Made by a program: the position numbers and the translations under genes. From positions 28,262-92,261 of IMG/VR virus record IMGVR_UViG_3300030012_002528: DNA of 64,000 nucleotides, one strand, 5' to 3'. The stretch is from a virus. Below are positions 1 through 64,000 of this stretch, one piece after another (within the stretch, counting starts at the first letter, position 1; every line of letters begins with the position of its first letter). The notes below the pieces were generated by a model. The model had not been told where the DNA came from and made no database searches. It saw nothing but the letters and a program-made list of their open reading frames with translations.

Positions 1-246
1 GTCTCTCAACAGTGTTTCTATTTCTTTAGGTACGTCTATTACTTCGTTAAATAATTGCTTACAGTGTGTGTAAATTTCTTTTATTTTGAAAAGACACTCT
101 TGGGAAGTAGATACAAGTAAAAACTTAACATACTTATCTGACTCTTCTTCTTCAGACAATTCCTGTGCTTTTTCCATAAGTTTTTCGTATAACTCAACGT
201 TGTACTTTACAACGTTTTCTACATACTTTAATTGCTCTTTATTCAT
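1..246 (-). CDS. Hypothetical protein, C-terminus outside window
   Basis: An open frame on the minus strand starts with ATG at 246 and runs off the left edge, so only the first 82 residues are visible. They are charged and helical, rich in Glu and Lys (start MNKEQLKYVENVVKYN), with a heptad-like pattern that suggests coiled coil or helical bundle. No family is recognised. It lies two bases downstream of the next minus-strand gene, so it belongs to the same operon. Confidence 0.7.
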   Translation of the reverse strand, partial: MNKEQLKYVENVVKYNVELYEKLMEKAQELSEEEESDKYVKFLLVSTSQECLFKIKEIYTHCKQLFNEVIDVPKEIETLLRD

Positions 247-248
247 AA

Positions 249-464
249 TTACTTATTTTCTTTAAGGTCTCTTACTGTGTCTTCTAATGCTCTTGATAAT
301 TGCTCATCTGTCGCATGTAAAAAGAACTTATCAGCTTGACCTGTATTTCTATAATTTTTAACTCTGAAAGTTGCTCTTAGTATTTCCATTACCGAAAGGT
401 CTTGGTTATTTTTGATAGCTTCTGACATCAAGTCTGCAATATGTGATTTTCTTAGTGATTCCAT
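249..464 (-). CDS. Hypothetical small helical protein (71 aa)
   Basis: A 71-residue protein with no recognised family, composed of predicted helices (MESLRKSHIADLMSEAI). Its ATG overlaps the stop codon of the upstream minus-strand gene by one base (TAATG), a typical translational coupling arrangement in this genome. It is followed after two bases by the gene at the left edge. Confidence 0.7.
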   Translation of the reverse strand: MESLRKSHIADLMSEAIKNNQDLSVMEILRATFRVKNYRNTGQADKFFLHATDEQLSRALEDTVRDLKENK

Positions 465-1072
465 TATTCTTCGATTACATCTCCTTTAATTCTTATAACA
501 AACACATCTTTATCCGTGTGTACTTTTAACCTTTTATCTATTAGTCCAGGTATCTTTGTATTATACTTTATAGTCATAGTCATATTCTCTCCTTCTTTCA
601 AAGATTTCTTATTATGGACAACAGAAAAACAAGAACAAACCTTAGTAAAGATATTATTAAGAGGTATTTCATCAGTTGTAAAATGCTCATAGTCTCCTCT
701 ACAATTTATTAAATCAATTTTAAACGCTGAAGTAGATACAGGAGCGTTGAGGGTAAGGGGTTCTCTGTAATCTATAACTATGATATCCTCCACAATATCT
801 ATGCTGGTTTTTTCAAAATCATGGACTCTTACAGCTACCCCTCTCCCCTCAAACTCCTTAATGTCGTGCCATAAATTTTCTGGACAAACTTCTTCTGCAA
901 CTTTTGTCTTGGCTTTTAACACACACCCACACTGGTTACAAGTATCAAGAGCTTTGTTCCTATGTTCACACGCTAAACATGTCTCGTATCTTATCTCGTT
1001 GAAAGGAAGCTTTTTACCTAAGAAGTGGTTAGCCCACCCCTTCAATATTCTTTTTGGCCTTATCTTACCCAT
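464..1072 (-). CDS. Zinc-ribbon protein with DUF1573-like C-terminal domain
   Basis: The 202-residue protein has two visible parts. Residues about 30-67 hold a Cys-rich knuckle (CLACEHR, then CNQCGC and EVCPENLW), a pattern that resembles a small zinc-ribbon family common in Bacteroidota and phage genomes. Residues about 105-200 resemble a DUF1573-type immunoglobulin-like beta sandwich: CSC, then KEGENMTMTIKYNTKIPG and a closing RIKGDV strand. The function is unknown; the combination suggests a small virion-associated or adhesion-type protein. It overlaps the upstream gene by 8 nt. Confidence 0.7.
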   Translation of the reverse strand: MGKIRPKRILKGWANHFLGKKLPFNEIRYETCLACEHRNKALDTCNQCGCVLKAKTKVAEEVCPENLWHDIKEFEGRGVAVRVHDFEKTSIDIVEDIIVIDYREPLTLNAPVSTSAFKIDLINCRGDYEHFTTDEIPLNNIFTKVCSCFSVVHNKKSLKEGENMTMTIKYNTKIPGLIDKRLKVHTDKDVFVIRIKGDVIEE

Positions 1073-1469
1073 TCTTCATTAGTTTTGGATTAAACCTAGT
1101 CCTAAAAAACCATATTTTATTAACTTTTTCTTTTTTAGCTTTCTCTATCAAGGTAGACATTCTTTCTAACTTAGACTTGAATATTGATAAGTTTTTTTCT
1201 ATCTTACCCTTGTCTTCTTGATTTCTATACGAACCTTTATCCACAACTCTTTGTAACATATTTATTGAGTTGTGTAATGAGGATAGTGTGTAATATAAGG
1301 TTCCAAAGTTAGGAATTCTGTAGGTGACGTTATCTGTTTTGGATATATCTTCTAGAAGCTCTTCTAACAGTGTCCAATAAAAAGCTTCTGCAGCTTCTCT
1401 GTCCCCTCCCCTCTTTTCAAATTCATCTAGGACATCACCTAAGAAATATATCTTATCCTCTAATTTCAT
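1065..1469 (-). CDS. Hypothetical helical protein (134 aa)
   Basis: The protein is mostly alpha-helical and basic at its C-terminus (residues about 85-134 rich in Lys). No motif is recognised. It is the second gene of the minus-strand operon, overlapping both neighbours (17 nt with the upstream gene, 8 nt with the downstream one), so it is very probably translated. Confidence 0.65.
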   Translation of the reverse strand: MKLEDKIYFLGDVLDEFEKRGGDREAAEAFYWTLLEELLEDISKTDNVTYRIPNFGTLYYTLSSLHNSINMLQRVVDKGSYRNQEDKGKIEKNLSIFKSKLERMSTLIEKAKKEKVNKIWFFRTRFNPKLMKNG

Positions 1470-1833
1470 CCTTCATGTACAGCATCTGAACTGCAATATT
1501 ATCATAATCCTTAATAGATTCTTTTAGCTTCTCTAAATCAGGATTTAATAATTTTCTATTTTTCTTAGGGTGAAGTAAGATTAATTCTTTTTTCTTTAGC
1601 CTAGAAATCATGGTAGTCACATTTTGATGTGTTTTTATACCTAAGTTAGCAGAAATAACTTTATTTTTAAAGTCTTTAGAATTTATATCATATAAGAAAC
1701 ATAAAGTAAGTAAATCAATGTCTCTTTTTGTCATATGTATTGTTGTAGCACTGTATATTTCTAATAACTTTTGAATTAAATCAACTTTATCTGAGTACCT
1801 TAGAAAAAAAGGTAATGTTCTAAATTGAGCCAT
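1453..1833 (-). CDS. Putative winged-helix DNA-binding protein
   Basis: First gene of the leftward operon, 126 aa. Residues about 35-95 look like a winged helix-turn-helix: a helix at TKRDIDLLTLCFLYDI, a turn and a recognition helix around THQNVTTMISRLKKKELI, followed by a basic wing. This is an inference from pattern, reminiscent of MarR-like folds. Sitting at the head of the minus-strand operon next to the divergent promoters, it is a candidate transcription regulator, possibly of the late genes. Confidence 0.6.
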   Translation of the reverse strand: MAQFRTLPFFLRYSDKVDLIQKLLEIYSATTIHMTKRDIDLLTLCFLYDINSKDFKNKVISANLGIKTHQNVTTMISRLKKKELILLHPKKNRKLLNPDLEKLKESIKDYDNIAVQMLYMKDEIRG

Positions 1834-1860
1834 ATGTTTTCTTTAAAAAGCTTTCTTAAA

Positions 1861-1927
1861 TCCTACCCCCTACAACCCTTCCCCTCAAACCCCCTATAGT
1901 CCCCCTTTCTCCCCTTCCCTTAAGAAG
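1861..1927 (-). promoter_or_regulatory. G-rich 5' leader of the leftward operon
   Basis: On the minus strand this 60-base stretch is almost pure purine with seven runs of three to five G. It lies between the minus-strand promoter and the ATG at 1833, so it would be the 5' untranslated region of the mRNA. The G-run pattern satisfies a G-quadruplex rule in DNA and RNA. Confidence 0.6.
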
Positions 1928-1933
1928 ACAATG

Positions 1934-1965
1934 CAATTATAGTAAAAATATATGACATTTGCAAG
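1934..1965 (-). promoter_or_regulatory. Minus-strand promoter of the leftward operon
   Basis: On the minus strand CTTG is followed after exactly 20 bases by TATAATTG, a near match to the Bacteroidota TTTG-N19/20-TAnnTTTG promoter. Transcription would start near 1928 and give a leader of about 95 bases before the gene at 1833. Confidence 0.55.
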
Positions 1966-1967
1966 CG

Positions 1968-1999
1968 TTTGTGGATAAACATTGGTTTATATAAAATAG
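1968..1999 (+). promoter_or_regulatory. Plus-strand promoter with DnaA box
   Basis: TTTG at 1968 is followed after 20 bases by TAAAATAG, an imperfect -7 element, giving a start near 2005 just before the GTG at 2022. A perfect DnaA box (TGTGGATAA, 1970-1978) overlaps the -33 element, so an initiator bound there would compete with polymerase. Confidence 0.5.
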
Positions 2000-2021
2000 A
2001 AATAAAATATGTAATTTACTT

Positions 2022-2300
2022 GTGTATGTCAAAAGTGTTTTGTATATTGCAGAAAATAAACCTTTAGTTATGTATAATGATGTAGAATTACTAGATAGAG
2101 AGTACTTCCATGATTATAGGGATTGTGTATTAGATTATGTATCAGATGATTTATTAGACGATGACCTGTATGACGAAATAGGACAACAATTAGAAGATGT
2201 TGTGTTTGAAATGTTTTTATTCAGCATAAAATGTGGTATAGCAACACATTTAGTAGAAACTTTTTTGAAAAAATTTAAAGACCAATTGAATAATGAGTAG
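2022..2300 (+). CDS. Hypothetical acidic protein (92 aa), GTG start
   Basis: First gene of the rightward recombination operon. The 92 residues are strongly acidic in the middle (a run of Asp and Leu around residues 38-56) and helical at the C-terminus. No family is recognised. The GTG at 2022 is the only start downstream of the predicted transcription start. The gene overlaps recA by 8 nt, which implies coupling. Confidence 0.6.
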   Translation: MYVKSVLYIAENKPLVMYNDVELLDREYFHDYRDCVLDYVSDDLLDDDLYDEIGQQLEDVVFEMFLFSIKCGIATHLVETFLKKFKDQLNNE

Positions 2301-3282
2301 TAGACTCGATGATGCTCTAGCCAAGCTAAACAAAAACTTCGGCTCAGGTTCGGTATTTCATTTAGGAGAAAATGAAGCATTTGAAAAACTAGAAAGAATA
2401 CCAACAGGCTCGCTTGGTCTTGATGTTATTACAGGAGGAGGCTATCCCCTTGGACGAATCATTGAGCTATTTGGGTGGGAGTCTTCAGGAAAGAGTACAC
2501 TGTGCATACACGCGATAGCACAAGCTCAATCAATGGGACAGAAGTGTGCATTTGTTGATATGGAACATGCATTCGATAAAAACTATGCAGAATCATTAGG
2601 AGTAGACACCGAAGACCTTATATTTTGTCAACCAGGTAGTGGAGAAGAAGCTATAGAAATAACTAAAACACTCGCTGACACAGGAGAAGTGGGGTTAGTT
2701 GTAGTAGATTCAGTAGCCACTATGGTTCCTTCTGTTGAAGCAGAGGGAGAAGCTGGCGAAAGCAAGATGGGCGTACACGCAAGACTTATGTCGCAAGCTA
2801 TGCGTGTTCTATCCCCTATTGCAAGTAAAAATAACTGTACACTAATTTTCGTAAATCAGCTCCGACACAAGATAGGAGTTATGTATGGTTCCCCAGATGT
2901 TACCACTGGTGGAAATGCACTTAAATTTTATTCATCAATACGTATTAAACTTACTTCTAGCAAGTCTGCTGGTAATAAAGAGAAGGTTGACGGTGTTGAT
3001 AGACAAGTATCTAACTTAGTTACCGCAACAACGGAGAAAAACAAAACACATCCTCCGCTACAAAAGCATTCTTTTCAGCTAAGATTCGGTATAGGTATAG
3101 ATGCAAAAGAAGAAATAGTAGACATGGCTATAGGTCTGGGTCTCATAGACAAAAAAGGCGCATGGTATAGTTATGAAGGAACACAACTTGGTCAAGGAAA
3201 AAAAGCAGTGTTTGCTTTACTCGAAGAAAACCCTGACCTTGAAGATACTTTGAAAGAGCAAATAATTAAACATTACAATTAA
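2293..3282 (+). CDS. recA: RecA-like recombinase
   Basis: A 329-residue RecA/UvsX-class strand-exchange ATPase. Walker A is at residues 61-69 (GWESSGKST), the catalytic Glu and conserved Asp lie in VDMEHAFD, Walker B is GLVVVDS, and the L2-type segment NQLRHKIGVMYGSP is followed by TTGGNALKFYSS, which is the bacterial RecA signature rather than the T4 UvsX one. The C-terminal domain is shorter than in cellular RecA (about 350 aa). It would load on single-stranded DNA for recombination-dependent replication and repair. It abuts the PhoH-like gene (TAATG overlap). Confidence 0.95.
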   Translation: MSSRLDDALAKLNKNFGSGSVFHLGENEAFEKLERIPTGSLGLDVITGGGYPLGRIIELFGWESSGKSTLCIHAIAQAQSMGQKCAFVDMEHAFDKNYAESLGVDTEDLIFCQPGSGEEAIEITKTLADTGEVGLVVVDSVATMVPSVEAEGEAGESKMGVHARLMSQAMRVLSPIASKNNCTLIFVNQLRHKIGVMYGSPDVTTGGNALKFYSSIRIKLTSSKSAGNKEKVDGVDRQVSNLVTATTEKNKTHPPLQKHSFQLRFGIGIDAKEEIVDMAIGLGLIDKKGAWYSYEGTQLGQGKKAVFALLEENPDLEDTLKEQIIKHYN

Positions 3283-3956
3283 TGAGAGAGGACTTAAGTA
3301 CTAGAAGGACAAAAACCAACCCGTCTTTTAAGTACGAATTAAGTGAGGAACAAAAGCTAGCAAAAGAACAAATTCTTGACTCTAAGATTGCTATTATCAC
3401 TGGGAAGGCAGGTACGTCTAAGACATTCCTAGCATCACAGATAGCTTTGGATTTATTTCTAAAAGGTGGAGTAGAAAGAATGTTTATAGCTAGGCCTCAA
3501 GTCTCTACAGAAGACATGGGTTACCTTCCAGGTAACAAAGACGAGAAGATGCGCCAGTGGTGTGCTCCTGTTATAGAAAATATGGAGATACTGAGAGAGA
3601 ACGGTAAGAAGGAGGTAGAAAAGTGGCTAAAAGATGGGCAACTAGAACTACTTCCCCTACAGTTTGCTAGAGGTAGAACCATAACTAATAGTATAATGAT
3701 TGTAGATGAAGCACAGAACCTAACTAAACTTCAGACATATCTATTTTGTACAAGACTTGGTAAAGGTTCTTTGATGATATTTACAGGAGACCTTAAACAG
3801 AATGACTTAAAACAACCTAGTAGAAGTGGCTTTGCTCAACTGATTGAAACTTCGAACAAACTAGACGAGATGGTTCATGTGGAACTACAACAAAATTATA
3901 GAGACCCTATTGTTGCTAAATTTATGGAACAGTATGAAAAAGTTTGCGGCTGGTAA
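3282..3956 (+). CDS. phoH: PhoH-like P-loop ATPase
   Basis: A 224-residue PhoH-family protein. The P-loop is GKAGTSKTF near residue 42, followed by the family motif RPQVSTEDMGYLPG, a Walker B IMIVDEAQNL and the sensor segment FTGDLKQND. PhoH proteins resemble the helicase core of SF1 enzymes and are common in marine phages; the role is unproven but nucleic-acid linked. It directly follows recA with a one-base overlap. Confidence 0.93.
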   Translation: MREDLSTRRTKTNPSFKYELSEEQKLAKEQILDSKIAIITGKAGTSKTFLASQIALDLFLKGGVERMFIARPQVSTEDMGYLPGNKDEKMRQWCAPVIENMEILRENGKKEVEKWLKDGQLELLPLQFARGRTITNSIMIVDEAQNLTKLQTYLFCTRLGKGSLMIFTGDLKQNDLKQPSRSGFAQLIETSNKLDEMVHVELQQNYRDPIVAKFMEQYEKVCGW

Positions 3957-4432
3957 TGTGGATTTACGATGATAAAAAGATAGACTCTATAGAAAGAGTT
4001 CCCAAAGAAGCTATTGGATTTGTTTATTGTATAACTAACTTATCCAAGAACAGGATGTATATAGGCAAGAAAAGTTTATACCATTGGAAACGAGTTGGAA
4101 TAAAACGTTTTCAAGAATTTAAACTCAATGGTATAGAAGTTAAAAGACATAAAAATAAAAAAAAGTCTAAAAAAGGCTTGCCTGTTTGGGTTTATAAGGC
4201 TAAATTAGAGTCCGATTGGTTATTGTATACAGGTTCTAACGAACAACTAAACAAAGATATAGCTAATGGAGACCAATTTGAAAAACACATATGGGAGTTT
4301 TCTAACTGTGAAAAGAAACTTTCTTTTTTAGAAACGGAAGCTCAATTTAAGATGGACGTTATTAGGGACAACGGTAAGTATTATAACGGAAACATCTTAG
4401 GGAAATATTTCCCAAATGACCTAAATTGTTAA
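3956..4432 (+). CDS. Putative GIY-YIG nuclease
   Basis: The N-terminus carries GFVYCITNLSKNRMYIGKK, matching the GIY-YIG core (Y...YIGKK), and later Lys/Arg clusters, SDWLLYTGS and an FLETEAQF segment that are shared by a phage nuclease family. The start is placed at the ATG at 3956 (MWIYDDKK), which overlaps the phoH stop as TAATG; a TTG twelve bases upstream is less likely. It probably cuts DNA, either as a homing-type or a repair enzyme; 158 aa. Confidence 0.75.
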   Translation: MWIYDDKKIDSIERVPKEAIGFVYCITNLSKNRMYIGKKSLYHWKRVGIKRFQEFKLNGIEVKRHKNKKKSKKGLPVWVYKAKLESDWLLYTGSNEQLNKDIANGDQFEKHIWEFSNCEKKLSFLETEAQFKMDVIRDNGKYYNGNILGKYFPNDLNC

Positions 4433-4433
4433 G

Positions 4434-5423
4434 ATGGCTATAAAGGATATTATACGTAAAAATATCGCTGAAATACTAGAGATATATGCTAAACATGGTA
4501 ATTTTACATACACAGCAGAGGAGTTTTGTAAAAAGCATAAGTACAAATACTCTGATTCTTGGAGAAGAGCTGTAAGTAGATACATAAACTCTTTACCTGA
4601 AATTGAAGCTGACGAAGCATTAAAAGAAGAAGCACAAAGTATTAGTCCTGCAAGAGTGCTAATATTTGATATAGAGACAGCCCCTCTAATGGCTAACATA
4701 TGGAGCCTATGGAATCAAAATGTAGGGTATAATTTATCTATGCTAGAGTCAGACTGGTTTATCATTACGTGGTCTGCTAAGTGGCTCTTTGAAGAAAAAA
4801 TATACACAGGAAAACTTACCCCAAAAGAAGCTAAAGAGCAAAACGATTCTAGAATAGTAAGAAACTTTTGGGAACTATTAAACGAAGCAGACATAGTTAT
4901 TGCACACAACGGAGATAAATTTGATATCAAAAGAGTTAACACTCGCTTCCTGAAGCTAGGACTACACCCCCCAGCACCGTACCAGACTATTGACACTCTT
5001 AAACATGTCAGGAAGAAGTTTAACATCTCTTCGAACAAACTAGATTATGTAGCACAGTTCCTTGAATTAGGGGAGAAGATGAAAACTGGTGGCTTTGAGT
5101 TATGGAAAGGTTGTATGGAAGGACAACAAGAGTCACTAGATAAGATGGAGGAGTATAACATCAAAGATGTAACCCTTCTAGAGGAAGTATATTTAAGAAT
5201 ACGTTCTTGGATTACCCCCCACCCAAATATGGGACTACATATAGGGGAGAATGTTACTTGTTGTGCAACGTGTGGAAGCTCAGACCTATCTGTTGTAGGC
5301 ACCTATAAGACTTATATGTCTGAGTATGATGCACTTAGATGTAATTCTTGCGGAAGTGTTAACAGGTCAAGAGCCAGTTCACTTACAACAGAAGCTCGTA
5401 AACTCCTAACTAAATCAATATAA
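4434..5423 (+). CDS. DEDD-family 3'-5' exonuclease with N-terminal HTH and C-terminal zinc ribbon
   Basis: Residues 1-55 look like a helix-turn-helix. Residues about 72-240 are an RNase H-fold exonuclease: VLIFDIETAP (motif I, DxE), IAHNGDKFDIKRV (motif II) and YNIKDVTLLEEV (motif III), so all metal-binding acids are present. Near the C-terminus there are paired cysteines CATCGSS and CNSCGS, a zinc ribbon. It probably processes DNA ends with RecA and the GIY-YIG nuclease in the same operon. Compare the degenerate relative at 30919. Confidence 0.88.
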   Translation: MAIKDIIRKNIAEILEIYAKHGNFTYTAEEFCKKHKYKYSDSWRRAVSRYINSLPEIEADEALKEEAQSISPARVLIFDIETAPLMANIWSLWNQNVGYNLSMLESDWFIITWSAKWLFEEKIYTGKLTPKEAKEQNDSRIVRNFWELLNEADIVIAHNGDKFDIKRVNTRFLKLGLHPPAPYQTIDTLKHVRKKFNISSNKLDYVAQFLELGEKMKTGGFELWKGCMEGQQESLDKMEEYNIKDVTLLEEVYLRIRSWITPHPNMGLHIGENVTCCATCGSSDLSVVGTYKTYMSEYDALRCNSCGSVNRSRASSLTTEARKLLTKSI

Positions 5424-5782
5424 TGAGTAAGCCAATATTTTTAGAAGTACAAGCCTACTACCACACTAAAGAAACTTCTTTAAAAGAAGATGCGTGTATG
5501 GAATGTCTGAAAGAAGCTAACGAAAAAGCAGAAGTTCTAGGACTTCCTGCAGAAAGCTTAGAAGAAGAGTGTGATAGTATATGTGGAGAAACCATAGATG
5601 AAGATACTACTGGTTTAGAAACTGAATCTATGATTATTAAACTACAAGATATAAAGAGTATATCTAAGTCTAAGAAGGGTAATGCCATTATACAGACTCA
5701 GGGGTCTTTTTTGCCAAGAATGTACGCAACGAAGTACAAGGATTTAATGGAAAAAATAAAAGACTTAATTATCATTATATGA
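5423..5782 (+). CDS. Hypothetical protein (119 aa)
   Basis: Two regions are visible: an acidic Cys-containing N-terminal half (cysteines near residues 22, 25, 49 and 53, possibly metal binding) and a basic C-terminal half of beta character ending in a helix. No family is recognised. The ATG overlaps the stop of the exonuclease gene (TAATG), and the next gene overlaps its own end by four bases, so it is a coupled member of the operon. Confidence 0.65.
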   Translation: MSKPIFLEVQAYYHTKETSLKEDACMECLKEANEKAEVLGLPAESLEEECDSICGETIDEDTTGLETESMIIKLQDIKSISKSKKGNAIIQTQGSFLPRMYATKYKDLMEKIKDLIIII

Positions 5783-5991
5783 CCTTAGAGGGAAAACATA
5801 TAAAGATATTATCAGACATATCTCGTGCGTGGTATGAGTACTCTCAAAAAGGTTTGACTGGGGAGGAAATAGAAGAAGTCTTATTTGAATCCCTTCAAGT
5901 GTACAAAGAAATAGACGATTTTGATATTCAACTAATTATTGATGAGGTAAAGCTTAGAATAAAGCACGATATTGATAAAAACCTCAACTAA
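5779..5991 (+). CDS. Hypothetical small protein (70 aa)
   Basis: A 70-residue acidic helical protein, last gene of the recA operon, starting at an ATGA overlap with the previous stop. No motif is recognised. Confidence 0.6.
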   Translation: MTLEGKHIKILSDISRAWYEYSQKGLTGEEIEEVLFESLQVYKEIDDFDIQLIIDEVKLRIKHDIDKNLN

Positions 5992-6000
5992 CGTAATAAA

Positions 6001-6032
6001 TTTGGATAATTAAAATATTATTATTATCTTGT
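6001..6032 (+). promoter_or_regulatory. Promoter upstream of 6094
   Basis: TTTG at 6001 is followed after 20 bases by TATCTTGT, close to TAnnTTTG. The sequence continues the frequently seen TTTGGATAAT context. It would begin a transcript near 6038 and drive the holin-like operon. Confidence 0.6.
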
Positions 6033-6093
6033 AGCTTAGTTTTCTATTAAAATTAGGCTATAATATTTTCTATGTGTTTAACAACAAGGTCAA

Positions 6094-6351
6094 ATGGCTA
6101 GAAGAGGAAAGTATAAACCTATAAAAGAAGAAAACTTTTGGGAGGCAAGGGGTAGATACGAAGACATGAAACAATCGGGGGAACTGTACAAAATGGACCC
6201 TAAAATGGTTGGATTATGGGCGTATGACATGCCTAAATTTTTAGAGTTAGATGCAACTCTAGAAAAATGGGAGGAAGAAAAAACAGAGGAACCTATAGAT
6301 TCCAAAGAGAATAAAGGAGTTGTTTGGTATAATAACAATGATTTAAAATGA
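6094..6351 (+). CDS. Hypothetical protein (85 aa)
   Basis: A basic N-terminus (MARRGKYKPIKEENFWEARG) is followed by an acidic C-terminus. This pattern resembles small conserved phage proteins of unknown role, but I cannot name a family. It begins the operon that leads to the holin-like gene and overlaps the next small reading frame. Confidence 0.65.
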   Translation: MARRGKYKPIKEENFWEARGRYEDMKQSGELYKMDPKMVGLWAYDMPKFLELDATLEKWEEEKTEEPIDSKENKGVVWYNNNDLK

Positions 6352-6431
6352 AAAGAAGAATTTGTTTATTTGTGAAATGGATTACATCAGGTAAAGTTTG
6401 CCTTGGATGGTGCACACTTAAAAAAGACTAG
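6348..6431 (+). CDS. Tiny basic peptide (27 aa)
   Basis: A 27-residue frame starting at ATG 6348, in an ATGA overlap with the preceding stop. It is basic with three cysteines (MKRRICLFVKWITSGKVCLG). The tight overlap argues that it is translated; nothing else supports a function. Confidence 0.4.
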   Translation: MKRRICLFVKWITSGKVCLGWCTLKKD

Positions 6432-6437
6432 ATAAAA

Positions 6438-6512
6438 GTGTCAATAGAAACTGCTATAGTGATGCTAATATTATTATCGTATATAATTATTGACAAAATA
6501 AGACAAAAATGA
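6438..6512 (+). CDS. Tiny membrane peptide (24 aa)
   Basis: A 24-residue frame with GTG start at 6438 that is nearly all one hydrophobic helix (IETAIVMLILLSYIIID) with a basic end. Its stop overlaps the ATG of the holin-like gene (ATGA). The position before a holin-like gene suggests a lysis accessory or regulator, an inference only. Confidence 0.4.
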   Translation: MSIETAIVMLILLSYIIIDKIRQK

Positions 6513-6751
6513 GAAAGTTTTTTAAAGCAATGTTTTCAGAAGGAGGAGAAGTATCCTCTAAGAGAGTAGTAACAGCGATGTGCCTGCTTTTTATGCTAAT
6601 TGCTTTTACATCAAACTTGTTTTGTGATTACACTGTAGAACAACACATGTTTGAGTCCTTACAATGGATAGTTATGGCAGGACTAGGGTTCACAGCCTCA
6701 GAAAAATTTTCCGAAATAATAAGTAAAAGAAAAAACCAAAACCATGAGTAA
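6509..6751 (+). CDS. Putative holin
   Basis: An 80-residue protein with two predicted transmembrane helices (residues about 20-39 and 48-66), a short loop and a basic C-terminus. The layout SSKRVVTAMCLLFMLI then GLGFTASEKFSE resembles small Bacteroidota phage holin-like proteins. It would permeabilise the inner membrane for the muralytic enzymes encoded at 27.9 and 44.8 kb. It overlaps the 24-aa membrane peptide and the next gene. Confidence 0.6.
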   Translation: MRKFFKAMFSEGGEVSSKRVVTAMCLLFMLIAFTSNLFCDYTVEQHMFESLQWIVMAGLGFTASEKFSEIISKRKNQNHE

Positions 6752-7466
6752 AAAAGTTTACACTATTGTAGGTAACCGATACGGGGGAGAAATAACAATA
6801 GGGAAAGTTTCTCAAGAATTTTGTGATTATTGGAAATATAAGGACCCAGAGGAGATTGAGTCTTACATCCTTGAAGGGTGGGAAGACAATGAAGATGAGT
6901 CTATTCCAAACATGATTAATGGCGAGGACAAATATTGGCACGACCTAGACGATATCTTACATTTTTATGGAAGCCACGCTGAAGGGAGCTTAACTTTGAT
7001 AGACACAGACACCGAAGAAGAAAGAAAGGTAGAACATCAATTCTTATGGGGCCGAGAAGGCGGTTTCTTTGATACTGAGGAGCCTGATTGGGATAATTTG
7101 TATGCAGAGCTCACTGAAGAGGATTACGTGCCTGTAATCGCTTGTATGAGCCAAGAGAAGGGATGGATAAATACTTGGACTCTAGAGCTTGAAGAAGGAG
7201 AAGAGTTTGATGATAAGAAACTTTCTGCTGGAATACTTGAAACTAACTTTGGAGAGTTTGTAGAAAAGCTCTACTATGATGGTAAAGAATTAGAAGACGA
7301 TGGTGGGGGGAGTACTAATGGGAAAGGATTCATTGTAAACCTTGGATGGTTTAACACAAAATGGACAGATAGTCTTGAACAATATGCCCCAGGTAGTGAG
7401 GGGCTTAAAGAAGCATTACAAGAATTAACGGAACAGCTAAAATGGGAAGCTGAAAATAACATTTAA
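6744..7466 (+). CDS. Hypothetical acidic protein (240 aa)
   Basis: A strongly acidic protein with many aromatic residues. The N-terminal part (KVYTIVGNRYGGEITIGK) looks like a beta-rich domain. No family is recognised. It overlaps the holin-like gene by 8 nt, so it is cotranscribed, and it is followed after 11 bases by the repeat protein. Confidence 0.7.
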   Translation: MSKKVYTIVGNRYGGEITIGKVSQEFCDYWKYKDPEEIESYILEGWEDNEDESIPNMINGEDKYWHDLDDILHFYGSHAEGSLTLIDTDTEEERKVEHQFLWGREGGFFDTEEPDWDNLYAELTEEDYVPVIACMSQEKGWINTWTLELEEGEEFDDKKLSAGILETNFGEFVEKLYYDGKELEDDGGGSTNGKGFIVNLGWFNTKWTDSLEQYAPGSEGLKEALQELTEQLKWEAENNI

Positions 7467-7477
7467 AAATAAATAAA

Positions 7478-8182
7478 ATGCCTAGTTACGATATATCTAT
7501 TAAACAAGAAAACCTAGTTAAACATGGTTGCGAAGTGCCTGCAGGGTACGTAAGATTAAGCTCAGTGATAGCAAGATTACCTGCATTTAAAAATGAGGAA
7601 GATGCAAGAGCAGCAGGCCTAAAAAACTGTGATATGTATTCAATGAGCACTGTTAACTCTATTGCTATTTTGGGTACAGGGGGCACAGGTGGTACAGGAA
7701 CAGGAAATAGAGACTTTACAAATGCTCTTGACATTGCTATTCCTCAAGAGGAAGTTGTAAAGTATGGTTGCCAAGTACCAAATGGTTATGTAAGGTTCAC
7801 ATCTGTTTACGGAAGTTTGCCTGTATACGCTACTGAAGCAGATGCCGTAGGGGACGGACTTAAAAAATGCGACCCTTATCTTGGAGCAGCTAGTGGAGAC
7901 TTACGGTTAGTAGTTAGTGACCTTGCCCCCACTAATAATGGTGCGGTGGAAAAGAAGGTACCTTACTTTGATATTGCAATTAAAAAAGAGCAAATTCTAT
8001 ACAGAAACTGCAATCTTCCAAAAGGATACATAAAACTTAGCCAAGTATTGGCTTCATTCCCTGTTTACTCAAAAGAAAAAGCAAAAACTGTTTTACCTGA
8101 GTGTGGAGGATACCTTCGTGTAAATACAGCAGGTAAAATTACTGATGCAAATGTTTCTTTCAATAGACAAATTGTACCTTAA
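7478..8182 (+). CDS. Protein of three internal repeats
   Basis: The 234 residues consist of three copies of a unit of about 65 residues (about 3-65, 83-145, 160-225). Each begins YDISIKQENL, LDIAIPQEEV or FDIAIKKEQI, contains a conserved Cys before VPAGYVRLSSV, VPNGYVRFTSV or LPKGYIKLSQV, and has a second conserved Cys near the end, so each unit could hold one disulfide or metal pair. A Gly/Thr-only linker joins the first two. Function unknown; a trimeric or decorating structural role is possible. No signal peptide. Confidence 0.75.
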   Translation: MPSYDISIKQENLVKHGCEVPAGYVRLSSVIARLPAFKNEEDARAAGLKNCDMYSMSTVNSIAILGTGGTGGTGTGNRDFTNALDIAIPQEEVVKYGCQVPNGYVRFTSVYGSLPVYATEADAVGDGLKKCDPYLGAASGDLRLVVSDLAPTNNGAVEKKVPYFDIAIKKEQILYRNCNLPKGYIKLSQVLASFPVYSKEKAKTVLPECGGYLRVNTAGKITDANVSFNRQIVP

Positions 8183-8184
8183 TC

Positions 8185-8487
8185 GTGCCGAGAAAAAAGA
8201 AAGACCCTAAAGTAGGGACTGGCAAGAAGCCTAAAGGTTCTGGTAGAAGGCTTTATACGGATGAGAATCCAAAAGATACTGTTCGTATAAAGTTTGCTAC
8301 GCAGAAGGATGCTAGAGACACTGTAAAGAAAGTCAAAGGCAGTGGCAAGTCTTTTTCCAGAAAAATACAAATCTTAACTGTTGGCGAACAACGTGCTAAA
8401 GTCATGGGAAAAGATAAGGTGGTGGAAATTTTTAAGAAAGGCAAGAACAGTGTAAGAAGAAAGCACGGTAAACCAACTAAAAAATGA
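8185..8487 (+). CDS. Small basic DUF5872-like protein
   Basis: A 100-residue, very basic protein starting at GTG 8185 (three bases after the previous stop). The stretch PKVGTGKKPKGSGRRLYTDE followed by NPKDTVRIKF matches from memory a motif of DUF5872-type proteins found in marine viruses. It probably binds nucleic acid through its charge; no activity is known. Its stop overlaps the next ATG. Confidence 0.7.
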   Translation: MPRKKKDPKVGTGKKPKGSGRRLYTDENPKDTVRIKFATQKDARDTVKKVKGSGKSFSRKIQILTVGEQRAKVMGKDKVVEIFKKGKNSVRRKHGKPTKK

Positions 8488-8642
8488 AAGACTGGAGTGT
8501 AGACATATCTCTTCATTGGCCACACAACAGATGTGCTTTGGGGTGGCAATACTTGGGGCCTACAGAAGAGGTATGTTGGCATACAACAGAGATATTTTTA
8601 TTTATAATCACAATAACAATTAACTTAGAACAAAAAAATTAG
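8484..8642 (+). CDS. Small conserved phage membrane-type protein (52 aa)
   Basis: ATG 8484 overlaps the previous stop. The 52 residues contain SLHWPHNRCALGWQYLGPTE and a hydrophobic C-terminal segment (IFLFIITITIN). This Trp-rich head with a C-terminal hydrophobic strand recalls a small hypothetical protein widespread in marine phages. Function unknown. Confidence 0.55.
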   Translation: MKDWSVDISLHWPHNRCALGWQYLGPTEEVCWHTTEIFLFIITITINLEQKN

Positions 8643-8647
8643 AAATT

Positions 8648-8815
8648 ATGGCGGATAAGAAAAGAGTTCCAGCACCCAAGGGGTTTCACTGGATGAAAGG
8701 TACAGGAGGCAAGTTAAAACTTATGAAAGACCCTTCGACTGGATATAAAAAGCATCCTGGTTCTTCCAAATATGCTGAGTTTGGTATCCAAAAAGTCCAC
8801 AGGAAAAAGAAGTAG
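8648..8815 (+). CDS. Small basic conserved phage protein (55 aa)
   Basis: ATG at 8648; 55 residues with the segment VPAPKGFHWMKGTGGKLKLM, which I recognise as a short conserved motif of small basic phage proteins of unknown function, followed by a Lys-rich tail. It lies five bases after the previous gene and belongs to the same run of basic proteins. Confidence 0.6.
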   Translation: MADKKRVPAPKGFHWMKGTGGKLKLMKDPSTGYKKHPGSSKYAEFGIQKVHRKKK

Positions 8816-8908
8816 TGGACCACATACCTAATACAAACAATACCCTGGAACTGGATAGACTAATCTACACTGTTACGATTACCTACCATCCAGGGCTAAT
8901 ATATACAC

Positions 8909-9226
8909 ATGGCTACGAACAGTAAGAAATACAACAAGAAGAACTACAAAAAGTACTGGGGAACTAAGAAGGCCGTTTCTGAACGCTCGGAACGCAACAA
9001 GGCCAGACGTATTCTTACAAAGGAAGGCCGTATCAAGAAAGGAGATGGCAAAGAAGTAGACCATAAGAAGCCCATATCAAAAGGAGGGACTAACTCTAAG
9101 AAGAATTTATCAGTCACTACACGCAAAGCTAACAGACGAAGAGGTGCTGCTATTGCCAACGCAAATAAAAAGAAGAAGACTGGTACTACTAAGAGAAAAT
9201 CCTCTACTAAAAAGACTAAAAAATAA
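8909..9226 (+). CDS. Small basic HNH-type protein
   Basis: A 105-residue protein of Lys/Arg-rich composition. The centre, EVDHKKPISKGGTNSKKNLS followed by an NRRRG segment, matches the HNH nuclease core (DH...N...N R). The second His of a classic HNH is not obvious, so catalysis is unproven. It is followed by a strong terminator that closes the operon begun near 6.0 kb. Confidence 0.75.
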   Translation: MATNSKKYNKKNYKKYWGTKKAVSERSERNKARRILTKEGRIKKGDGKEVDHKKPISKGGTNSKKNLSVTTRKANRRRGAAIANANKKKKTGTTKRKSSTKKTKK

Positions 9227-9256
9227 CCGTTAATAGTCCCATCGTTATTTAGGTTG

Positions 9257-9286
9257 CACCCTCCCCCGTGGAGGGTGTTTTTTTTT
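9257..9286 (+). terminator. Rho-independent terminator
   Basis: CACCCTCC (9257-9264) pairs perfectly with GGAGGGTG (9270-9277) around a 5-base loop and is followed by nine T. Confidence 0.9.
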
Positions 9287-9404
9287 ATGCCCCCTCCCAA
9301 AAAATTCACGTTGATGTCGTGTGGAAGTAATATATATTACAATACCCCGCTAAAATTTTTTGCAAGGTACCCCCCTGTTGATTTTGCAAGTGTTCGCGTG
9401 TAGG

Positions 9405-9532
9405 TTTTTGTGTGGGGGTGGGGGGTGTGTGGAGAGGTAGGTTTGTGGTGTGTGGTGGTGTGGGGGTGGTGGGGGTGTAGGTATGTTGTTGTTGGTAGTG
9501 TTGTTTCTTTGTTTGTGTGGTGGCTCGCTGGC
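9405..9532 (+). other. G/T-only tract with G-quadruplex potential
   Basis: About 125 bases of the plus strand are almost free of A and C. Four runs of five or six G are present (9414-9425 and 9462-9475) with many GG pairs between. The strand asymmetry is unlike anything else on the plus strand here. Confidence 0.7.
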
Positions 9533-9593
9533 GTGCGCTCGTCTTTTCTTATATATATAAGTTATATTTATTATAATAATAATGTCCTTTTAA

Positions 9594-9625
9594 TTTGGAT
9601 AATAGAAATATAATTCGTATATTCA
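9594..9625 (+). promoter_or_regulatory. Promoter of the 9725 gene
   Basis: TTTG (9594), 20 bases, TATATTCA. The transcript would begin near the GGAGGGGATG motif at 9633-9642, shared with the leaders of the genes at 10833 and 15808. Confidence 0.6.
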
Positions 9626-9678
9626 TACTATCGGAGGGGATGTATCCTTTGATATTGTTCTTTGAAATCTTGGTAAGT

Positions 9679-9709
9679 CCTACAGATTGTAGGCAGTATT
9701 TTTTTACCT
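9679..9709 (+). promoter_or_regulatory. Leader hairpin with T tract
   Basis: CCTAC pairs with GTAGG around a 5-base loop (9679-9693), then CAGTA and seven T. It could be a weak attenuator in the leader of the 9725 gene. Confidence 0.35.
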
Positions 9710-9724
9710 ACTAAATTTTGAACA

Positions 9725-10057
9725 ATGAAATTACGATATCAACTTGCGATGTTATTCGCTACATTATTCCAATTACTTGCTATGACATTCTTAGTCTTGT
9801 TTTATGACCTTGTCTTTCATACCTGTAATGACATATCGCCAACCTTCGCGCTTGGCTCTTTATATTGTCAGATAGTTGCATTGGCTCTGTACTTTGTTGC
9901 TGATTACTTACTCTCTAAGAAAGGCGACTCTCAGCAAAGCGCACCAAAGCCTAAGCGACATTATAAAGAGTGGTCAGAACGTAGATTCAATATCTTGTTT
10001 GCGCTCTGTATCTTTGCTTTGTATGTTTGCTTTATGGTTTTTATTTGTAGCCATTAA
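9725..10057 (+). CDS. Membrane protein with three transmembrane helices (110 aa)
   Basis: Predicted helices at residues about 8-28, 43-62 and 88-107, with a basic hydrophilic loop between the second and third. No family is recognised. It stands alone between its own promoter and a terminator. Its codons are richer in C and G than those of neighbouring operons (several GCG and CTT codons), which may point to separate acquisition. Confidence 0.7.
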   Translation: MKLRYQLAMLFATLFQLLAMTFLVLFYDLVFHTCNDISPTFALGSLYCQIVALALYFVADYLLSKKGDSQQSAPKPKRHYKEWSERRFNILFALCIFALYVCFMVFICSH

Positions 10058-10064
10058 TTGTTAA

Positions 10065-10088
10065 GCCCCCGAAAGGGGGCGTTTGTTT
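10065..10088 (+). terminator. Terminator-like hairpin after the 9725 gene
   Basis: GCCCCC-GAAA-GGGGGC is a perfect six-pair GNRA-capped hairpin, followed by a broken T stretch (GTTTGTTT). The next gene starts only 19 bases later, so read-through or partial termination is likely. Confidence 0.7.
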
Positions 10089-10106
10089 ACCCTTTAATTT
10101 TTAAAT

Positions 10107-10349
10107 ATGTCAGTAATTAACATTTATAAAAACGAAGCGTTACAATATCGTGATGCCTTAAGTAACGCCATTGATACGCTTGAATCGGAATTAAAAAAGT
10201 TAACCGATAGAGCACCTACAGTAATTGAAACCATCAGTGATGGAGACCTTTACTTAATCGAGAGTTACGCTGAGAGCATTCGATTGCTTGAAAAGATGAT
10301 GAAGCAGATAGAGGATAATGTTTCCACGCCTGCTGAACCTATTATTTAA
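10107..10349 (+). CDS. Hypothetical helical protein (80 aa)
   Basis: An 80-residue acidic protein with two long heptad-like helices, so probably a small coiled coil. No family is recognised. It lies between two terminators in the regulatory region. Confidence 0.65.
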   Translation: MSVINIYKNEALQYRDALSNAIDTLESELKKLTDRAPTVIETISDGDLYLIESYAESIRLLEKMMKQIEDNVSTPAEPII

Positions 10350-10356
10350 CGCACTA

Positions 10357-10387
10357 AGCCTCGCCTTCTGGGTGGGGCTTTTTTTTT
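10357..10387 (+). terminator. Rho-independent terminator
   Basis: AGCCTCGCC pairs imperfectly with GGGTGGGGCT around a short loop, followed by nine T. It closes the gene at 10107. Confidence 0.85.
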
Positions 10388-10406
10388 GCCTCATCACGGG
10401 CAAGCC

Positions 10407-10423
10407 GTGATAAAGAATTGAGG
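10407..10423 (+). repeat. GTGATAAAG repeat, copy 1
   Basis: GTGATAAAGAATTGAGG, directly downstream of a terminator. Its first bases form the 3' arm of the hairpin ATCACGG/CCGTGAT (10393-10411). Six copies lie between 10.4 and 15.0 kb. Confidence 0.7.
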
Positions 10424-10500
10424 CGAGCGAGCGAGAAAAAAATGACATAAAAAATTAGGATATGTAAGAAAAATTTTGTATACGTGTGCGTGAGCATTTC

Positions 10501-10632
10501 TTAACAAATTTTAACGAAATTTATTTGCATAGTTTAAAATGCCGTCAGAAGCCCATAGAGACGTTTTAAGAGCATTTGGTGTGGTTTTGGATCCATCACA
10601 CACGAGACTCTGAGTTTTGCCCTTAGATGCAA
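10501..10632 (+). ncRNA. Putative structured non-coding RNA element, copy 1, with TTAACA box
   Basis: This non-coding stretch aligns without gaps to 15434-15565; by eye 97 of the first 130 positions are identical. It begins with the box TTAACA-N4-TTAACG, then TTTATTTG (a -7-like element, 10520-10527), so a transcript could begin near 10533. AAATGC (10537-10542) can pair with GCATTT (10572-10577), CGTC (10543-10546) with GACG (10560-10563), and TCTGAG (10609-10614) with CTTAGA downstream. Conserved islands are CGTTTTAAG, GCATTTG, CACACACGA and TCTGAGTTTTG. No frame of useful length is conserved. Confidence 0.55.
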
Positions 10633-10656
10633 TTGTTAATAACTTTTTCAATTAAA

Positions 10657-10688
10657 TTTGGATAGGTCAATTATTTTTCGTATACGCG
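10657..10688 (+). promoter_or_regulatory. Promoter-like site of module A
   Basis: TTTG, 20 bases, TATACGCG. The -7 match is weak, but the same arrangement (TTTGGATA ... TATACGTG) occurs at the same place in module B at 15626. Confidence 0.35.
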
Positions 10689-10715
10689 CATACGTGTGCA
10701 TTAGTGTAATGGGTG

Positions 10716-10791
10716 TTAAAATGCGTTAACATTCCTTAACACTTTTTTTATACATAGGATTTGTTTTATCCAAATTGTTTTACTATATTCG
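10716..10791 (+). promoter_or_regulatory. Triple TTAACA box and promoter of the 10833 gene
   Basis: TTAAAA, TTAACA and TTAACA lie at 10716, 10726 and 10736, an exact 10-base period. The last box ends 42 bases before the -7 element TATATTCG (10784-10791); TTTG at 10760 gives a normal -33 element. The leader then carries GGAGGGGTGG (10802-10811). Confidence 0.65.
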
Positions 10792-10832
10792 TAGAAGAGA
10801 TGGAGGGGTGGCTTTAACTTAAAAACTGTAAT

Positions 10833-11219
10833 ATGACAGCGAACGAACGAATACTGACTTGTATCAGTAAAGACTTTCCCGAAGCAATAGTGCAAAGGGC
10901 AAAGGAATTGGGTACGACTCTTGTTGACTTTAAAATGGGGGTTTTTGATGCGGAAACTAATTGCTTGATGGCAACCTTTGACAAGGTCGATGTGGACGAT
11001 GATTCGATAGTGGTGCAAACGGCTATGACCTTGCAACTGATGGAGCACGTAGGCTTTAGAATACAAACGGCTGAGGAGTCGAACTTGACTCTAAAACATC
11101 CAACCTTAGTTTTCTTCTTATGCTTTCCACCACAAAAGTTGATAGACCATGTGCGTGTAGAACTTGACCTTGATGACATACTCAGCAAGGCAATGGATGG
11201 AGACGATGACGATGAGTAA
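10833..11219 (+). CDS. Hypothetical protein with acidic tail (128 aa)
   Basis: The body is of mixed alpha/beta character without a recognised motif, and the C-terminus ends in DGDDDDE, an acidic tail of the kind seen on DNA mimics, SSB-like tails and chaperone clients. It has its own boxed promoter and is followed by a perfect terminator. Module A ahead of it is duplicated ahead of the DUF932-like gene at 15808, so both are probably expressed together. Confidence 0.7.
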   Translation: MTANERILTCISKDFPEAIVQRAKELGTTLVDFKMGVFDAETNCLMATFDKVDVDDDSIVVQTAMTLQLMEHVGFRIQTAEESNLTLKHPTLVFFLCFPPQKLIDHVRVELDLDDILSKAMDGDDDDE

Positions 11220-11233
11220 AATTGATGGGGTAT

Positions 11234-11260
11234 GGGGCTACCTTAACGGTAGCCCCTTTT
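11234..11260 (+). terminator. Rho-independent terminator
   Basis: GGGGCTACC (11234-11242) pairs perfectly with GGTAGCCCC (11248-11256) around TTAAC, followed by four T. It separates the 10833 gene from the lipoprotein gene. Confidence 0.85.
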
Positions 11261-11286
11261 ATAAAAAAATTAAAAATAAAAAACAG

Positions 11287-11430
11287 ATGAAAAAGTTAGT
11301 GTATATTGTTATTGGGTTTATTATTGTAGGCATGGTTTCTACATCATGTAGTAGAATTAACAGTTGTAAAGGACATCCTGGAATAACGCAGGATTTCGAG
11401 AACACCCAACCTAAAGGAGAACATTCTTAA
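11287..11430 (+). CDS. Small lipoprotein (47 aa)
   Basis: A signal peptide (MKKLVYIVIGFIIVGMV) leads to a lipobox-like VSTSC with Cys near residue 22, and a short soluble tail with a second Cys (CKGHPG). It would be exported and lipidated, staying on the periplasmic side. Start at ATG 11287; a longer in-frame extension upstream crosses the terminator and is not credible. Small phage lipoproteins often serve superinfection exclusion, an inference here. Confidence 0.65.
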   Translation: MKKLVYIVIGFIIVGMVSTSCSRINSCKGHPGITQDFENTQPKGEHS

Positions 11431-11451
11431 AATACGGTTTTTTTGTTCAAT

Positions 11452-11480
11452 GCCTCACCATATGGTGGGGCTTTTTTTTT
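11452..11480 (+). terminator. Rho-independent terminator
   Basis: GCCTCACC and GGTGGGGC pair around ATAT, followed by nine T. It ends the lipoprotein transcript. Confidence 0.9.
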
Positions 11481-11499
11481 GCCTAATCACGGCTTTGCC

Positions 11500-11518
11500 G
11501 TGATAAAGAATGCGCCCG
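11500..11518 (+). repeat. GTGATAAAG repeat, copy 2
   Basis: GTGATAAAGAATGCGCCCG, preceded by the hairpin ATCACGG-CTTTG-CCGTGAT and followed by an A-rich stretch, directly after a terminator as in copy 1. Confidence 0.7.
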
Positions 11519-11535
11519 AAAAACACGAAAAAAAA

Positions 11536-11558
11536 GTTATCAACATTGTGTGGATAAC
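11536..11558. other. Inverted DnaA-box pair
   Basis: TTATCAACA (11537-11545) and TGTGGATAA (11549-11557) form an inverted repeat within GTTATC...GATAAC. The second is a perfect DnaA box. Similar pairs occur at 13253 and 15075. Confidence 0.6.
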
Positions 11559-11622
11559 TTTATTTGTTTATGTAAATTATTTTTTGTATTCGCGTATACG
11601 CATATTTAGATGTTAATTTTTT

Positions 11623-11688
11623 TTAACATTCGTTAACACGTTTTTTGTTGCTTTTAATTTGGATAAAAGGAATTTATTACTATCTTTG
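11623..11688 (+). promoter_or_regulatory. TTAACA box and promoter of the 11709 gene
   Basis: TTAACA at 11623 and 11633, then 42 bases to the perfect -7 element TATCTTTG (11681-11688). TTTG at 11658 gives a -33 element with a 19-base spacer. Confidence 0.7.
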
Positions 11689-11708
11689 TTGAAGTAAAAC
11701 GAAACATT

Positions 11709-12419
11709 ATGGCAATAAATAATTATAATTTTAGGACAGGTAACATAGTACATTCTTTAGATGTTAAACATTCGGCAAATTCGAAAATAGGGAAAGGTAT
11801 AGTATTGCAAACGTATCATTACAGTATTGAACAGGTAGAAAATAATGATTTTACCTTGGATGCATTTAACTGTATGGACTGTCCATATAGTTTTAATCAA
11901 AACAATGGTAAAAGTGGTAAATGCTATACTCATAAAGGTATGCAGTTAATGGGGTTATTATCTAAACTTGAAAGCCTACACAAACAAAATTTGCAAGGTA
12001 AGATAAAAGAATTTAATTCAGATAATTTTAGAAAGTTTATTTCCCATAAATCAATCAAGACAGTTGACCTTATCCGATTCGGTGCCTATGGCGAAGCGGT
12101 TACACTACCTTTAGAAGTTAGGGATACATTATTCGATGTTAAAAATATTCTAAAGTGCAAAGTTACGTCATATACGCATCAATGGAGAACGGCAAACGAA
12201 ACCCGTTTCATGGCTTCTACGCATAACCTTGCCGAAATGCTACAAGCGAAAAGACTAGGTTACCGATGCTTTACCGTAACTTCTGAAGCAATAGAAGATG
12301 CTTTTAATTGTCCTGCTTCTAAAGAAAGCGAACGTAAAAAGACCTGTGTACAATGTGGTCTATGCGATGGTCAAGTTAGCGGCAAACGTAAAAAGGATAT
12401 CTATATCCTTAAGCACTAA
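11709..12419 (+). CDS. Conserved Cys-rich phage protein (236 aa), DUF7227-like
   Basis: Cys clusters at both ends (CMDCPYS and KCYTHKG near residues 55-80; CPAS near 205 and CVQCGLCDG near 218) frame a conserved core: RFGAYGEAVTLP, YTHQWR, FMASTHNLAEMLQAKRLGYR. I recognise this as a phage protein family of unknown function, possibly DUF7227. The paired Cys suggest zinc or an iron-sulfur cluster. It has its own boxed promoter and is followed by a terminator. It is not radical-SAM, as no CxxxCxxC motif is present. Confidence 0.75.
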   Translation: MAINNYNFRTGNIVHSLDVKHSANSKIGKGIVLQTYHYSIEQVENNDFTLDAFNCMDCPYSFNQNNGKSGKCYTHKGMQLMGLLSKLESLHKQNLQGKIKEFNSDNFRKFISHKSIKTVDLIRFGAYGEAVTLPLEVRDTLFDVKNILKCKVTSYTHQWRTANETRFMASTHNLAEMLQAKRLGYRCFTVTSEAIEDAFNCPASKESERKKTCVQCGLCDGQVSGKRKKDIYILKH

Positions 12420-12424
12420 AAAAT

Positions 12425-12446
12425 AGGGCAATTAATTTTGCCCTTT
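12425..12446 (+). terminator. Terminator hairpin after 11709 gene
   Basis: AGGGCAA pairs with TTGCCCT around an AT loop; the T tract is short and interrupted. Confidence 0.65.
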
Positions 12447-12484
12447 CAATTCTTTTTATTAACTTCAATTTAAATTAAAAAACA

Positions 12485-12679
12485 ATGGGATACAAAACAA
12501 TATTTTATTACGAAACCTACGATGGCATAAGACATCATTTCCTAACACGATTTTGCTACCGTCCAAGTGCAACATTGGCTTGGAAACAATTAAAGAAAAT
12601 GCTTAGTGAGAAGAAAGATAATATTCTCTGTATAGGTTATGATATAGGAGATGAAAATATTATTGAAATTAAATCATGA
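12485..12679 (+). CDS. Hypothetical small protein (64 aa)
   Basis: A 64-residue aromatic- and Cys-containing protein of unknown function (MGYKTIFYYETYDGIRHHF). Start at ATG 12485 after an A-rich leader. Its stop overlaps the ATG of the next small gene. Confidence 0.6.
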   Translation: MGYKTIFYYETYDGIRHHFLTRFCYRPSATLAWKQLKKMLSEKKDNILCIGYDIGDENIIEIKS

Positions 12680-12813
12680 ATATATCAGTTAAACTAAACT
12701 ATAACGGAAGTATAACTTTATTTGCAGTAGTGCAAGGACAGTTAATAAGTAAAGAATATTCTTGTGGAGTAGGTAAAGCGAAAAAACTTTTTCAAGAAAA
12801 ATTTGGAAATTAG
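12676..12813 (+). CDS. Hypothetical small protein (45 aa)
   Basis: ATG 12676 overlaps the preceding stop (ATGA). The 45 residues look like three beta strands and a basic helix (SITLFAVVQGQLISKEYSCG). No family is recognised. The -33 element of the next promoter lies inside its last codons. Confidence 0.5.
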   Translation: MNISVKLNYNGSITLFAVVQGQLISKEYSCGVGKAKKLFQEKFGN

Positions 12814-12833
12814 AAAAACATTTTGTAACTTAG
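12802..12833 (+). promoter_or_regulatory. Promoter of the 12850 gene
   Basis: TTTG, 20 bases, TAACTTAG. The leader AGAGGAAACAATG is nearly identical to that of the 13333 gene. An ATG at 12842 opens a three-codon frame whose stop overlaps the true ATG at 12850. Confidence 0.65.
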
Positions 12834-12849
12834 AGGAAACAATGAAACA

Positions 12850-13053
12850 ATGAAAAAAGAAATTTATAAAATAGGAACACTACTAAAAGAGACTAAACTA
12901 TCAAATGCTCAATTAACGAAAGTTATACAGACAAGTATGGATGACTTAATCCAAGCAGGAGATACAGAAGACGAAGCCCTAGATAGACTATCCAAGATAA
13001 TGAATATATCAGGAGTCAAAGTAAGGAAAGCATACCTAGGGAATTTGAAATAA
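12850..13053 (+). CDS. Small helical protein (67 aa), possible HTH
   Basis: A 67-residue helical protein; residues about 15-40 (KLSNAQLTKVIQTSMDDLIQ) could form a helix-turn-helix, but this is weak. It is the first of a series of small genes each with its own promoter, terminator and facing minus-strand promoter. Confidence 0.6.
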   Translation: MKKEIYKIGTLLKETKLSNAQLTKVIQTSMDDLIQAGDTEDEALDRLSKIMNISGVKVRKAYLGNLK

Positions 13054-13074
13054 TTTGTTTCGTTGTTCATTTGA

Positions 13075-13143
13075 GCCTTGCTCTCACTAGACCGAGATGC
13101 TTTAGATTAGCACGGGGTCTACCGAGGGTAAGGCTTTTTTTTT
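13075..13143 (+). terminator. Large three-part terminator hairpin
   Basis: GCCTTGCTCTC (13075-13085) pairs over all 11 positions with GAGGGTAAGGC (13124-13134) if two G-U pairs are allowed; inside, TAGACC pairs with GGTCTA and TGCT with AGCA. Nine T follow. It is much larger than the other terminators here. Confidence 0.75.
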
Positions 13144-13156
13144 GCCACGATAAATC

Positions 13157-13173
13157 GTGATAAAGAAGTGAGG
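13157..13173 (+). repeat. GTGATAAAG repeat, copy 3
   Basis: GTGATAAAGAAGTGAGG, where the first bases belong to the hairpin CACGAT-AA-ATCGTG (13146-13159), after the terminator of the 12850 gene. Confidence 0.65.
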
Positions 13174-13205
13174 CAAATAAAAAATAAAAAAAACAGGCGT
13201 AAAAA

Positions 13206-13237
13206 CAAAGATACGACTTTTTTTTAAATTATCCAAA
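13206..13237 (-). promoter_or_regulatory. Minus-strand promoter facing the 12850 gene
   Basis: On the minus strand TTTG (13237-13234), 20 bases, TATCTTTG (13213-13206), a perfect match to the consensus. Transcription would run left, through the GTGATAAAG repeat and the large hairpin, antisense to the 12850 gene. Confidence 0.6.
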
Positions 13238-13252
13238 TTTTTCTTGCGAAAG

Positions 13253-13285
13253 TTACCAACATATTGTCGCTGAGAATGTTGATAA
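13253..13285. other. Inverted DnaA-like box pair
   Basis: TTACCAACA (13253-13261) and TGTTGATAA (13277-13285) are inverted, each one or two bases away from the DnaA consensus. Confidence 0.4.
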
Positions 13286-13291
13286 GTTTTA

Positions 13292-13323
13292 TTTGGATTT
13301 TAAATTTATTTGTTTTATATTAG
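13292..13323 (+). promoter_or_regulatory. Promoter of the 13333 gene
   Basis: TTTG, 20 bases, TATATTAG, followed by AGGAAACAAATG. The first ATG (13333) is so close to the expected start point that the second ATG (13345) may be the real start. Confidence 0.6.
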
Positions 13324-13332
13324 AGGAAACAA

Positions 13333-13686
13333 ATGAGATATATTATGCAATTAAACACTATTGAAGACTTGAGACATCACGGAGACTTGGCTCTCTTATT
13401 ACTTAAGATAAGAATGACCTTAACCTATAAGAAGGTAGAAGGATTCATTGTACACGCTGACGAGGATAAGATAAGTTTTATTCCCGAAGGAGAGTACCAT
13501 CCAACTCTTTGTAAAAAAGAACTTGCACCCAGTGGTTACGAATGGGACGAGGGGAGAGATGTTCTTGAAATTTGTGTAAACTGCGAAGAGAACTACGAAG
13601 GATGCGAGCCCACCTTACCATACAATAAACTTGCGGAGGTATTATGTGGAGGCAAGTTTTACGGAGACGTTGCTTTCGGTAAGTAA
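13333..13686 (+). CDS. Hypothetical protein (117 aa)
   Basis: Mixed alpha/beta protein with a Cys cluster (CVNCEENYEGC near residues 83-93). No family is recognised. ATG 13333 gives 117 residues, ATG 13345 (MQLNTIEDL) gives 113; the promoter position favours the second but cannot decide. Second cassette of the small-gene series. Confidence 0.65.
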   Translation: MRYIMQLNTIEDLRHHGDLALLLLKIRMTLTYKKVEGFIVHADEDKISFIPEGEYHPTLCKKELAPSGYEWDEGRDVLEICVNCEENYEGCEPTLPYNKLAEVLCGGKFYGDVAFGK

Positions 13687-13717
13687 CGCACACTGGTAGC
13701 ACTGTTTTCGGTTAGAG

Positions 13718-13746
13718 TCCTCACCCAATGGGTGGGGATTTTTTTT
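13718..13746 (+). terminator. Rho-independent terminator
   Basis: TCCTCACCC (13718-13726) pairs with GGGTGGGGA (13730-13738) around AAT, followed by eight T. Confidence 0.9.
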
Positions 13747-13770
13747 AACTTTTTTTTTGAAATTTTTTTT

Positions 13771-13787
13771 GTGATAAAGAGTGTGCG
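13771..13787 (+). repeat. GTGATAAAG repeat, copy 4
   Basis: GTGATAAAGAGTGTGCG, after a terminator and a T-rich spacer, followed by an A tract and the facing minus-strand promoter. Confidence 0.7.
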
Positions 13788-13815
13788 CCCGAGGTGAAAA
13801 AAAAAGAGTCCTCCA

Positions 13816-13847
13816 CAAAGATACAACTTTTTTTCGATATATCCAAA
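13816..13847 (-). promoter_or_regulatory. Minus-strand promoter facing the 13333 gene
   Basis: On the minus strand TTTG (13847-13844), 20 bases, TATCTTTG (13823-13816). The transcript would start near TGGAGGACTC and run left across the repeat and terminator of the 13333 gene. Confidence 0.6.
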
Positions 13848-13866
13848 TTATTTTAGATAAATTTTT

Positions 13867-13932
13867 TTAACGTTTATTAACAGCGTGGTAATAAATTAAG
13901 TTTGGTATTTCCATTTATTTTAACTAACTTTG
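13867..13932 (+). promoter_or_regulatory. TTAACA box and promoter of the 13985 gene
   Basis: TTAACG at 13867 and TTAACA at 13877, then 42 bases to the perfect -7 element TAACTTTG (13925-13932). TTTG at 13901 gives a -33 with a 20-base spacer. The leader begins with the hairpin GAGGTC-AAC-GACCTC. Confidence 0.7.
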
Positions 13933-13984
13933 AGAGGTCAACGACCTCGAACGGGGTTGCTTTTTTTAACCTTAAATGTAAACA

Positions 13985-14236
13985 ATGAAACATTTAGCAT
14001 TAAGTGAGATGAATGGAAATACTTTCTATTCAAATTCGTTAGGAATGACTCTTAGCGTAAAAGACAACAAAGTCTTTGATTACAAAGGTATTGAGATGCC
14101 TATTGATGACTTGCAAGTAGACACCTTGTACGTTGAATTTCTTGACCAACCAAAGTTTCAAGAACAAAGGTACAAAGAGTATCTTGCAAAGGTAAAAGAA
14201 ATGGGCAACTATTCGCCTCTATTGTTTAACTCTTAA
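13985..14236 (+). CDS. Hypothetical protein (83 aa)
   Basis: An 83-residue protein with a beta-rich N-terminal half and a basic helical C-terminal part. No family is recognised. Expressed from the boxed promoter and followed after 11 bases by a second small gene of the same cassette. Confidence 0.65.
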   Translation: MKHLALSEMNGNTFYSNSLGMTLSVKDNKVFDYKGIEMPIDDLQVDTLYVEFLDQPKFQEQRYKEYLAKVKEMGNYSPLLFNS

Positions 14237-14247
14237 ATTGTTTTCAA

Positions 14248-14511
14248 ATGGAAAATGCTTTAAACCCAAATGTCACTGGCATTTACATCTTGGAAGGTAG
14301 ACCTACCCTTCCCTACCGTTACTATCTCAAGAAGATAGATTCTACTCATTTTCAAATGGCATACGTTGCTGATGGCGAGGATGCTTCGATTGTGAATGAT
14401 GCTTTTTGTTACCATATTGGCGAGCATCGTCAGAGACCTTACTATGCTGACGTTAGGTCTTGGCTAAAAGGAGGCGAAGCCCCAACTGACAAGACCTACA
14501 CTTGGGAATAG
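14248..14511 (+). CDS. Hypothetical protein (87 aa)
   Basis: An 87-residue protein with many aromatic residues (LPYRYYLKKIDSTHFQMAY) and Gly/Pro turns, so probably a small beta domain. No family is recognised. Second gene of the third cassette; it lies antisense to the transcript expected from the promoter at 14643. Confidence 0.65.
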   Translation: MENALNPNVTGIYILEGRPTLPYRYYLKKIDSTHFQMAYVADGEDASIVNDAFCYHIGEHRQRPYYADVRSWLKGGEAPTDKTYTWE

Positions 14512-14520
14512 GCTCACGTG

Positions 14521-14536
14521 CCCACCGAGAGGTGGG
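14521..14536 (+). terminator. Hairpin after the 14248 gene, no T tract
   Basis: CCCACC-GAGA-GGTGGG, a perfect GNRA-capped hairpin directly followed by TATC and a GTGATAAAG repeat. Lacking a T tract it may stabilise the 3' end rather than terminate. Confidence 0.55.
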
Positions 14537-14540
14537 TATC

Positions 14541-14557
14541 GTGATAAAGAGTGTGCG
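14541..14557 (+). repeat. GTGATAAAG repeat, copy 5
   Basis: GTGATAAAGAGTGTGCG, identical to copy 4. An inverted partial copy (CTTTATCAC) lies 60-70 bases downstream, so the two could pair in RNA. Confidence 0.7.
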
Positions 14558-14642
14558 AGAAAAGACCGAAAAAAAAAGCAATGGGAGGGCGAGAAAAGAA
14601 AAAAATCAAAAATGTCTTTATCACAAATTCAAGACTCCTCCA

Positions 14643-14674
14643 CTAAGATACAAAATACTTTTCAATAATCCAAA
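14643..14674 (-). promoter_or_regulatory. Minus-strand promoter facing the 14248 gene
   Basis: On the minus strand TTTG (14674-14671), 20 bases, TATCTTAG (14650-14643), then TGGAGGAGTC, nearly the same start as the transcript at 13816. Confidence 0.6.
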
Positions 14675-14701
14675 CACTTTAACATTTTTTTTAATTTAAT
14701 T

Positions 14702-14778
14702 TTAACACTCGTTAACTTGTTTTTAACACCCTTTAACATTTTGGCTATTGCATATGTCCTTACAATGTACTACTTTTG
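14702..14778 (+). promoter_or_regulatory. Double TTAACA box pair and promoter of the 14802 gene
   Basis: TTAACA, TTAACT, TTAACA and TTAACA lie at 14702, 14712, 14723 and 14733. The last ends 32 bases before the perfect -7 element TACTTTTG (14771-14778); ATTG at 14747 is a weak -33. Confidence 0.6.
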
Positions 14779-14801
14779 TCTTAAACAAATTATTTAAATT
14801 T

Positions 14802-14963
14802 ATGAAAGCAGTAATCCGTAATATCAAGACAGGTAAGTATCGCGTAGCCCCTGTGTACGCACGTTATAAAAAAGACCGCGTTGAGGTCATACGCGCGTTG
14901 GAGCAGTCGCTACCCGCCCACGAGCGGGTGGTGGAGGTGCATCTGAACGAAAGGGGCAAGTAG
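14802..14963 (+). CDS. Small basic protein (53 aa)
   Basis: The ATG at 14802 (MKAVIRNIKTGKYRV) lies 23 bases after the -7 element; a longer frame from 14748 would begin before the transcription start and is rejected. The protein is basic, probably a small strand-helix fold. Codon use is strikingly richer in G and C (GCG, GTG, GCC, CGC) than the neighbours, which hints at a different origin. Confidence 0.6.
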   Translation: MKAVIRNIKTGKYRVAPVYARYKKDRVEVIRALEQSLPAHERVVEVHLNERGK

Positions 14964-14969
14964 CCCCAA

Positions 14970-14987
14970 GCCCACCGAAAGGTGGGC
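14970..14987 (+). terminator. Hairpin after the 14802 gene, no T tract
   Basis: GCCCACC-GAAA-GGTGGGC, perfect and GNRA-capped, followed by ATC and the repeat, exactly as at 14521. Confidence 0.55.
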
Positions 14988-14990
14988 ATC

Positions 14991-15007
14991 GTGATAAAGA
15001 ATGTGCG
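14991..15007 (+). repeat. GTGATAAAG repeat, copy 6
   Basis: GTGATAAAGAATGTGCG, followed by a run of 15 A and then a minus-strand promoter. Confidence 0.7.
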
Positions 15008-15037
15008 TGAGCAAAAAAAAAAAAAAATTATCCCATA

Positions 15038-15069
15038 CTAAGTTACGATTTTTTTTTGATATATCCAAA
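15038..15069 (-). promoter_or_regulatory. Minus-strand promoter facing the 14802 gene
   Basis: On the minus strand TTTG (15069-15066), 20 bases, TAACTTAG (15045-15038). The transcript would run left through a long U stretch, the repeat and the hairpin. Confidence 0.55.
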
Positions 15070-15074
15070 TAAAG

Positions 15075-15247
15075 TTATCAACACGATGTGGGTAAGTTGT
15101 AGGTGTTAAATTATGTTATATATTAGGTTATATCAGATAAATTAACTATATGGGGGTGTCGGCATTTCGGCAAAGTTATTTTACCTACAATAGTTAACAT
15201 ACTTTAACTATATATATTATTATATATAACATATATATACTATAGAG
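15075..15247. other. Candidate origin: DnaA-box pair and AT-rich segment
   Basis: TTATCAACA (15075-15083) and TGTGGGTAA (15087-15095) form an inverted DnaA-box-like pair. About 110 bases further, 15205-15247 is almost pure A/T with ATATAT runs, suited to unwinding. A TTAACA box (15194-15209) lies directly at its left edge. Confidence 0.45.
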
Positions 15248-15374
15248 CCATATAACGGCATATTCCTTTTCCTTTTAGATAAATTAACGTGTTGCGTTAA
15301 CACTTTTTAACGCAGAATACTTGCGTATGTGCAAGTTGTGACAGGTAGAGTCTTCTCACACTCGGTTTTTTGGG

Positions 15375-15406
15375 TTTGGAAAATAGTGGTAAAATGTGTA
15401 ACTTAG
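15375..15406 (+). promoter_or_regulatory. Orphan plus-strand promoter
   Basis: TTTG, 20 bases, TAACTTAG. No gene follows for 400 bases; the transcript would run into the second RNA element. Confidence 0.5.
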
Positions 15407-15433
15407 TGGGTTATTATAAGCATACTTTTGCAA

Positions 15434-15565
15434 TTAACGATTTTTAACACAATATATTTGGATAATTTAAAATCCCTTGAGAGGCTCATATTTGCGTTTT
15501 AAGGGCATTTGAGGTTCTTTTGGAACAACCACACACGAAGGTCTGAGTTTTGAGCATACAGACGA
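15434..15565 (+). ncRNA. Putative structured non-coding RNA element, copy 2, with TTAACA box
   Basis: Ungapped relative of 10501-10632. It begins TTAACG-N4-TTAACA, then the perfect -7 element TATATTTG (15453-15460) with TTTG at 15427, so an RNA would start near 15466. AAAT-CCCTT (15470-15478) can pair with AAGGG-C-ATTT (15501-15510), GGTTC (15513-15517) with GGAAC (15522-15526) in part, and GTCTG (15541-15545) with CAGAC (15559-15563). The first helix differs in sequence from copy 1 but can form in both. Confidence 0.55.
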
Positions 15566-15625
15566 TTTGACCTATGATTAGGACATATGGTGTTGGTAAG
15601 TTGTTAGTAACTATATATATGTATA

Positions 15626-15656
15626 TTTGGATATGTCATATATTCTTATATACGTG
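15626..15656 (+). promoter_or_regulatory. Promoter-like site of module B
   Basis: TTTGGATA at 15626 and TATACGTG at 15649 with a 19-base spacer, matching the site at 10657 in module A. Confidence 0.35.
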
Positions 15657-15700
15657 TGCGTGTATTCCTATTGTAGGTAAATTTCTTAGCCGAAATTTTT

Positions 15701-15766
15701 TTAACATCTGTTAACACGTAGATTGATAATTTAATTAGAATAATTCAAAATGAATCACTATATTTA
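15701..15766 (+). promoter_or_regulatory. TTAACA box and promoter of the 15808 gene
   Basis: TTAACA at 15701 and 15711, then 42 bases to TATATTTA (15759-15766). The leader carries GGAGGGGATG (15777-15786), 31 bases before the ATG, the same distance as at 10833. Confidence 0.65.
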
Positions 15767-15807
15767 CATCAGCGATGGAGGGGATGCCTAATACTAAATA
15801 ATACATT

Positions 15808-16713
15808 ATGAATTTAGAAAACTTATTGAACAACATTGAAAACGCTAACGCAAAGGCTACTGAAAACCTTAATGGTATTCGTGAGAAGTTATTCGAAGTC
15901 CAAGACATCACGATTGATGCTCCTTTCGAAAACTATGAGAATCCAAAAACGCAAGTCATCTACACAAGCGATGGGCGTTACTTAGGAACGTGTGGAGATA
16001 AGTACAAGTCTATACAGCCAAGTACGTTTCTTGACCAAGTGGTGCAGTCTGTAGAGGGTTGTGGTTCTGAGAAATTTGATTTATCCAAATTAACTTACAG
16101 GGAAGTAAAAAACGGATGCGAAATTATCTTCCGACTACCTTTAGGTAATTCAACTTGGATTAATCGAAATGGCAAAAGTGAGGATAGACAAAACTTCATT
16201 GACTTCCGAACAGGGTTTGGAGGTACGGCACGTACTCAAATCAGCACATACGAATATCGTCTGATTTGCTCTAATGGAATGATGGGATGGGCTGAGCAGT
16301 CTATGCTACAAGCGAAGCATACGGAACGTATGAATGCCAAAGCATTGCTTTTCTGTGATGCGATTGTTCAACTTGCTGAGTCTATTGAGAACACTACGGA
16401 GTTGTACAAGCACTTAGACAAGATATCGGTAACTGATAAGGAAATTGATGCCTTTGCTCGAAAGTTATCTAAGATAAATTTAACTGAGGATATGGATAAG
16501 GTGTCCACACGTAAAACGAACATCTACAATTCACTACGTGAGTCCATCGCTATCGAATTTGCTCGGAGTGGTACATCAGCATATGGATTGCTACAAGGTG
16601 CCACGCACTTCACTAACCACGTTGCAAGTGGTCATGGAGAGGAATATATCCTTGCTCGGAGTGGTGCCAAGACTAACGCACTTGCTCAGTCTTTGGTAAC
16701 TGCAATGGTATAA
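15808..16713 (+). CDS. DUF932-like protein (301 aa)
   Basis: The conserved features are GRYLGTCGDKYKSIQP near residue 53, YEYRLICSNGMMGWAEQ near 148 followed by KHTERM, and TSAYGLLQGATHFTNHV near the C-terminus. This is the layout of DUF932 proteins, found in phages and plasmids and often called phage/plasmid-like protein; their function is unknown. It is a single-gene transcript between module B and the hairpin at 16720. The large, well-conserved protein and strong control region suggest an abundant early product. Confidence 0.8.
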   Translation: MNLENLLNNIENANAKATENLNGIREKLFEVQDITIDAPFENYENPKTQVIYTSDGRYLGTCGDKYKSIQPSTFLDQVVQSVEGCGSEKFDLSKLTYREVKNGCEIIFRLPLGNSTWINRNGKSEDRQNFIDFRTGFGGTARTQISTYEYRLICSNGMMGWAEQSMLQAKHTERMNAKALLFCDAIVQLAESIENTTELYKHLDKISVTDKEIDAFARKLSKINLTEDMDKVSTRKTNIYNSLRESIAIEFARSGTSAYGLLQGATHFTNHVASGHGEEYILARSGAKTNALAQSLVTAMV

Positions 16714-16719
16714 AGTAAA

Positions 16720-16740
16720 ATCCCCTCTTCGGAGGGGTTA
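16720..16740 (+). terminator. Terminator overlapping a TTAACA box
   Basis: CCCCTC-TTCG-GAGGGG is capped by a stable tetraloop; the flanking AA and TT extend it. The first half of the next TTAACT/TTAACA box is its 3' flank. Confidence 0.75.
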
Positions 16741-16782
16741 ACTTTCTTTAACAATTGGATTGATATATTATCCTTAACTTAG
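16738..16782 (+). promoter_or_regulatory. Boxed promoter (N21 class) of the 16797 operon
   Basis: TTAACT (16738), TTAACA (16748), 21 bases, TAACTTAG (16775-16782). No TTTG at -33. Confidence 0.7.
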
Positions 16783-16796
16783 ATAAAAATAAAGCA

Positions 16797-17156
16797 ATGA
16801 AATTACACGAATTAAAATCAGTAGGCAGTTGGATTGACCTTGAAGGGGGTGTAGTGTTTCCCTCACTAAAGCAAGATAGGTACATAGTTAGGTGGTATAG
16901 TCACATTAAAGGCGATTACGAAGAAGTGTATTTGGGTAAGTCCATATCTGATGCAGAAGCAAAGATAGATTCCTTAAAGGGGAGTGGTTATCCATCTTAT
17001 CTACAAAACATTGAATTTACAATCGCTGATGTGCGTTATCCTACCTCTCTAAAAGATGATGAAGTTTCTGAGGAGTGGTATAGTAAATTAAGTGAAAGGG
17101 ATTACGAAATAATCAGAACATTTTTACCTTACTTAAAATTATCTAAAAAGAAATGA
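16797..17156 (+). CDS. Hypothetical protein (119 aa)
   Basis: A mixed alpha/beta protein; DRYIVRWYSHIKGDYEEVYL looks like a beta sheet and the C-terminus is a basic helix. No family is recognised. First gene of a boxed operon; start at ATG 16797, 14 bases after the -7 element, so the leader is very short. Confidence 0.65.
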   Translation: MKLHELKSVGSWIDLEGGVVFPSLKQDRYIVRWYSHIKGDYEEVYLGKSISDAEAKIDSLKGSGYPSYLQNIEFTIADVRYPTSLKDDEVSEEWYSKLSERDYEIIRTFLPYLKLSKKK

Positions 17157-17338
17157 TGGCAAAGCAAGGTAAGTGGTACAAGCACAAGAGAAGTGGCAAC
17201 GTATGGCAATTAAATTGGTTGGACGTTGAAGACAATGAAGCCGTAATGGTAAAAAGTAGTGGGAAACCTCTGACCAAAAGAATTAAGTTAAAAAACTTTG
17301 AGAGCAATTGGGAAGAGTATTCATATAATTTTAGATAA
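17153..17338 (+). CDS. Hypothetical small basic protein (61 aa)
   Basis: The ATG overlaps the preceding stop (ATGA). The sequence alternates strands (GNVWQLNWLD, NEAVMVKS) like a small SH3/Tudor-like barrel, but this is only an impression. No family is recognised. Confidence 0.6.
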   Translation: MMAKQGKWYKHKRSGNVWQLNWLDVEDNEAVMVKSSGKPLTKRIKLKNFESNWEEYSYNFR

Positions 17339-17347
17339 AAAGAAATA

Positions 17348-17566
17348 ATGGTAAAGTACTTAGTTATACATAATGGCTCACACCATTTCAAGTTAATAGA
17401 TGCCAATAAAGATACTTACTTTGTTCCGTTTTGGGGAGAAGATGGTTACCACAAATGGTTGGGTAACTATGTACCTACAGATGAAGAGGTCAAGATGGGA
17501 ATGATGGAACGTCACGACTCTTGCTTTTCCAAGTTCGTGGAGGAAGTACACAACATTAAATTTTAG
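17348..17566 (+). CDS. Hypothetical protein (72 aa)
   Basis: A 72-residue aromatic-rich protein of unknown function (start MVKYLVIHNGSHHFKLID). It follows the A-rich start region AAAAAGAAATA that recurs in this operon. Confidence 0.6.
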   Translation: MVKYLVIHNGSHHFKLIDANKDTYFVPFWGEDGYHKWLGNYVPTDEEVKMGMMERHDSCFSKFVEEVHNIKF

Positions 17567-17580
17567 ATAAAAAGAATTCG

Positions 17581-17625
17581 TTAACATTTTTTAACAAATG
17601 AATTCACATTTTATTCATATATTTG
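17581..17625 (+). promoter_or_regulatory. Boxed promoter (N21 class) of the 17646 operon
   Basis: TTAACA (17581), TTAACA (17591), 21 bases, TATATTTG (17618-17625), a perfect -7 element. No TTTG at -33. Confidence 0.75.
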
Positions 17626-17645
17626 TGGAAACAACATTAGAAAAC

Positions 17646-17810
17646 ATGAAGGAAATATCAATGAGTACATATCAAGAGATGCGTAACGCAGAGTGGGATA
17701 TGGCAGTAAAAAACAATTTGGTTGAAGATACGAATGACAATTGGGAGAACTTTGACGAATCCTACTACGAATATCTTCTTTGGGAAAAAGGCTACACGAT
17801 AGTCGATTAA
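17646..17810 (+). CDS. Hypothetical small acidic protein (54 aa)
   Basis: The start is placed at ATG 17646 because the ATG at 17598 lies upstream of the -7 element and could not be in this transcript. The 54 residues are acidic and aromatic (NWENFDESYYEYLLWEKGY). No family is recognised. Confidence 0.55.
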   Translation: MKEISMSTYQEMRNAEWDMAVKNNLVEDTNDNWENFDESYYEYLLWEKGYTIVD

Positions 17811-17831
17811 ATAATTTTAAATAAAAAAGAC

Positions 17832-18131
17832 GTGAAAGAAAATAAAATAACATTATTTGACCAAGAAATTTACAACACAATTCTAATACATACTGCGAGA
17901 ACGTGGGAACGTATTAGAGTTAAGCAACCACATCGAGAAATGGCTTTAGACAATATAGGCTCAACAGAATGTATTGAACAAGTAGCAATTCATATCATTT
18001 ATGACGATGTTATCCAAGAGTTCTTAGAAACAAGAGATGGAGAGGTGTGGGCAAAAGTAGATGGTGGTACAAGTGATTCTTACATCGAATCAATGGCAGA
18101 AGAAACAATAACAAAACATTATCTTAAATAA
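17832..18131 (+). CDS. Hypothetical protein (99 aa), GTG start
   Basis: The start is GTG 17832 after an A-rich leader. A helical protein without a recognised motif. It shares MKENK at the N-terminus with the WDWLMPVV family nearby but lacks the rest of that family. Confidence 0.6.
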   Translation: MKENKITLFDQEIYNTILIHTARTWERIRVKQPHREMALDNIGSTECIEQVAIHIIYDDVIQEFLETRDGEVWAKVDGGTSDSYIESMAEETITKHYLK

Positions 18132-18137
18132 AAAGAA

Positions 18138-18281
18138 ATGAAAGAAATTAAATATCAAGGGATGGAAATTGGAATCTATTACTACATAGATGAAAAAACT
18201 AATCAAAAGGTTTACGATGTAGAGTACATCAGAGAAGAATTCGAAAGTAAACTTGAGGAACTTTTAAATGAGGACAAATGA
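18138..18281 (+). CDS. Small protein (47 aa)
   Basis: ATG 18138 after the recurring AAATAAAAAGAA start region; a short strand pair (MEIGIYYYIDEKTNQKVYD) and an acidic helix. The stop overlaps the ATG of the next gene (ATGA), so translation is likely. Function unknown. Confidence 0.55.
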   Translation: MKEIKYQGMEIGIYYYIDEKTNQKVYDVEYIREEFESKLEELLNEDK

Positions 18282-18619
18282 AAGAGAACAAGTTAATAGC
18301 AGAGTTTGAGCAGTTACCTACAGAGGTATTCAAGCCAAATGATATTTTGAACTATTACCACAATGGTGCTTGGTATGAGGAACACGAACTATCTTATGAA
18401 ATATCTTGGGATTGGTTGATGCCTGTAGTGGAGAAGATAAACTTATTAGACGATTATAGATACACTTTCCTTATTGCTTCAATGGATACTCAAATTGTAG
18501 ACAACATCACGAATGATGTGATTGTAGAGGTCAGTTGCAAACACTCTGTTGACGAGTTAATTAAAAGTGTGTACGAAGCAGTCGTAGAATTTATTAAACA
18601 ATTAAATAAGGAATCATGA
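18278..18619 (+). CDS. WDWLMPVV-family protein 1 (113 aa)
   Basis: First of four paralogs in this window. Shared marks are MKENKLIAEF at the N-terminus, SWDWLMPVVEKI in the middle, and VYEAVVEFIKQLNK at the C-terminus, with variable inserts between. The family is common in Bacteroidota mobile elements and phages as far as I recall; function unknown. Coupled to the next paralog by an ATGA overlap. Confidence 0.7.
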   Translation: MKENKLIAEFEQLPTEVFKPNDILNYYHNGAWYEEHELSYEISWDWLMPVVEKINLLDDYRYTFLIASMDTQIVDNITNDVIVEVSCKHSVDELIKSVYEAVVEFIKQLNKES

Positions 18620-19011
18620 AAGAGAATAAGTTAATAGCAGAATTTATGGGTGCGAAACCCATTGTACTTGGTAACTCAACCGAATATGAAATGTATGGGA
18701 TTGTCGAATGCATCAATGATGGTGTAGATGAAAAGCATTTTTTTATTGATGATGAAATGGAATACCACACATCTTGGGATTGGTTGATGCCCGTAGTGGA
18801 GAGGATTAGGGGACTTGAAGAAGGTATGTTAGTAGAGAGGATAGACATTATGCCAAACGATGGAGTAGCAATTCATTATTCGCACCCACCTAAGATGATT
18901 GTAGTAGACACATCAAAACGTGTAAATACTTTAAATGCTACCTACGATGCAGTCGTGAAGTTTATTGAAGAATATAATAAAGTAAAAAGAAATGAGTTAC
19001 AAGGTCTTTGA
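18616..19011 (+). CDS. WDWLMPVV-family protein 2 (131 aa)
   Basis: Second paralog: MKENKLIAEFMGAKP, HTSWDWLMPVVERI, and YDAVVKFIEEYNK. It has a longer insert between the second and third block than its neighbour. The start overlaps the previous stop. Function unknown. Confidence 0.7.
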   Translation: MKENKLIAEFMGAKPIVLGNSTEYEMYGIVECINDGVDEKHFFIDDEMEYHTSWDWLMPVVERIRGLEEGMLVERIDIMPNDGVAIHYSHPPKMIVVDTSKRVNTLNATYDAVVKFIEEYNKVKRNELQGL

Positions 19012-19078
19012 ATTGCTAATGATATTAGGTATAATTACTTTGAGTGGAATGTTTTTACTTAGTTTTATTTTGCTTTAA
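18992..19078 (+). CDS. Tiny membrane peptide (28 aa)
   Basis: ATG 18992 opens a 28-residue frame that is almost entirely hydrophobic (LLMILGIITLSGMFLLSF). It overlaps the end of the preceding gene in another frame and ends inside the next TTAACA box. One of several single-helix peptides in this genome. Confidence 0.4.
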   Translation: MSYKVFELLMILGIITLSGMFLLSFILL

Positions 19079-19119
19079 CATTTCTTAACAAACGCCCATC
19101 GGAATAATTTGTATATTTA
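19075..19119 (+). promoter_or_regulatory. Boxed promoter (N21 class) of the 19144 gene
   Basis: TTAACA (19075), TTAACA (19085), 21 bases, TATATTTA (19112-19119). No TTTG at -33. Confidence 0.7.
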
Positions 19120-19143
19120 CATCAGAAAAAAACAACAGAAAAT

Positions 19144-20151
19144 ATGGAAAACTTAAAACTGATAAAAGAAGGATTAGGGGAATTGAATATGAACCTACTT
19201 ACATCGTCTGAGATAGACGATATGAATGACCGACTAAGACAAGGTCACACAATATGGATGGCGAATGAAAGGATTCGTGAGAAGATATGGAACGAACGTC
19301 TATCCCTTAACAATTGGGCAAAGGATACATTCAAAGAAATTTTCCAAGACTTAATGTTTGGAATCTTGGAATGCTATGCTGATGCATCTTCAGATGATAG
19401 GGGATTAGTGATTGATGGCGATGACTCTGACAAGAGTTTCTTGATAGAAACTGAGTACAGATACGACCATATGTTTGTAAAATTTAGATGTGGGGAAGCC
19501 AAGAATCTACATTGGCATTCCGATGTGACTATTGTACTACGTACTCCTCACAAAGGAACTAGTCTTCATGATGCTGAACCTTTGTTCGAAGTAAAAATGG
19601 ATTTACCTAAATTAAGTTCGAGCAAAGACGATAGAAAGTTTTTTGACTACGATGATAACATAGAGTTCTTAGAATCGAGAGTAAAAGTATTCGAGTTTAT
19701 TCGCAGTAAGAAAAGCGAAATAGATAGTTTTTTATTTGATTTAAAAATTCGGTACAATCATTTTATTGCGTGTGAAGAAACGCAGTCTAAGTACAAAGTA
19801 GAGATTCCAAGAGAGTTTAGTGGTAGTGCTGAGTCAATGGTAAGAAATGCATTGATGGAAAAGTTTAAGGAAGGTCACGAGATACTTGTACCTACTCAGT
19901 TAGGTACTGATAAGTATTTTGGATTGGAAGCAAGGGATTGGCGTATAAGTGGAGGTCACTCTTTTAAATTACTTAAAACGAATAAGCGAGATGGCGACAT
20001 CAAAAGTTATCGCATAGAGATAACTGATGGCACATTAAAGGGTAGAGATATGTTAATCGAATCATATGCTATATACCATCTATTTGATAAGATAGCGAAT
20101 GAAGATGTAGTGACCACCGAAGCAGAGACTATCGAAGAGAATTTCAGTTAA
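19144..20151 (+). CDS. Hypothetical protein (335 aa)
   Basis: A large soluble protein with a helical N-terminal third, a beta-rich middle (DHMFVKFRCGEAKNLHWHSD) and a further mixed domain. No family is recognised. It is the only gene between its boxed promoter and a terminator, the same single-gene layout as the DUF932-like gene. Confidence 0.7.
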   Translation: MENLKLIKEGLGELNMNLLTSSEIDDMNDRLRQGHTIWMANERIREKIWNERLSLNNWAKDTFKEIFQDLMFGILECYADASSDDRGLVIDGDDSDKSFLIETEYRYDHMFVKFRCGEAKNLHWHSDVTIVLRTPHKGTSLHDAEPLFEVKMDLPKLSSSKDDRKFFDYDDNIEFLESRVKVFEFIRSKKSEIDSFLFDLKIRYNHFIACEETQSKYKVEIPREFSGSAESMVRNALMEKFKEGHEILVPTQLGTDKYFGLEARDWRISGGHSFKLLKTNKRDGDIKSYRIEITDGTLKGRDMLIESYAIYHLFDKIANEDVVTTEAETIEENFS

Positions 20152-20170
20152 TTTGTTTTTTCGTGTTTTG

Positions 20171-20196
20171 CCCCACCTGTAGTGGGTGGGGTTTTT
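20171..20196 (+). terminator. Terminator abutting a TTAACA box
   Basis: CCCCACC pairs with GGTGGGG (20171-20177, 20185-20191), followed by five T that lead straight into the next TTAACA. Confidence 0.85.
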
Positions 20197-20239
20197 AACA
20201 TCTCTTAACATAATAATTAACATTTTATTAATATATTTG
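20195..20239 (+). promoter_or_regulatory. Boxed promoter (N21 class) of the 20260 operon
   Basis: TTAACA (20195), TTAACA (20205), 21 bases, TATATTTG (20232-20239). A third TTAACA lies at 20217. Confidence 0.75.
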
Positions 20240-20259
20240 TGAAAACAAAATTAGAAAAT

Positions 20260-20799
20260 ATGGGATACGTAGCAAACTACACAAAAGAAAGCATTGATTA
20301 CCGAGAAGACTTAGCACTACTAAGAGTGATAGGTGTACCACTAAAGTATAATGAAGAGAAGGGTTGGGAATGCATAATTGAGGATTCTGAATTTACTTAC
20401 GATTTAAGCCATACTACAGATGACAAATGGCAGTCAGTAGATTCAATATATAAGTCTTGGAGATGTGTCTTCTTTATTGCGAGAGAAGTATGTACTTCCA
20501 TAGGGAGTGCAACACACAGAATATCTTCTTTAAAAGAATCTTTAGCAGAAGCCTTACTGCATCACGATAAAATTATGGTAATGGATTGTGCCAAACGTCT
20601 TGCAATGGAAAAATCAAAAGTAACAGATGCAAAGGTTCTACGTGAACGATTGATGCACTATTACGAATTTGATTTAGGTAATAACCTCATTAGTGAGTTA
20701 GAGTTGGACAAGTTAATTAAATTGTACTTGACAAATGATGCCGAGAGGATAGCATTCCTTGATAGTTACATAGAGTACTTAATTGAGATAAACGCTTAG
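20260..20799 (+). CDS. Hypothetical protein (179 aa)
   Basis: The start is placed at ATG 20260 (MGYVANYTKESIDY); a GTG at 20239 is the last base of the -7 element and cannot be transcribed. The protein is mostly helical in its second half (DAKVLRERLMHYYEFDLG). No family is recognised. First gene of a nine- to ten-gene operon. Confidence 0.65.
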   Translation: MGYVANYTKESIDYREDLALLRVIGVPLKYNEEKGWECIIEDSEFTYDLSHTTDDKWQSVDSIYKSWRCVFFIAREVCTSIGSATHRISSLKESLAEALLHHDKIMVMDCAKRLAMEKSKVTDAKVLRERLMHYYEFDLGNNLISELELDKLIKLYLTNDAERIAFLDSYIEYLIEINA

Positions 20800-20801
20800 A
20801 G

Positions 20802-20999
20802 ATGCAGAGTAACGAATACGTAATTTACGACAGAGCAAACGATAGAATGCTACGTTTTGAGGAGAGTGGAGAGGTAATCATCTTTGGCAACAAGCAAGAA
20901 GCAATTGATGACTTGTACGGAAACGAAGAGGTTGTAGCGATTGCAGACTTGTCAAACGATAATAAACAAATTATCTTAAAACAAATCGAAAATGAGTGA
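20802..20999 (+). CDS. Hypothetical protein (65 aa)
   Basis: A small acidic alpha/beta protein (EYVIYDRANDRMLRFEESGE). No family is recognised. It overlaps the next gene by 8 nt. Confidence 0.6.
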   Translation: MQSNEYVIYDRANDRMLRFEESGEVIIFGNKQEAIDDLYGNEEVVAIADLSNDNKQIILKQIENE

Positions 21000-21183
21000 G
21001 GTATTGATGGACAACTTTGGATTGGAGTGGAAGACTAGCAAAGGAGAGATAACCTATGGCGATTGGGCATACAATTGGGATAGTGGCGATGTGGTAGGTG
21101 TAGATGAAGATGATGATTTATATCTAAGAAATGAAACTTGCACAAAGGTAGTTCCGTTTGATGAAGCAAATGATTGGTTTTAA
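20992..21183 (+). CDS. Hypothetical acidic protein (63 aa)
   Basis: A 63-residue acidic, Trp-rich protein (EWKTSKGEITYGDWAYNWDS). No family is recognised. It overlaps its upstream neighbour and is followed by the recurring AAAAAGAAATG start region. Confidence 0.6.
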   Translation: MSEVLMDNFGLEWKTSKGEITYGDWAYNWDSGDVVGVDEDDDLYLRNETCTKVVPFDEANDWF

Positions 21184-21193
21184 TTAAAAAGAA

Positions 21194-21418
21194 ATGGAAG
21201 AGAATAGATTAATAGCAGAATTTATGGACGTTAATCTCATTGAAGGTCAACGTGGAGACTACCACACCTCATGGGATTGGTTGATTCCCGTAGTGGAGAA
21301 GTGTTTTCAAGAAGAAGGTAAACACTACGTCATTAACGATGCACTACTAACCATCAACATAGATGAAGTTCACGAAGCAGTCGTGAAATTTATTAAGGAA
21401 TACAATAAGAAATCGTGA
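21194..21418 (+). CDS. WDWLMPVV-family protein 3 (74 aa)
   Basis: Third and shortest paralog: MEENRLIAEFMDV, HTSWDWLIPVVEKC and VHEAVVKFIKEYNKKS, with almost no insert, so it shows the minimal family core. Coupled to the fourth paralog by a GTGA overlap. Function unknown. Confidence 0.7.
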   Translation: MEENRLIAEFMDVNLIEGQRGDYHTSWDWLIPVVEKCFQEEGKHYVINDALLTINIDEVHEAVVKFIKEYNKKS

Positions 21419-21729
21419 AAGAAAATAAACTAATTGCAGACTTTATGGGTGTGCAATACAAGTCAGATGAAGACTACTTTAAAGAGTTGGCAGAGATGCG
21501 AGAAGATGGTATCTTCTACGAGCAAGGATATATGGAGAGTCAACTCAACTACCACGAGTCTTGGGATTGGTTAATGCCTGTAGTAGGTAAAATAACACGA
21601 GATGAAAAGTATTGGGAGAACGAATACCGAGAGTATCTAATGGATATTATTCCTTACGCAATCATAGAAGATGTCTACGATGCAGTAGTAGGATTTATCA
21701 AAAATTGTGTATCTTTAGAGAAAGAATAG
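21415..21729 (+). CDS. WDWLMPVV-family protein 4 (104 aa), GTG start
   Basis: Fourth paralog: MKENKLIADFMGVQY, HESWDWLMPVVGKI and VYDAVVGFIKN. The start is GTG 21415 overlapping the stop of paralog 3. Function unknown. Confidence 0.7.
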   Translation: MKENKLIADFMGVQYKSDEDYFKELAEMREDGIFYEQGYMESQLNYHESWDWLMPVVGKITRDEKYWENEYREYLMDIIPYAIIEDVYDAVVGFIKNCVSLEKE

Positions 21730-21731
21730 AG

Positions 21732-22223
21732 ATGAATATATTTGTACTACATAAAGACCCAATTGTATCTGCAAAGATGCATTGCGACAAGCACGTACCT
21801 AAGATGGTCGTGGAGTTATATCAGCAGATAGGCTCTGCCTTGCGTAGGTATGGTGCAACAGATGATGTTATGCCGACAACCAAAGGTGGTACGCCATTGA
21901 AAGGTGGCTACCACAATCATCCTTGTACACGATGGGTAGGAGATAGCCGAGATAATTTTAGATGGGCAGTACAACATGGGTTAGCGTTGTGCGAGGAATT
22001 TAAACTTAGATACAATAAACCTCACTACTGCGAGGATGGTATCCGTATGATGGGAGAGTTGGCAGACTTGATTCCTCAAGGGGAGTTGACTGAGTTTGCT
22101 CAAGCAATGCCCGATGAATGCAGACAACCAAGTGCAGTACTTGCGTATCGTATCTACTACAAAGTAGATAAGTCACGCTTTGCTAAGTGGGAGAGAGGAA
22201 GAGAAGCACCGAGTTGGTGGTAA
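21732..22223 (+). CDS. Conserved phage protein (163 aa) with CDKHVPKM motif
   Basis: The N-terminus MNIFVLHKDPIVSAKMHCDK followed by HVPKMVVELYQ, then NHPCTRW, a helical middle and a C-terminal FAKWERGREAPSWW identify a family that is widespread in marine phages. Its function is not established. The ATG at 21732 is used; a longer frame extends upstream into paralog 4 and is not supported. Confidence 0.75.
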   Translation: MNIFVLHKDPIVSAKMHCDKHVPKMVVELYQQIGSALRRYGATDDVMPTTKGGTPLKGGYHNHPCTRWVGDSRDNFRWAVQHGLALCEEFKLRYNKPHYCEDGIRMMGELADLIPQGELTEFAQAMPDECRQPSAVLAYRIYYKVDKSRFAKWERGREAPSWW

Positions 22224-22245
22224 TGTTAATTTTAAATAAAAAGAA

Positions 22246-22563
22246 ATGACTGATAAGTTAGTTAATTCGCTATGGGAAGCGATAGAAAGAGAAGGATATT
22301 TTAAAGAAGATGTTTTAAGTTCGTCACGTAAGCGTGAGTTTGTAGATGTTCGTGTTGCTTTATCCCAATTACTTTATTATAGATTAGGACTTACGCAGTA
22401 CAAAATTGCACTAATTCTTAATCGCCATGAGCATTCTACTATAAATCATTATGTCAATCACATGGATGAGAGAGATAATTTTGATTACAAAGAACTGACA
22501 AGGGTACTCAATAGAGTTGTAGACAAATACGAGGAACACATTGAAAAATTTCAGTACGCATGA
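22246..22563 (+). CDS. DnaA domain-IV-like DNA-binding protein 1
   Basis: The 105 residues contain SRKREFVDVRVALSQLLYYR, LTQYKIALILNRHEHSTINH and a further helix. This matches the C-terminal DNA-binding domain of DnaA: helices, a basic loop, and the signature D/E-H-S/T-T. Here the signature reads EHST. The AAA+ ATPase part of DnaA is absent. It could bind the DnaA boxes at 1970, 11549 and 15075. Coupled by overlap to a second copy. Confidence 0.7.
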   Translation: MTDKLVNSLWEAIEREGYFKEDVLSSSRKREFVDVRVALSQLLYYRLGLTQYKIALILNRHEHSTINHYVNHMDERDNFDYKELTRVLNRVVDKYEEHIEKFQYA

Positions 22564-22931
22564 AAAGTAATTTAGTTGATGAACTTTGGCAAGTCGTTGA
22601 GAATCAAGGATTTAACAAAGAAGAAATTGTAGGCAGTTCACGTAAGCGTGACTTAGTTGATGTGCGAATAGCAATGGCTCACGTATTACATTTTAGAGTG
22701 GGAATGACTCAATCAAAGATAGCCAAGATACTTGGACTTGCAGACCACACTACTATCAATCATTATGTTAACAAATGTAAAGCACGTAATGATTATGATT
22801 ATAGAATAATGATGAACGAGTTTGCAGAAGTTATTGAGAAGTATGAGGATGCTGAAATTTTAAATGAGATAAAAAAAGTTTGGAATAAGCATAAGGGAGG
22901 TATGTTAGATTTTTATCCACCAATAGACTAA
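22560..22931 (+). CDS. DnaA domain-IV-like DNA-binding protein 2
   Basis: A paralog of the preceding protein with SSRKRDLVDVRIAMAHVLHF and LGLADHTTINHYVNK, where the DnaA signature DHTT is intact. It has a longer C-terminal helix and tail (123 aa). Two such proteins in tandem suggest a heterodimer or two binding specificities; both lack any ATPase domain. Confidence 0.7.
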   Translation: MKSNLVDELWQVVENQGFNKEEIVGSSRKRDLVDVRIAMAHVLHFRVGMTQSKIAKILGLADHTTINHYVNKCKARNDYDYRIMMNEFAEVIEKYEDAEILNEIKKVWNKHKGGMLDFYPPID

Positions 22932-22932
22932 T

Positions 22933-23154
22933 ATGAAAGCACGATTAGATAAAAAAGACGAGCAACTAAAAGTTGCTAAACATTATCTTTTGGAAGCGAG
23001 GACTTCTATCCTCAAGGCAAATAAGATTGCAGAGAACTTACACGAGGAAACTCAAAACGAATTAAATAAAAAAGTCATCTTATTGATTACTGAGATTGAG
23101 ATGATGGAGAAGGCTTTTGAGTGGGAACTTGATGAAAGTTTTAACATTTCTTAA
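22933..23154 (+). CDS. Coiled-coil protein (73 aa)
   Basis: A Lys/Glu-rich helical protein with heptad spacing over nearly its whole length. No family is recognised. It is the last gene of this operon, and the next boxed promoter begins inside its final codons. Confidence 0.6.
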   Translation: MKARLDKKDEQLKVAKHYLLEARTSILKANKIAENLHEETQNELNKKVILLITEIEMMEKAFEWELDESFNIS

Positions 23155-23185
23155 CATTTGATGTCAAAAATAATCCATATATTTG
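23141..23185 (+). promoter_or_regulatory. Boxed promoter (N21 class) of the 23208 gene
   Basis: TTAACA (23141), TTAACA (23151), 21 bases, TATATTTG (23178-23185). Confidence 0.75.
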
Positions 23186-23207
23186 TGTAAACAAATTATT
23201 AAATACT

Positions 23208-23645
23208 ATGAAACAAGTTTGGAAATTCAATGATGGAGGTAGAGCAGATGCAGGGTTCAAAGGACTCACAGGGGATTGTGGGGTTCGTGCTTTGGCTATC
23301 GCCTTGCAACTACCTTACAAAGAAGTCTATGACAAGGTTAATGAGTTCTGTAAAGAAGAGAAGCCGAGTAAGAGACGTAGAGGTAAGTCCTCTGCAAGAA
23401 CAGGTATTCACACTCACACCTTTCATAAGATAACCGAACACTATGGATTAAAATGGATTCCTAAGATGACTATTGGTTCGGGGTGTACCACGCATCTTAG
23501 AGAAGACGAATTACCAAAGGGAAGGATTATATGTAGAGTGAGTAGACATTATACGGCAGTAGTTGACGGCACCATCAACGACACATATGATTGTTCAAGA
23601 GGAGGTACGAGAGCCGTATATGGATATTGGGTATTACCTTGTTAA
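23208..23645 (+). CDS. Putative papain-like peptidase or transglutaminase-fold protein
   Basis: A 145-residue protein of a family common in phages: FNDGGRADAG, then GDCGVRALAIAL with a candidate nucleophile Cys24, and VSRHYTAVVDGTINDTYDCS with candidate His and Asp, ending in a VYGYW motif. Cys-His-Asp in that order and spacing fits a papain-like fold. Activity is unproven. It has its own boxed promoter; the next one starts within its stop codon. Confidence 0.7.
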   Translation: MKQVWKFNDGGRADAGFKGLTGDCGVRALAIALQLPYKEVYDKVNEFCKEEKPSKRRRGKSSARTGIHTHTFHKITEHYGLKWIPKMTIGSGCTTHLREDELPKGRIICRVSRHYTAVVDGTINDTYDCSRGGTRAVYGYWVLPC

Positions 23646-23686
23646 CATTTTTTAACAAACGATTAACAAGTAAATTATTAACTTAG
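23642..23686 (+). promoter_or_regulatory. Boxed promoter (N21 class) of the 23703 operon
   Basis: TTAACA (23642), TTAACA (23652), 21 bases, TAACTTAG (23679-23686). A third TTAACA is at 23663. Confidence 0.75.
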
Positions 23687-23702
23687 AGTAAAATTAGAAA
23701 CT

Positions 23703-24209
23703 ATGGGATTAGATATGTATTTTTCAAGACGTACTTACGTTGGTAAATTAAAAAACACTAAAGATAGTGACGATAGGTGGAGTGAGCGAGATGTCAACAA
23801 CATGGAACTTAAATTTGATGATGCTGACCTTTCGCACATAAACCTAAAGAATGTTCGGTACATCGAAGAAGTCTTTGGAGAGTTTAGAAAGTTCAATGCT
23901 CTTCATGGATATGTAGTAGACAACTTTGCGAGTGGAGTAGACAACTGCCAAGTTATTTACTTAGATATAAATGAATTGATACAAATACACGAGATGTTAT
24001 CTTTAGTTAAAGAGAGTCTTAGTATTGGGGATAAGGTTATCGCAGGGCAAACACTACCACCACAAGAAGGTTTCTTCTTTGGTAGCACCGAGATAGATAA
24101 GTGGTACGAGCAAGATGTGAACGAAGCAGTTGAGGTGTTCGGTAAAATTATCGAAGAGCATTCGATTGTTGGTTACGATGCAAGTTATTCATATCAAGCG
24201 AGTTGGTAG
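23703..24209 (+). CDS. Conserved phage protein (168 aa), MGLDMY family
   Basis: The N-terminus MGLDMYFSRRTYVG, a middle NALHGYVVDNFASGVDNCQV and the C-terminal LPPQEGFFFGSTEIDKWY identify a family frequently seen in phages and mobile elements. Function unknown. It starts a boxed operon. Confidence 0.75.
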   Translation: MGLDMYFSRRTYVGKLKNTKDSDDRWSERDVNNMELKFDDADLSHINLKNVRYIEEVFGEFRKFNALHGYVVDNFASGVDNCQVIYLDINELIQIHEMLSLVKESLSIGDKVIAGQTLPPQEGFFFGSTEIDKWYEQDVNEAVEVFGKIIEEHSIVGYDASYSYQASW

Positions 24210-24211
24210 TT

Positions 24212-24499
24212 ATGAAGTATGTATTACCTATTGATTACACTAAACTACATTCAAGAGAACGTAGAAAAGTCAGAGAGCAATACATTTCAGAACAAAAAGG
24301 TAAGTGTTATTATTGTGGGGGTGATTTAAGTAAAGAGCCTCCACAATACATAACAGAGAAAGAAATCAATTGGGATTTATTTCCACCTAACTTTTTAAAG
24401 TATCCTGTTCACTTACAACACAATCACGATACAGGGATGACAGAAGGTGCAGTACACGCTTATTGTAATGCAGTTATGTGGGAATACGAAGGAAGATAA
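24212..24499 (+). CDS. Putative HNH / endonuclease VII-like protein
   Basis: A 95-residue protein with CYYCGGDL (first zinc pair), HLQHNHDTGMTEGAVHAYCN and a terminal WEYEGR. The H...H.H and CN residues correspond to the recombination endonuclease VII / HNH fold, although the second Cys pair is incomplete. The ATG at 24212 is preferred over a TTG at 24203. Confidence 0.65.
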   Translation: MKYVLPIDYTKLHSRERRKVREQYISEQKGKCYYCGGDLSKEPPQYITEKEINWDLFPPNFLKYPVHLQHNHDTGMTEGAVHAYCNAVMWEYEGR

Positions 24500-24501
24500 T
24501 T

Positions 24502-24807
24502 ATGAGTAAAAAACTTAAAACAGAGCAAGTAAAATTGCAATTAGAGGTGCAGTCTAATGGAATTAACATTGTGTGTTGTGCTAACTGCGACACAATTCTA
24601 CTGCACAGAATAAACGATAAGCATATCGTATGTCACGATTGTGGGGAGCATATGGCACTGAATGATTGTTGTGACCTATACTATGAGGATATGCCTAACT
24701 CGTTCCCAATAAGGGACAAGGTAAAAGGGGGGATGCCTATTCAACGTGATGCTATAAATGTATGGAGGAATAGTAATCCTAATGATGACTATATATTCTA
24801 TCACTAG
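24502..24807 (+). CDS. Zinc-ribbon protein (101 aa)
   Basis: CCANCDTI and CHDCGEH, 22 residues apart, make a four-Cys zinc ribbon, followed by NDCCDLYYED. No further family is recognised. Start at ATG 24502, three bases after the previous stop; a longer frame from 24478 is less likely. Confidence 0.65.
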   Translation: MSKKLKTEQVKLQLEVQSNGINIVCCANCDTILLHRINDKHIVCHDCGEHMALNDCCDLYYEDMPNSFPIRDKVKGGMPIQRDAINVWRNSNPNDDYIFYH

Positions 24808-24808
24808 T

Positions 24809-24868
24809 ATGAATGATTTGATAGTATTGGCTATTTGCCTTTTTGTAACGTGGATTAGTTTAAGATAA
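24809..24868 (+). CDS. Tiny membrane peptide (19 aa), doubtful
   Basis: ATG 24809 opens a frame of 19 residues that is one short hydrophobic helix (MNDLIVLAICLFVTWISLR). It fits neatly between its neighbours, but its size leaves real doubt. Confidence 0.25.
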   Translation: MNDLIVLAICLFVTWISLR

Positions 24869-24885
24869 ATTAAAAATTAGAAATT

Positions 24886-25548
24886 ATGCCGAATTGGTGT
24901 TTAAATAGATTAGAAGTGTGTGGGACTAAAGAACATATGTCTGAGTTCTACAGAATAATTGACTTGAGTGGTGGTAACTTTTGTATGGAAAGTTTTATGC
25001 CGACTCCAAGAAAACAGACAGACAAGGGTGGAGAAGAACTAAGAGATGATTGGTACGAATGGAGATGTTCTCATTGGGGTACTAAATGGGATGTAGATTC
25101 TATAAGTAGTTATGAGAATCAAAGAGATGATGATTACTATTCAATAGGTTATGATACGGCTTGGTCACCTAACGTAGAGTTTATTTTAACTATCTCTAAA
25201 GCATTCCCTAACCTATCGTTTACTTTGGAGTATGAGGAATGTGGTTGCCAAATCGCAGGAGAGGTTAAAATACAGAACGGAGAAGAGTTAGAACACACGC
25301 ACCACCCTTACTATAGCGTATGGTTCAAGTTATTGGAAGATAATAAGTTTGAGTTCGTAGAAATAACGATGGCTGATAATGGTAGTGGGGATATGTTGTA
25401 TGATAACAATTACGAATGTTGTACTGAATTGGCTGATAGGTTGCCCGAAGCAATAGAAAACGTTACCTATGTAGATGAATTGCAAGGGTGTGGAGAAATA
25501 ATTAACGAAAATGATTTGGATAAGTCACTGAATAGTCTTATTTTGTAA
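24886..25548 (+). CDS. YubB/Api92-like protein (220 aa)
   Basis: Begins MPNWCLNRLEVCG, the signature of Api92/YubB ferredoxin-like proteins found on plasmids and phages. ESFMPTPRK and CSHWGTKWDV are also typical, as is the WSPNVEFILTIS stretch. Function unknown, possibly anti-defence or regulatory in other systems. It follows an A-rich start region. Confidence 0.75.
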   Translation: MPNWCLNRLEVCGTKEHMSEFYRIIDLSGGNFCMESFMPTPRKQTDKGGEELRDDWYEWRCSHWGTKWDVDSISSYENQRDDDYYSIGYDTAWSPNVEFILTISKAFPNLSFTLEYEECGCQIAGEVKIQNGEELEHTHHPYYSVWFKLLEDNKFEFVEITMADNGSGDMLYDNNYECCTELADRLPEAIENVTYVDELQGCGEIINENDLDKSLNSLIL

Positions 25549-25568
25549 AAAGTTTAAAAATAGATACA

Positions 25569-26075
25569 ATGGAATTGCAAACACAATTAGGAAAAGAATT
25601 ACTTAGTCTTGTGAATAGAACTGCGAATGATGCAGTGCTTGGCGAAAAGGTAAGAAATTTAGTAACAGAGTACGGACAAACGTGCGACTTTGACAAACCA
25701 TCATATGGAGAGTCATTCGAATTGTTTATAGATAGTGTATGGTACAATTGGGAATCAAACAGATGGATGTTGTTTGGGGAGAAGTTGGGTTGGCGAACAG
25801 GAGTTATCAGTCCATCTGAGAACGATAGTATGTTAGGTTGTTTTACTATTTCAGATGAACACGACAATCCTATTTGGTATTGTGAGATAGTTGGTGGGGA
25901 TGATGTAGAACCTACACTATACTACAATCCTTACTACCGAACATTGGATGGTAAAGAACATCAGTTTGATTCTACAACTTCTTTTTGGACTGAGATACAA
26001 GACACGAAGAATGATTTAATTGAAATTGATATGTTCGTGAAGGAAGCAAACAAGCGTTTAAATAATTGTAAGTGA
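25569..26075 (+). CDS. Hypothetical protein (168 aa)
   Basis: A soluble acidic protein with a helical N-terminus and an aromatic-rich second half (SVWYNWESNRWMLFGEKLGW). No family is recognised. It overlaps the next gene as TGATG. Confidence 0.6.
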   Translation: MELQTQLGKELLSLVNRTANDAVLGEKVRNLVTEYGQTCDFDKPSYGESFELFIDSVWYNWESNRWMLFGEKLGWRTGVISPSENDSMLGCFTISDEHDNPIWYCEIVGGDDVEPTLYYNPYYRTLDGKEHQFDSTTSFWTEIQDTKNDLIEIDMFVKEANKRLNNCK

Positions 26076-26416
26076 TGATAGAGAATTTTATAGAGATAGA
26101 AGTTTTTAATTTTATTTTAGTTCCCACTACAAATGAGTGGGTGCTAGAAGCAAATTATTCAACGATAGCGCAGGGTGTCCTTAAAGATTTTAAGTACGGA
26201 GAAACGTCAGATAAAACTTTTAGAATAAAAGACGGCAAAGCACATATACTACAAGCAAAACTTTTCAAGGATGGAGATGTGTATAGGTTGTTGCTTAACC
26301 CATTGTACAGAAAAAATAAAAATAGTAAATTGCTTGTAGATGAAATGACATCACACGAAATTGATGTTAATTTAATGACAGAGGAGGATTACTTTTCCTA
26401 TTCTTTCGAAATATAA
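26075..26416 (+). CDS. Hypothetical protein (113 aa)
   Basis: A beta-rich protein of unknown function. The ATG at 26075 overlaps the previous stop; a GTG three bases earlier is possible. Confidence 0.6.
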   Translation: MIENFIEIEVFNFILVPTTNEWVLEANYSTIAQGVLKDFKYGETSDKTFRIKDGKAHILQAKLFKDGDVYRLLLNPLYRKNKNSKLLVDEMTSHEIDVNLMTEEDYFSYSFEI

Positions 26417-26417
26417 T

Positions 26418-26720
26418 ATGGATAAAATGATTGATGATTTTTTTACTTTTAATAAAGACTTTGAATTTAGTTTTGACCCTACATCGTTTAGTTTAAATGT
26501 GTGTCGTAAAATTTGCGATGCTTTAGATGAAGGTAAAGACCAATGTGATATAGTATCCGTTGGTAAAGATGACTACGAGTTTAATATGATTGCAGAAGAG
26601 TCTGAGTTCTTAGACATACTTGAAAAGAATATATCAAGAGTTGAGGAAACAGAAGACTATGAATTGTGTGGAAGAATTCTATCTTGGATAAATAAATTAA
26701 AAGAAAATGGCAAAAGTTAA
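26418..26720 (+). CDS. Hypothetical acidic protein (100 aa)
   Basis: An acidic, helical protein with two Cys pairs of irregular spacing. No family is recognised. The gene overlaps the next small gene by 13 nt. Confidence 0.6.
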   Translation: MDKMIDDFFTFNKDFEFSFDPTSFSLNVCRKICDALDEGKDQCDIVSVGKDDYEFNMIAEESEFLDILEKNISRVEETEDYELCGRILSWINKLKENGKS

Positions 26721-26857
26721 ATACGGAAGCGAAGCGTTGGCTACTCCTAAAAGGAAGCGTAAAGGTGTTCACGCCAAGAGTAAGAACTCTAAGCATAAGG
26801 GGGCTAAGTATTATGCTAAAAAATATAAAGGACAGGGGCGATGAAAAAATTAGGTAA
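26708..26857 (+). CDS. Small basic phage protein (49 aa), possible frameshift
   Basis: The 49-residue frame is very basic (YGSEALATPKRKRKGVHAKS). As read it ends KNIKDRGDEKIR. If the A run at 26819-26823 had one more A, the frame would instead end KKYKGQGR with a stop overlapping the next ATG, which fits a basic phage family I recall ending in GQGR or GQGK. Either a sequencing slip or a real mutation is possible. Confidence 0.5.
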   Translation, partial: WQKLNTEAKRWLLLKGSVKVFTPRVRTLSIRGLSIMLKNIKDRGDEKIR

Positions 26858-27017
26858 AATAACAAGGTCAGCAATAATTAAAAGACTGATGAATGTGTTA
26901 CCTAAAGAGTTGGCAGTAGAAGAAGACTTGGAATGCAGGGGTAATGAATCACTAAGTGATATGTATCTCATAGCCACAGGTCAATTATTTGAAGTTATAG
27001 AGAATGATGAAAATTAA
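26841..27017 (+). CDS. Hypothetical small protein (58 aa)
   Basis: ATG 26841 starts a 58-residue protein with a basic N-terminal and an acidic C-terminal helix. It overlaps the following secreted nuclease gene by 11 nt. No family is recognised. Confidence 0.5.
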   Translation: MKKLGKITRSAIIKRLMNVLPKELAVEEDLECRGNESLSDMYLIATGQLFEVIENDEN

Positions 27018-27441
27018 ACTGACATTTGTCTTTATCACGTTTTTTTGTTTATCAGTTTTTGGACAATTAAGCGAAGGTGTTTTTTATAAGGTAAAAAAAG
27101 TTGTAGATGGTGACACCTTTTGGTTGTACGATTCTGATTGGGATACTTATAAAGTAAGACTCATCGGTGTGAATACTCCCGAAGCCTACACATTTGAAAA
27201 TGTAACAGAAGAAGTAGGAGGTAAAGAAGCATCTGCGTACACGAGGTATTTAATAGAAGGAGAGTACGTGAGACTTGAATTTGATGTGGAAAAGTATGAT
27301 AAGTATAACAGAGTTTTAGCGTATGTTTGGTTACACAACGGAGAAATGCTAAATGCTAAACTTATAGAAAAAGGTCACGCTGAAGTGGTAAGGTATTATC
27401 CTAATGTAAAGTATTTTAATTACTTTAAGCGTTTGGAATAA
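27007..27441 (+). CDS. Secreted staphylococcal-nuclease-like protein
   Basis: A Sec signal peptide (MKIKLTFVFITFFCLSVFG, cut before Q) leads to an SNase domain: VVDGDTFWL, VRLIGVNTPE with the active-site Arg, the E of TEEVGGKEA, and DKYNRVLAYVWL with the second Arg, then LIEKGHAEV. It would degrade DNA or RNA in the periplasm or outside. The final helix of the SNase fold (usually ending GLW) is missing, so the protein is slightly short. Nucleotide salvage or host-DNA degradation at entry are possible roles. Confidence 0.85.
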   Translation: MKIKLTFVFITFFCLSVFGQLSEGVFYKVKKVVDGDTFWLYDSDWDTYKVRLIGVNTPEAYTFENVTEEVGGKEASAYTRYLIEGEYVRLEFDVEKYDKYNRVLAYVWLHNGEMLNAKLIEKGHAEVVRYYPNVKYFNYFKRLE

Positions 27442-27447
27442 CAATAT

Positions 27448-27521
27448 GCTCCCTTAGCTCAACGGGATAGAGCAACAGATTTCTAATCTGTAGGTTAAAG
27501 GTTCGAGTCCTTTAGGGAGTA
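27448..27521 (+). tRNA. tRNA-Arg (anticodon UCU)
   Basis: A complete 74-base cloverleaf: acceptor GCTCCCT/AGGGAGT, D arm GCTC/GAGC, anticodon stem ACAGA/TCTGT with loop TTTCTAA (anticodon TCT), and T arm AAAGG-TTCGAGT-CCTTT. CCA is not encoded. It reads AGA, the preferred Arg codon of these AT-rich phage genes. It is the only tRNA seen in the window. Confidence 0.95.
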
Positions 27522-27534
27522 CTAAATTTATACT

Positions 27535-27705
27535 ATGAAAATTTCTAAATCAAATTTAATTATATTAGGTACGGCTGTTATAAGCCTTGTTTTTTCTGAA
27601 TACTTTTACTTTACAGGTAATGTAGAACAAGCGATGTTCGTAGGGCAGTGGGTTCCTTCCATCTTATGTGCAGGAGTCTACTTTAACATTCTAAAAAATA
27701 AGTGA
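27535..27705 (+). CDS. Small phage membrane protein (56 aa)
   Basis: Two hydrophobic helices with the conserved loop SEYFYFTGNVEQAMFVGQW. This layout matches a small membrane protein family common in phages, of unknown role. Start at ATG 27535, just after the tRNA; the stop overlaps the next ATG (TGATG). Confidence 0.6.
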   Translation: MKISKSNLIILGTAVISLVFSEYFYFTGNVEQAMFVGQWVPSILCAGVYFNILKNK

Positions 27706-27899
27706 TGGTAGAGTTACTTGCAGTATTCATCACCATAATGTTCTCTTATGGTATTTACTCCCTAATGTCAGAGGGTGATACTGAGAATGACCCTGTTGGT
27801 GACATAGATTCAAGGTTTATTGGGAAGATGATTAGGTTCTTCTTGATGTTTATTTTTAGCATATTTACTATTGTAATAGTAGGTTATAATTTATTTTAA
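27705..27899 (+). CDS. Membrane protein with two helices (64 aa)
   Basis: Helices at residues about 3-20 and 45-63 flank an acidic loop (SEGDTENDPVGDIDSRF). ATG 27705 overlaps the preceding stop. The gene lies directly before a lysozyme-like gene, so a holin or spanin-related role is possible but not shown. Confidence 0.55.
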   Translation: MVELLAVFITIMFSYGIYSLMSEGDTENDPVGDIDSRFIGKMIRFFLMFIFSIFTIVIVGYNLF

Positions 27900-27903
27900 T
27901 ACT

Positions 27904-28329
27904 ATGAAAAAGTTTTTTATATTTGTTGCAACAATGGTTACACTAAATGTTTATGCACAAGACCAAGTTCCAATTGAGTTCTTGGTGGATGCAATGATTC
28001 ACGTAGAGTCACGAGGGGATTCAACTGCGATTGGAGATGGAGGTAAAGCAGTAGGCGTATTACAGATACATCCTATCATGGTTCGTGAAGTGAATAGGAT
28101 ATTAGGGAAGAATGGTAGTAATGTTCGGTATACCTATGATGATAGATATAGCGTAGAGAAGTCTAAAGAGATGTTCTATGTATGGAAAGAATACTATCAC
28201 CCAAACTCTTCATACGAGAAGATAGCAAGGTGCTGGAATGGTGGAACGAATGGGCATATGTTTTATTGTACCAATCGTTATTGGAGAAAGGTAAGTGACC
28301 AATTGGAAACTTTAGCAATGGTAGACTAA
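27904..28329 (+). CDS. Secreted lysozyme-like (SLT-fold) protein
   Basis: A signal peptide (MKKFFIFVATMVTLNVYA, cut before Q) is followed by IHVESRGDSTAIGDGGKAVG and VLQIHPIMVREVNRI, the catalytic-Glu and GxLQI motifs of lytic transglycosylases; CWNGGTNG near the C-terminus also fits. It would cleave peptidoglycan glycan strands from the periplasm. Together with the M23 and amidase genes at 43.6 and 44.8 kb, this gives three muralytic activities. Confidence 0.85.
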   Translation: MKKFFIFVATMVTLNVYAQDQVPIEFLVDAMIHVESRGDSTAIGDGGKAVGVLQIHPIMVREVNRILGKNGSNVRYTYDDRYSVEKSKEMFYVWKEYYHPNSSYEKIARCWNGGTNGHMFYCTNRYWRKVSDQLETLAMVD

Positions 28330-28517
28330 TGAAATATAAAGTAATAGTAGACGGAGTAGAAAGATATCTAAGTAGTTTAGATGTGGATTGGATGGTGTCA
28401 AGGGAATATGTTAAGTTCCGTTACGACCATTATGAGTCTCACGATGATAGCGTGGATATGGTTTGTAAAAAGTTCAACCTAAAAAAAGAGTTGGTTGAAC
28501 ATATGGTTTTAAATTAA
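28329..28517 (+). CDS. Hypothetical protein (62 aa)
   Basis: A small alpha/beta protein whose start overlaps the stop of the lysozyme gene. No family is recognised. Confidence 0.6.
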   Translation: MKYKVIVDGVERYLSSLDVDWMVSREYVKFRYDHYESHDDSVDMVCKKFNLKKELVEHMVLN

Positions 28518-28522
28518 ATAAA

Positions 28523-28972
28523 ATGGGAGAGAAAAAAGAACACACCCTTTTTGCAGATGGGTTTGATGATGCGATATTAGGATTTAGTCACGAATGGACT
28601 GAAACACCAAAGGTAGTTTATTCTAAATTAAAAATGGTGGAGGTTTGTGAGGAACAAGGCATGAGCGTAGAGGAAGCCATCGAATACTTAGAGTATAATG
28701 TGTGGGGTGCTTATGTCGGTGATGGAACTCCCATCTACGCTGATGACCTTGCAGGTACTAAGAGAGAGGACGTTGCGTACACTCTCGACCTATATATGGG
28801 TGGAGATGGTAGTGGATATAACCCTACCTTTCCTTTATGCCCTCCTGAGGACTCCCCACAACTTAGTGAGAGCGACTCCGATGGCAATACCACCGAGAAG
28901 GGGCAAACCCTTAAAGAAAACGACTCCACCGAGAACAGCCGAAGCAGTAGCGATGAAGATGTCAGAAGTTAA
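28523..28972 (+). CDS. Conserved phage protein with low-complexity tail (149 aa)
   Basis: Residues 1-85 (ADGFDDAILGF, MSVEEAIEYLEYNVWGAYVG, GTPIYADD) match a small conserved phage protein family of unknown function that normally ends there. The remaining 60 residues are Ser/Asp/Glu-rich and disordered, an extension peculiar to this copy. The tail overlaps a second frame that ends in a membrane helix. Confidence 0.65.
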   Translation: MGEKKEHTLFADGFDDAILGFSHEWTETPKVVYSKLKMVEVCEEQGMSVEEAIEYLEYNVWGAYVGDGTPIYADDLAGTKREDVAYTLDLYMGGDGSGYNPTFPLCPPEDSPQLSESDSDGNTTEKGQTLKENDSTENSRSSSDEDVRS

Positions 28973-29018
28973 TACCGATTTAATTTTATCTGTGATTTTC
29001 ATGTTGTTATTTTTTTAA
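28881..29018 (+). CDS. Overlapping small membrane-tail frame (45 aa), doubtful
   Basis: In the +1 frame of the preceding tail, ATG 28881 (or 28959) opens a basic Pro-rich stretch followed by the hydrophobic end LILSVIFMLLFF. It could be a tail-anchored peptide or simple composition effect. Confidence 0.25.
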   Translation: MAIPPRRGKPLKKTTPPRTAEAVAMKMSEVNTDLILSVIFMLLFF

Positions 29019-29069
29019 TAATTTCATTTAAAAGTACTAATTTTATTTGAATTAAACAAATATGTTACA

Positions 29070-29429
29070 ATGTATAAAAAGAGTAAATTTGGAAGACTAA
29101 GAAAACATAATTTGAAACCTTTAATTGAAAGCAAAGTACCATTGGTTGTTTGCGAACAGGAGGAAACAAGGTTTACAGGTTACAATGTTAGACCTATAGA
29201 TGTTTTCGTAGCATTCCCAAAAAAATACACAAGCATGGTTGAAAGCCCTTTAAAAGTAAAAGACCCTAATAGGAAAGACCTTGTTATACTGCCCCTGTCA
29301 GTAGTAGACAAGGCATATTTTGAAGAAAACTTAAATAAATTTAATAAGTCTTATGAAACAGCAGGAGAGAGAGTATATGAAACTTCATACAAATCACTCA
29401 AAGAATACCTCAACAAAGGAAAGGTTTGA
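29070..29429 (+). CDS. Hypothetical protein (119 aa)
   Basis: A basic protein with a beta-rich centre (NVRPIDVFVAFPKKYTSMVE) and a helical C-terminus. No family is recognised. It begins a new run of genes that leads to the primase-like gene. Confidence 0.6.
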   Translation: MYKKSKFGRLRKHNLKPLIESKVPLVVCEQEETRFTGYNVRPIDVFVAFPKKYTSMVESPLKVKDPNRKDLVILPLSVVDKAYFEENLNKFNKSYETAGERVYETSYKSLKEYLNKGKV

Positions 29430-29601
29430 GAAAAGAAAGAGTGGTGATTTTATTTTCATTTACGACAATAAAAACAAGAAATACATACCTAAAGAATTTT
29501 ATGCACCAAGTGGTGGAGAAATAGGTTGCAACATTTTCTTGCGTAAGTTAAAAGAAAATAGTAAATTAGCGTACAATACAAATAAAAGAAGAAATGGTTA
29601 A
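29377..29601 (+). CDS. Hypothetical small basic protein (74 aa)
   Basis: The frame overlaps the end of the preceding gene. ATG 29377 and ATG 29353 are both possible and neither is decisive; the part outside the overlap begins near residue 18. It contains a short strand pair (DFIFIYDNKNKKYIPKEFY). Its stop overlaps the next ATG, which supports translation. Confidence 0.5.
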   Translation: MKLHTNHSKNTSTKERFEKRKSGDFIFIYDNKNKKYIPKEFYAPSGGEIGCNIFLRKLKENSKLAYNTNKRRNG

Positions 29602-30025
29602 TTTTAATAAGACAGGTAGAAAGGATTATACAGAATATGAAGTTTATACTGACGAGTATTCTGGAGGTAATGGTACAGAGCAATTAGCAGGTTATGTTAC
29701 CAAGTTTGGAGACAAGAAATGGGCATTTAGAACCATTGACCCTTTCTTTACTGATGTAATGCCTACTGATACCTTTGATTCTCGTAAAGATGCAGTATTT
29801 AATGGAATAGAGTCTCTACGATTTGTAGCAGTTGCTAAACCTGTTTCTGAGCCTATAGAAAAGGAAATAGACTTATCTATGCTAGGTCAGTATAGAAGAG
29901 TCAATAATAATAGAAAGCCAACAAGAGGTAGAAAAATTCAATATATCCAACGTGCTAAACGATTGGACAATGGCGAGTTAGTTTATTTAAATTCATATAA
30001 GAAAATACATCACGAGCGTGTATAG
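29594..30025 (+). CDS. Hypothetical protein (143 aa)
   Basis: A basic protein; the N-terminal half is beta-rich (AGYVTKFGDKKWAFRTIDPF) and the C-terminal half carries Arg/Asn clusters typical of nucleic-acid contact. No family is recognised. It is coupled on both sides, with the primase-like gene starting within its last codons. Confidence 0.6.
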   Translation: MVNFNKTGRKDYTEYEVYTDEYSGGNGTEQLAGYVTKFGDKKWAFRTIDPFFTDVMPTDTFDSRKDAVFNGIESLRFVAVAKPVSEPIEKEIDLSMLGQYRRVNNNRKPTRGRKIQYIQRAKRLDNGELVYLNSYKKIHHERV

Positions 30026-30941
30026 ATATGAGTATGCCAAAGCAAGGCACGGAAGAAATTTCAAAGTCAACTGCCCTCGATGTGGAGGAGTTAAACGATT
30101 TAATTTATTCTTTGACAATAAAGAAGATAAGTTATGTGATTCGCAGTATGGTAAATGCGACAGAGTTTACCAATGTGGGTATGAGAATCGTCCACAAGGT
30201 CAAGCAGTTTTAAAACAAGATGAAATAAAAACAGAAAAACCTCCACTTTCTGTTATGCCCTTGTCTATTGTCAAGGATTCTATACAAAAATGTTGGAGCA
30301 ACACAGATGCTCTCTTAGGCTTTATAATGGACAAGTGGGGAGTAGATATCGCTACTAAGGTGTTCGTGCGTTACAACCTTGTTTCTGTGCCTTTTAATGG
30401 GGGTTTTGCCCCTATGTTTTGGTTCATAGATGACAAGAAGCAAGTTCGTAGTGGTAAGATAATGAATTATGAATTAAGAGGAGGAGAACCTCGCAGGACT
30501 AAACACGACAAGGCTTGGAAAAATGTGAAATGGCTACACTCTAAAATAGATAATTACAATTTTGAAATGTGTTTCTATGGCTCGCATATTCTCACAATGA
30601 TGCCCGATGCAGAAGTACACATAGTAGAGTCAGAGAAAACTGCATTGATAATGTCTTGTGTAAAGCCTCAACACATTTGGTTAGCGACATCATCTGTTAC
30701 TAACTTGCAAGAACACTTTTTACCTAATTTAAAAGACAGAAAAGTGGTACTGCACCCCGACAAAGGAGAAAGGAGTTTTGGATATTGGAAACTTAAAGCA
30801 GAAGAGTTTAGAAAAAAAAATTTGGCAAAGTCAATAAATATATCTACCTTTGTACAAGATACAGAATTTTTAGGTGAGGGAGATGACCTTGCCGATTACG
30901 TTTTAAAAACAACAAAGTATGAGAGCATTAAAAAACATTGA
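30018..30941 (+). CDS. Primase-like protein (zinc finger, DUF6371-like, Toprim-like)
   Basis: Residues 18-55 form a primase-type zinc finger (CPRCGG, then CDSQYGKCDRVYQCGY). The middle (FWFIDDKKQVRSGKIMNYE) resembles DUF6371 of Bacteroidota mobile elements, and VHIVESEKTALIMS is a Toprim-like first motif with its Glu; later HPDKG could supply the acid of a second motif. It would make RNA primers or act with the DnaB-like helicase at 47.4 kb. The start is GTG 30018, overlapping the previous stop. Confidence 0.75.
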   Translation: MYRYEYAKARHGRNFKVNCPRCGGVKRFNLFFDNKEDKLCDSQYGKCDRVYQCGYENRPQGQAVLKQDEIKTEKPPLSVMPLSIVKDSIQKCWSNTDALLGFIMDKWGVDIATKVFVRYNLVSVPFNGGFAPMFWFIDDKKQVRSGKIMNYELRGGEPRRTKHDKAWKNVKWLHSKIDNYNFEMCFYGSHILTMMPDAEVHIVESEKTALIMSCVKPQHIWLATSSVTNLQEHFLPNLKDRKVVLHPDKGERSFGYWKLKAEEFRKKNLAKSINISTFVQDTEFLGEGDDLADYVLKTTKYESIKKH

Positions 30942-31770
30942 GTTAGGAAAGGTACTATTCATCAGTATTGAGTGCGTACCCCAAGAAAATGACTTCCCTA
31001 TTGAAGGACTACTCTATGATAGTTGGACAGACGGAGGCAATGAGACAGAAGCGTATGCAGAGACAGCACCATTATTCCCTGAGTATGGTAGAATTTTCTG
31101 TGTGTCTTTAGGATATGTTAGTAATCATCAATTAAATATCAAGACAATTAAGGGGGAGGAGAAGGAAATCATTGAGACATTATTCAAAATGGTGGATGCT
31201 TTTCAAAATAGTTGGAGTACTATTCATCTATGTGGGCACTCTGTAAAGAGTTTTATTTTACCTTATGTTATGCGTAGAGCAATCGTCAACGATATTCCTG
31301 TTCACTACTTATTTGATGCTTCGGGTCTTAAACCTTGGGATATCACTTGGATGTACGACATCAAAGAGTTATGGCAAGGTACTGCTTACAAATCAGCCTC
31401 TCTTCTATCACTTGCTCACACTTTTAACTTAGACTATGCAGAAAGTATTATTTTAGGTAAAGATGTGTCTACTATGTACGTGAATGATGAGATAGAAGAA
31501 ATCACTCACCGATGTGAAGTAAATGTTCGCCTATGTCACGATGTTATAAAAAAGATGGCAGGAATCAAAACTGATTGGAAAGACGAGGTGATTGAAGATA
31601 AGAACTTAGGCACATTAGAAAAGGCATATTATAATGTAATTAACATAAAAGACATAAAGGGTTTAAGAGATAAATTGGCCTCAATGAATCTAGATAAGGA
31701 TGCTACTAAGAACATTTTAGAAACAATGTTTAAAGGGAATGTGCCTTCAGAATTACAAGAACTCTTGTAA
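30919..31770 (+). CDS. Degenerate PolB-like 3'-5' exonuclease homolog (283 aa)
   Basis: The layout follows the predicted PolB-like 3'-5' exonuclease family: a first strand FISIECVP where active enzymes have FDIET, GHSVKSFILPYVMRR where active ones have GHN...FD.P...RR, and CEVNVRLCHDV where they have YC..DV. At all three sites the metal-binding Asp is replaced (Ser, Ile and Asn), so the fold is kept but catalysis is probably lost. It overlaps the primase-like gene by 23 nt and may act as a replication scaffold. Confidence 0.7.
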   Translation: MRALKNIELGKVLFISIECVPQENDFPIEGLLYDSWTDGGNETEAYAETAPLFPEYGRIFCVSLGYVSNHQLNIKTIKGEEKEIIETLFKMVDAFQNSWSTIHLCGHSVKSFILPYVMRRAIVNDIPVHYLFDASGLKPWDITWMYDIKELWQGTAYKSASLLSLAHTFNLDYAESIILGKDVSTMYVNDEIEEITHRCEVNVRLCHDVIKKMAGIKTDWKDEVIEDKNLGTLEKAYYNVINIKDIKGLRDKLASMNLDKDATKNILETMFKGNVPSELQELL

Positions 31771-32015
31771 TGAGAACTATATGTTTTCTTGTTTCATTTT
31801 TATTTTGTATATTTGCAAAAGGTCAGCACATCTATTTTGATGTGACCCTTGAAGAAATTGATACAGTGGCAAATGAAGATGGATATAGGGTAGTTAAAAC
31901 CCTAGAACAAGGAAACATAGTGTGCTATCTATACTTAGAAAGTGACACGATTAAAATAGGATACAACAACGAGATGAGTAAACCCTCATTCATAATTTAT
32001 AGAAAAGAAGAGTAA
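31770..32015 (+). CDS. Small secreted protein (81 aa)
   Basis: A signal peptide (MRTICFLVSFLFCIFAKG, cut before Q) precedes a 60-residue beta-rich domain. No lipobox Cys. Exported to the periplasm; function unknown. Its ATG overlaps the stop of the preceding gene. Confidence 0.6.
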   Translation: MRTICFLVSFLFCIFAKGQHIYFDVTLEEIDTVANEDGYRVVKTLEQGNIVCYLYLESDTIKIGYNNEMSKPSFIIYRKEE

Positions 32016-32016
32016 G

Positions 32017-32145
32017 ATGTTTAGTGCAATAATTATTATAGTTTGTTTAACAATCATATTTGGTATATTTTACTATGCAGGTAAGACTATGCCCGAAGGA
32101 GACTTCTTAGAGAATGATGATTTTAACATAGATGACGAAGAATAA
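32017..32145 (+). CDS. Small membrane protein with acidic tail (42 aa)
   Basis: ATG 32017, one base after the previous stop. Residues 3-21 form one hydrophobic helix and the rest is acidic (ENDDFNIDDEE). Single-pass membrane peptide of unknown role. Confidence 0.5.
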   Translation: MFSAIIIIVCLTIIFGIFYYAGKTMPEGDFLENDDFNIDDEE

Positions 32146-32146
32146 G

Positions 32147-32881
32147 ATGAGTTTAGAATTACCTAAAACGTATAGTAAAGAACAATGGGAACGTGGGGGC
32201 AGTCGTCCCGAACACGAGAAGTTCATAGGGATGCCTGTAACAAGTTGGTCACAAGTAGAGTCTTGGACGGCTAAGAAAGGATTCAACACAGGTATGGTAG
32301 GTAACAAAGAGTATATGATTAGATACTTTTTAGGTGAGCGATTCCCTGATATGGGTTGGGGACAGTTTGGTACTGAGGTGGAGGATTGTGTTACTCTTGG
32401 CGATTGCGAACCATTTACTCCTAAAGAACTTGAAACTATAAAAGACATCAAACCTCTTGGGGTATTTCAAGAAGAGATAGTCATTGATTTTGGTGACTTC
32501 TGTCTTCTTGGTTATATTGATGATATGTCTGAACCAAAAGATGGTGTAGTAGATATAGTGAGAGACTATAAGACTAAATCAAAAAGTTCTAAGGCTGACT
32601 TACACGACCCAAAGAAACTTCAATTAGAATTATATATCTTAGGTCTTCAGCAAAGAGGATTAAAAGTAGAGAACGCAGAGTATGTTATCATAGAAAGGTT
32701 GGGGGGTAGAGAGTGTATGAATGGTGCAGGGAGAAAGTCTTTACGTATAGGCACTAATGTTTGGAGAGAAACATATATGTTTTCTGATAAGTCTATAGCA
32801 AGAGCAGAAGCTATTGTAAGAGAGACGGTGAAGGAAATATCTAATCATTATAAGATATTTAAAATATTAAATGCTAAGTAA
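32147..32881 (+). CDS. PD-(D/E)XK (RecB/Cas4-like) nuclease
   Basis: Residues about 108-180 show the RecB-type nuclease core: CLLGYIDDMSE (motif with the first Asp), VVDIVRDYKTKSK (D...DYK), then KKLQLELYILGLQ (the Q...Y helix). The start is taken at ATG 32147, just after the previous stop; an in-frame ATG at 32132 is possible. It would trim double-stranded DNA ends with RecA and SSB. No iron-sulfur Cys cluster is seen, so it is not a Cas4 in the strict sense. Confidence 0.8.
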   Translation: MSLELPKTYSKEQWERGGSRPEHEKFIGMPVTSWSQVESWTAKKGFNTGMVGNKEYMIRYFLGERFPDMGWGQFGTEVEDCVTLGDCEPFTPKELETIKDIKPLGVFQEEIVIDFGDFCLLGYIDDMSEPKDGVVDIVRDYKTKSKSSKADLHDPKKLQLELYILGLQQRGLKVENAEYVIIERLGGRECMNGAGRKSLRIGTNVWRETYMFSDKSIARAEAIVRETVKEISNHYKIFKILNAK

Positions 32882-33104
32882 GTATGATTATATCAAACTT
32901 TTCAGGGGAGAAAAGGCGAATGATAAGACTAGAATGGTTTTCTTGAAACATTGGTGTAAACAAGAAGGAAAAAACTTCTATGATTTAAAGTTAATCCTTA
33001 ACTTTACTAATTATGGGTTTGATAATATGACTTATTATTTTGATAATAAATATAAAGTTAGTATATTAGTAGACCAAAACGGTGTTAAATTAAAAGTTAT
33101 ATGA
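32871..33104 (+). CDS. Hypothetical protein (77 aa)
   Basis: A small basic protein with an aromatic, beta-rich second half (NYGFDNMTYYFDNKYKVS). No family is recognised. It overlaps both neighbours by a few bases. Confidence 0.6.
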   Translation: MLSKYDYIKLFRGEKANDKTRMVFLKHWCKQEGKNFYDLKLILNFTNYGFDNMTYYFDNKYKVSILVDQNGVKLKVI

Positions 33105-33670
33105 GTGATACAGCAAAACAATTGGTAGACAAGATAGTCGAATGTACAGACCAACTATGTGCAGTAGATATTATAAAAGAGGTTATAAGTAACCTAAAAG
33201 TATCTAGAAACTATCAAAGAATGGTGGAAGTGGAAGGAGGTATTAGAGAATTAGAAAGAGCTTTCTCAAAACTTCAAGAAGAGTTCCACAGGATGGAGTT
33301 ACCAAGACAATATAACCTTGTTCAAGAGACAAGAACAAAAGCTAATTTCATTTATCGTGAATTAGTAGACCACTATGTTCACGAAGTTAATCGTGTAAAG
33401 ATGCTTTTAGAAGAATCAAAGACAGTTGAAAGAGCAAAAGCCTTGCAATATCTAAAAGAAAGTAGTACCTTTGGCAGTATAGCGAAATCAACATTAAGAG
33501 ACTACCTTGGGGCATCACCTAATTACGAGGAGTGGATTAGGGATTATTCAATGGCATATGCAAATTATCAGTATTTGTCGAAAGTTTTAGAAAGTATTCG
33601 TATATTTACCGATACTTGTGCATCCGAGCTTAGGGGTCTCGGTGTAGTGGAGAAAAAAGATGTAAAGTAA
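33101..33670 (+). CDS. Hypothetical helical protein (189 aa)
   Basis: Long helices with heptad-like spacing over most of the length, no recognised motif. It lies directly before the SSB gene within the replication operon, so a role in DNA metabolism is plausible but not shown. Confidence 0.65.
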   Translation: MSDTAKQLVDKIVECTDQLCAVDIIKEVISNLKVSRNYQRMVEVEGGIRELERAFSKLQEEFHRMELPRQYNLVQETRTKANFIYRELVDHYVHEVNRVKMLLEESKTVERAKALQYLKESSTFGSIAKSTLRDYLGASPNYEEWIRDYSMAYANYQYLSKVLESIRIFTDTCASELRGLGVVEKKDVK

Positions 33671-33688
33671 ATTTTTAAAATCAGTATT

Positions 33689-34330
33689 ATGACACATTAC
33701 TTAAAAGTAAATTATTCAAACGGAGCAATCCAAGAAAGTTCAAAGGAGCCACAAGAGGGGTTTGAGAAGAACGAGTGGTCAGTTGGCAACAAGTCAGGAG
33801 TCAACTATAAGAAAATTTATAGAGAGCCTGTAGAGGGAACTCTTGTAGATGTAAAATTTAGAGACACTCAGTATGGACAAAGAGTTTCATTCACTCTTAA
33901 AGGAGATGAGTATTACAACATAGAGTTCCCTTTCCTTATGGGAGAAGAGGTGAACCCTTTCACAACTGATTTCGTTCGTCAGCTACCTAACCTACAGAAA
34001 GGTCGAACTTACACAGTCAATGCTTATGTATATCAGCCTGAGAATGCTAAGTATCCTTACAGAGGGTTTACGTTCCGAGTTGACGGAGAAAAGGTAGAAA
34101 AAGCTCTATCATATCAGTCAGCTAAAAACGAAGACGGAGACATCCCTTCAATTGTGTGGGAAGAAAAAATGGGTAAGAAGAAACCAAACTTCGATAACAG
34201 AAACGAATACCTATACAACTTCCTACAAAAACAAATTGGTGAAAACTTCGCTAAAGATGAAAATTCCTCAACACCTGAACCAACAAAAGCTGAGGTTAAA
34301 AAGCCAAGTATTGAAGACTTACCATTTTAA
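33689..34330 (+). CDS. ssb: Single-stranded DNA-binding protein
   Basis: A 213-residue protein with a beta-rich N-terminal two thirds (OB-fold-like: GTLVDVKFRDTQYGQRVSFT, TYTVNAYVYQPEN) and a disordered linker ending in the acidic tip IEDLPF. This tip is the partner-binding tail of bacterial SSB proteins. The OB domain is not similar to E. coli SSB, as usual for phages. It would coat single-stranded DNA and recruit RecA, nuclease and polymerase. Confidence 0.8.
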   Translation: MTHYLKVNYSNGAIQESSKEPQEGFEKNEWSVGNKSGVNYKKIYREPVEGTLVDVKFRDTQYGQRVSFTLKGDEYYNIEFPFLMGEEVNPFTTDFVRQLPNLQKGRTYTVNAYVYQPENAKYPYRGFTFRVDGEKVEKALSYQSAKNEDGDIPSIVWEEKMGKKKPNFDNRNEYLYNFLQKQIGENFAKDENSSTPEPTKAEVKKPSIEDLPF

Positions 34331-34338
34331 TTTAAATT

Positions 34339-34650
34339 ATGACTAGAGAAGAAGTTTATAAGCGTTACGCATTCCTTGAAGAAAAAAGAAGGGATATTGA
34401 AAAGGAACAAGCTGAGTTGAAAGAAAGACTCAGTGAATACTTACCCGAAGAGGGTACGAAGTTTTACTTCGGCTCATACTCTTGGCAGAATAGAAAAAAG
34501 TGGTCTTATTCTGAAAAGGTAACTGAAATGGAGACTGAATTAAAGTCTCTGAAGAAGCTAGAAGAGAAGGAAGGGACTGCCTCTTGTGAAGAAAAGAAGT
34601 CAGTTGTATTTAGGTACAATAAGCCTGTAAGAGATAATTTACCTTTCTAA
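34339..34650 (+). CDS. Coiled-coil protein with SSB-like C-terminal tip (103 aa)
   Basis: The protein is a charged coiled coil (residues 10-35 and 60-85) around a short KFYFGSYSWQNRKKW segment, and ends DNLPF, echoing the IEDLPF tip of the SSB encoded just upstream. The middle resembles small phage proteins of the Gp157 type only loosely. It may bind the same partners as SSB. Confidence 0.6.
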   Translation: MTREEVYKRYAFLEEKRRDIEKEQAELKERLSEYLPEEGTKFYFGSYSWQNRKKWSYSEKVTEMETELKSLKKLEEKEGTASCEEKKSVVFRYNKPVRDNLPF

Positions 34651-34666
34651 TAACAATTGTTTCTTA

Positions 34667-34698
34667 TTTGGAAAATTCAATTGTTCTTAGTATATTGC
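34667..34698 (+). promoter_or_regulatory. Promoter of the ribonucleotide reductase operon
   Basis: TTTG, 20 bases, TATATTGC. The expected start (about 34704) is only a few bases before a terminator-like hairpin. Confidence 0.6.
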
Positions 34699-34706
34699 AT
34701 CTCTTT

Positions 34707-34733
34707 ACCCATCGAATTTTCGGTGGGTTTTTT
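34707..34733 (+). terminator. Terminator or 5'-end hairpin before nrdB
   Basis: ACCCATCGAA pairs with TTCGGTGGGT around a TT loop (one G-U pair), followed by six T. It can end the SSB operon and would also sit at the very 5' end of the nrd transcript. Confidence 0.8.
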
Positions 34734-34757
34734 ATCTAATTTTGTTAAACTTAAACT

Positions 34758-35711
34758 ATGTATTTAAACTCTAAGGATTTAGGGAAGAGGTATTCTATTT
34801 TCCCATTGTCCCATACTGATTTGTGGGATTATTATAAAAAAGCAGAAAAGCAAACGTGGGTTGCTGAAGAGGTTGACTTGAGTTCTGATGACTTCGATGC
34901 GTTGTCAGAAGATGAAAAAAGTTACTTGAAAAACATCCTTGCATTCTTTGCTATCTCTGATGGTCTTGTGATAGACAACTTGGCTACCAACTTTATGAAT
35001 GAAGTAGAGCTACTTGAAGCTCAGTATTTTTATGGACATCAAACATTCATTGAGCAGGTTCACGCCAATGGGTATTCACTCCTTATTGATACATACATTA
35101 AAGACAACCAAGAAAGAAACGATTTATTTAATTCAATGTCTACCAACCAAGCAGTAAAAGACAAGGCTTCTTGGGCAGAGAAGTGGATTGACCATCCATC
35201 ATTTGCTCACCGACTTGTGGCATTTGCTTGTGTGGAAGGTATTGCTTTCTCCTCTGTATTCGCAGGAGTGTTTTGGTATAGGTCACGTAACAAGATGAAT
35301 GGCTTGGGTTCTATGAACGAATTAATCCTTAGAGATGAATCCTTGCATTATGAGTTTGCTCAGTACCTATACAACAACTACATCAAGGATGAGTACAAGA
35401 TTCCTACCCACGAAATTCAGAAAATCATTCTTGAGTGTTTCGATGTAGAGCAAAAGTTTGTTTTAGATAGTATGCCTAACGGCTTACAAGGTCTTACAAA
35501 GGAAGAGATGCTGGAGTACGTTAAATACGTTACTGATATCGTCTTAGAAGACTTCGGATGTGGTAAGTATTTCAATGTTAGAAACCCACTTGACTACATG
35601 GCTCGTATTGGGTTGTCAGCGAAAAACAATTTCTTTGAACAAAGAACAGGTCAGTACACTAGAGTAGATATTCCTACTACTACTGAAGGCATGTTCACAG
35701 ACGAGTTTTAA
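34758..35711 (+). CDS. nrdB: Class I ribonucleotide reductase, small subunit
   Basis: A 317-residue R2 protein. The di-iron ligands are visible: Asp68 in FFAISDGL, Glu99 and His102 in FIEQVHANGY, Glu in ACVEGIAFSS, and Glu/His in LRDESLHYE. The radical Tyr is Tyr106, at the same spacing as Tyr122 of E. coli. It generates the radical used by NrdA to reduce ribonucleotides for phage DNA synthesis. It is followed by nrdA after one base. Confidence 0.95.
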   Translation: MYLNSKDLGKRYSIFPLSHTDLWDYYKKAEKQTWVAEEVDLSSDDFDALSEDEKSYLKNILAFFAISDGLVIDNLATNFMNEVELLEAQYFYGHQTFIEQVHANGYSLLIDTYIKDNQERNDLFNSMSTNQAVKDKASWAEKWIDHPSFAHRLVAFACVEGIAFSSVFAGVFWYRSRNKMNGLGSMNELILRDESLHYEFAQYLYNNYIKDEYKIPTHEIQKIILECFDVEQKFVLDSMPNGLQGLTKEEMLEYVKYVTDIVLEDFGCGKYFNVRNPLDYMARIGLSAKNNFFEQRTGQYTRVDIPTTTEGMFTDEF

Positions 35712-35712
35712 G

Positions 35713-37860
35713 ATGAGGATTACCAAGAGAGACGGAAGCAGTCAACAGTTTCTTCCAAATAAAATTTTAAATAGAATTAAGAATCGCTCTCAGGGGTTGA
35801 AAGTAAACCCTCACGAGTTGTTTCAAAAGGTTATCCCATCTATCAAGGATGGGATGACCACTACTGATTTGGATGAACTGATTGCCTTTTCATCTGCTGA
35901 TATGGTAACGACACACCCTGACTATAGTTTGCTTGGAGGTAGACTGCTACTAAGTAGATTATCTAAACTGATTGACAAGCCTCTTCAACCTGTTGATGAA
36001 ACATACGATTTCTTTGGTGCTATTACTTTCTTGAAGAAGTACTCTAAGAAGGTTGATGGGTCTCCATCGGAGTTACCCTCTTGTATGTACGAGAGAGTGG
36101 CTAGACACTTAGCAAAAGATAAGAAGGAATACAAGTTATTTGCAGATGAGTTGAAGACTAAGCGAATCAACTGTGCTACACCTATCTATACTAATGCAGG
36201 TATTGAGGGTAGAAACGGAATGATATCCTGTAACCTTACCCACTTGCAAGAAGATAGCATCGATGGTATCGAAAACACTTTAACTAAAATAGCTTACGCT
36301 TCGAAGGAAGGTGCAGGTATCGGTCTTATGATAGATAACTTGAGAAGTAAGAAATCAGATGTGACTTCTTTTAGTGCGAAGGCAGGGGGAATTGTACGTT
36401 TCGCTGATATGGTTCAGTCCAAGATGCGTTTTTACAAGCAAGGCACTCGTTCAGGCTCTTGTGCGTTATACCTATCGGTTTGGCACAGAGACATTATGGA
36501 CTTCTTGGAGCTTACTCTTCCTGTAGGACAAGAAGAACTTAGAACAAGAGACTTATTCTTGTCTGTAACTATTAACGATTTATTTATGAATAAATTGTTG
36601 AGCAATGAACCTTGGCATCTGTTCTGTCCTAAAGTGTTGAAAGACAATGGGTTACGACCTCTTGAAGACCTTTGGGGCGAGGAATTTGAAGCAGAATATC
36701 AGAAGGCAGTTGACCTTGGTATTGGTCACGAAATATCACCTAAGAAAATTTGGGACTCAATAATCAAGTCCCAAGTAGAGTCAGGTAGACCTTACGTCTT
36801 CTTCAAGGACAATGCTAACAGGAAGAATATGCAGAGTAATATCGGTGTAATTAAACAAAGTAATTTGTGCATCGAAATTATGGAAGCATCGAAACCTTCC
36901 TACACACCTCAATGTACGCTAGGTTCTGTTAACTTGTCTGAGCATGAGAGTGAGAAGACTATCAAGCATAGTGTCAAGGTTCTAACTAGAATGCTTAACC
37001 GAGTCATAGACAAGAACAAGTGGTCTGATGATTGGAGCAAGAATGCAGGAGAAGACCAAAGAGCGTTGGCTATTGGGGTAGCAGGAATGGCAGACTTCTT
37101 CGCAAAGAAAAAAATTAGTTTTGAGTCTGAGGAAGCCGTTGAATGGCAACACAAGATATTTAGAACTATGTATGAGTCTGCTGTGCAGGAGAGTCAGAAG
37201 ATGGCTGAGGAAGAAGGCGTGTACCCTGCTTGGGAAGGGAGTCCTTACAGCAAAGGAATTATGTACACAAGTAAAGTAACAGGCAGAGTGGTAGCTCCTT
37301 CTCAAAGAGAGCCTATCAAAGTTCGTAACTCTCTATTCTTAGGGCTTATGCCTACGGCAAGTTCTTCTATCTTACTTGGAGTGTTTGAAAGTTTCGAGCC
37401 TGTGACAAGTAATTTATTTACAAGAAGAGTTGGTCAAGGTGAGTTTACTGTGATTAACAAGTATCTTGTAAGTGAATTAGATGATTTAAAGTTATGGAAT
37501 CAGGAGATGATGGATAAGATTATTGCCAATGGTGGTTCTATCCAAAACATCGTAGAGATACCTGAAGATGTGAGATACCGATACAAAGATGTGTGGGAGA
37601 TATCACAGAAGACTCTACTCGATTTAGCGGCTGTTAGGAATAGCTATGTAGACCAAAGCCAATCGATGAATGTATATCACAAGGATGCGAAGTATTCTAA
37701 GATATCAAGTGCATTGATGTACGCTTGGAAGGTAGGATTGAAGACAGGAGTTTACTACACTAGAACTAAGTCTAAGATTGAAAATAATGCTAAATTAGCA
37801 GGAGTAAGTAAAGATAAACCAAAAGACTCTCAGTTTGAGTGCTTTGGATGTAGTAGTTAA
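35713..37860 (+). CDS. nrdA: Class I ribonucleotide reductase, large subunit
   Basis: A 715-residue R1 protein. The N-terminal 90 residues look like an ATP-cone (ITKRDGSSQQFLPNKI). Catalytic marks are the Cys of MISCNLTHL, the NLCIEI motif (Asn, radical Cys, Glu) near residue 386, the partner Cys in YTPQCTLGSVNLS, and the redox tail FECFGCSS. Substrates are ribonucleoside diphosphates. Length is normal for the family. Confidence 0.95.
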   Translation: MRITKRDGSSQQFLPNKILNRIKNRSQGLKVNPHELFQKVIPSIKDGMTTTDLDELIAFSSADMVTTHPDYSLLGGRLLLSRLSKLIDKPLQPVDETYDFFGAITFLKKYSKKVDGSPSELPSCMYERVARHLAKDKKEYKLFADELKTKRINCATPIYTNAGIEGRNGMISCNLTHLQEDSIDGIENTLTKIAYASKEGAGIGLMIDNLRSKKSDVTSFSAKAGGIVRFADMVQSKMRFYKQGTRSGSCALYLSVWHRDIMDFLELTLPVGQEELRTRDLFLSVTINDLFMNKLLSNEPWHLFCPKVLKDNGLRPLEDLWGEEFEAEYQKAVDLGIGHEISPKKIWDSIIKSQVESGRPYVFFKDNANRKNMQSNIGVIKQSNLCIEIMEASKPSYTPQCTLGSVNLSEHESEKTIKHSVKVLTRMLNRVIDKNKWSDDWSKNAGEDQRALAIGVAGMADFFAKKKISFESEEAVEWQHKIFRTMYESAVQESQKMAEEEGVYPAWEGSPYSKGIMYTSKVTGRVVAPSQREPIKVRNSLFLGLMPTASSSILLGVFESFEPVTSNLFTRRVGQGEFTVINKYLVSELDDLKLWNQEMMDKIIANGGSIQNIVEIPEDVRYRYKDVWEISQKTLLDLAAVRNSYVDQSQSMNVYHKDAKYSKISSALMYAWKVGLKTGVYYTRTKSKIENNAKLAGVSKDKPKDSQFECFGCSS

Positions 37861-37862
37861 TA

Positions 37863-37967
37863 ATGATTATTTTTAAAAGCATATTAACTCTTTTCTACAT
37901 AATTTCCGTCATAATAACTATGATAGGAATTGGTATAATTATAAATGATAAAATTAAAAACAACTAA
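37863..37967 (+). CDS. Tiny membrane peptide (34 aa)
   Basis: ATG 37863, two bases after the nrdA stop. One hydrophobic helix of about 25 residues rich in Ile, with a short basic end. Translation is plausible from position; function unknown. Confidence 0.45.
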   Translation: MIIFKSILTLFYIISVIITMIGIGIIINDKIKNN

Positions 37968-37969
37968 AT

Positions 37970-38641
37970 ATGGCTTATATAGAAACAAGCTTCCCACCTC
38001 TTGATGTGTGGGTAAGAAGAGAATACTTATACGATATGGAAGAACATCACGGGGAGTTCGACAAAGGTCGAATGGTTTCTGTCAAATGTTTACCTGGGCA
38101 AGTACCGCTATTCCAAGTGTTACTAGAAAATGGTGTGATGAGGGACAAGTTACCTTGCTCTGCATTCGTGGTATTTGATAGAGAAATAGACCCTGCCGAA
38201 GCTCCTGCTATGGCGTTTGACCATCTATGTCTTTGGAACTCTTTCAGTAAGAATTTCTCAATAGTTCAACTTAATTATTTAGGTAGTGTAACTGCATCAG
38301 CTTTTTTAAAAGATAAACAGTGGTACGATGGAGAATACTTTGCTACCATACAATGGGCAGGAGACACTAATGAAAATGCAGACCTTACGTTGAGTGAAAC
38401 ACCTCACGAACATAAGTCTCACCACATTATACTTCTGCATAATGGTAATATTGCACTCCAACCTAACAATAGAGTAAGATGGATAGAGCCTTCCTTCACT
38501 ACTAAGGAGTTCCCTGCAAGACCTGACTATAAAGTATGCACTCAAACTTTCAATGCTGAAGGGTACGAGAAGTGGGTGACGGAGGACAGCGACAGATATA
38601 TGTATGGCACTGAAGACGTAAGTGATGAAGTGGTTGAGTAG
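37970..38641 (+). CDS. Conserved phage protein (223 aa)
   Basis: The N-terminus (PPLDVWVRREYLYDMEEHHG) and the segment MRDKLPCSAFVV resemble a protein that recurs in marine phages next to replication and nucleotide genes. Function unknown. Tightly linked to the nrd operon. Confidence 0.65.
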   Translation: MAYIETSFPPLDVWVRREYLYDMEEHHGEFDKGRMVSVKCLPGQVPLFQVLLENGVMRDKLPCSAFVVFDREIDPAEAPAMAFDHLCLWNSFSKNFSIVQLNYLGSVTASAFLKDKQWYDGEYFATIQWAGDTNENADLTLSETPHEHKSHHIILLHNGNIALQPNNRVRWIEPSFTTKEFPARPDYKVCTQTFNAEGYEKWVTEDSDRYMYGTEDVSDEVVE

Positions 38642-38726
38642 TTTTATAGTTTTTAGTATAGGTGCGTTAGTAGCATCAATACTAGGATATAAAATAAAAG
38701 ATAAGGGAAATAAAAAAGACAAATGA
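38625..38726 (+). CDS. Tiny membrane peptide (33 aa)
   Basis: ATG 38625 within the end of the preceding gene; a single hydrophobic helix (FIVFSIGALVASILGY) and a Lys-rich tail. Its stop overlaps the ATG of the AdoMet decarboxylase gene (ATGA). Confidence 0.45.
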   Translation: MKWLSSFIVFSIGALVASILGYKIKDKGNKKDK

Positions 38727-39094
38727 AAAATGGTAAACATTTGATACTAGATGCCTACGGCTGTGATTATGATTCTTTATGGGACACTGAGCTTATAAAA
38801 GATACATTACTAACAGTTACCAATATGATTGGACTTAGACCATTATCTGATACATTAATCTATGAAGTTGATGAATCAATGATTGATAAGAAAGACACTG
38901 GGATTACAGGAGGTATTATTTTTATGGAGAGCCATTTTACATTTCACTCATTTCCCGAAAGAGGATATTTTTCTGCTGATGTATATTCGTGCAATACTTT
39001 TGACCATGAGCAAGTAGTAGAACATATTTCTACTGTATTTAATTCTAAATCAAAAGACGTAACTGTCCTGATTAGAGGAAGTCAACTAAAATAA
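38723..39094 (+). CDS. speD: S-adenosylmethionine decarboxylase proenzyme
   Basis: A 123-residue prokaryotic class 1B AdoMet decarboxylase. The self-cleavage site is Glu69-Ser70 in FMESHFTFHSFPERGY, which makes the pyruvoyl group; His75 and Cys90 stand at the spacing of the catalytic His68 and Cys83 of the Thermotoga enzyme. The product supplies aminopropyl groups for spermidine. No spermidine synthase is visible here, so the host enzyme or other use is implied. Polyamines may neutralise packaged DNA. Confidence 0.92.
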   Translation: MKNGKHLILDAYGCDYDSLWDTELIKDTLLTVTNMIGLRPLSDTLIYEVDESMIDKKDTGITGGIIFMESHFTFHSFPERGYFSADVYSCNTFDHEQVVEHISTVFNSKSKDVTVLIRGSQLK

Positions 39095-39100
39095 ATAATA

Positions 39101-39457
39101 ATGATAGGAAATAATGATTTTTATACACCCCTAATGACAGGACTTACAGTCAAGGAATCCTGTATACATGGACTTGGATTATTTGCAACTAAGTCTATAG
39201 ACAAAGGTCTAGTATTAGGTGTGTCGCACAAGCACGATGAGAGGTTTCAGAATAACTACATTAGAACTCCTCTTGGGGGATTTATTAACCATAGTGATGA
39301 CCCTAACTTGGTGTTAGTTGAAGAAAATGATTTAAAATATGTTAGAACTACAAGAGACGTAAAGGTAGGGGAGGAACTCACTCTTAAATACACTCTCTAT
39401 AAAGTATGTGGAGATACAGACTTTGATACCAAGGGTGCGTGTGTAGATATGATATAA
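39101..39457 (+). CDS. SET-domain protein
   Basis: A 118-residue minimal SET domain: IHGLGLFATKSIDKG at the start, GGFINHSDDPN with the Asn-His-Ser AdoMet-binding motif, and VKVGEELTLKYTLY with the catalytic Tyr region. Pre- and post-SET zinc parts are absent. SET proteins methylate lysine on proteins. It lies directly after the AdoMet decarboxylase gene, so two adjacent genes use AdoMet. Confidence 0.85.
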   Translation: MIGNNDFYTPLMTGLTVKESCIHGLGLFATKSIDKGLVLGVSHKHDERFQNNYIRTPLGGFINHSDDPNLVLVEENDLKYVRTTRDVKVGEELTLKYTLYKVCGDTDFDTKGACVDMI

Positions 39458-39987
39458 TGGAACGTAAGTTATATCCTTGTAAAGAATGTGGTGCGAAAGT
39501 ACCTGTTAGAAGTAAAGGTTTATGTCCTCCCTGCAGAGAAATGCAGAGGAGAAGTCAGGGAGAAGAAACTATGATGACTCGCAAGACTCCTATAAAGAAA
39601 TCATTTAAAGTAGATACAGAAAGGAGAGATAAGTTAAATAAATTCTTCGATGCCCACATCGAGTTTTTAAGACAACATCCTTCGTGCTACGAAACAGGCG
39701 AGCGTATATACGACCCTTCTCGCCTAAACATTGCACACCTATTTCCTAAAAGAAAGTATCGCTCAGTAGAGGACCACAGCGACAATGTGGTCTATCTATC
39801 TTGGGATGCACACACACGATTTGATAGACTTGTGGACACTAATAATTTTGATAAACTTCAAAAAGAGTTCCCAAAAAGTTTTGATAGAATGAAAAAAGTT
39901 GTATCTTTAGTAGAGGAGAAGGGGATTTTAAAAACCAAATTAGAAGAATGGCTTTCAAATTACGACCATACCAACAACAAGCAGTAG
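39457..39987 (+). CDS. Zinc-finger HNH-type endonuclease
   Basis: The N-terminus has CKECGAK and CPPCREM, a four-Cys zinc finger. The C-terminal half has IAHLFPKRKYRSVEDHSDNV followed by HTRFDRLVD, resembling an HNH/NinG-like core (H ... D ... N ... H). The start is ATG 39457, overlapping the SET gene stop as TAATG; the ORF can extend to a GTG at 39439. It would nick or cut DNA, possibly branched recombination intermediates. Confidence 0.7.
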   Translation: MERKLYPCKECGAKVPVRSKGLCPPCREMQRRSQGEETMMTRKTPIKKSFKVDTERRDKLNKFFDAHIEFLRQHPSCYETGERIYDPSRLNIAHLFPKRKYRSVEDHSDNVVYLSWDAHTRFDRLVDTNNFDKLQKEFPKSFDRMKKVVSLVEEKGILKTKLEEWLSNYDHTNNKQ

Positions 39988-41363
39988 ACGACTGTCTTGA
40001 CTTTATATATAATAAAAACGCTAAGAGTGGGATTGTAGTAGCACCAACTGGTGCTGGTAAAAGTCTTATTGTTGCTAACCTTGCAAAAGAGTTGAAGCAA
40101 CCTGTACTTTGTTTGCAACCTTCAAAAGAGTTACTTGAGCAGAACTACGCTAAGTATACTTCATATGGTTTAGAGGCTTCCGTTTTTAGTGCATCACTTG
40201 GAAAGAAGGAAATAGGAGATGTGATATTTGCTACTCCTAAAAGCGTAGCCAATTCGATGGAGTTGTTTTCTCATATCAAATATATTATCATTGATGAGTG
40301 CCATCTAGGAACAAAAAGAAGAGGAACCATACACTCCACAGTAGAGGCGTTGAAGCCTAAAAAGGTAATAGGTCTGACTGCTACTCCTATATATCTAAAA
40401 AGCACTATGGAAGGGTCTATACTCAAGATGATGAATCGAACAAAGGACTCGTTCATGAGAAACATTATCCATGTCACTCAGATAAAAGAACTAACGGACA
40501 AAGGTTACTGGAGTGAATTATTATACGAGAATAGATATGTAGACACTTCTATGCTACGTATGAACTCTTCAGGAGCAGAATTCTCCAAGGAGTCCATGCA
40601 AAGAATGTATGTGGATAACAACACAAGAGAGAACCTTCTAAGAGAAATAGACGCGTTACGAAAAGAGGGTAGAAAGTCCATTCTCGTTTTTGTACCTTCC
40701 GTTGAGGAAGCTAACTCTTTAGCTGACATAGTAGAGGATAGTGCATCAGCTAGTGCTGAAACTAAAAAGAAAGAGAGAGAAAGAATAGTAAAAGAGTTTA
40801 AAGAAGGTAAGATAAAAGTTTTATTCAATTGTAACTTATTTGCTGTTGGGTTTGACCATCCTGAATTAGATGCTATTGTATCTAGTAGACCTACTGCTTC
40901 CCTTGCCGTATACTACCAACAAGTAGGTAGAGGTTGTCGTATTGCAGACGAAAAACAGAATTGTAAGATAATTGACTTAGCAGGTAATTCGTTTAGGTTT
41001 GGTAAAGTGGAAGGCCTTACATTTGAGAACTTCATCGGACACGGATGGGGTATGTTTGCAGGAGACAGACTTATTAGCTCAGTTATACTATCAGATGGTT
41101 TCGACATTACTAAACAAGATATTAAGGCGAAAGTAGTTAATAATATAGTTCAAGATAACCCATCAATTTCTAAAGGTAATTTAATGTTTACGTTTGGTAA
41201 ATACAAAGGTTACAGTATAGCAGAAGTATATAACAAAGACTCAAGATATTTATACTGGATGGCATCCAGCAAATTTGAAACTTATTCAGCCACAGCATCA
41301 AAAGCAAAAAAGGATGTATGTGAGTATTTAAAAAATGTAAATTTAGTAAACAATGCAAAATAA
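39948..41363 (+). CDS. SF2 helicase with C-terminal ExoX-C-like domain
   Basis: A 471-residue superfamily 2 helicase: Q-motif-like LRPYQQQAV, Walker A APTGAGKS, IIIDECHLG (DECH box), LTATP, then the second RecA domain with FNCNLFAVGFDHP and YYQQVGRGCR. After a linker, residues about 415-465 (FGKYKGYSIAEVYNKDSRYL) match the C-terminal domain of exonuclease X-type proteins. The helicase part resembles UvsW/RadD-like enzymes that handle forks and D-loops. It overlaps the previous gene by 40 nt. Confidence 0.85.
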   Translation: MAFKLRPYQQQAVDDCLDFIYNKNAKSGIVVAPTGAGKSLIVANLAKELKQPVLCLQPSKELLEQNYAKYTSYGLEASVFSASLGKKEIGDVIFATPKSVANSMELFSHIKYIIIDECHLGTKRRGTIHSTVEALKPKKVIGLTATPIYLKSTMEGSILKMMNRTKDSFMRNIIHVTQIKELTDKGYWSELLYENRYVDTSMLRMNSSGAEFSKESMQRMYVDNNTRENLLREIDALRKEGRKSILVFVPSVEEANSLADIVEDSASASAETKKKERERIVKEFKEGKIKVLFNCNLFAVGFDHPELDAIVSSRPTASLAVYYQQVGRGCRIADEKQNCKIIDLAGNSFRFGKVEGLTFENFIGHGWGMFAGDRLISSVILSDGFDITKQDIKAKVVNNIVQDNPSISKGNLMFTFGKYKGYSIAEVYNKDSRYLYWMASSKFETYSATASKAKKDVCEYLKNVNLVNNAK

Positions 41364-41589
41364 ATTTGATATAGAAGACTGTTGTCTATTTATAGATGGT
41401 AAAGAGGTACAATGCGAAGATGATTTAATAAGACTAGCAGGGGATTTATCAACAGGAACTGTCCCTACCTACTTAGAAAAGTATGACCTTAGTGAATATG
41501 ATATTCAGATATTAGAGGAGATGCTTGCAAAAGAGATATTTCTTAGAGGCAAATGCCTTACCCCCGATGAAGAATATTTAGGAGAATGA
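41353..41589 (+). CDS. Hypothetical protein (78 aa)
   Basis: A small acidic protein between helicase and polymerase, overlapping both by a few bases. No family is recognised. Confidence 0.6.
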   Translation: MQNKFDIEDCCLFIDGKEVQCEDDLIRLAGDLSTGTVPTYLEKYDLSEYDIQILEEMLAKEIFLRGKCLTPDEEYLGE

Positions 41590-43613
41590 ATTATATCATA
41601 ACAAATAATCGTCCTTTCTTTGAAAAGATAGGTAAATACAATTACTGCAGTTTATCGGATATGGTGCTTCCTGATGTCATAGCATTTGACTCGGAAACTA
41701 CTTCTCTATCCCCAAGAAAAGGACATATGTTCTGTGTGCAAATAGGTACAGGGGAAAACAACTACATAATTGATTTCCAACAATTAGGCGGAGAGTTAAC
41801 TTTTGAAGATGTAACTCCTTATCTTAAAGGAAAAATATTGGTAGGACATAACCTTACTTTCGACCTCGGATGGTTGTACAAACATAATTTTGTACCTAGA
41901 AGCGTGTATGATACTTTCATAGCGAGTAAAATACTTTATAATGGTAATGGGCGTGTAGCAAGACATGGATTTGGATTTGTTATGGATAGGGAGTTAGGTA
42001 TTGAATATGATAAGTCAGAACAAAAAAACATCGCAAAAACTCAGCTTTCTAATCACAAAGCAATACAGTATGCGTTTAATGACGTTGATAAGGTATTAGA
42101 CCTTGTAAAAGAGTTAGGCAAAAAGCTGAAAGAAAAAGGCTCTGTTGAAACATTTAAATTACATTGTAGATATATCAAAGCACTCGCATATATGGAACAA
42201 TGTGGTATGCCTGTGTCTTTAGATAAGTGGAAGGATAAAATTGAACAAGATAAACTTGTATTAGAGGAATCGAGGGTAGAGGTAGTAGAATATATTTACG
42301 ATAATTTACCTAAATTTAGAGACAACCAGATTGATATGTTTGACTCTTCAAAACGTATTATCCCTATGCTTACTTCTCAGTTACAAATGATTCCTGTATT
42401 TGAAGCATTTGAAATAGAACTGCGTGATGCAGATGACCATCCTGATAAGAGAACTTTGAACAAGGACGTATTGAAGAAGAGTAATCATCCTTTTGTAGAT
42501 ATATGGTTACGATATAAACAAGCAGAACACGATGTTTCTACATATGGTGAAAATATTTTAAATAAAATAGAAGATGGTAGAATTTATACTGATTTTAATC
42601 CTGTGCTTGATACTGCCAGGATTTCTACTAGACGGGGCGGTGTTAATATACTTAACTTTCCTTCGAATAAGAGAACTAGGGATTGCTTTGTGGCAAGCAA
42701 TGGGTACAAAATGGTTGTCGCTGATTACGAAGGCCAAGAAAATGTAGTAGGAGCTGACTTGCACAGAGATGCTGTAATGATTGCCTCTATAAAAAATGGT
42801 GATGATTTGCACTCTGCTTTTGCAAGATTGATATTTCCTGAATTAGAAAAATTAACTGACAATGAAATTAAAAACAACCATAAAGATAAAAGGCAATTCT
42901 CCAAGGCACCTCGCTTCTGTTTCTCTTATGGTGGGACAGGCTTTACGGCAGCTAAGAGTCTTAATATTCCAGTAGAGGAAGGAGAGAGACTTGAGAAACT
43001 CTACAGAGAACTGCATCCAGGAGTTTACGAATGGGGAGAGCAAAAGCTATATAAAGCTATGGATTTAGGGTACATAGAGTCGGCTGACGGCTTTAAACTT
43101 GATTTGCCTATGTACGATGAGTTTTACGAACTTCATCAGTGGATGGAATCAAAAGACTCTGATTTTTGGGCAACATACAAAGAAGGCAAAGAGCAAGCAA
43201 AGTTGAGAGCTGAGGCAGAAGAAAAGGGGGAAGAATTTAAAGTTACAAATGCTCCTTCTCTTGAGCACTACGATAGAGTAAGACCTAAGCTGTCTAAGTA
43301 TTTCTCTAGAAGAGGTAAATATTTTAGGTTATCCCTAAACAACCCTGTTCAAGCGACTTCAGCACATCAAACTAAACGAGCAGCTTCATTACTTTTTGAA
43401 CACATTGTGGAAAACGGTCACTTCGGTAAAGTAAAAATATGTAATATTCCGCACGATGAATTCGTACTTGAAGTTGAAGACAGTTTAGCAGAAGAATATG
43501 GTAAAATTTTGGAAAAGTGTATGATAGATGGAGGAAATTACTATCTTAGTAGTGGATTAGTGGAGATGGGGGCAGAAGCCAATATTGGCACATCATGGTA
43601 TGAAGCAAAATAA
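41586..43613 (+). CDS. polA: Family A DNA polymerase with 3'-5' exonuclease
   Basis: A 675-residue T7/Pol I-type polymerase. The exonuclease domain has VIAFDSETTSLSP, LVGHNLTFDLGWL and a YAFNDVDKVLDL third motif. The polymerase domain has DTARISTRRGGVN, motif A VVADYEGQENVVGAD, motif B KRQFSKAPRFCFSYGGTGF and motif C NIPHDEFVLEV. The 5'-nuclease domain of cellular Pol I is absent. It is the replicative polymerase of this phage, working with the helicase, primase-like protein and SSB. Confidence 0.95.
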   Translation: MNYIITNNRPFFEKIGKYNYCSLSDMVLPDVIAFDSETTSLSPRKGHMFCVQIGTGENNYIIDFQQLGGELTFEDVTPYLKGKILVGHNLTFDLGWLYKHNFVPRSVYDTFIASKILYNGNGRVARHGFGFVMDRELGIEYDKSEQKNIAKTQLSNHKAIQYAFNDVDKVLDLVKELGKKLKEKGSVETFKLHCRYIKALAYMEQCGMPVSLDKWKDKIEQDKLVLEESRVEVVEYIYDNLPKFRDNQIDMFDSSKRIIPMLTSQLQMIPVFEAFEIELRDADDHPDKRTLNKDVLKKSNHPFVDIWLRYKQAEHDVSTYGENILNKIEDGRIYTDFNPVLDTARISTRRGGVNILNFPSNKRTRDCFVASNGYKMVVADYEGQENVVGADLHRDAVMIASIKNGDDLHSAFARLIFPELEKLTDNEIKNNHKDKRQFSKAPRFCFSYGGTGFTAAKSLNIPVEEGERLEKLYRELHPGVYEWGEQKLYKAMDLGYIESADGFKLDLPMYDEFYELHQWMESKDSDFWATYKEGKEQAKLRAEAEEKGEEFKVTNAPSLEHYDRVRPKLSKYFSRRGKYFRLSLNNPVQATSAHQTKRAASLLFEHIVENGHFGKVKICNIPHDEFVLEVEDSLAEEYGKILEKCMIDGGNYYLSSGLVEMGAEANIGTSWYEAK

Positions 43614-43615
43614 TT

Positions 43616-44326
43616 ATGGAACATAAAGTAAATATGATTGATTGGAAATTAGTATTGATTACTATATTGATGCTATGGGTTTGGGCATCGCTAGATAGCA
43701 AGACTGTAAACAATTATTACGACATAGAGACTGCTATAATTGTAGACTCTACGTTTGATTTAGATACAGCAGTTCTTATGGGCGACACGTTGTATGATTC
43801 TACGTATTCTTGGGATAGATTACATTACAGGGATTATAACACTCCTGACACTATAAGGCTCCCCTTAGTTACTCACGAACGTGAGTATTGTTACCCTGTA
43901 GATGGAACAATGACAAGTGGATACGGGTGGCGTTGGGGTAGGAGCCACGATGGTATCGACATAGCGTACAATAACAGGGACACTACGAAAAGTATGTTTC
44001 CTGGGGTAGTGAGGTACTCAAAGAAAGGCTATAACGGAGGTTATGGTAATTTAGTTATTATAAGACACTTCAATGGTCTTGAAACTTACTATGCTCACCA
44101 CAGAACTTTATTTGTGGAGCAAGGTGACACTCTAGACGCAGGCGATGCTATCGGATTGGTAGGGTCTACAGGTCGTTCTACAGGACCTCATCTTCACTTA
44201 GAGACACGGTTCTTAGGACTACCTATCAACCCTGAGTTGATTATCAACTTGGATGATTCAACTCTTGTAAGTGATAGTATTGAATTAATTAAGAAAGGCA
44301 GACACTATATTACCCATGGGATATAA
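43616..44326 (+). CDS. M23 metallopeptidase, membrane anchored
   Basis: A single N-terminal membrane helix (WKLVLITILMLWVWASL) is followed by a linker and an M23/LytM domain: YGWRWGRSHDGIDIAY supplies HxxxD and GPHLHLETR supplies HxH, so all zinc ligands are present. It cuts peptide crosslinks in peptidoglycan from the periplasmic side. It may serve lysis or entry. ATG 43616 or 43634 could be the start. Confidence 0.88.
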   Translation: MEHKVNMIDWKLVLITILMLWVWASLDSKTVNNYYDIETAIIVDSTFDLDTAVLMGDTLYDSTYSWDRLHYRDYNTPDTIRLPLVTHEREYCYPVDGTMTSGYGWRWGRSHDGIDIAYNNRDTTKSMFPGVVRYSKKGYNGGYGNLVIIRHFNGLETYYAHHRTLFVEQGDTLDAGDAIGLVGSTGRSTGPHLHLETRFLGLPINPELIINLDDSTLVSDSIELIKKGRHYITHGI

Positions 44327-44501
44327 AATCATAAAAAAAGTTAAAGTACACTCTCAATTACCTTCTTCTAGCGTATATTTGTTAGACAGTATGGGGGTTG
44401 TGCTAAACTTAGAATCGAAAGAAGAGGCTAAGAAACTAGTAGACCTCTTGAATGTTAACGCAGACAACAATACTGAGTATAGTGTCGCAAAAAATAAGTA
44501 A
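44316..44501 (+). CDS. Hypothetical protein (61 aa)
   Basis: A small alpha/beta protein (KKVKVHSQLPSSSVYLLDS). No family is recognised. It overlaps the M23 gene by 11 nt. Confidence 0.55.
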   Translation: MGYKIIKKVKVHSQLPSSSVYLLDSMGVVLNLESKEEAKKLVDLLNVNADNNTEYSVAKNK

Positions 44502-44502
44502 T

Positions 44503-44766
44503 ATGGGACAAAACACTAAAGACCCTTTAATGGATAATCCACACAGACCAAAGACTAGAGGTACTACATATCCTAAGTTCTATAATAAGAGCATAGAAAC
44601 GTGGGATTATATCGCAGCTCACAACTTGGATTTCTTCGAAGGAAATATTATCAAGTACGTGACTCGGCACAAGTCTAAAAATGGTTTGGAGGACTTAGAG
44701 AAGGCAAGAGTTTATTTAGATAAACTTATTTCAATAACTTATAAAGATTATAATCATGGTTTATAG
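44503..44766 (+). CDS. DUF3310-like protein (87 aa)
   Basis: The segment PKFYNKSIETWDYIAAHNLD, then FEGNIIKYVTRHKSKNGLED and LEKARVYLDKLI, matches DUF3310, a small phage family sometimes called nucleotide-kinase-like without proof. Start at ATG 44503, one base after the previous stop. It overlaps the amidase gene by 11 nt. Confidence 0.8.
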   Translation: MGQNTKDPLMDNPHRPKTRGTTYPKFYNKSIETWDYIAAHNLDFFEGNIIKYVTRHKSKNGLEDLEKARVYLDKLISITYKDYNHGL

Positions 44767-45637
44767 AATGGGAAGTAGGGGACGAATGGTAAGGGAGATT
44801 CAGTCCTTTTTAGGTGCTGTCGATGTAGATGGCATATTTGGTCCTCAAACAGAGGATGCAGTAAAGACCTTTCAAAAGGTCAGAGGTTTAGTGGTTGATG
44901 GACTTGTTGGTCCTAAGACACTAGAGGCTATGAGTCTACTAGATACGGATTTAACCGTAGACAAAGCTATCGATTCAAAGTTTACTTATGACACTCATTA
45001 CCTGCCTACAGGAGAGTATCTAAACGGTCCTACCACAAAGGAGTATGCGTTCTTGCATTTCACAGCAGGATGGCACAATCCTTACAAGTGTATCGACCAT
45101 TGGGGCAGAGACAGTAGAGGACGTATTGCAACTGAGTTTGTGTTAGGAGGTCCTTCTATTAAGGGTGACGATGATACCTATGATGGTAGAATGGTACAAG
45201 CCTTCCCATCAGGAGCTTATGCTTGGCATATCGGTAGGAATGGTTCTCAGTATATGCACGAGCATTCTGTAGGATTAGAAATTTGCAACTGGGGCTATCT
45301 TAAAGGGGGTAAGACTTGGGCAGGGGTAAAAGCAGACCCTTCTCAATTTGTAACTTTAGCTGAACCTTTCAAGGGGATGAGTCAGTGGCACAGGTTCTCA
45401 GATGCACAGATAGAGAAAGTTCGTGAGTGGCTATACTTCATTGCTGAGAGAGACGGTATTGATATCCGTGAGGGTCTTCCTAAATGGATTAAGCAAGAGG
45501 GTGCAAAGGCTTTTGAATGGAAAGAAGAAGCATACAGAGGTTTGATTAAGGGTGTGTTGTCCCATACAAACACAAACAAGGGTAAGTGTGATATTCACCC
45601 ACAACAGGAGATGATGGATATGTTAGTCAGCTTATGA
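44756..45637 (+). CDS. N-acetylmuramoyl-L-alanine amidase with peptidoglycan-binding domain
   Basis: Residues 1-60 are a PG_binding_1 domain (MVREIQSFLG, VDGIFGPQTEDAVKTFQ). The rest is an amidase_2 domain with FLHFTAG (first zinc His), WHIGRNGSQYMHEHSVGLEI and SHTNTNKGKCDIH, in which His and Cys are eight residues apart like His122 and Cys130 of T7 lysozyme. It has no signal peptide, so it needs a holin to reach the wall. It probably acts as the main endolysin. Confidence 0.92.
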   Translation: MVYRMGSRGRMVREIQSFLGAVDVDGIFGPQTEDAVKTFQKVRGLVVDGLVGPKTLEAMSLLDTDLTVDKAIDSKFTYDTHYLPTGEYLNGPTTKEYAFLHFTAGWHNPYKCIDHWGRDSRGRIATEFVLGGPSIKGDDDTYDGRMVQAFPSGAYAWHIGRNGSQYMHEHSVGLEICNWGYLKGGKTWAGVKADPSQFVTLAEPFKGMSQWHRFSDAQIEKVREWLYFIAERDGIDIREGLPKWIKQEGAKAFEWKEEAYRGLIKGVLSHTNTNKGKCDIHPQQEMMDMLVSL

Positions 45638-46767
45638 TGAAGATAGGTTTAAATATGATTGTAAGAGACGAAGGTAAAGTTATTAAACGTGTCTTAGATA
45701 GTGTTGCTCCTCTTATCGACTGGTACACAATAGTGGATACAGGGTCTGAGGACAACACTAAAGCAATCATTAAAGAGGTAATGGATGGTCACGGTGTTGA
45801 AGGTGAAATAGTAGACCACGAATGGTTAAGTTTCAGTGACGCTAGAAATAAGGCTATACAGTCTATGAAAGGTAAGGCTGACTGGGGATTCATTATTGAT
45901 GCTGATGAGCAACTTATTTTAGATAACTTAAATAAGGAGGAACTGTTGTCTTTTCTAGACGGTCATAATCAAGCTGATGTGACGGTCAATTTTGGAGGCA
46001 CAACCTACAATCGAAACGCATTCTTGAACGTAAACTACGATTGGGAATGGGTGGGCCCCTGTCACTCTTATCTTAGATTAAATAAAGGAGCTGTTAGTAA
46101 TGCAGGAATTAGACAGGACATTGTAATCAAAGTCAATACAGATGGTAATAGTTGGGGAAACTCTACCGTATCGGATTTGAAAATAAAGTATACGACCAAG
46201 GCTCTCATACTAGAAGACTATCTAGAAAAGGACCCTAGTCCTAGATGGGTATTTTATATAGCTAACTCCTACAAAGATGCCTTTGAATACGAGAAAGCAA
46301 TTGAATGGTACGAGAAGAGGCTTGAAATGGATGGGTATTGGGAAGAGAAGTATATGTCTCAGCTCTATATGGGGGAATGTTTAGTGAAAATGGGAGCAGA
46401 AAATAAAGATATCATTCATAAATTGTCTTTATGTTCTCAACTTGACCCTAAAAGAGCAGAGCACCTTTATAAGATAGCATTATTGTACCAAGAGGAGGGT
46501 AATTGGCAAATGTCGTATATGATTACTAAATTTGCTACAGAAAAGTTACCTAATAGCCCATATCCTAAGTCAAGCCTTTTCCTTGATGATTCTGTTTATA
46601 ATTGGAAGATGCTAGACATCCACTCCTTAAGTTGCTACAGAATGGGTTACAAAGGGGAAGTAATGCAACTCATTCACTTCCTGCAGTATGCTATCAAGCA
46701 TAACAACGTACCTTCTGCTCATCTAGAAAGAATAGAAAAGAATATAGAACACTTTTATAATATGTAA
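45634..46767 (+). CDS. Family 2 glycosyltransferase
   Basis: The N-terminal 200 residues are a GT2 domain of the SPbeta-like type: IGLNMIVRDEGKVIKRVLDS, IVDTGSEDNT and GFIIDADEQL with the DxD metal-binding site. The C-terminal 170 residues are helical with TPR-like spacing (WVFYIANSYKDAFEYEKAIE). It could modify host surface sugars, phage DNA or virion proteins; the target is not visible. Confidence 0.85.
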   Translation: MMKIGLNMIVRDEGKVIKRVLDSVAPLIDWYTIVDTGSEDNTKAIIKEVMDGHGVEGEIVDHEWLSFSDARNKAIQSMKGKADWGFIIDADEQLILDNLNKEELLSFLDGHNQADVTVNFGGTTYNRNAFLNVNYDWEWVGPCHSYLRLNKGAVSNAGIRQDIVIKVNTDGNSWGNSTVSDLKIKYTTKALILEDYLEKDPSPRWVFYIANSYKDAFEYEKAIEWYEKRLEMDGYWEEKYMSQLYMGECLVKMGAENKDIIHKLSLCSQLDPKRAEHLYKIALLYQEEGNWQMSYMITKFATEKLPNSPYPKSSLFLDDSVYNWKMLDIHSLSCYRMGYKGEVMQLIHFLQYAIKHNNVPSAHLERIEKNIEHFYNM

Positions 46768-46778
46768 TTAAATTAGAC

Positions 46779-46868
46779 ATGGAATTATTAATAATAGGTG
46801 GGATAATAGTAATTGTATTTGGAGTGATAGCTCTAATAGATTTTATTTTTCCCGATAAAAAAGATTAA
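46779..46868 (+). CDS. Tiny membrane peptide (29 aa)
   Basis: ATG 46779 opens a frame that is a single hydrophobic helix (LLIIGGIIVIVFGVIALI) with an acidic-basic end. It fits exactly between its neighbours. Function unknown. Confidence 0.45.
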   Translation: MELLIIGGIIVIVFGVIALIDFIFPDKKD

Positions 46869-46870
46869 GT

Positions 46871-47413
46871 ATGTATATAAACTTTGATGTCCTCGACAAA
46901 GCACAGATGACGTATCCTTCATTTGTTCTTCTCATTGCTGTTAAACAAAACGACTGCGATAAACTATGGATGGATTCTGACCATGTAGAAAAGTATATGA
47001 GTCTATTACTGAGAGATGGGCTAGTTGACCATCGTAAATCAGATAGTTGGTATAAGATAACAAAGAAAGGTAATGCGTTTCTGAGAGACGTAGGTACTGC
47101 AGGTGTTACTGATGAAGTAAAAGCAACTTTCCTAAAGTTAGTACAACTATATAAAGACTATGGTCGTAATGTAGGTAGTGCAAATAAAGCATTAAAAGTT
47201 TTTGCTCAGTTTGTTGAGGAAACCAAAAATTTGTTTACCTTTGACCTTATTGTAGAAACCGTAGAGGAGTATCTAGTGAACAGCGAACCACAATATACGG
47301 CAAGGTTAGACTTATTTATTTGGAAGCCTGCTAATGCTTACGCTCGTAAGTTTACGATTGAAGACAGCAGACTCTACACAAAATGCAGACAAAATGCCAA
47401 TAGTATCAGCTAA
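46871..47413 (+). CDS. Putative helicase loader or winged-helix protein (180 aa)
   Basis: Residues 1-75 look like a winged helix (HVEKYMSLLLRDGLVDHRKS, WYKITKKGNAFL). The C-terminal half is helical. It overlaps the DnaB-like helicase gene by 20 nt, the usual position for a helicase loader or replication accessory protein in phages, which is the basis of the call. A regulatory DNA-binding role is an alternative. Confidence 0.55.
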   Translation: MYINFDVLDKAQMTYPSFVLLIAVKQNDCDKLWMDSDHVEKYMSLLLRDGLVDHRKSDSWYKITKKGNAFLRDVGTAGVTDEVKATFLKLVQLYKDYGRNVGSANKALKVFAQFVEETKNLFTFDLIVETVEEYLVNSEPQYTARLDLFIWKPANAYARKFTIEDSRLYTKCRQNANSIS

Positions 47414-48392
47414 ACAAAAAACAGACGAGGCTGTAAAAAGTATAGCCCAATTTCAATCAGGTCAAATCAAGCCTATTTCTACAGGCTTTGAGTGGCTCGA
47501 TAAACACTTATTAGGAGGGTTTCTACCCTCCACTATAATGACCATTGGCGGTCTATCTAACCATGGTAAGACGTATCTGATGCAGAAGCTAGAGAACTAC
47601 GTTCTTGATACATCTGAGGACGTTGTATTACTGCGATGCAATTGGGAATCAGCTGTATATAAGCTTCTTCTTAGAAAGATAACGCAGAAGACAAATATGA
47701 AGATGTCAGAGGTCTTATTTAACCTTCCTGAAGGGAAGAACCTAGAGGACATCAAAGAGATATGTCAACAAGAGCGAAGAGATGGTCTATTCTACTCTGA
47801 AGAACCTGTGACAGCTTGTCAGTTCGGAGAGGAGGTGGCAACATTTTTGCAGAGTAACATAGACAAGAAGGTCATGATAACAATCGACCACGTTGGCCTG
47901 GTGAAAGGAAGAGAGAAGTCTGAAATAGATGCCCTTTTCGAAGAGATGAATAAGCTCAAGAAAATGCATCCTTATGTGTTCTTTGTTCCTCTGATGCAAC
48001 TCAAGAGAGACCTTCTTGATAGAGTTGGAAACCACCCATCAGAAGCACCTCGCCAGTTAGACTTTTATGGCTCTGACCAGCTGTTTCAGTTGTCAGACCT
48101 AGTTATGGCTGTATACAACCCTTATAAGGTTGGAGCAGTCGGTAAGTATATGGTGTTTTCCAAATATGGCTACGAGTACGTAGACATGGAGTTCATTGTC
48201 GAAGGAGGGGGAAAATATAACCACTTCAAGCCAGAGGGTAATTACTTTTACCATATGCTTAAATCAAGAGACATCGAAGATATGGAAGGCTTCGAAGATG
48301 TTTGGGTAGAAAAACTATTTGATGTGAGAGAACCTGAAGATGTGGATAAAACGTCCGAAGAAGTTAATGATAGTTTAGAAGATATTTTGTAA
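47394..48392 (+). CDS. DnaB-like replicative helicase
   Basis: A 332-residue RecA-fold ATPase: FEWLDKHLLGGFLPSTIMTI, Walker A GGLSNHGKT, Walker B VMITIDHVGLV, and FVPLMQLKRDLLD as the DnaB motif with Gln and Arg. It corresponds to the C-terminal domain of DnaB; the N-terminal domain of cellular DnaB is missing. Start at ATG 47394, within the end of the previous gene. It would unwind DNA ahead of the polymerase. Confidence 0.85.
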   Translation: MPIVSAKQKTDEAVKSIAQFQSGQIKPISTGFEWLDKHLLGGFLPSTIMTIGGLSNHGKTYLMQKLENYVLDTSEDVVLLRCNWESAVYKLLLRKITQKTNMKMSEVLFNLPEGKNLEDIKEICQQERRDGLFYSEEPVTACQFGEEVATFLQSNIDKKVMITIDHVGLVKGREKSEIDALFEEMNKLKKMHPYVFFVPLMQLKRDLLDRVGNHPSEAPRQLDFYGSDQLFQLSDLVMAVYNPYKVGAVGKYMVFSKYGYEYVDMEFIVEGGGKYNHFKPEGNYFYHMLKSRDIEDMEGFEDVWVEKLFDVREPEDVDKTSEEVNDSLEDIL

Positions 48393-48421
48393 TTTAGTAT
48401 TATTGTTTTTAAAAACCAGTT

Positions 48422-48829
48422 ATGGATAAATTTACCAAGAAGGGAGCCGCAGCGGCCCAAGAGACTACAGCTGCACAACAACCTCCAGTTGATAATTTCA
48501 ACTATGAGACTATTGAGAATGAAATGTATGCGCCTGATACGGAGCTTACTATTTTTGGGGCGGAAATGATGCAGATAAAAGGCAGACTTGAGAAGTATCT
48601 TCACGAGAATACTCAGCCTGTATTTGGTCCTGATAACCAACCTATCGGACACTTTATGCAACCTCATGCGCGTCCTATTGCTGACTTGTATGGTCTTGTC
48701 TATCGTACCCTTCATAGAAGATTCTTTGAAGAAGGTAAGACTATGGACTTTGATACGTATAAGTCTAAAATGCAAACTTTAGCTATGGAAGCTGAAGAAA
48801 AGGAAGTAGCTGAAGCTGCTGCTGAATAA
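48422..48829 (+). CDS. Hypothetical protein with acidic C-terminus (135 aa)
   Basis: An Ala/Gln-rich N-terminus, a middle domain (HARPIADLYGLVYRTLHRRF) and an Ala/Glu-rich acidic C-terminal helix. No family is recognised. It is the last plus-strand gene before the strong terminator and the strand switch. Confidence 0.65.
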   Translation: MDKFTKKGAAAAQETTAAQQPPVDNFNYETIENEMYAPDTELTIFGAEMMQIKGRLEKYLHENTQPVFGPDNQPIGHFMQPHARPIADLYGLVYRTLHRRFFEEGKTMDFDTYKSKMQTLAMEAEEKEVAEAAAE

Positions 48830-48851
48830 TAAAGTACTGGTACTCAGTGTG

Positions 48852-48877
48852 GGGGAGCTAATGCTCCCCTTTTTTTA
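48852..48877 (+). terminator. Rho-independent terminator at the strand switch
   Basis: GGGGAGC-TAAT-GCTCCCC followed by eight T; it ends the rightward operon at the point where minus-strand genes converge. Confidence 0.92.
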
Positions 48878-48880
48878 TGC

Positions 48881-48988
48881 CTAAAATATAAAATGTTTAA
48901 TGGCTACGTAAGTCATCGTGCCTAGAAGTCCTACCATTAGTGCCCAGCAAAAAAGATATAACTTCCACATCGCTTTTCCCCAACTCAT
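48881..48988 (-). CDS. Small membrane protein (35 aa)
   Basis: On the minus strand ATG 48988 opens a 35-residue frame with a basic N-terminus (MSWGKAMWKLY) and one hydrophobic helix. It is the last gene of the leftward operon, 11 bases after the stop of the 1772-residue protein. Confidence 0.5.
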   Translation of the reverse strand: MSWGKAMWKLYLFCWALMVGLLGTMTYVAIKHFIF

Positions 48989-48999
48989 ACTTGTAAATT

Positions 49000-51900
49000 T
49001 TATTTATCGTCAGATACAGCGTTAAGTAATAACTCAGACGTAGAAGGTATAACATTCTGTCTGAAGAACACATTAGAAGACCGTATAGCTCCTGCTGGGT
49101 CATCAGACAACAAAGGAGCGTAGATATTCTTCACAGGCGTAAGTTTAATCATCTTGGCCTGGTTCTTAGTTAATCCTTCATAAGGACCTTTAGTTACTTC
49201 ATCTCCTGCATCGTAAATAAAGCTAGGCAGCTCTGTGAAAGTCTTGATAGTATTCACACCAGCAGCAGGAGAGTCTAATATTTTGAGGAAGTCTCCTGCA
49301 CCTAAAGCAGTCGTAGAGATAGACTCGACAAAAGCTCTTGAGGAAATGTATGCCATATACTGACTACTCCAGCTTTCATCATTTTCATCATCATCCCCTG
49401 CTAAATTAGCTAACATATACAAGGCAAAGAGGCCTGTGATTGTATACATACCTCTTCCCATTCTTCGAAGGTTAGATTTCTCATTCTCGCTTAAATCAAG
49501 GTTGTTTTCTACAGCGTTTGCATTTGCTCCTGCTGTTAACATATAAGAACCCATTATAGCTAGGTCACGGAATCCTCCTCCCTGTTTGAATGCATCAGAA
49601 GAGAATAGTCTACCTGCTGTACGGTAATTACCTTCATCCTCTGTACCTGTAATATAATCAAAGTCTTTTTTCTTGAACCTTCCTTCTATACCTCTCTGGA
49701 GGAATCCTCGGTGCATATATAATAATGCTCCAATTGGATGTTTAGAAAATAAAGCTCTTTCTTCTTGCGAAGTCTGACCTTCAATCATATTATGTGCATT
49801 TTCGGCAGTTCTATTTATAAATGCTGCCGTTGTGTCAATATCTTGTTCTAACACACCATCTTTAATCATCTTAGCTCTATCTATTTCCATAGAGTTAGAT
49901 GTAGGCTTAAGGTAGTTGTAAAAAGAATTAGGTCGCATAGCAGTCCATGCTGTATCTATTTCTTGCTTAGTCATGTTAGGATTCCTTTTCTGCATCTCAA
50001 CATTGAACTGTTGTCTGTTGATGAACCTGGATTTTCCTGTGACTTCATCTTTGTACAGACGGTTGTTATCATATACTGCCATTATAGCTACAACTCCGTT
50101 AGTTTTACTAAACAGTTCATAAGCAAGATATCCTGGATTTGCCCTCATAACAGAACGATTAGCTCTGTTAGTGAATATACCTTTGGTCATTTGCTCTTGT
50201 CTCGCTATACCTGAAAAGTTAAGTAAATTATCACCGATACTTTTCTGTACGAGTTTACCTGATTCCAAAAACATCCTAGGAACTGTCTTAGATGCATTTA
50301 ATTGAGCCCAATTAAGACTTTCATCACTGAAATATTTTTTGGTAGCCGCAAGCACTCTCCTCTGTGTTGTAGAAGTTATCTGACCTACAACAGGTACATA
50401 TATATTAAATGCAAGGTTAGCGTTAGACACAAACTTGTATAATGCTCTTAATATTTTTGTAACTGATATTTTGGTACCAAAAACAGAAAACTCTCCCATA
50501 TCTGTACTCTTGTTTCCATACATAAATGAATCGAGCCAAGAGTCGAGTTTTGTTAAGGTATTAGTCAATGCTTTTCCGTCAGGGGTTTGCGAATTGGCTA
50601 CCGTATCTCTCATTAAGTTAATATCCGTGATGATTTTACCTTTCTCAGAATAGTTATAGGCCATTTGAGCATAACTCATGTACATATATCCTATATCTTT
50701 GGTAAGTTCTCCAGGGTCTTCCATTAACTTTGTAAAGTATCTTGGGATACTTTTTGTATTAACTCCAAATGCTTTGTTAGACCTTTCTCCAAAGTCTTCA
50801 TCGTAATTATCGACTACGAAGTTTCTTTTAAACCAAGCTTTAAGTTTTGGACCAGATACCGCACTCTCGTTAGCGTAACGTCTAACTTGAGGTAACTGGT
50901 AATATCCGTTAGAAATGTCTGCCTTCCTATCTAGCTCTCTTTTGAGTTCTAGGAAATATTCTCTAGCTTCAAACAGGTTTTTGTTGCGAGTAGGATTTTT
51001 AGAGTAAATATCACCTTTGTCTATTCCAAATAATTCAAAATATTCTTGGTCAAAATACTTATCCTGCATTTCTTGACTCAGCTTAGGCTGAGGAGCCCCT
51101 TTTTGTGCGAGTTCTTCGTTAAAATTAGGATTTAAAAACTGCTGGTCAACAGAAGTCATTTCCCACAAGAACTTAGGCTTTGGAGTCCTTTCTAATAGAT
51201 ATCCATTTTCAATAGGCGTAAAAGATGTATAGTATGACTTAGAAGGAACAGGTCTTCCAAATCGGTCTTTCTTGCCTCTTATAGTATTCTCATATAACCA
51301 GTTAGATAATGCTCTAGGGTCATTAAGTTGTTTAATTCTTTTAAGTTCCTTCTGGAATGAGGAGTTACCCATCCTTTCGAAATCAATTTTACCATCTGCC
51401 CAATTACCTTGGAAGCTTCTTAAGAATGAATCAATCATATCTAATTCAGCTCTTACGACCTGGTTTCTGTCTACTGCTGCTCCATCTATTTCTCCAGAGA
51501 TACTAGAAGAACGGTAAGGCTTCAATAAGTTTTGTTTTTTCTGTCTTAAAGCATCATAGATATCTTGCAGTGAACTGTTCTCATCAAGTTTAGTAACCTG
51601 TAGAGTACCGTTTACTTCTCTAGTAAGGAGCAAGTTCTGAGTAGCTCTTATTTTGAAGTCTAGTAGGCCTCCTGCTGCTTGTAAAGCTGCTTCAGTGTCG
51701 TCTACGTCTACCTCAAACTCTGAAGTGTCATAATCAATGTCATAGGACTGATATGCAAAAGTCGATAACCATAATTTATAATCAGCTTTACTTAAAGTTC
51801 TTTCTGCTTCTTGTCTTGCTTGTTCGAACCTTGCTTCAGCTTCAGGAGATATTTCAGCATCAGATGCGCTAAAATAGTCTCTAATGTCTAATGCTATAGC

Positions 51901-54318
51901 TAATTCTAAATCATCCTTTAGAGTTCCATCAGAGTTGTACATAGACTGCATCGCTTTGATGTCAGAATAAATTTGTTTTAACTCTGCATTATCAGCTACA
52001 GTGATGTTATTATAATTTACTTTTCCTGTAGTCTTGTCGTAGTACTTAGAAAGTATTTTGTTTTTAGAAGCAGAGTAGTCTCTAAGAATGTCTTGTGCTT
52101 GTTGTAGTCGTCTGCTACTCTTAGTTATGTAGTTGACTCCTGTTTTTCTATCTGCAAGTTTTGCATAAAACTCAGCAGTGAATCGAGTTTCAGTCCACTT
52201 TTGAGAGTGAGCAAGCATAGCAGCTCTCCACGAATCCCTAATTTTAGCATCTTTGACTAAGAACTGAGGGTCTGATTTATCTAGAGTAGCTAACTGCTTC
52301 TCATATTCCTCATTGATTTTATTAATTTCTTCTTGCTTATCTTTGAGATACTCTCGCATCTTCCAAGGGTTAAGCATAAAACCATCCTTCATTAGTTTTG
52401 CCGTGTCTTCTCTAGACAACCCTAGTCTTTGTTGAAGGTCTACCATATCTCCGTAAACACGGTCAGTATGTTGCTTAACTAGCTCTACTGATTTAAGGTA
52501 TAGAGCTGCTATAAGTTTAAGAGCAGGGTGTCCTGCACTTTCGTAAAAAGAGTAAACTTTAGCATTGAACCATGAAAGGTCCTCATATACATTTGTAGAT
52601 AATTTAATTAATTCATTATTAACATCCTCCTGTGATGCTTTTGCCCCTAAAGTAGTTTTAAGTTCTAATTTAGTCTTTGCTTTGGCAAGTCCTCTAAAGT
52701 CAGAAATATTTTCTTGGACACTACTTTTTAACTGATTAGAAAGCTCTTTTAGTCTTGCTATATCAGACTGACTAATTTGTCCCAAAGGATTATTATCAGC
52801 AGCATTTCCTATTTCTCCCTCTATTGTCTCTAAAAAGTTATCTATCATTTTTAGGAACTGAGGAATATTTTGATAAAACGTAATTAAGTTTTGAGCGTTA
52901 ACATTGCCCAAATGTCCTAACATATTTTCATACCCTACTTCCTTCCGCTGAGCCATCGTAGCTTTTGCATCTCTAATAGCTGTATTGGTTCGCTGCATAT
53001 CCTGTGAAAGAGACATAAGAGAGGCGTGTAACGCTCTCATATAATCAGCTTGACCAATAGACTCGATGATTTTTTGTATCTGTGCTCTTTTTTGATTAGT
53101 AAAGCTCCTTGCAGTGCCCTTACTTAAAGAGTTGTACACTTGTTGCATCTGTCTTAGGAAATTAGTAAGACTATCTTGTATCTGTTGGTCTTGTGCCGTT
53201 GCTGCGTAATATACTTCTCTAGACTGTACTGCACTAAAACCCTCAGTTCTTCCTTCTCTTACACCTAAAGAAATATCATCTAATACTTTACCAAAGTCTC
53301 TAAAGAACTCCTGATTTGCATCAGTTACTCTAAACATATCAAAGAACCTTTGGATAGCATCTCCTAAAGGTTGAAAAATACTCTCTCTAAATTGATTAGC
53401 AGTTCTTGTAATAGCGTTTCTCGGAGAGTCTTCTTTCAGGTTCTTTATCATTCTTTCAGCAAGAATCTTACCTAAGACCTCTTTTCGCACCATTCTTTCC
53501 AAAGCTTGTCCTGATGCTTGTTTTGAATACAACTGTCTGTACTTAGCAGCCTCTGCCTTGTAAACGTCAGTTTCAGGTATCCTCTCTAACATAGAATCAA
53601 TGATGCCTTGGTCATTAAAATATTCTACGGCAAAGTGGGCTACCTCCTCTGAAAGTTGGTCTACACTTCTGTCGTTTGAGACTGCAATCACTTGTTCCAT
53701 TATGTCCGCTAATGCTTCTACAGTGGGAGGTACTCCGTTTTTCTTGGAGTACTGCTCAATGTATTGGTCCATGCTGACTACAGAAATACCCATAGATGTG
53801 GCAAAGTCCCTTAGTTTCTGTAAAACTTGACTATTTGTATCTAATGTTGCAGGTCTTTTGGCTCTCTGTGTTTCTTCTATGATTACTTCATCAAGCATTT
53901 TAATTTTCATAGAAGTTTTGAGACCTCTGACTTTATTGAAAGTCGTACTTAAGTCGTCTCCTGCTTTAAACCTTTCGTAGTAATTATCTACATTAAGTTC
54001 TACAACCTCATTAGTAGTCGAGTCTCTAAAGGACTTTACAGGGGAGTTCTGTTGGTCCATTAAGACCTCGTCTAAAACAACATACCTGTCTCCTGTCTTG
54101 CTATCTTCTATAACAGATGCAAAATCAGTTGACTCGAACATGTCAGAAATTTTCTGAAGTACAGCAATTTCATTTATGTTATTTGTTAATTTGTAAACAT
54201 ACTGATTAGGTTCAGGAATAGCTTTTAATTTACCTGAATTAATATCAGAAAGCACCGCAGCTTTAAGTAAATTTTTATTTGGATATGTTATCCCTTTGTA
54301 TTTAAATGAACACGCCAT
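49000..54318 (-). CDS. Giant virion-associated or polyvalent protein (1772 aa)
   Basis: A very long, mostly helical protein. Near residue 222 the segment LSEEVAHFAVEYF resembles a degenerate zinc-peptidase helix of polyvalent proteins. The N-terminal 130 residues are a small alpha/beta domain also hinted at in the 728-aa neighbour. A C-terminal part has a hydrophobic helix (residues about 1617-1636, ITGLFALYMLANLAG) before the end. Giant proteins in this place in Bacteroidota podoviruses are usually packaged and ejected with the DNA; that is an inference. Confidence 0.65.
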   Translation of the reverse strand: MACSFKYKGITYPNKNLLKAAVLSDINSGKLKAIPEPNQYVYKLTNNINEIAVLQKISDMFESTDFASVIEDSKTGDRYVVLDEVLMDQQNSPVKSFRDSTTNEVVELNVDNYYERFKAGDDLSTTFNKVRGLKTSMKIKMLDEVIIEETQRAKRPATLDTNSQVLQKLRDFATSMGISVVSMDQYIEQYSKKNGVPPTVEALADIMEQVIAVSNDRSVDQLSEEVAHFAVEYFNDQGIIDSMLERIPETDVYKAEAAKYRQLYSKQASGQALERMVRKEVLGKILAERMIKNLKEDSPRNAITRTANQFRESIFQPLGDAIQRFFDMFRVTDANQEFFRDFGKVLDDISLGVREGRTEGFSAVQSREVYYAATAQDQQIQDSLTNFLRQMQQVYNSLSKGTARSFTNQKRAQIQKIIESIGQADYMRALHASLMSLSQDMQRTNTAIRDAKATMAQRKEVGYENMLGHLGNVNAQNLITFYQNIPQFLKMIDNFLETIEGEIGNAADNNPLGQISQSDIARLKELSNQLKSSVQENISDFRGLAKAKTKLELKTTLGAKASQEDVNNELIKLSTNVYEDLSWFNAKVYSFYESAGHPALKLIAALYLKSVELVKQHTDRVYGDMVDLQQRLGLSREDTAKLMKDGFMLNPWKMREYLKDKQEEINKINEEYEKQLATLDKSDPQFLVKDAKIRDSWRAAMLAHSQKWTETRFTAEFYAKLADRKTGVNYITKSSRRLQQAQDILRDYSASKNKILSKYYDKTTGKVNYNNITVADNAELKQIYSDIKAMQSMYNSDGTLKDDLELAIALDIRDYFSASDAEISPEAEARFEQARQEAERTLSKADYKLWLSTFAYQSYDIDYDTSEFEVDVDDTEAALQAAGGLLDFKIRATQNLLLTREVNGTLQVTKLDENSSLQDIYDALRQKKQNLLKPYRSSSISGEIDGAAVDRNQVVRAELDMIDSFLRSFQGNWADGKIDFERMGNSSFQKELKRIKQLNDPRALSNWLYENTIRGKKDRFGRPVPSKSYYTSFTPIENGYLLERTPKPKFLWEMTSVDQQFLNPNFNEELAQKGAPQPKLSQEMQDKYFDQEYFELFGIDKGDIYSKNPTRNKNLFEAREYFLELKRELDRKADISNGYYQLPQVRRYANESAVSGPKLKAWFKRNFVVDNYDEDFGERSNKAFGVNTKSIPRYFTKLMEDPGELTKDIGYMYMSYAQMAYNYSEKGKIITDINLMRDTVANSQTPDGKALTNTLTKLDSWLDSFMYGNKSTDMGEFSVFGTKISVTKILRALYKFVSNANLAFNIYVPVVGQITSTTQRRVLAATKKYFSDESLNWAQLNASKTVPRMFLESGKLVQKSIGDNLLNFSGIARQEQMTKGIFTNRANRSVMRANPGYLAYELFSKTNGVVAIMAVYDNNRLYKDEVTGKSRFINRQQFNVEMQKRNPNMTKQEIDTAWTAMRPNSFYNYLKPTSNSMEIDRAKMIKDGVLEQDIDTTAAFINRTAENAHNMIEGQTSQEERALFSKHPIGALLYMHRGFLQRGIEGRFKKKDFDYITGTEDEGNYRTAGRLFSSDAFKQGGGFRDLAIMGSYMLTAGANANAVENNLDLSENEKSNLRRMGRGMYTITGLFALYMLANLAGDDDENDESWSSQYMAYISSRAFVESISTTALGAGDFLKILDSPAAGVNTIKTFTELPSFIYDAGDEVTKGPYEGLTKNQAKMIKLTPVKNIYAPLLSDDPAGAIRSSNVFFRQNVIPSTSELLLNAVSDDK

Positions 54319-54329
54319 TAGTTTGGTTT

Positions 54330-56516
54330 TTATAATTTACAGTTACCTTCAATTTTATTTTGCTGAATTAGTCTACTTATTTGATAGTCTAAATTGTTTA
54401 CATTTTGAGTATCTCTTCTTTCGACTATAGGAGATAGAGATATATTCTGGTCTTTTACTATGAATACATCTTTTTTCTTTCCTCCTTCTTTTGTTGTAAG
54501 TTTAACGATTTGAGCATCGGAGTCCTGTACAGCATTCTTCTCTAAAACTTTTAAATTATCTTTAGTGATTACTTTAATACTTCTTTGAGTGCCTCCTACG
54601 ATAACTTCGTCTTGTAATATTTGCTGACCCTCATTGATTGTGCCTGTTTCCTCTGCCGTCTCAATGTCTATGGAAGGTAGTTCGGAAACTTTAGTAATTA
54701 CTACACTTGTTTTACCCAGCTTGTCAGCTTGTTTAGGTTTCTCTACCACTGCTGCATCCCCTAGTATTTCTTGAATATACTCTAAAAGTTCATTACCATC
54801 GAAGCCTTTTTGAAAAGAGAATATAGGCTCTCCTGTAACTTTGTCTTTTCTAGAAGCTTTGGCTAATAGGCTTTTCTTCTCAGTTTTTTCAAAGTCCTGA
54901 TATGATTTTGAAGATGCGATATCTCCCTTCCACCCTCTAGCAGATACGTATGCCTTACCTCCTACTTGTAATTTATTTAAAATATCTCTAACAATGAAGT
55001 CTCTAACGTTTTTAGGGACCACATTAAGAACATTTAAAGATACAATAGAATCGTATCTTTTGTTGATGTCTTGAGACTTAGTGTAGGTAGGAGGTGTTTT
55101 CCCTTCCCACAGTTCTGTATTAGGCTCAAATGACTCTACGTCCTTACCAAACTCATCTCTCATAGCATCTGTTCCTAAACCTAGGCCTGCTCCATAATCA
55201 AGTACGGTACCGTCTCCTAACATTTTTGCAGCTTTTCTATATGTAGCTAAAGTGTTGGCTCTTTGTGTAGTAAAAGAATTTTTAGCTAATTCTTCATCGG
55301 ATAGTTCGACTAAACTTACTTCGCCTGCTCCTGTTTCTGGTTTTACTAGTCTAAACCTTCCTGCCCCTATTTGTTCTGCCTCCCCCATAGCTACTAAGTT
55401 TTCCCATAACCTCATAGCTTCAATGGTCTGTGCAGTATCAGAAACAATTTCTCCATCAAGACTTTCAGCAGCCACACGATACATCTCTGTTCCTATTCCG
55501 TTTCTACGATATTCGGGACTAACAGATATAGTGTCTACTTGGAAACCATTTTCAGTTTCCACTAGTCTTAGACTACCTATTCTGTTCTGGTCAATTGATG
55601 CTACTATTGCTACTCTTCCAGGACTTTCCTGTATGTCGAAATTAACAGTTGCATCTTCTTCTTGATTGATTTCCGTTTCTTGAATATTGATATATTCTAC
55701 GGTAGTTCCTTCTGGTATGTCGTACTTGCCCAACAAATCCCCTTCTGGCACTTGGTCGGCAGCTTCTTTTTTTATGGTAGTAGAAGTTCTAGAATCAGGT
55801 AGAGAAGACTCGCTAGTTTGGTATAACCTCGCTGCGGATTGAAGTTCTATTTTTCCATCCTCTAACTTATCTAACTGTTTGTTTCCATTATCATAGATAG
55901 CAGCACTGATGTCTGTTATCAGTTTGTCCATAAGCTCACTCAAAGGAGTTTTCTTGCCCTCTATGAGACCTTCATTTACAAAATCATTAAGGAGACCATT
56001 AAGATTTTTAACATTATTGTTAGGAGCAAAATTAGCTAGTTCTACAACATCAAATGATTTACGATTTACAATGTAATAGATACCATCTCTAGCTTGTGCC
56101 ACTAATTGATTAACCCCTTTTGTAAATGAGTTAGCAATATCTTTAACTATATTACCAGTTGATTCTATTTTAATGCCTTTGTTATTCTTTTTTACTAGAG
56201 ACATTTCTACTCCCTTATTTTGGAAGTCTTCTTTGATAGCTTGGTCAATAGATGTTGTATGTACAATAGCATCCGATAATAATAAATTATTATTAGGAGT
56301 TCTAGATGCAAAAACTACTATAGGTTCCCCATTCTCATCCGATAGATAAGAAGCAGTTTCATTCTTATCTATAGAAGCTTGGTAGTACACAAGAGCTTGT
56401 TCTGCAGACAAGTAAGGTACTTGACTGATAGACTTATACAAATTAGACTCCTTACCGTTATCGGCAAGAACGCTAGTTACTACACCATTAGTTCTTGTTA
56501 TCTTACAACTTGCCAT
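54330..56516 (-). CDS. Polyvalent protein with acetyltransferase and methyltransferase domains (728 aa)
   Basis: Two enzyme folds are visible. Residues about 298-365 are a GNAT acetyltransferase (VDTISVSPEYRRNGIGTEMY with the acetyl-CoA R-x-x-G-I-G loop). Residues about 436-540 are a Rossmann methyltransferase (VLDYGAGLGLGTDAM, then YDSIVSLNVLNVVPKNV). The N-terminal 200 residues look like an uncharacterised polyvalent-associated domain. Such mixtures are known for proteins injected into the host by phages and conjugative elements to counter defences. It overlaps the next upstream gene by one base. Confidence 0.7.
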   Translation of the reverse strand: MASCKITRTNGVVTSVLADNGKESNLYKSISQVPYLSAEQALVYYQASIDKNETASYLSDENGEPIVVFASRTPNNNLLLSDAIVHTTSIDQAIKEDFQNKGVEMSLVKKNNKGIKIESTGNIVKDIANSFTKGVNQLVAQARDGIYYIVNRKSFDVVELANFAPNNNVKNLNGLLNDFVNEGLIEGKKTPLSELMDKLITDISAAIYDNGNKQLDKLEDGKIELQSAARLYQTSESSLPDSRTSTTIKKEAADQVPEGDLLGKYDIPEGTTVEYINIQETEINQEEDATVNFDIQESPGRVAIVASIDQNRIGSLRLVETENGFQVDTISVSPEYRRNGIGTEMYRVAAESLDGEIVSDTAQTIEAMRLWENLVAMGEAEQIGAGRFRLVKPETGAGEVSLVELSDEELAKNSFTTQRANTLATYRKAAKMLGDGTVLDYGAGLGLGTDAMRDEFGKDVESFEPNTELWEGKTPPTYTKSQDINKRYDSIVSLNVLNVVPKNVRDFIVRDILNKLQVGGKAYVSARGWKGDIASSKSYQDFEKTEKKSLLAKASRKDKVTGEPIFSFQKGFDGNELLEYIQEILGDAAVVEKPKQADKLGKTSVVITKVSELPSIDIETAEETGTINEGQQILQDEVIVGGTQRSIKVITKDNLKVLEKNAVQDSDAQIVKLTTKEGGKKKDVFIVKDQNISLSPIVERRDTQNVNNLDYQISRLIQQNKIEGNCKL

Positions 56517-59500
56517 TACTTACAAAGGTTTTTTTCTATTTGCTCAAGAGCTTTGTTTTCATTAATGAAAGAGGATATCGGCTCACTGCTTTCAGCGTAA
56601 ATATAATCCATTTCTTTGGTAACTTCAAAGGTTTTTGACTTTTTATATTGAGTATTTATCCTCGCCAACATTCCTCCTATTTCTCCATTATTAGAAAGCT
56701 TGTACGCTTGTACGTACTCAGCAGAAATTTCTAGGTCAAATGATTCGAGAAGGTTATTAATTTGATTAGTAGTCTCTAATGTTTCATCGGTAAGTTCTCC
56801 GATGTTAGCAACATCAAATTCTACCATACCCCCTCCATCTTCATTTTCTTTTTTAACTAGGAAGAAAGTTGCTCCTTCTGAAAGGTCATCCATAGCTGTA
56901 GCAGACATTTCTGCATCATCAAATTCCATCAAGAAGTTATCTTCATTTTGATTTACAATATTGGAATTGTCTCCTTTTCTAGTTCTTACTAAAGACCCAA
57001 AGTCTACAGTGATACCTAGCTCTCCAAACTCAGTTCTTAATTGTATCAGACTATCTAGAAAATTGTAGGTGGAGTCTTTTCTTGCTGCTATGAAGGTACC
57101 GAAAGCAGCCATAGCTTTTTTAAAGTCAGCCTCTCTCATCCCCTCCATTTTTCGAATACCCTCTACCCTCAAGCCCATCTCGTTGAAAGCTCTTTCTACA
57201 GTATCTGTGGCTATACCCACTTCAAATGTTCTACGTCTTTCAGACATAGTCTCAAAATTAATCTTAGCAGCTCTCTCCACTAAACTGTCGTAATTAGTTA
57301 AGTTACCTTGAATGATTCTTCTAAGGTCTTTCATTTGCTTGTAGCCAAATACTCTATCTGCTTGAGTAATGTATGCCCAAACTATTGTAGTATTGGCATA
57401 ACCTAAAGTATCAAATAAAGCTTCTTTCTCTTGCTGAGTGATACCTTCTGTCATATCTATAAGAGCAGACAGGTTACCAGGAGGGTTACCGTTAAGTACT
57501 GCTCTTAAATATGTTTCAGACATCATAGTGAACATACCTTCTACATCCCCTATATTTTCAGACAAGAAGTCTTTTACTTTTCCTATACCGAAGCTATTTT
57601 GGCTATCAGCCATCAGAGTTCTACTAGATTTCATCTGACCTTTTACAGTCTTATAGAAGTGCATATTATTTAATTTAATAATATACTCTCTAGTGGTGAG
57701 AGGTATGTCATTTGCATCTTTTTCGACTATATCTCCCATTATGCCTCTAGTTACTTTTTCATTAGGGTCGTATTTTTGTTCTACTCCTAAAGTGACTAAG
57801 TTAGGACCTTTTTTAATGACTACTTTTTGGTCATTTTTTTCTACTACTTCTATCTTAGTACCATCCGCTAAAGTGTAAGTTTCTCCTTTTACACCATTAT
57901 TGATTATCCATTCTTCAGTCTGGGATACAGTTTGGCCTACTTGGCTCTCATCAAATGCCATCTGCGATGGAGAAGCCGTTGCGGAAGCTGTTGCGGAGTC
58001 GGTTGTTATATCTCCCATCTTTAGAGCCCCTATTCCTTTCTGTAACCTTACATTTAATACATCTGTAAGGTCATCAAGTAAAGTTTTGTTTTTTACACCA
58101 AAAGTACCTACAACCTTTCGAATCAATTCTTTAAATGTATCCCAAAGAGTTTTCTCTTGCTGTGCTTCTAAAGGGCCTGTAGCCTGAGTATCTAGCCACT
58201 CCGCAAAATTAGGGTCTGTAAAAGCATAAGTGATTACTTCCTCGATAGAATACAATTTGTTCATTAATTGTTTTGAGCCTATTTTCGAGGTCTTAATAGC
58301 AGATTTTGCTCTAAGTGCCTTAATGAGTTGGTTTGGCACTCTCCATATAGTACCATCTGCTCTTCTAATTTGATTCTTAGGTAAGTTATCTCTTTTAGAA
58401 CTTGCATCTAGAGCATTTACAACTTTGTCTATCCACACTTGGATGTCTTCCCAAAATTCTACCCCAGCTTGATATTCTCCTAAGCCTGTTAATGAACGTC
58501 TGGAAGCTAACAACTCGGCTCTTTTCGATTTAGCCCGAGCAGAAGAAGATTCTACGGTTAAAAACGCATCTCCTGTAGCTTGCATCATAAGAGCATGTAT
58601 GACTTCATGTTGGATTATCATTTCAAGGTCATATGCTGTCCCATATTGTTCGGTCCTAGGTCTATTTAAATTTAAATCAAGATAACCTCCACGTCTATAC
58701 AAACTTTCTATCCCAGCTAAATTTATTCCGATGTATCCATCAAATCTAGCTTTGTTTCCCATCCAAGTAAGAGTAGAATCAGCTGGACCATTCGCTCTCC
58801 AAGAAGGCTGGTAATATCCTCCTTCTGTACTATTAGGTGCATTGTAGAAATGAACAGGAACTTTTGCTTTTTCTAAAGCTCTTAAATATGATACCGTGCC
58901 TGGTTGCAATACGTCCCCAAGCTTATCTATAAGTTCTCTTGGAGATAGAGATTTTTTAGGGGGACCATATTTTCCCCTTGAACTGTAAAAGCTTTTTTTA
59001 TACACAAATACACTATCCTTAATAATATCTAGTAGTGTCTGAGTTGTAAGTGGCTCGGGAGCTGTAAATTTGCTAACACTTTTTAAAGGTATACTAATAG
59101 GAGACCCGTCTGAATTCATTCCTACTACATCATTCCCTTTTATCTGTGCTTTTCTAATAGTAGTAAAGCCCAAAGCGGTGTTAGCTGTTACCCTACCATA
59201 TTCGTCCTTAACTTTATCAAGTTGTTTTACTAAATTAGACTTGTTTTTAGGAGCAGGTTTAGTACTTGCAGTAACTGAGTCGTTTGTTGTTAAAGTGTTG
59301 ATATCTACACTTATTCTTTGAGACACAAACGCTTCCATCCCAGGTTTTACTTGCAGAGAAAGGTCTTGTTTAAGTTGTTTAAATGAGTCGTTATTTTGCA
59401 AATCAGCCAGAACATAAACCTTTCCTGTAGTGTCCGCTGCCTGTAAAGTAACAGAGGCTCCTGTACCATCTGTAATTTGAACATAAATCGCTCCTGGAGC

Positions 59501-62500
59501 TAATGGTGCATCAGTTGGATTAGATATCTGGTTACCTTGTCTATCAAATAAAGTGGTACTTGATGCTGCTACAAAATATTTTAAAGTAGTTTTCTTATCT
59601 TTACTCTTCTCGTACTCCTCTAATGTAGTCCATTGTAGCTGTCCATTTTGGATGTTATTGTTAAATAAAGTAAATTTCTGTCTTACTTTTACTGCTCCTG
59701 CATCATAGGTTAGGCCTTGACTCATAGCGTTTACAAAAGCAGTTTTAAGGTTACCATCTGAACCTTTTAATAATTTATTTCTAAACTCTGCTATAGCTGC
59801 CTGAGAAGCCTGAGTTTGCATATCAAAATCAGTTCCTCTAAACACACCTACTAAGGTACCGTTAGAAATTAATTCTACATTAATATTATCTAAAAGAGTC
59901 TGTGTTGCCTCCTCTGTTCTTCCTGCATCTTCCCAATTTTTTATAAGTTCTTGGTTATGCTCGTTAGAAGGTACTACTCTTAATTTAACAACATCTCCTG
60001 GCTGTATTTTAGCTAGTGCTTTTCTTTCCGCCTTTTTATTGTATGTAGGGAAATTACTTGAAATAAGAGTAGAAGTCTGTCCATCTTCAGATAATTGTGT
60101 AAGAGGAGAAAATCCTCCTATTGCTTCTTGTACTGATATTCCAAAAGTATTTTGTAAGATGTCTTTAGCATTCTGTGTATTACCTGCTGTTATTAAGTAA
60201 GTCCTGCCAAACTTGGACTCTTTTACAATAGCATAACCTTTGGCATATAATTGAAAACTAATTTTCTCATCAAGAGCAGTATCATTTAATTGGTCTCCTC
60301 TGAATATTGTTTCTGGATTACCATTTAAGTCTTTTTCTAATAAGCTATTGTTAAGGTGGATAGATACTATCGTGACATTATTTTTATACTTCTTATAAAC
60401 CTCATCCAATGCTTTTTTTAAGTTTGGATTTTGTTTTTTAATAATGTTGTTAAAGTATGTATCTCTTGCCTCTTGGAACCTAGCTATTGCTTTGTCGAAG
60501 AAGTGAGTGAGCATATTAGCTCTAGTGCTACCTCTAAATTTAAAAGTTTTTACCCTCCTCTCTATCTGTTCTTGTGTAAGGGGTCTTCTTTTTGATGCCT
60601 TTGGAGTTTTATTAATACCTCCTTGACCTCCTGGCCCTGCTTTGGGTTTTTCCCCTTCTGGACTTTCAGGTCCTTCTGGACTTTCAGGTCCTTCTGGACT
60701 TTCAGGTCCTTCTGGCCTTTGAGGTCCTTCTGGTCCTTCTGGTCCTTCAGGAGCATCTGGGGCATCAGGTTTTCCTGGCCTTTTAGGTCCTTTTGGAGGT
60801 TGAGGACCTTGAGGACCTTCTCCGTCAGTGTCGCCCTCTTGCCCTGGTTGAAAAAGACGTCTATCTTCTTCATCCTGTTGTGGGGTTTCTTCTTTGGTCT
60901 CTTCTGTTCCTCTTTCCTTTCGGTCTTGGTCTCTTCTCTCTCTTGCTTTGGTTTGGAAAGCTTTTGCGTACTTGCTAAAATACTCTTCGTTAGTCAGCTT
61001 GTTATATAAGTCAAGCATCATAGTACCGTCAGCTTCAATTGCAAGATAGTCTGCTAAAGTTTTTTCAAACTCCGTGTCTGCAAACCTTCCTGCAAAACCT
61101 GCGAACCTTTCAGTTATCTTTGCAGCTACCTCGTCTGCTGTTACATCTTGTTTAAAGTTACCATCTTCTGCTAAGAGGTCTTCTTGTAAACCCTTGATAA
61201 CGGCTAAATACTCTCTGTCTCTTGCTATTTCCTTATCAAAGAGTGCTCTCTCAGCTGGGTTAAGTTCTACTCCCTCATTAGCTTTAATTCTATCTGCAAT
61301 AGAAGCTTCTACTCTGTTGCCTAAGTCTGCTAAATTTCCAGGGTTATTTAAGACATCAATGACTTCTTGTAGTTGAGCACCTCTTTCAGTTTGAGCTGCA
61401 CTCTCCTTCAATGACTCTCTCATCTTTTGAGCTCTATTATAGGCGTTTTCGCCATTCATATAGATTTCAGCCATTTTTTCTTGAGCCACTCTGTAAGCTG
61501 CTCTGTCTATATTCTCAGTGAGACCATCAAAAGTTTTTTGAGTATTTTTTTCGATGTTGGTAAGTATCTTATCGTACTTTTGTCCTTCTGATTTTAAGTT
61601 AGCTGAAATTTCAGCCATTGTTTCTCCCCCTGTTAACTCTTGTAACATAGCAGGGTCTTGTGTAACTGCCTCATTAGCTTGGTACTCAAAGGCATCTACC
61701 ATCTCATTAAGGAGGCCTGTTTTTCTAGCCATTGCAAAGAAAGAGAACTTAGCATCTTGTCGGTGGTCTTTAGCGTTAAGCTCTTGATTATTCTCTCCTG
61801 CATCAACCATACCCATAGCAGAATTTAACTGCTGGGCTGCATTTCTTGTTTTAGGACTATTTACAATAGTTTCATTGAAATAATTTTGTACTGTATTGTT
61901 AAGAGAATCAATAACTGCTTTTTGCTGTTGTTGTTCTCTAGCTGTTTGTCCTGTAATTCTATTTTTACCACTAGTAATGGTAGCCATTCCCATACCAGAA
62001 AACATACCTGATACTAGTTCATCATAACCTTCTCCACTATCAAAAGAATCAACAAGCTCTTGGCCTATCGCTCCTGACAATGATTTGATGTATTTACCGC
62101 TACCACTATTATCTAAGTCATAGTAATTTTGGGCAGCTCTTGAGCCCACACCTTGAGCGACCTCTTCAAGACCTTCCTGAATATTAAGTCTTTCTAAATA
62201 CTTTGTGTAGTTTATTAGCCTGTCTTTGGGAGTAGCTAGTCCTTCTTTTACTAATTGCTTATGAGTATAGAATTTACCCTGTCTTTGTATGGCTTCTTTT
62301 GCGAACTTACCTTGCCCACTTTTGAAAACACTTGTAAGGCTGCCTCCTCTAAATAAATTATTCAGAGTCATTACGTTGGAAGCCATAAGGACTGGGACGT
62401 TAATACCAAAGGTAGCATTTCCTACTTTATTAGAATTTGTAGCAATTTTTTCACGAACGTCATCGGGAGTAAAAGTTATTCCACCATATTTTTCGTACTG

Positions 62501-63655
62501 TGAAAGTTCAAACTCTGCTGAAGCCATATTAGCTTCTAATGCTGCCTCTGCGTTTGCAGCGTGCAATTGACGAGCGTAAGTAGGAAGCTTTTTAAGAGCA
62601 TTGTGTGCTCTTTGTGAAAAAGTTAAATCAGCAGCTTGAGATAAATCCTCTATGCCTTCTAATGTTTTTGCAATGTCTTTCCCTTTGTCTGCTTTTGTAA
62701 CGCCTCTTGCTAAATCATCGGCTGCACCCCCTATTGTGTTTCTAGCGACTGTATAAATTCCTTTTTCTAAAGACTTAACATCTCTACCCATGTCTAGTGC
62801 CGAAGCAACAGCTCTGGTAGTAGTGAGAGCTTTACTTGCATCAGAAGCCTTATCAACAGCTCTAGTAGTACCATATATACCTTTAAGTATATTAACTAAT
62901 TTAGGTGCTTTGGCCGCTAAGTTTGCAAATCCTCCTGCTCCTCCTAACTCTGCAGTTATTGCTCCTAGAGCAGCTGACTCTGCTACATATGCCCCAATAG
63001 TACCGTATGTGTAACCAAAGTTTTGCATTAGCTGCGCCCAATAGGCTGAAGAATTGGGGGACACAAGCGGTACGTATTTTCCTACTGCCCCGAAGAAGCC
63101 TTTATTTTCAGCTTCATACTCTCTCATTTCTTTAGTCTGGTAAATAGGTTGATATATATCAACCGAAGCCGAAGTTTTTGCCGCATTTGCTGCAGAAGCA
63201 TCCCTCCACGCTGCCCCGAAAGCATCCCCACCTGTAGCAAGTTCTACAACAGCTTTAGCATCTCTTCCATACTGTGAAAAGTAGTTAGTAAAAGCGTTAC
63301 CTGCTAAGGTGTACATACCTGTAAGACCGTTGCCTAGCTTTTCCCAAGTAGACTGGTTTTGGCCATATAGGTCTTCATTATCAAAATTAGGTAAAAACCC
63401 ATTCTTATATCGAGAAACATATCCTGTACCTCTAGGGTCTTTTTCATATAGCCTTCTTCCAGAAAGGTCTTTAGCTCCTATGTATACTCCTTTTGCTTGA
63501 CCTAGTAACCCCTCATCAGGAGATACTACTTGATTTGCAAAGTTAGTTGCAGACTCATATAAACTATTTGCCCCTGGAACAAATTGTTTTTTGCCTCCTT
63601 GTTGCGTAATGCCCCCATCTTGTGGAGTTACTATCTTAACATTGGGATTAGACAT
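56516..63655 (-). CDS. Giant polyvalent or ejected virion protein with metallopeptidase motif and collagen-like tract (2379 aa)
   Basis: The largest gene in the window. Residues about 210-250 are Gly/Ala-rich and hydrophobic. Residues about 941-1010 form a Gly-Pro-rich tract with repeated GPESPE units. Near residue 1684 lies IIQHEVIHALMMQ, an HExxH zinc-peptidase helix. The rest is long helical and beta segments without clear relatives. The gene has no RNA polymerase DxDGD-type motif that I can find, although giant proteins in related phages carry one. Likely packaged in the virion and delivered with DNA. Confidence 0.7.
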   Translation of the reverse strand: MSNPNVKIVTPQDGGITQQGGKKQFVPGANSLYESATNFANQVVSPDEGLLGQAKGVYIGAKDLSGRRLYEKDPRGTGYVSRYKNGFLPNFDNEDLYGQNQSTWEKLGNGLTGMYTLAGNAFTNYFSQYGRDAKAVVELATGGDAFGAAWRDASAANAAKTSASVDIYQPIYQTKEMREYEAENKGFFGAVGKYVPLVSPNSSAYWAQLMQNFGYTYGTIGAYVAESAALGAITAELGGAGGFANLAAKAPKLVNILKGIYGTTRAVDKASDASKALTTTRAVASALDMGRDVKSLEKGIYTVARNTIGGAADDLARGVTKADKGKDIAKTLEGIEDLSQAADLTFSQRAHNALKKLPTYARQLHAANAEAALEANMASAEFELSQYEKYGGITFTPDDVREKIATNSNKVGNATFGINVPVLMASNVMTLNNLFRGGSLTSVFKSGQGKFAKEAIQRQGKFYTHKQLVKEGLATPKDRLINYTKYLERLNIQEGLEEVAQGVGSRAAQNYYDLDNSGSGKYIKSLSGAIGQELVDSFDSGEGYDELVSGMFSGMGMATITSGKNRITGQTAREQQQQKAVIDSLNNTVQNYFNETIVNSPKTRNAAQQLNSAMGMVDAGENNQELNAKDHRQDAKFSFFAMARKTGLLNEMVDAFEYQANEAVTQDPAMLQELTGGETMAEISANLKSEGQKYDKILTNIEKNTQKTFDGLTENIDRAAYRVAQEKMAEIYMNGENAYNRAQKMRESLKESAAQTERGAQLQEVIDVLNNPGNLADLGNRVEASIADRIKANEGVELNPAERALFDKEIARDREYLAVIKGLQEDLLAEDGNFKQDVTADEVAAKITERFAGFAGRFADTEFEKTLADYLAIEADGTMMLDLYNKLTNEEYFSKYAKAFQTKARERRDQDRKERGTEETKEETPQQDEEDRRLFQPGQEGDTDGEGPQGPQPPKGPKRPGKPDAPDAPEGPEGPEGPQRPEGPESPEGPESPEGPESPEGEKPKAGPGGQGGINKTPKASKRRPLTQEQIERRVKTFKFRGSTRANMLTHFFDKAIARFQEARDTYFNNIIKKQNPNLKKALDEVYKKYKNNVTIVSIHLNNSLLEKDLNGNPETIFRGDQLNDTALDEKISFQLYAKGYAIVKESKFGRTYLITAGNTQNAKDILQNTFGISVQEAIGGFSPLTQLSEDGQTSTLISSNFPTYNKKAERKALAKIQPGDVVKLRVVPSNEHNQELIKNWEDAGRTEEATQTLLDNINVELISNGTLVGVFRGTDFDMQTQASQAAIAEFRNKLLKGSDGNLKTAFVNAMSQGLTYDAGAVKVRQKFTLFNNNIQNGQLQWTTLEEYEKSKDKKTTLKYFVAASSTTLFDRQGNQISNPTDAPLAPGAIYVQITDGTGASVTLQAADTTGKVYVLADLQNNDSFKQLKQDLSLQVKPGMEAFVSQRISVDINTLTTNDSVTASTKPAPKNKSNLVKQLDKVKDEYGRVTANTALGFTTIRKAQIKGNDVVGMNSDGSPISIPLKSVSKFTAPEPLTTQTLLDIIKDSVFVYKKSFYSSRGKYGPPKKSLSPRELIDKLGDVLQPGTVSYLRALEKAKVPVHFYNAPNSTEGGYYQPSWRANGPADSTLTWMGNKARFDGYIGINLAGIESLYRRGGYLDLNLNRPRTEQYGTAYDLEMIIQHEVIHALMMQATGDAFLTVESSSARAKSKRAELLASRRSLTGLGEYQAGVEFWEDIQVWIDKVVNALDASSKRDNLPKNQIRRADGTIWRVPNQLIKALRAKSAIKTSKIGSKQLMNKLYSIEEVITYAFTDPNFAEWLDTQATGPLEAQQEKTLWDTFKELIRKVVGTFGVKNKTLLDDLTDVLNVRLQKGIGALKMGDITTDSATASATASPSQMAFDESQVGQTVSQTEEWIINNGVKGETYTLADGTKIEVVEKNDQKVVIKKGPNLVTLGVEQKYDPNEKVTRGIMGDIVEKDANDIPLTTREYIIKLNNMHFYKTVKGQMKSSRTLMADSQNSFGIGKVKDFLSENIGDVEGMFTMMSETYLRAVLNGNPPGNLSALIDMTEGITQQEKEALFDTLGYANTTIVWAYITQADRVFGYKQMKDLRRIIQGNLTNYDSLVERAAKINFETMSERRRTFEVGIATDTVERAFNEMGLRVEGIRKMEGMREADFKKAMAAFGTFIAARKDSTYNFLDSLIQLRTEFGELGITVDFGSLVRTRKGDNSNIVNQNEDNFLMEFDDAEMSATAMDDLSEGATFFLVKKENEDGGGMVEFDVANIGELTDETLETTNQINNLLESFDLEISAEYVQAYKLSNNGEIGGMLARINTQYKKSKTFEVTKEMDYIYAESSEPISSFINENKALEQIEKNLCK

Positions 63656-63667
63656 ATTATATAAATA

Positions 63668-64000
63668 TTATTGGTTTGTTTCAAATTCTTCGACTATTGC
63701 CTCGCCAAAATCATTAAAGAAGTTCGAACTAAATTGTACTGCGTAATCGTTATCGTAATTTCTCATAATTTCGTCATTATTATAACTATTTACAGTGTAA
63801 GATGCAACAGGCTGTCCTCCAACGGTATTTACAGTTGATAAGAGAGCGTTGGTGTTGGCATCATAAATTGATATTGATTTTGCAGTCATTTTTTGATATC
63901 CTGGCATACCCCCCTGTCTTTCTCTTACCGAAGCATCTGCTATGTACTGATTAGAAATGTCCATAGTAAGTTTATAGTCTCCTACTTGAGCGTAGGCAGG
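63668..64000 (-). CDS. Partial protein, N-terminus outside window
   Basis: An ATG at 63964 exists, but the frame stays open upstream to the window edge (PAYAQVGDYKLT...), so the gene probably starts beyond 64000. The visible part is 110 residues, beta-rich with many Asn and Tyr, as in tail or fibre proteins. It lies 12 bases upstream of the 2379-residue gene in the same leftward operon. Confidence 0.6.
   Translation of the reverse strand, partial: PAYAQVGDYKLTMDISNQYIADASVRERQGGMPGYQKMTAKSISIYDANTNALLSTVNTVGGQPVASYTVNSYNNDEIMRNYDNDYAVQFSSNFFNDFGEAIVEEFETNQ

Follow-up and report, generated by a model that had tools for sequence, protein, structure and literature searches.

A phased TTAACA repeat in phage promoters as a candidate site for a host PhoB-type response regulator

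In Bacillus subtilis, the Pho box of PhoP is composed of TT(A/C/T)ACA repeats of about 11 bp, and the cyanobacterial counterpart is written PyTTAAPyPy(T/A); both consist of head-to-tail TTAACA-type half-sites placed 5′ of sigma-A promoters. Direct repeats near −35 are also bound by lambda CII (TTGC-N6-TTGC), and at CII-dependent and T4 MotA middle promoters alike the activator's box substitutes for the −35 contact. Sigma-A promoters of Bacteroidota carry a −33 TTTG and an unusual −7 element, TAnnTTTG. A precedent for phage genes under host PhoB control is provided by cyanophages, through PyTTAAPy boxes such as those of P-SSM2 pstS and S-PM2d, in a paper that also calls predicted phage Pho boxes unreliable (PMC10976474). 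Little is known of how Bacteroidota phages control transcription, and a search of the open literature found no description of the box reported here or of any Bacteroidota Pho box.

The phage DNA analyzed, a 64-kb window of a 92-kb record of a Bacteroidota phage, can be compared with each of these systems. As in the cyanophages, a TTAAC-like core in phage promoters matches the putative host PhoB site; here, however, there are up to 16 strict copies in fixed register, serving a block of unknown genes without a known phosphate gene and recurring in many unrelated Bacteroidota phages. Relative to the B. subtilis and cyanobacterial boxes, the phage version belongs to another phylum, has mostly two half-sites with a 10-bp period, and ends 21 bases (N21) before the −7. 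The phage uses the Bacteroidota −7 element, retaining −33 where the spacer is N32 or N42 and replacing it by the box at N21. Such promoters would resemble those of CII and MotA in activator dependence, whereas the box-bearing phages compared were not found to share a phage-encoded binder, and host chromosomes carry copies of the box too.

Number and register of the phage boxes

In the window, 17 copies of TTAAC-N5-TTAAC stand against 0.40 expected, a count reached in none of 100 shuffles. Sixteen of these pairs lie on the + strand, all between 10.5 and 23.7 kb and with an exact 10-base period, in agreement with the initial annotation; the lone reverse-strand pair is at 10715-10729. Outside the window, the record's other 28 kb hold neither a box nor a copy of the control pattern. 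When periods of 6 to 25 were compared, period 10 gave the 17 pairs and every other period 0-3, period 11 being represented in the record by two pairs alone (14712 and 23652).

With a relaxed −7 pattern, TAnnTT[TAC][GA], the distance from box end to −7 was N21 at six sites, N32 at one and N42 at four, which confirms the eleven −7 elements originally listed. When 16 boxes were placed at random 20,000 times, the three spacers together always accounted for fewer than 11 boxes, and the maximum at any one offset was 4. The N21 boxes, all on the + strand as are those described below, are 16738..16753 (−7 TAACTTAG at 16775..16782), 17581..17596 (TATATTTG, 17618..17625; kept in L037), 19075..19090 (TATATTTA, 19112..19119; kept in L037), 20195..20210 (TATATTTG, 20232..20239; kept in L037 and L038), 23141..23156 (TATATTTG, 23178..23185), and the pair within the triple box TTAACA-N4-TTAACA-N5-TTAACA at 23642..23668 (TAACTTAG, 23679..23686). 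The N42 boxes are 10726..10741 (TATATTCG, 10784..10791), 11623..11638 (TATCTTTG, 11681..11688, with the −33 TTTG retained), 13867..13882 (TAACTTTG, 13925..13932), and 15701..15716 (TATATTTA, 15759..15766), the last lying 5′ of a gene for a DUF932 protein for which no viral relatives were found. The N32 site is a four-half-site array at 14702..14738 (half-sites at 14702, 14712, 14723, and 14733; periods 10, 11, 10) with its −7, TACTTTTG, at 14771..14778. No −7 stands at N21, N32, or N42 from the first pair of this array (14702), from 15194..15209 and 15297..15312, or from the boxes heading the two copies of a repeated noncoding element (10501..10516, TTAACA-N4-TTAACG, and 15434..15449).

A strict TAnnTTTG is found at three of the six N21 and two of the four N42 sites, the others reading TAACTTAG, TATATTTA, or TATATTCG; about half of the −7 elements differ from TAnnTTTG at one or two positions, and these TAnnTTTG-type elements lie close 5′ of genes, as in Bacteroidota sigma-A promoters. 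By inspection, the N32 and N42 sites mostly retain TTTG or TTG about 20 bases 5′ of the −7, while at N21 the −33 slot falls inside the box. The earlier observation that N21 sites lack a −33 TTTG and N42 sites mostly keep it therefore holds, and it is confirmed that only an overlapping box appears to make the −33 element dispensable.

In six orthologous promoter pairs from relatives, changes were found at 3 of 72 box positions and 0 of 48 positions of the −7, compared with 22-25% of spacer positions. The spacer clustering on which the original proposal depended was found in the full genome and in relatives, and the placement of boxes near −41.5, −52.5, and −62.5 on one helix face recurs both in close relatives and in phages unrelated to this one, which makes a regulon under an activator the natural interpretation. 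The activator geometry of the proposed phage regulon was upheld in this way; its privacy to the phage was not, as the box turns up widely in Bacteroidota phages and is present in their hosts.

Occurrence in other phages and in Bacteroidota chromosomes

TTAACA-N4/5-TTAACA in register with TAnnTTTG was detected in many unrelated Bacteroidota phages, including jumbo phages, with N21 recurring and with arrays of 3-6 repeats at an exact 10-bp period. For the 11-bp version, N20 and N21 accounted for 102 of 109 unique N19-N23 matches among those listed, with additional peaks at N31/N32. A control scan with a 9-bp period gave a broad distribution instead of this sharp peak (7, 20, 6, 31, and 24 for N19 to N23 among the matches listed, counts inflated by related coding sequences). 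In the jumbo phage G037, the TTAACA box precedes a different core, GAAAC-N16/17-CGTATAA. The GenBank phages 11b, hemulen6-1, and Danklef_1, which are similar to box-bearing contigs, showed no such box in the same scan. No regulator is common to this phage and four box-bearing phages compared; proteins in common with G030 are limited to RecA and one marginal match, and with G048 to one marginal DnaA-C match. A crAss-like identity, suggested by the two-block layout, was rejected, as the giant − strand proteins match structural and tail families and not a virion RNA polymerase.

In a scan of all bacterial and archaeal species, Bacteroidota contributed 75 of the 80 matches listed. Their chromosomes carry the box sparsely, 5′ of conserved host genes, with spacers to the −7 of N19 (3), N20 (25), N21 (52), N22 (33), and N23 (7) among the matches listed; across 198 genomes, the box was found 11 times and the reversed pattern once among the matches listed. 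A PhoB-type response regulator is present in 31 of 31 Bacteroidota genomes tested, and in its own promoter TTAACA-type 11-bp repeats are kept across Sphingobacteriaceae, the Pedobacter promoter mixing periods of 11, 11, and 10. A Bacteroidales regulator that passes the NCBI Bacteroidota PhoB model (322 bits, cut-off 270) has TTAACA-N4-TTAACA-N22-TAACTTTG 5′ of its own gene; upstream of the more distant PhoB-type orthologues, the repeats are absent. In an autoregulatory-box scan of the OmpR-family genes of one Pedobacter and one Flavobacterium genome, the PhoB-type gene alone stood out.

A phoB-adjacent TonB receptor gene provides a further host example, as six Flavobacteriaceae promoters read NTAACN-N5-NTAACN-N5-TTTACA-N9-(−7), with half-sites ending at N9, N20, and N31. 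Its counterpart in F. johnsoniae is Fjoh_0545, which is listed with phoBR and goes up by about 8 log2 units under phosphate depletion (PMC8115612). This half-site geometry is reproduced at phage site 23642, whose third half-site lies at N10 from the −7, the nearest of the phage sites to the host Pho-type geometry, and is retained as GTAACA in two relatives. Phage and host phoB-linked promoters thus have in common head-to-tail TTAACA/NTAACA repeats and a register of N9-10/N20-21/N31-32, although phage half-sites end at N21/N31 and the N10 half-site is mostly missing. The 11-bp period of the host promoters is not shared by the phage, which has mostly 10 bp, and the box is therefore classed as working like a Pho box and not as a member of that class.

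Candidate readers of the box

Since no regulator is common to the box-rich phages compared, a host factor, named as an alternative in the initial annotation, is the likeliest reader. The likeness to the host phosphate-starvation box, together with the spread among unrelated Bacteroidota viruses, suggests that this is probably a PhoB-type regulator; overall, we give about an even chance to the phage boxes being sites of a host OmpR/PhoB-type activator, most likely the phylum-wide PhoB-type protein. Briefly, the TTAACA repeats, spaced by one turn of the helix, would be occupied head-to-tail by two winged-helix domains, which would touch host RNA polymerase at sigma-A promoters with a TAnnTTTG −7. 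At N21 (class II), the box would cover and replace the −33 region, and at N32 and N42 (class I) it would lie one or two turns 5′ of a retained −33. The small + strand genes that adjoin one another at 10.5-24.2 kb, most of them unknown, would in this manner come as a block under a host two-component system. Binding and activation at the phage boxes are inferred from sequence, as is the signal, probably phosphate starvation.

Against PhoB stand the mostly 10-bp period of the phage boxes, the lack, at most of them, of the promoter-proximal third half-site of host promoters, the repeat-free upstream regions of the more distant PhoB-type orthologues, and the case of Pedobacter, in which the box is present and pstC absent. 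OmpR and CpxR sites are direct repeats with a 10-bp period, and another host OmpR-family regulator of the RprY or CpxR-like envelope-stress type could read the 10-bp boxes, leaving only the 11-bp version to PhoB. The exact 10-bp box in hosts, mostly at envelope genes (dapF, moxR, GLPGLI, TonB) and not at classic phosphate genes, fits this idea. On the same side, the RprX/RprY system, essential in B. fragilis, changes porins in E. coli (PMC4072883). This assignment is nevertheless judged rather unlikely, as the 19 other OmpR-family genes of the Pedobacter and Flavobacterium genomes, RprY orthologues included, all lack a comparable upstream box, and the phage 10- and 11-bp boxes share nearly one register, with both periods mixed in the Pedobacter phoB-type promoter. 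The gene nqrA is an RprY target in P. gingivalis, and its upstream region lacks a TTAACA box in five genomes.

A phage-encoded activator acting like CII or MotA would account for many sites in a single block of one phage, and the phage encodes DnaA-C-like and HTH proteins. The winged-helix candidates put forward earlier found no support. A search of the box-rich phages gave no relative of either; the protein at 1453..1833 (− strand) has no significant DNA-binding family match, and that at 46871..47413 (+ strand), adjoining a DnaB-like helicase gene, gives only a weak HTH_45 match. Two DnaA-C-terminal-like proteins (22246..22931, + strand) are the sole other DNA-binding family detected in the + module, and the second gene is absent from two box-bearing relatives. 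Whichever of these proteins, or an unrecognized one, is proposed, its absence from the unrelated box-rich phages compared and the presence of the box 5′ of conserved host genes make such an activator improbable. Repressor operators or dual sites are a very doubtful reading: a protein on the N21 box could block polymerase at −33, but the N21 promoters have no −33 of their own, and boxes in phase upstream of −33 at N32/N42 follow the usual activator layout. Most doubtful are UP-element-like contacts for the alpha C-terminal domains of RNA polymerase, which would suit stacked arrays phased over several turns; the half-site is specific, with a conserved C, lies over the −33 slot at N21, and accompanies another core in G037, while few host promoters have it. 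TTAACA as an ordinary TTGACA-like −35 was rejected, with a spacing of 21 instead of 17 and copies every turn.

Returning to the host PhoB-type regulator, we propose, somewhat short of even confidence, that many Bacteroidota phages unrelated to each other, among them jumbo phages, may place a stage of expression under it through in-register TTAACA arrays; with the same tentativeness, box and core promoter may be separable modules, as in G037. If true, this would give Bacteroidota phages a readable promoter signature and their hosts' phylum a proposed Pho-type motif, and make testable the old question of which host factors phages recruit where the promoter is the unusual TAnnTTTG. Host nutrient signaling would then be linked directly to phage gene expression beyond the cyanophages, with Bacteroidota infection programs wired to the phosphate status of the host.

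Boxes and promoter register in the phage

Tandem TTAAC-N5-TTAAC occurs 17 times in the window against 0.40 expected. Sixteen copies lie on the + strand (10,501-23,656), a single - strand copy abuts the box at 10726, and none was found in the remaining 28 kb of the virus record (92,261 bases, of which the window is 28262-92261). When TTAAC pairs with periods of 6-25 were counted over the whole record, period 10 yielded 17 pairs and each other period 0-3. The initial annotation had placed -7 elements, which belong to the Bacteroidota sigma-A promoter, 21, 32, or 42 bases after such boxes, and had proposed a scan of the whole phage genome with spacers counted against shuffled sequence. This clustering was confirmed: a TAnnTT-type element lies exactly 21 (n=6), 32 (n=1), or 42 (n=4) bases downstream of 11 of the 16 + strand boxes, whereas 20,000 random placements of 16 boxes in the same block (10.5-24.2 kb) never gave a sum of 11 at these spacers, the maximum at any single offset being 4. 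The element had also been described as TAnnTTTG-like; the positions hold for TAnnTT, but strict TAnnTTTG is present in only about half. Single half-sites upstream of -7 elements peak at N21, N31, N42, and N52 within the block, and these peaks are absent on the + strand outside it.

Relatives of the phage DNA polymerase were taken from IMG/VR, two of which cover the block, from about 17 kb (G004) and about 19.7 kb (G003). Across six orthologous promoter pairs, changes affect 3/72 box and 0/48 -7 positions, compared with 25% of positions in the 4-base gap and 22% in the 21-base spacer. A third relative carries a box N32 upstream of TATCTTTG, with TTTG in the -33 slot. The gene between boxes 23141 and 23642 (region 23141-23657) is absent from two relatives (L037, L038) with the junction at the box, as if cargo genes were swapped by recombination between boxes.

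A noncoding element is repeated directly 3′ of boxes 10501 and 15434 (10521-10675 and 15455-15562) and recurs in L037 (10200-10357). It has no Rfam match, and one copy folds better than its shuffles (z -2.25) while the other does not (z 0.18); it is possibly a structured RNA. The block also encodes several small paralogous proteins (MKENKLIAEFM...HTSWDWLMPVVEKI; 18278-19011 and 21194-21729), with distant relatives in the jumbo phage G037.

Spread among phages and hosts

The arrangement TTAACA-N4-TTAACA-N20..22-TAnnTTTG was found in at least 119 IMG/VR stretches, N21 being commonest among the matches listed. The 93-kb phage G030 bears arrays of 3-6 repeats spaced at exactly 10 bp, most of which end 11 bases upstream of TACCTTTG, and the 322-kb contig G029 has 12 boxes on a single strand within its last 20 kb. 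Boxes of 11-bp period keep as sharp a register as those of 10-bp period (N19 2, N20 46, N21 56, N22 1, N23 4 among the matches listed, with extra peaks at N31, 11, and N32, 16), compared with a broad spread for the 9-bp control among the matches listed. In G037 (334 kb, loci L312-L328), the box is joined to a different core, GAAAC-N14..18-CGTATA, with TTAAC at -14 in 16/25 and at -24 in 15/25. This promoter family (n=25) is unlike the Bacteroidota sigma-A promoter.

In host chromosomes, when every bacterial and archaeal species was represented by one genome and scanned for the 10-bp pattern at N19-N23, Bacteroidota made up 75/80 of the matches listed; four of the five others listed had the off-register spacers N19 or N23. 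Host spacers among the matches listed were N19 3, N20 25, N21 52, N22 33, and N23 7. The exact pattern gave 11 matches in 198 Bacteroidota genomes against 1 for the reversed pattern, and about 40 against 3 in 16 Pedobacter-group genomes with one mismatch allowed. Genes recurring downstream, named by reading their sequences, encode a small secreted CarboxypepD-like protein (Sphingobacteriaceae), dapF (Flavobacterium), a MoxR ATPase (Bacteroidales), and GLPGLI and TonB-type proteins. From these counts, box use is sparse in hosts and dense in phages.

Candidate readers of the box

Either a phage winged-helix protein (candidates at 1453 and 46871) or a host factor had been offered as the box-binding protein, and the latter is now favoured. 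The + strand module (2022-48829) encodes RecA, PhoH, both ribonucleotide reductase subunits, DNA polymerase, an S-adenosylmethionine decarboxylase-like protein, and a SET-domain protein; among DNA-binding regulator families, it shows only DnaA-C-like proteins and a single, weakly matching winged-helix protein. No candidate regulator common to this phage and G030, G029, G037, or G048 was found, G030 sharing only RecA and one marginal match. Since, in addition, the second DnaA-C gene is missing in two box-bearing relatives, the genomes compared make a host factor the more likely reader. Response regulators of the OmpR/PhoB family typically have sites made of head-to-tail hexamers spaced by one helical turn.

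Among 21 OmpR/PhoB-family genes scanned upstream in one Pedobacter and one Flavobacterium genome, the Pedobacter PhoB-type gene stood out, with the promoter TTAACA-N5-TTAACT-N5-TTAACG-N4-GTTACA-N10-TACTTTCG. PhoB models score best on its product, yet below their cut-offs. The protein is present in 31/31 Bacteroidota and 28/29 Sphingobacteriaceae genomes; repeats like TTAACaatttgTTAATattggcTTAAC are mostly kept in Sphingobacteriaceae promoters, and more distant orthologues had no such upstream repeats. A Bacteroidales protein (L222) passes NCBI's Bacteroidota PhoB model, and its own promoter reads TTAACA-N4-TTAACA-N22-TAACTTTG. No pstC was found in 13 Pedobacter-group genomes (G017, G256-G267) that have the PhoB-type regulator; phosphate may be taken up by another route, or the regulator may have another role.

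Phosphate-linked promoters and the proposed activation

In Flavobacterium, the phoB-type gene has a histidine kinase gene after it and a divergent TonB receptor gene beside it. This is the arrangement of Fjoh_0543-0545, to which the locus is probably orthologous, judging from arrangement and domains; upon phosphate depletion of F. johnsoniae, Fjoh_0545 rises by about 8 log2 units and PhoB by about 3 (PMC8115612). The receptor promoter in six Flavobacteriaceae reads NTAACN-N5-NTAACN-N5-TTTACA-N9-(-7). In five receptor promoters where a regulator-like motif was detected alongside, the commonest distances between half-sites are 11 (8 pairs) and 22 (4), a pattern absent from their opposite strand. 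Phage half-sites at N20/N21 and N31/N32 coincide with the two upstream half-sites of the host box, and all three host-type positions are occupied at site 23642 (TTAACA-N4-TTAACA-N5-TTAACA-N10-TAACTTAG). However, the period is mostly 10 in the phage and 11 in the host, and the proximal half-site is mostly missing in the phage.

Sites, register, conservation, spread, and the half-site common with phosphate-linked host promoters are shown by the sequence comparisons; binding, activation, and signal we infer. Most likely, a host PhoB-type activator would bind the repeats and recruit host RNA polymerase, by class II activation where the spacer is N21 and by class I activation where it is N32 or N42. 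We consider this activator only about an even bet because of the period mismatch and the missing proximal half-site, and the phage box is therefore said to work like a Pho box rather than classed as a proven member. The main rival is that the phage boxes are read by a sister regulator of the OmpR family whose targets lie in the envelope.

The open literature searched yielded no description of the box. There are known cases of cyanophage genes that host PhoBR controls, with the caution that Pho boxes predicted in phages can fail (PMC10976474). What is new here is the taxon, phasing that is strict across multiple sites, occurrence in phages unrelated to one another, and a core promoter separable from the box.
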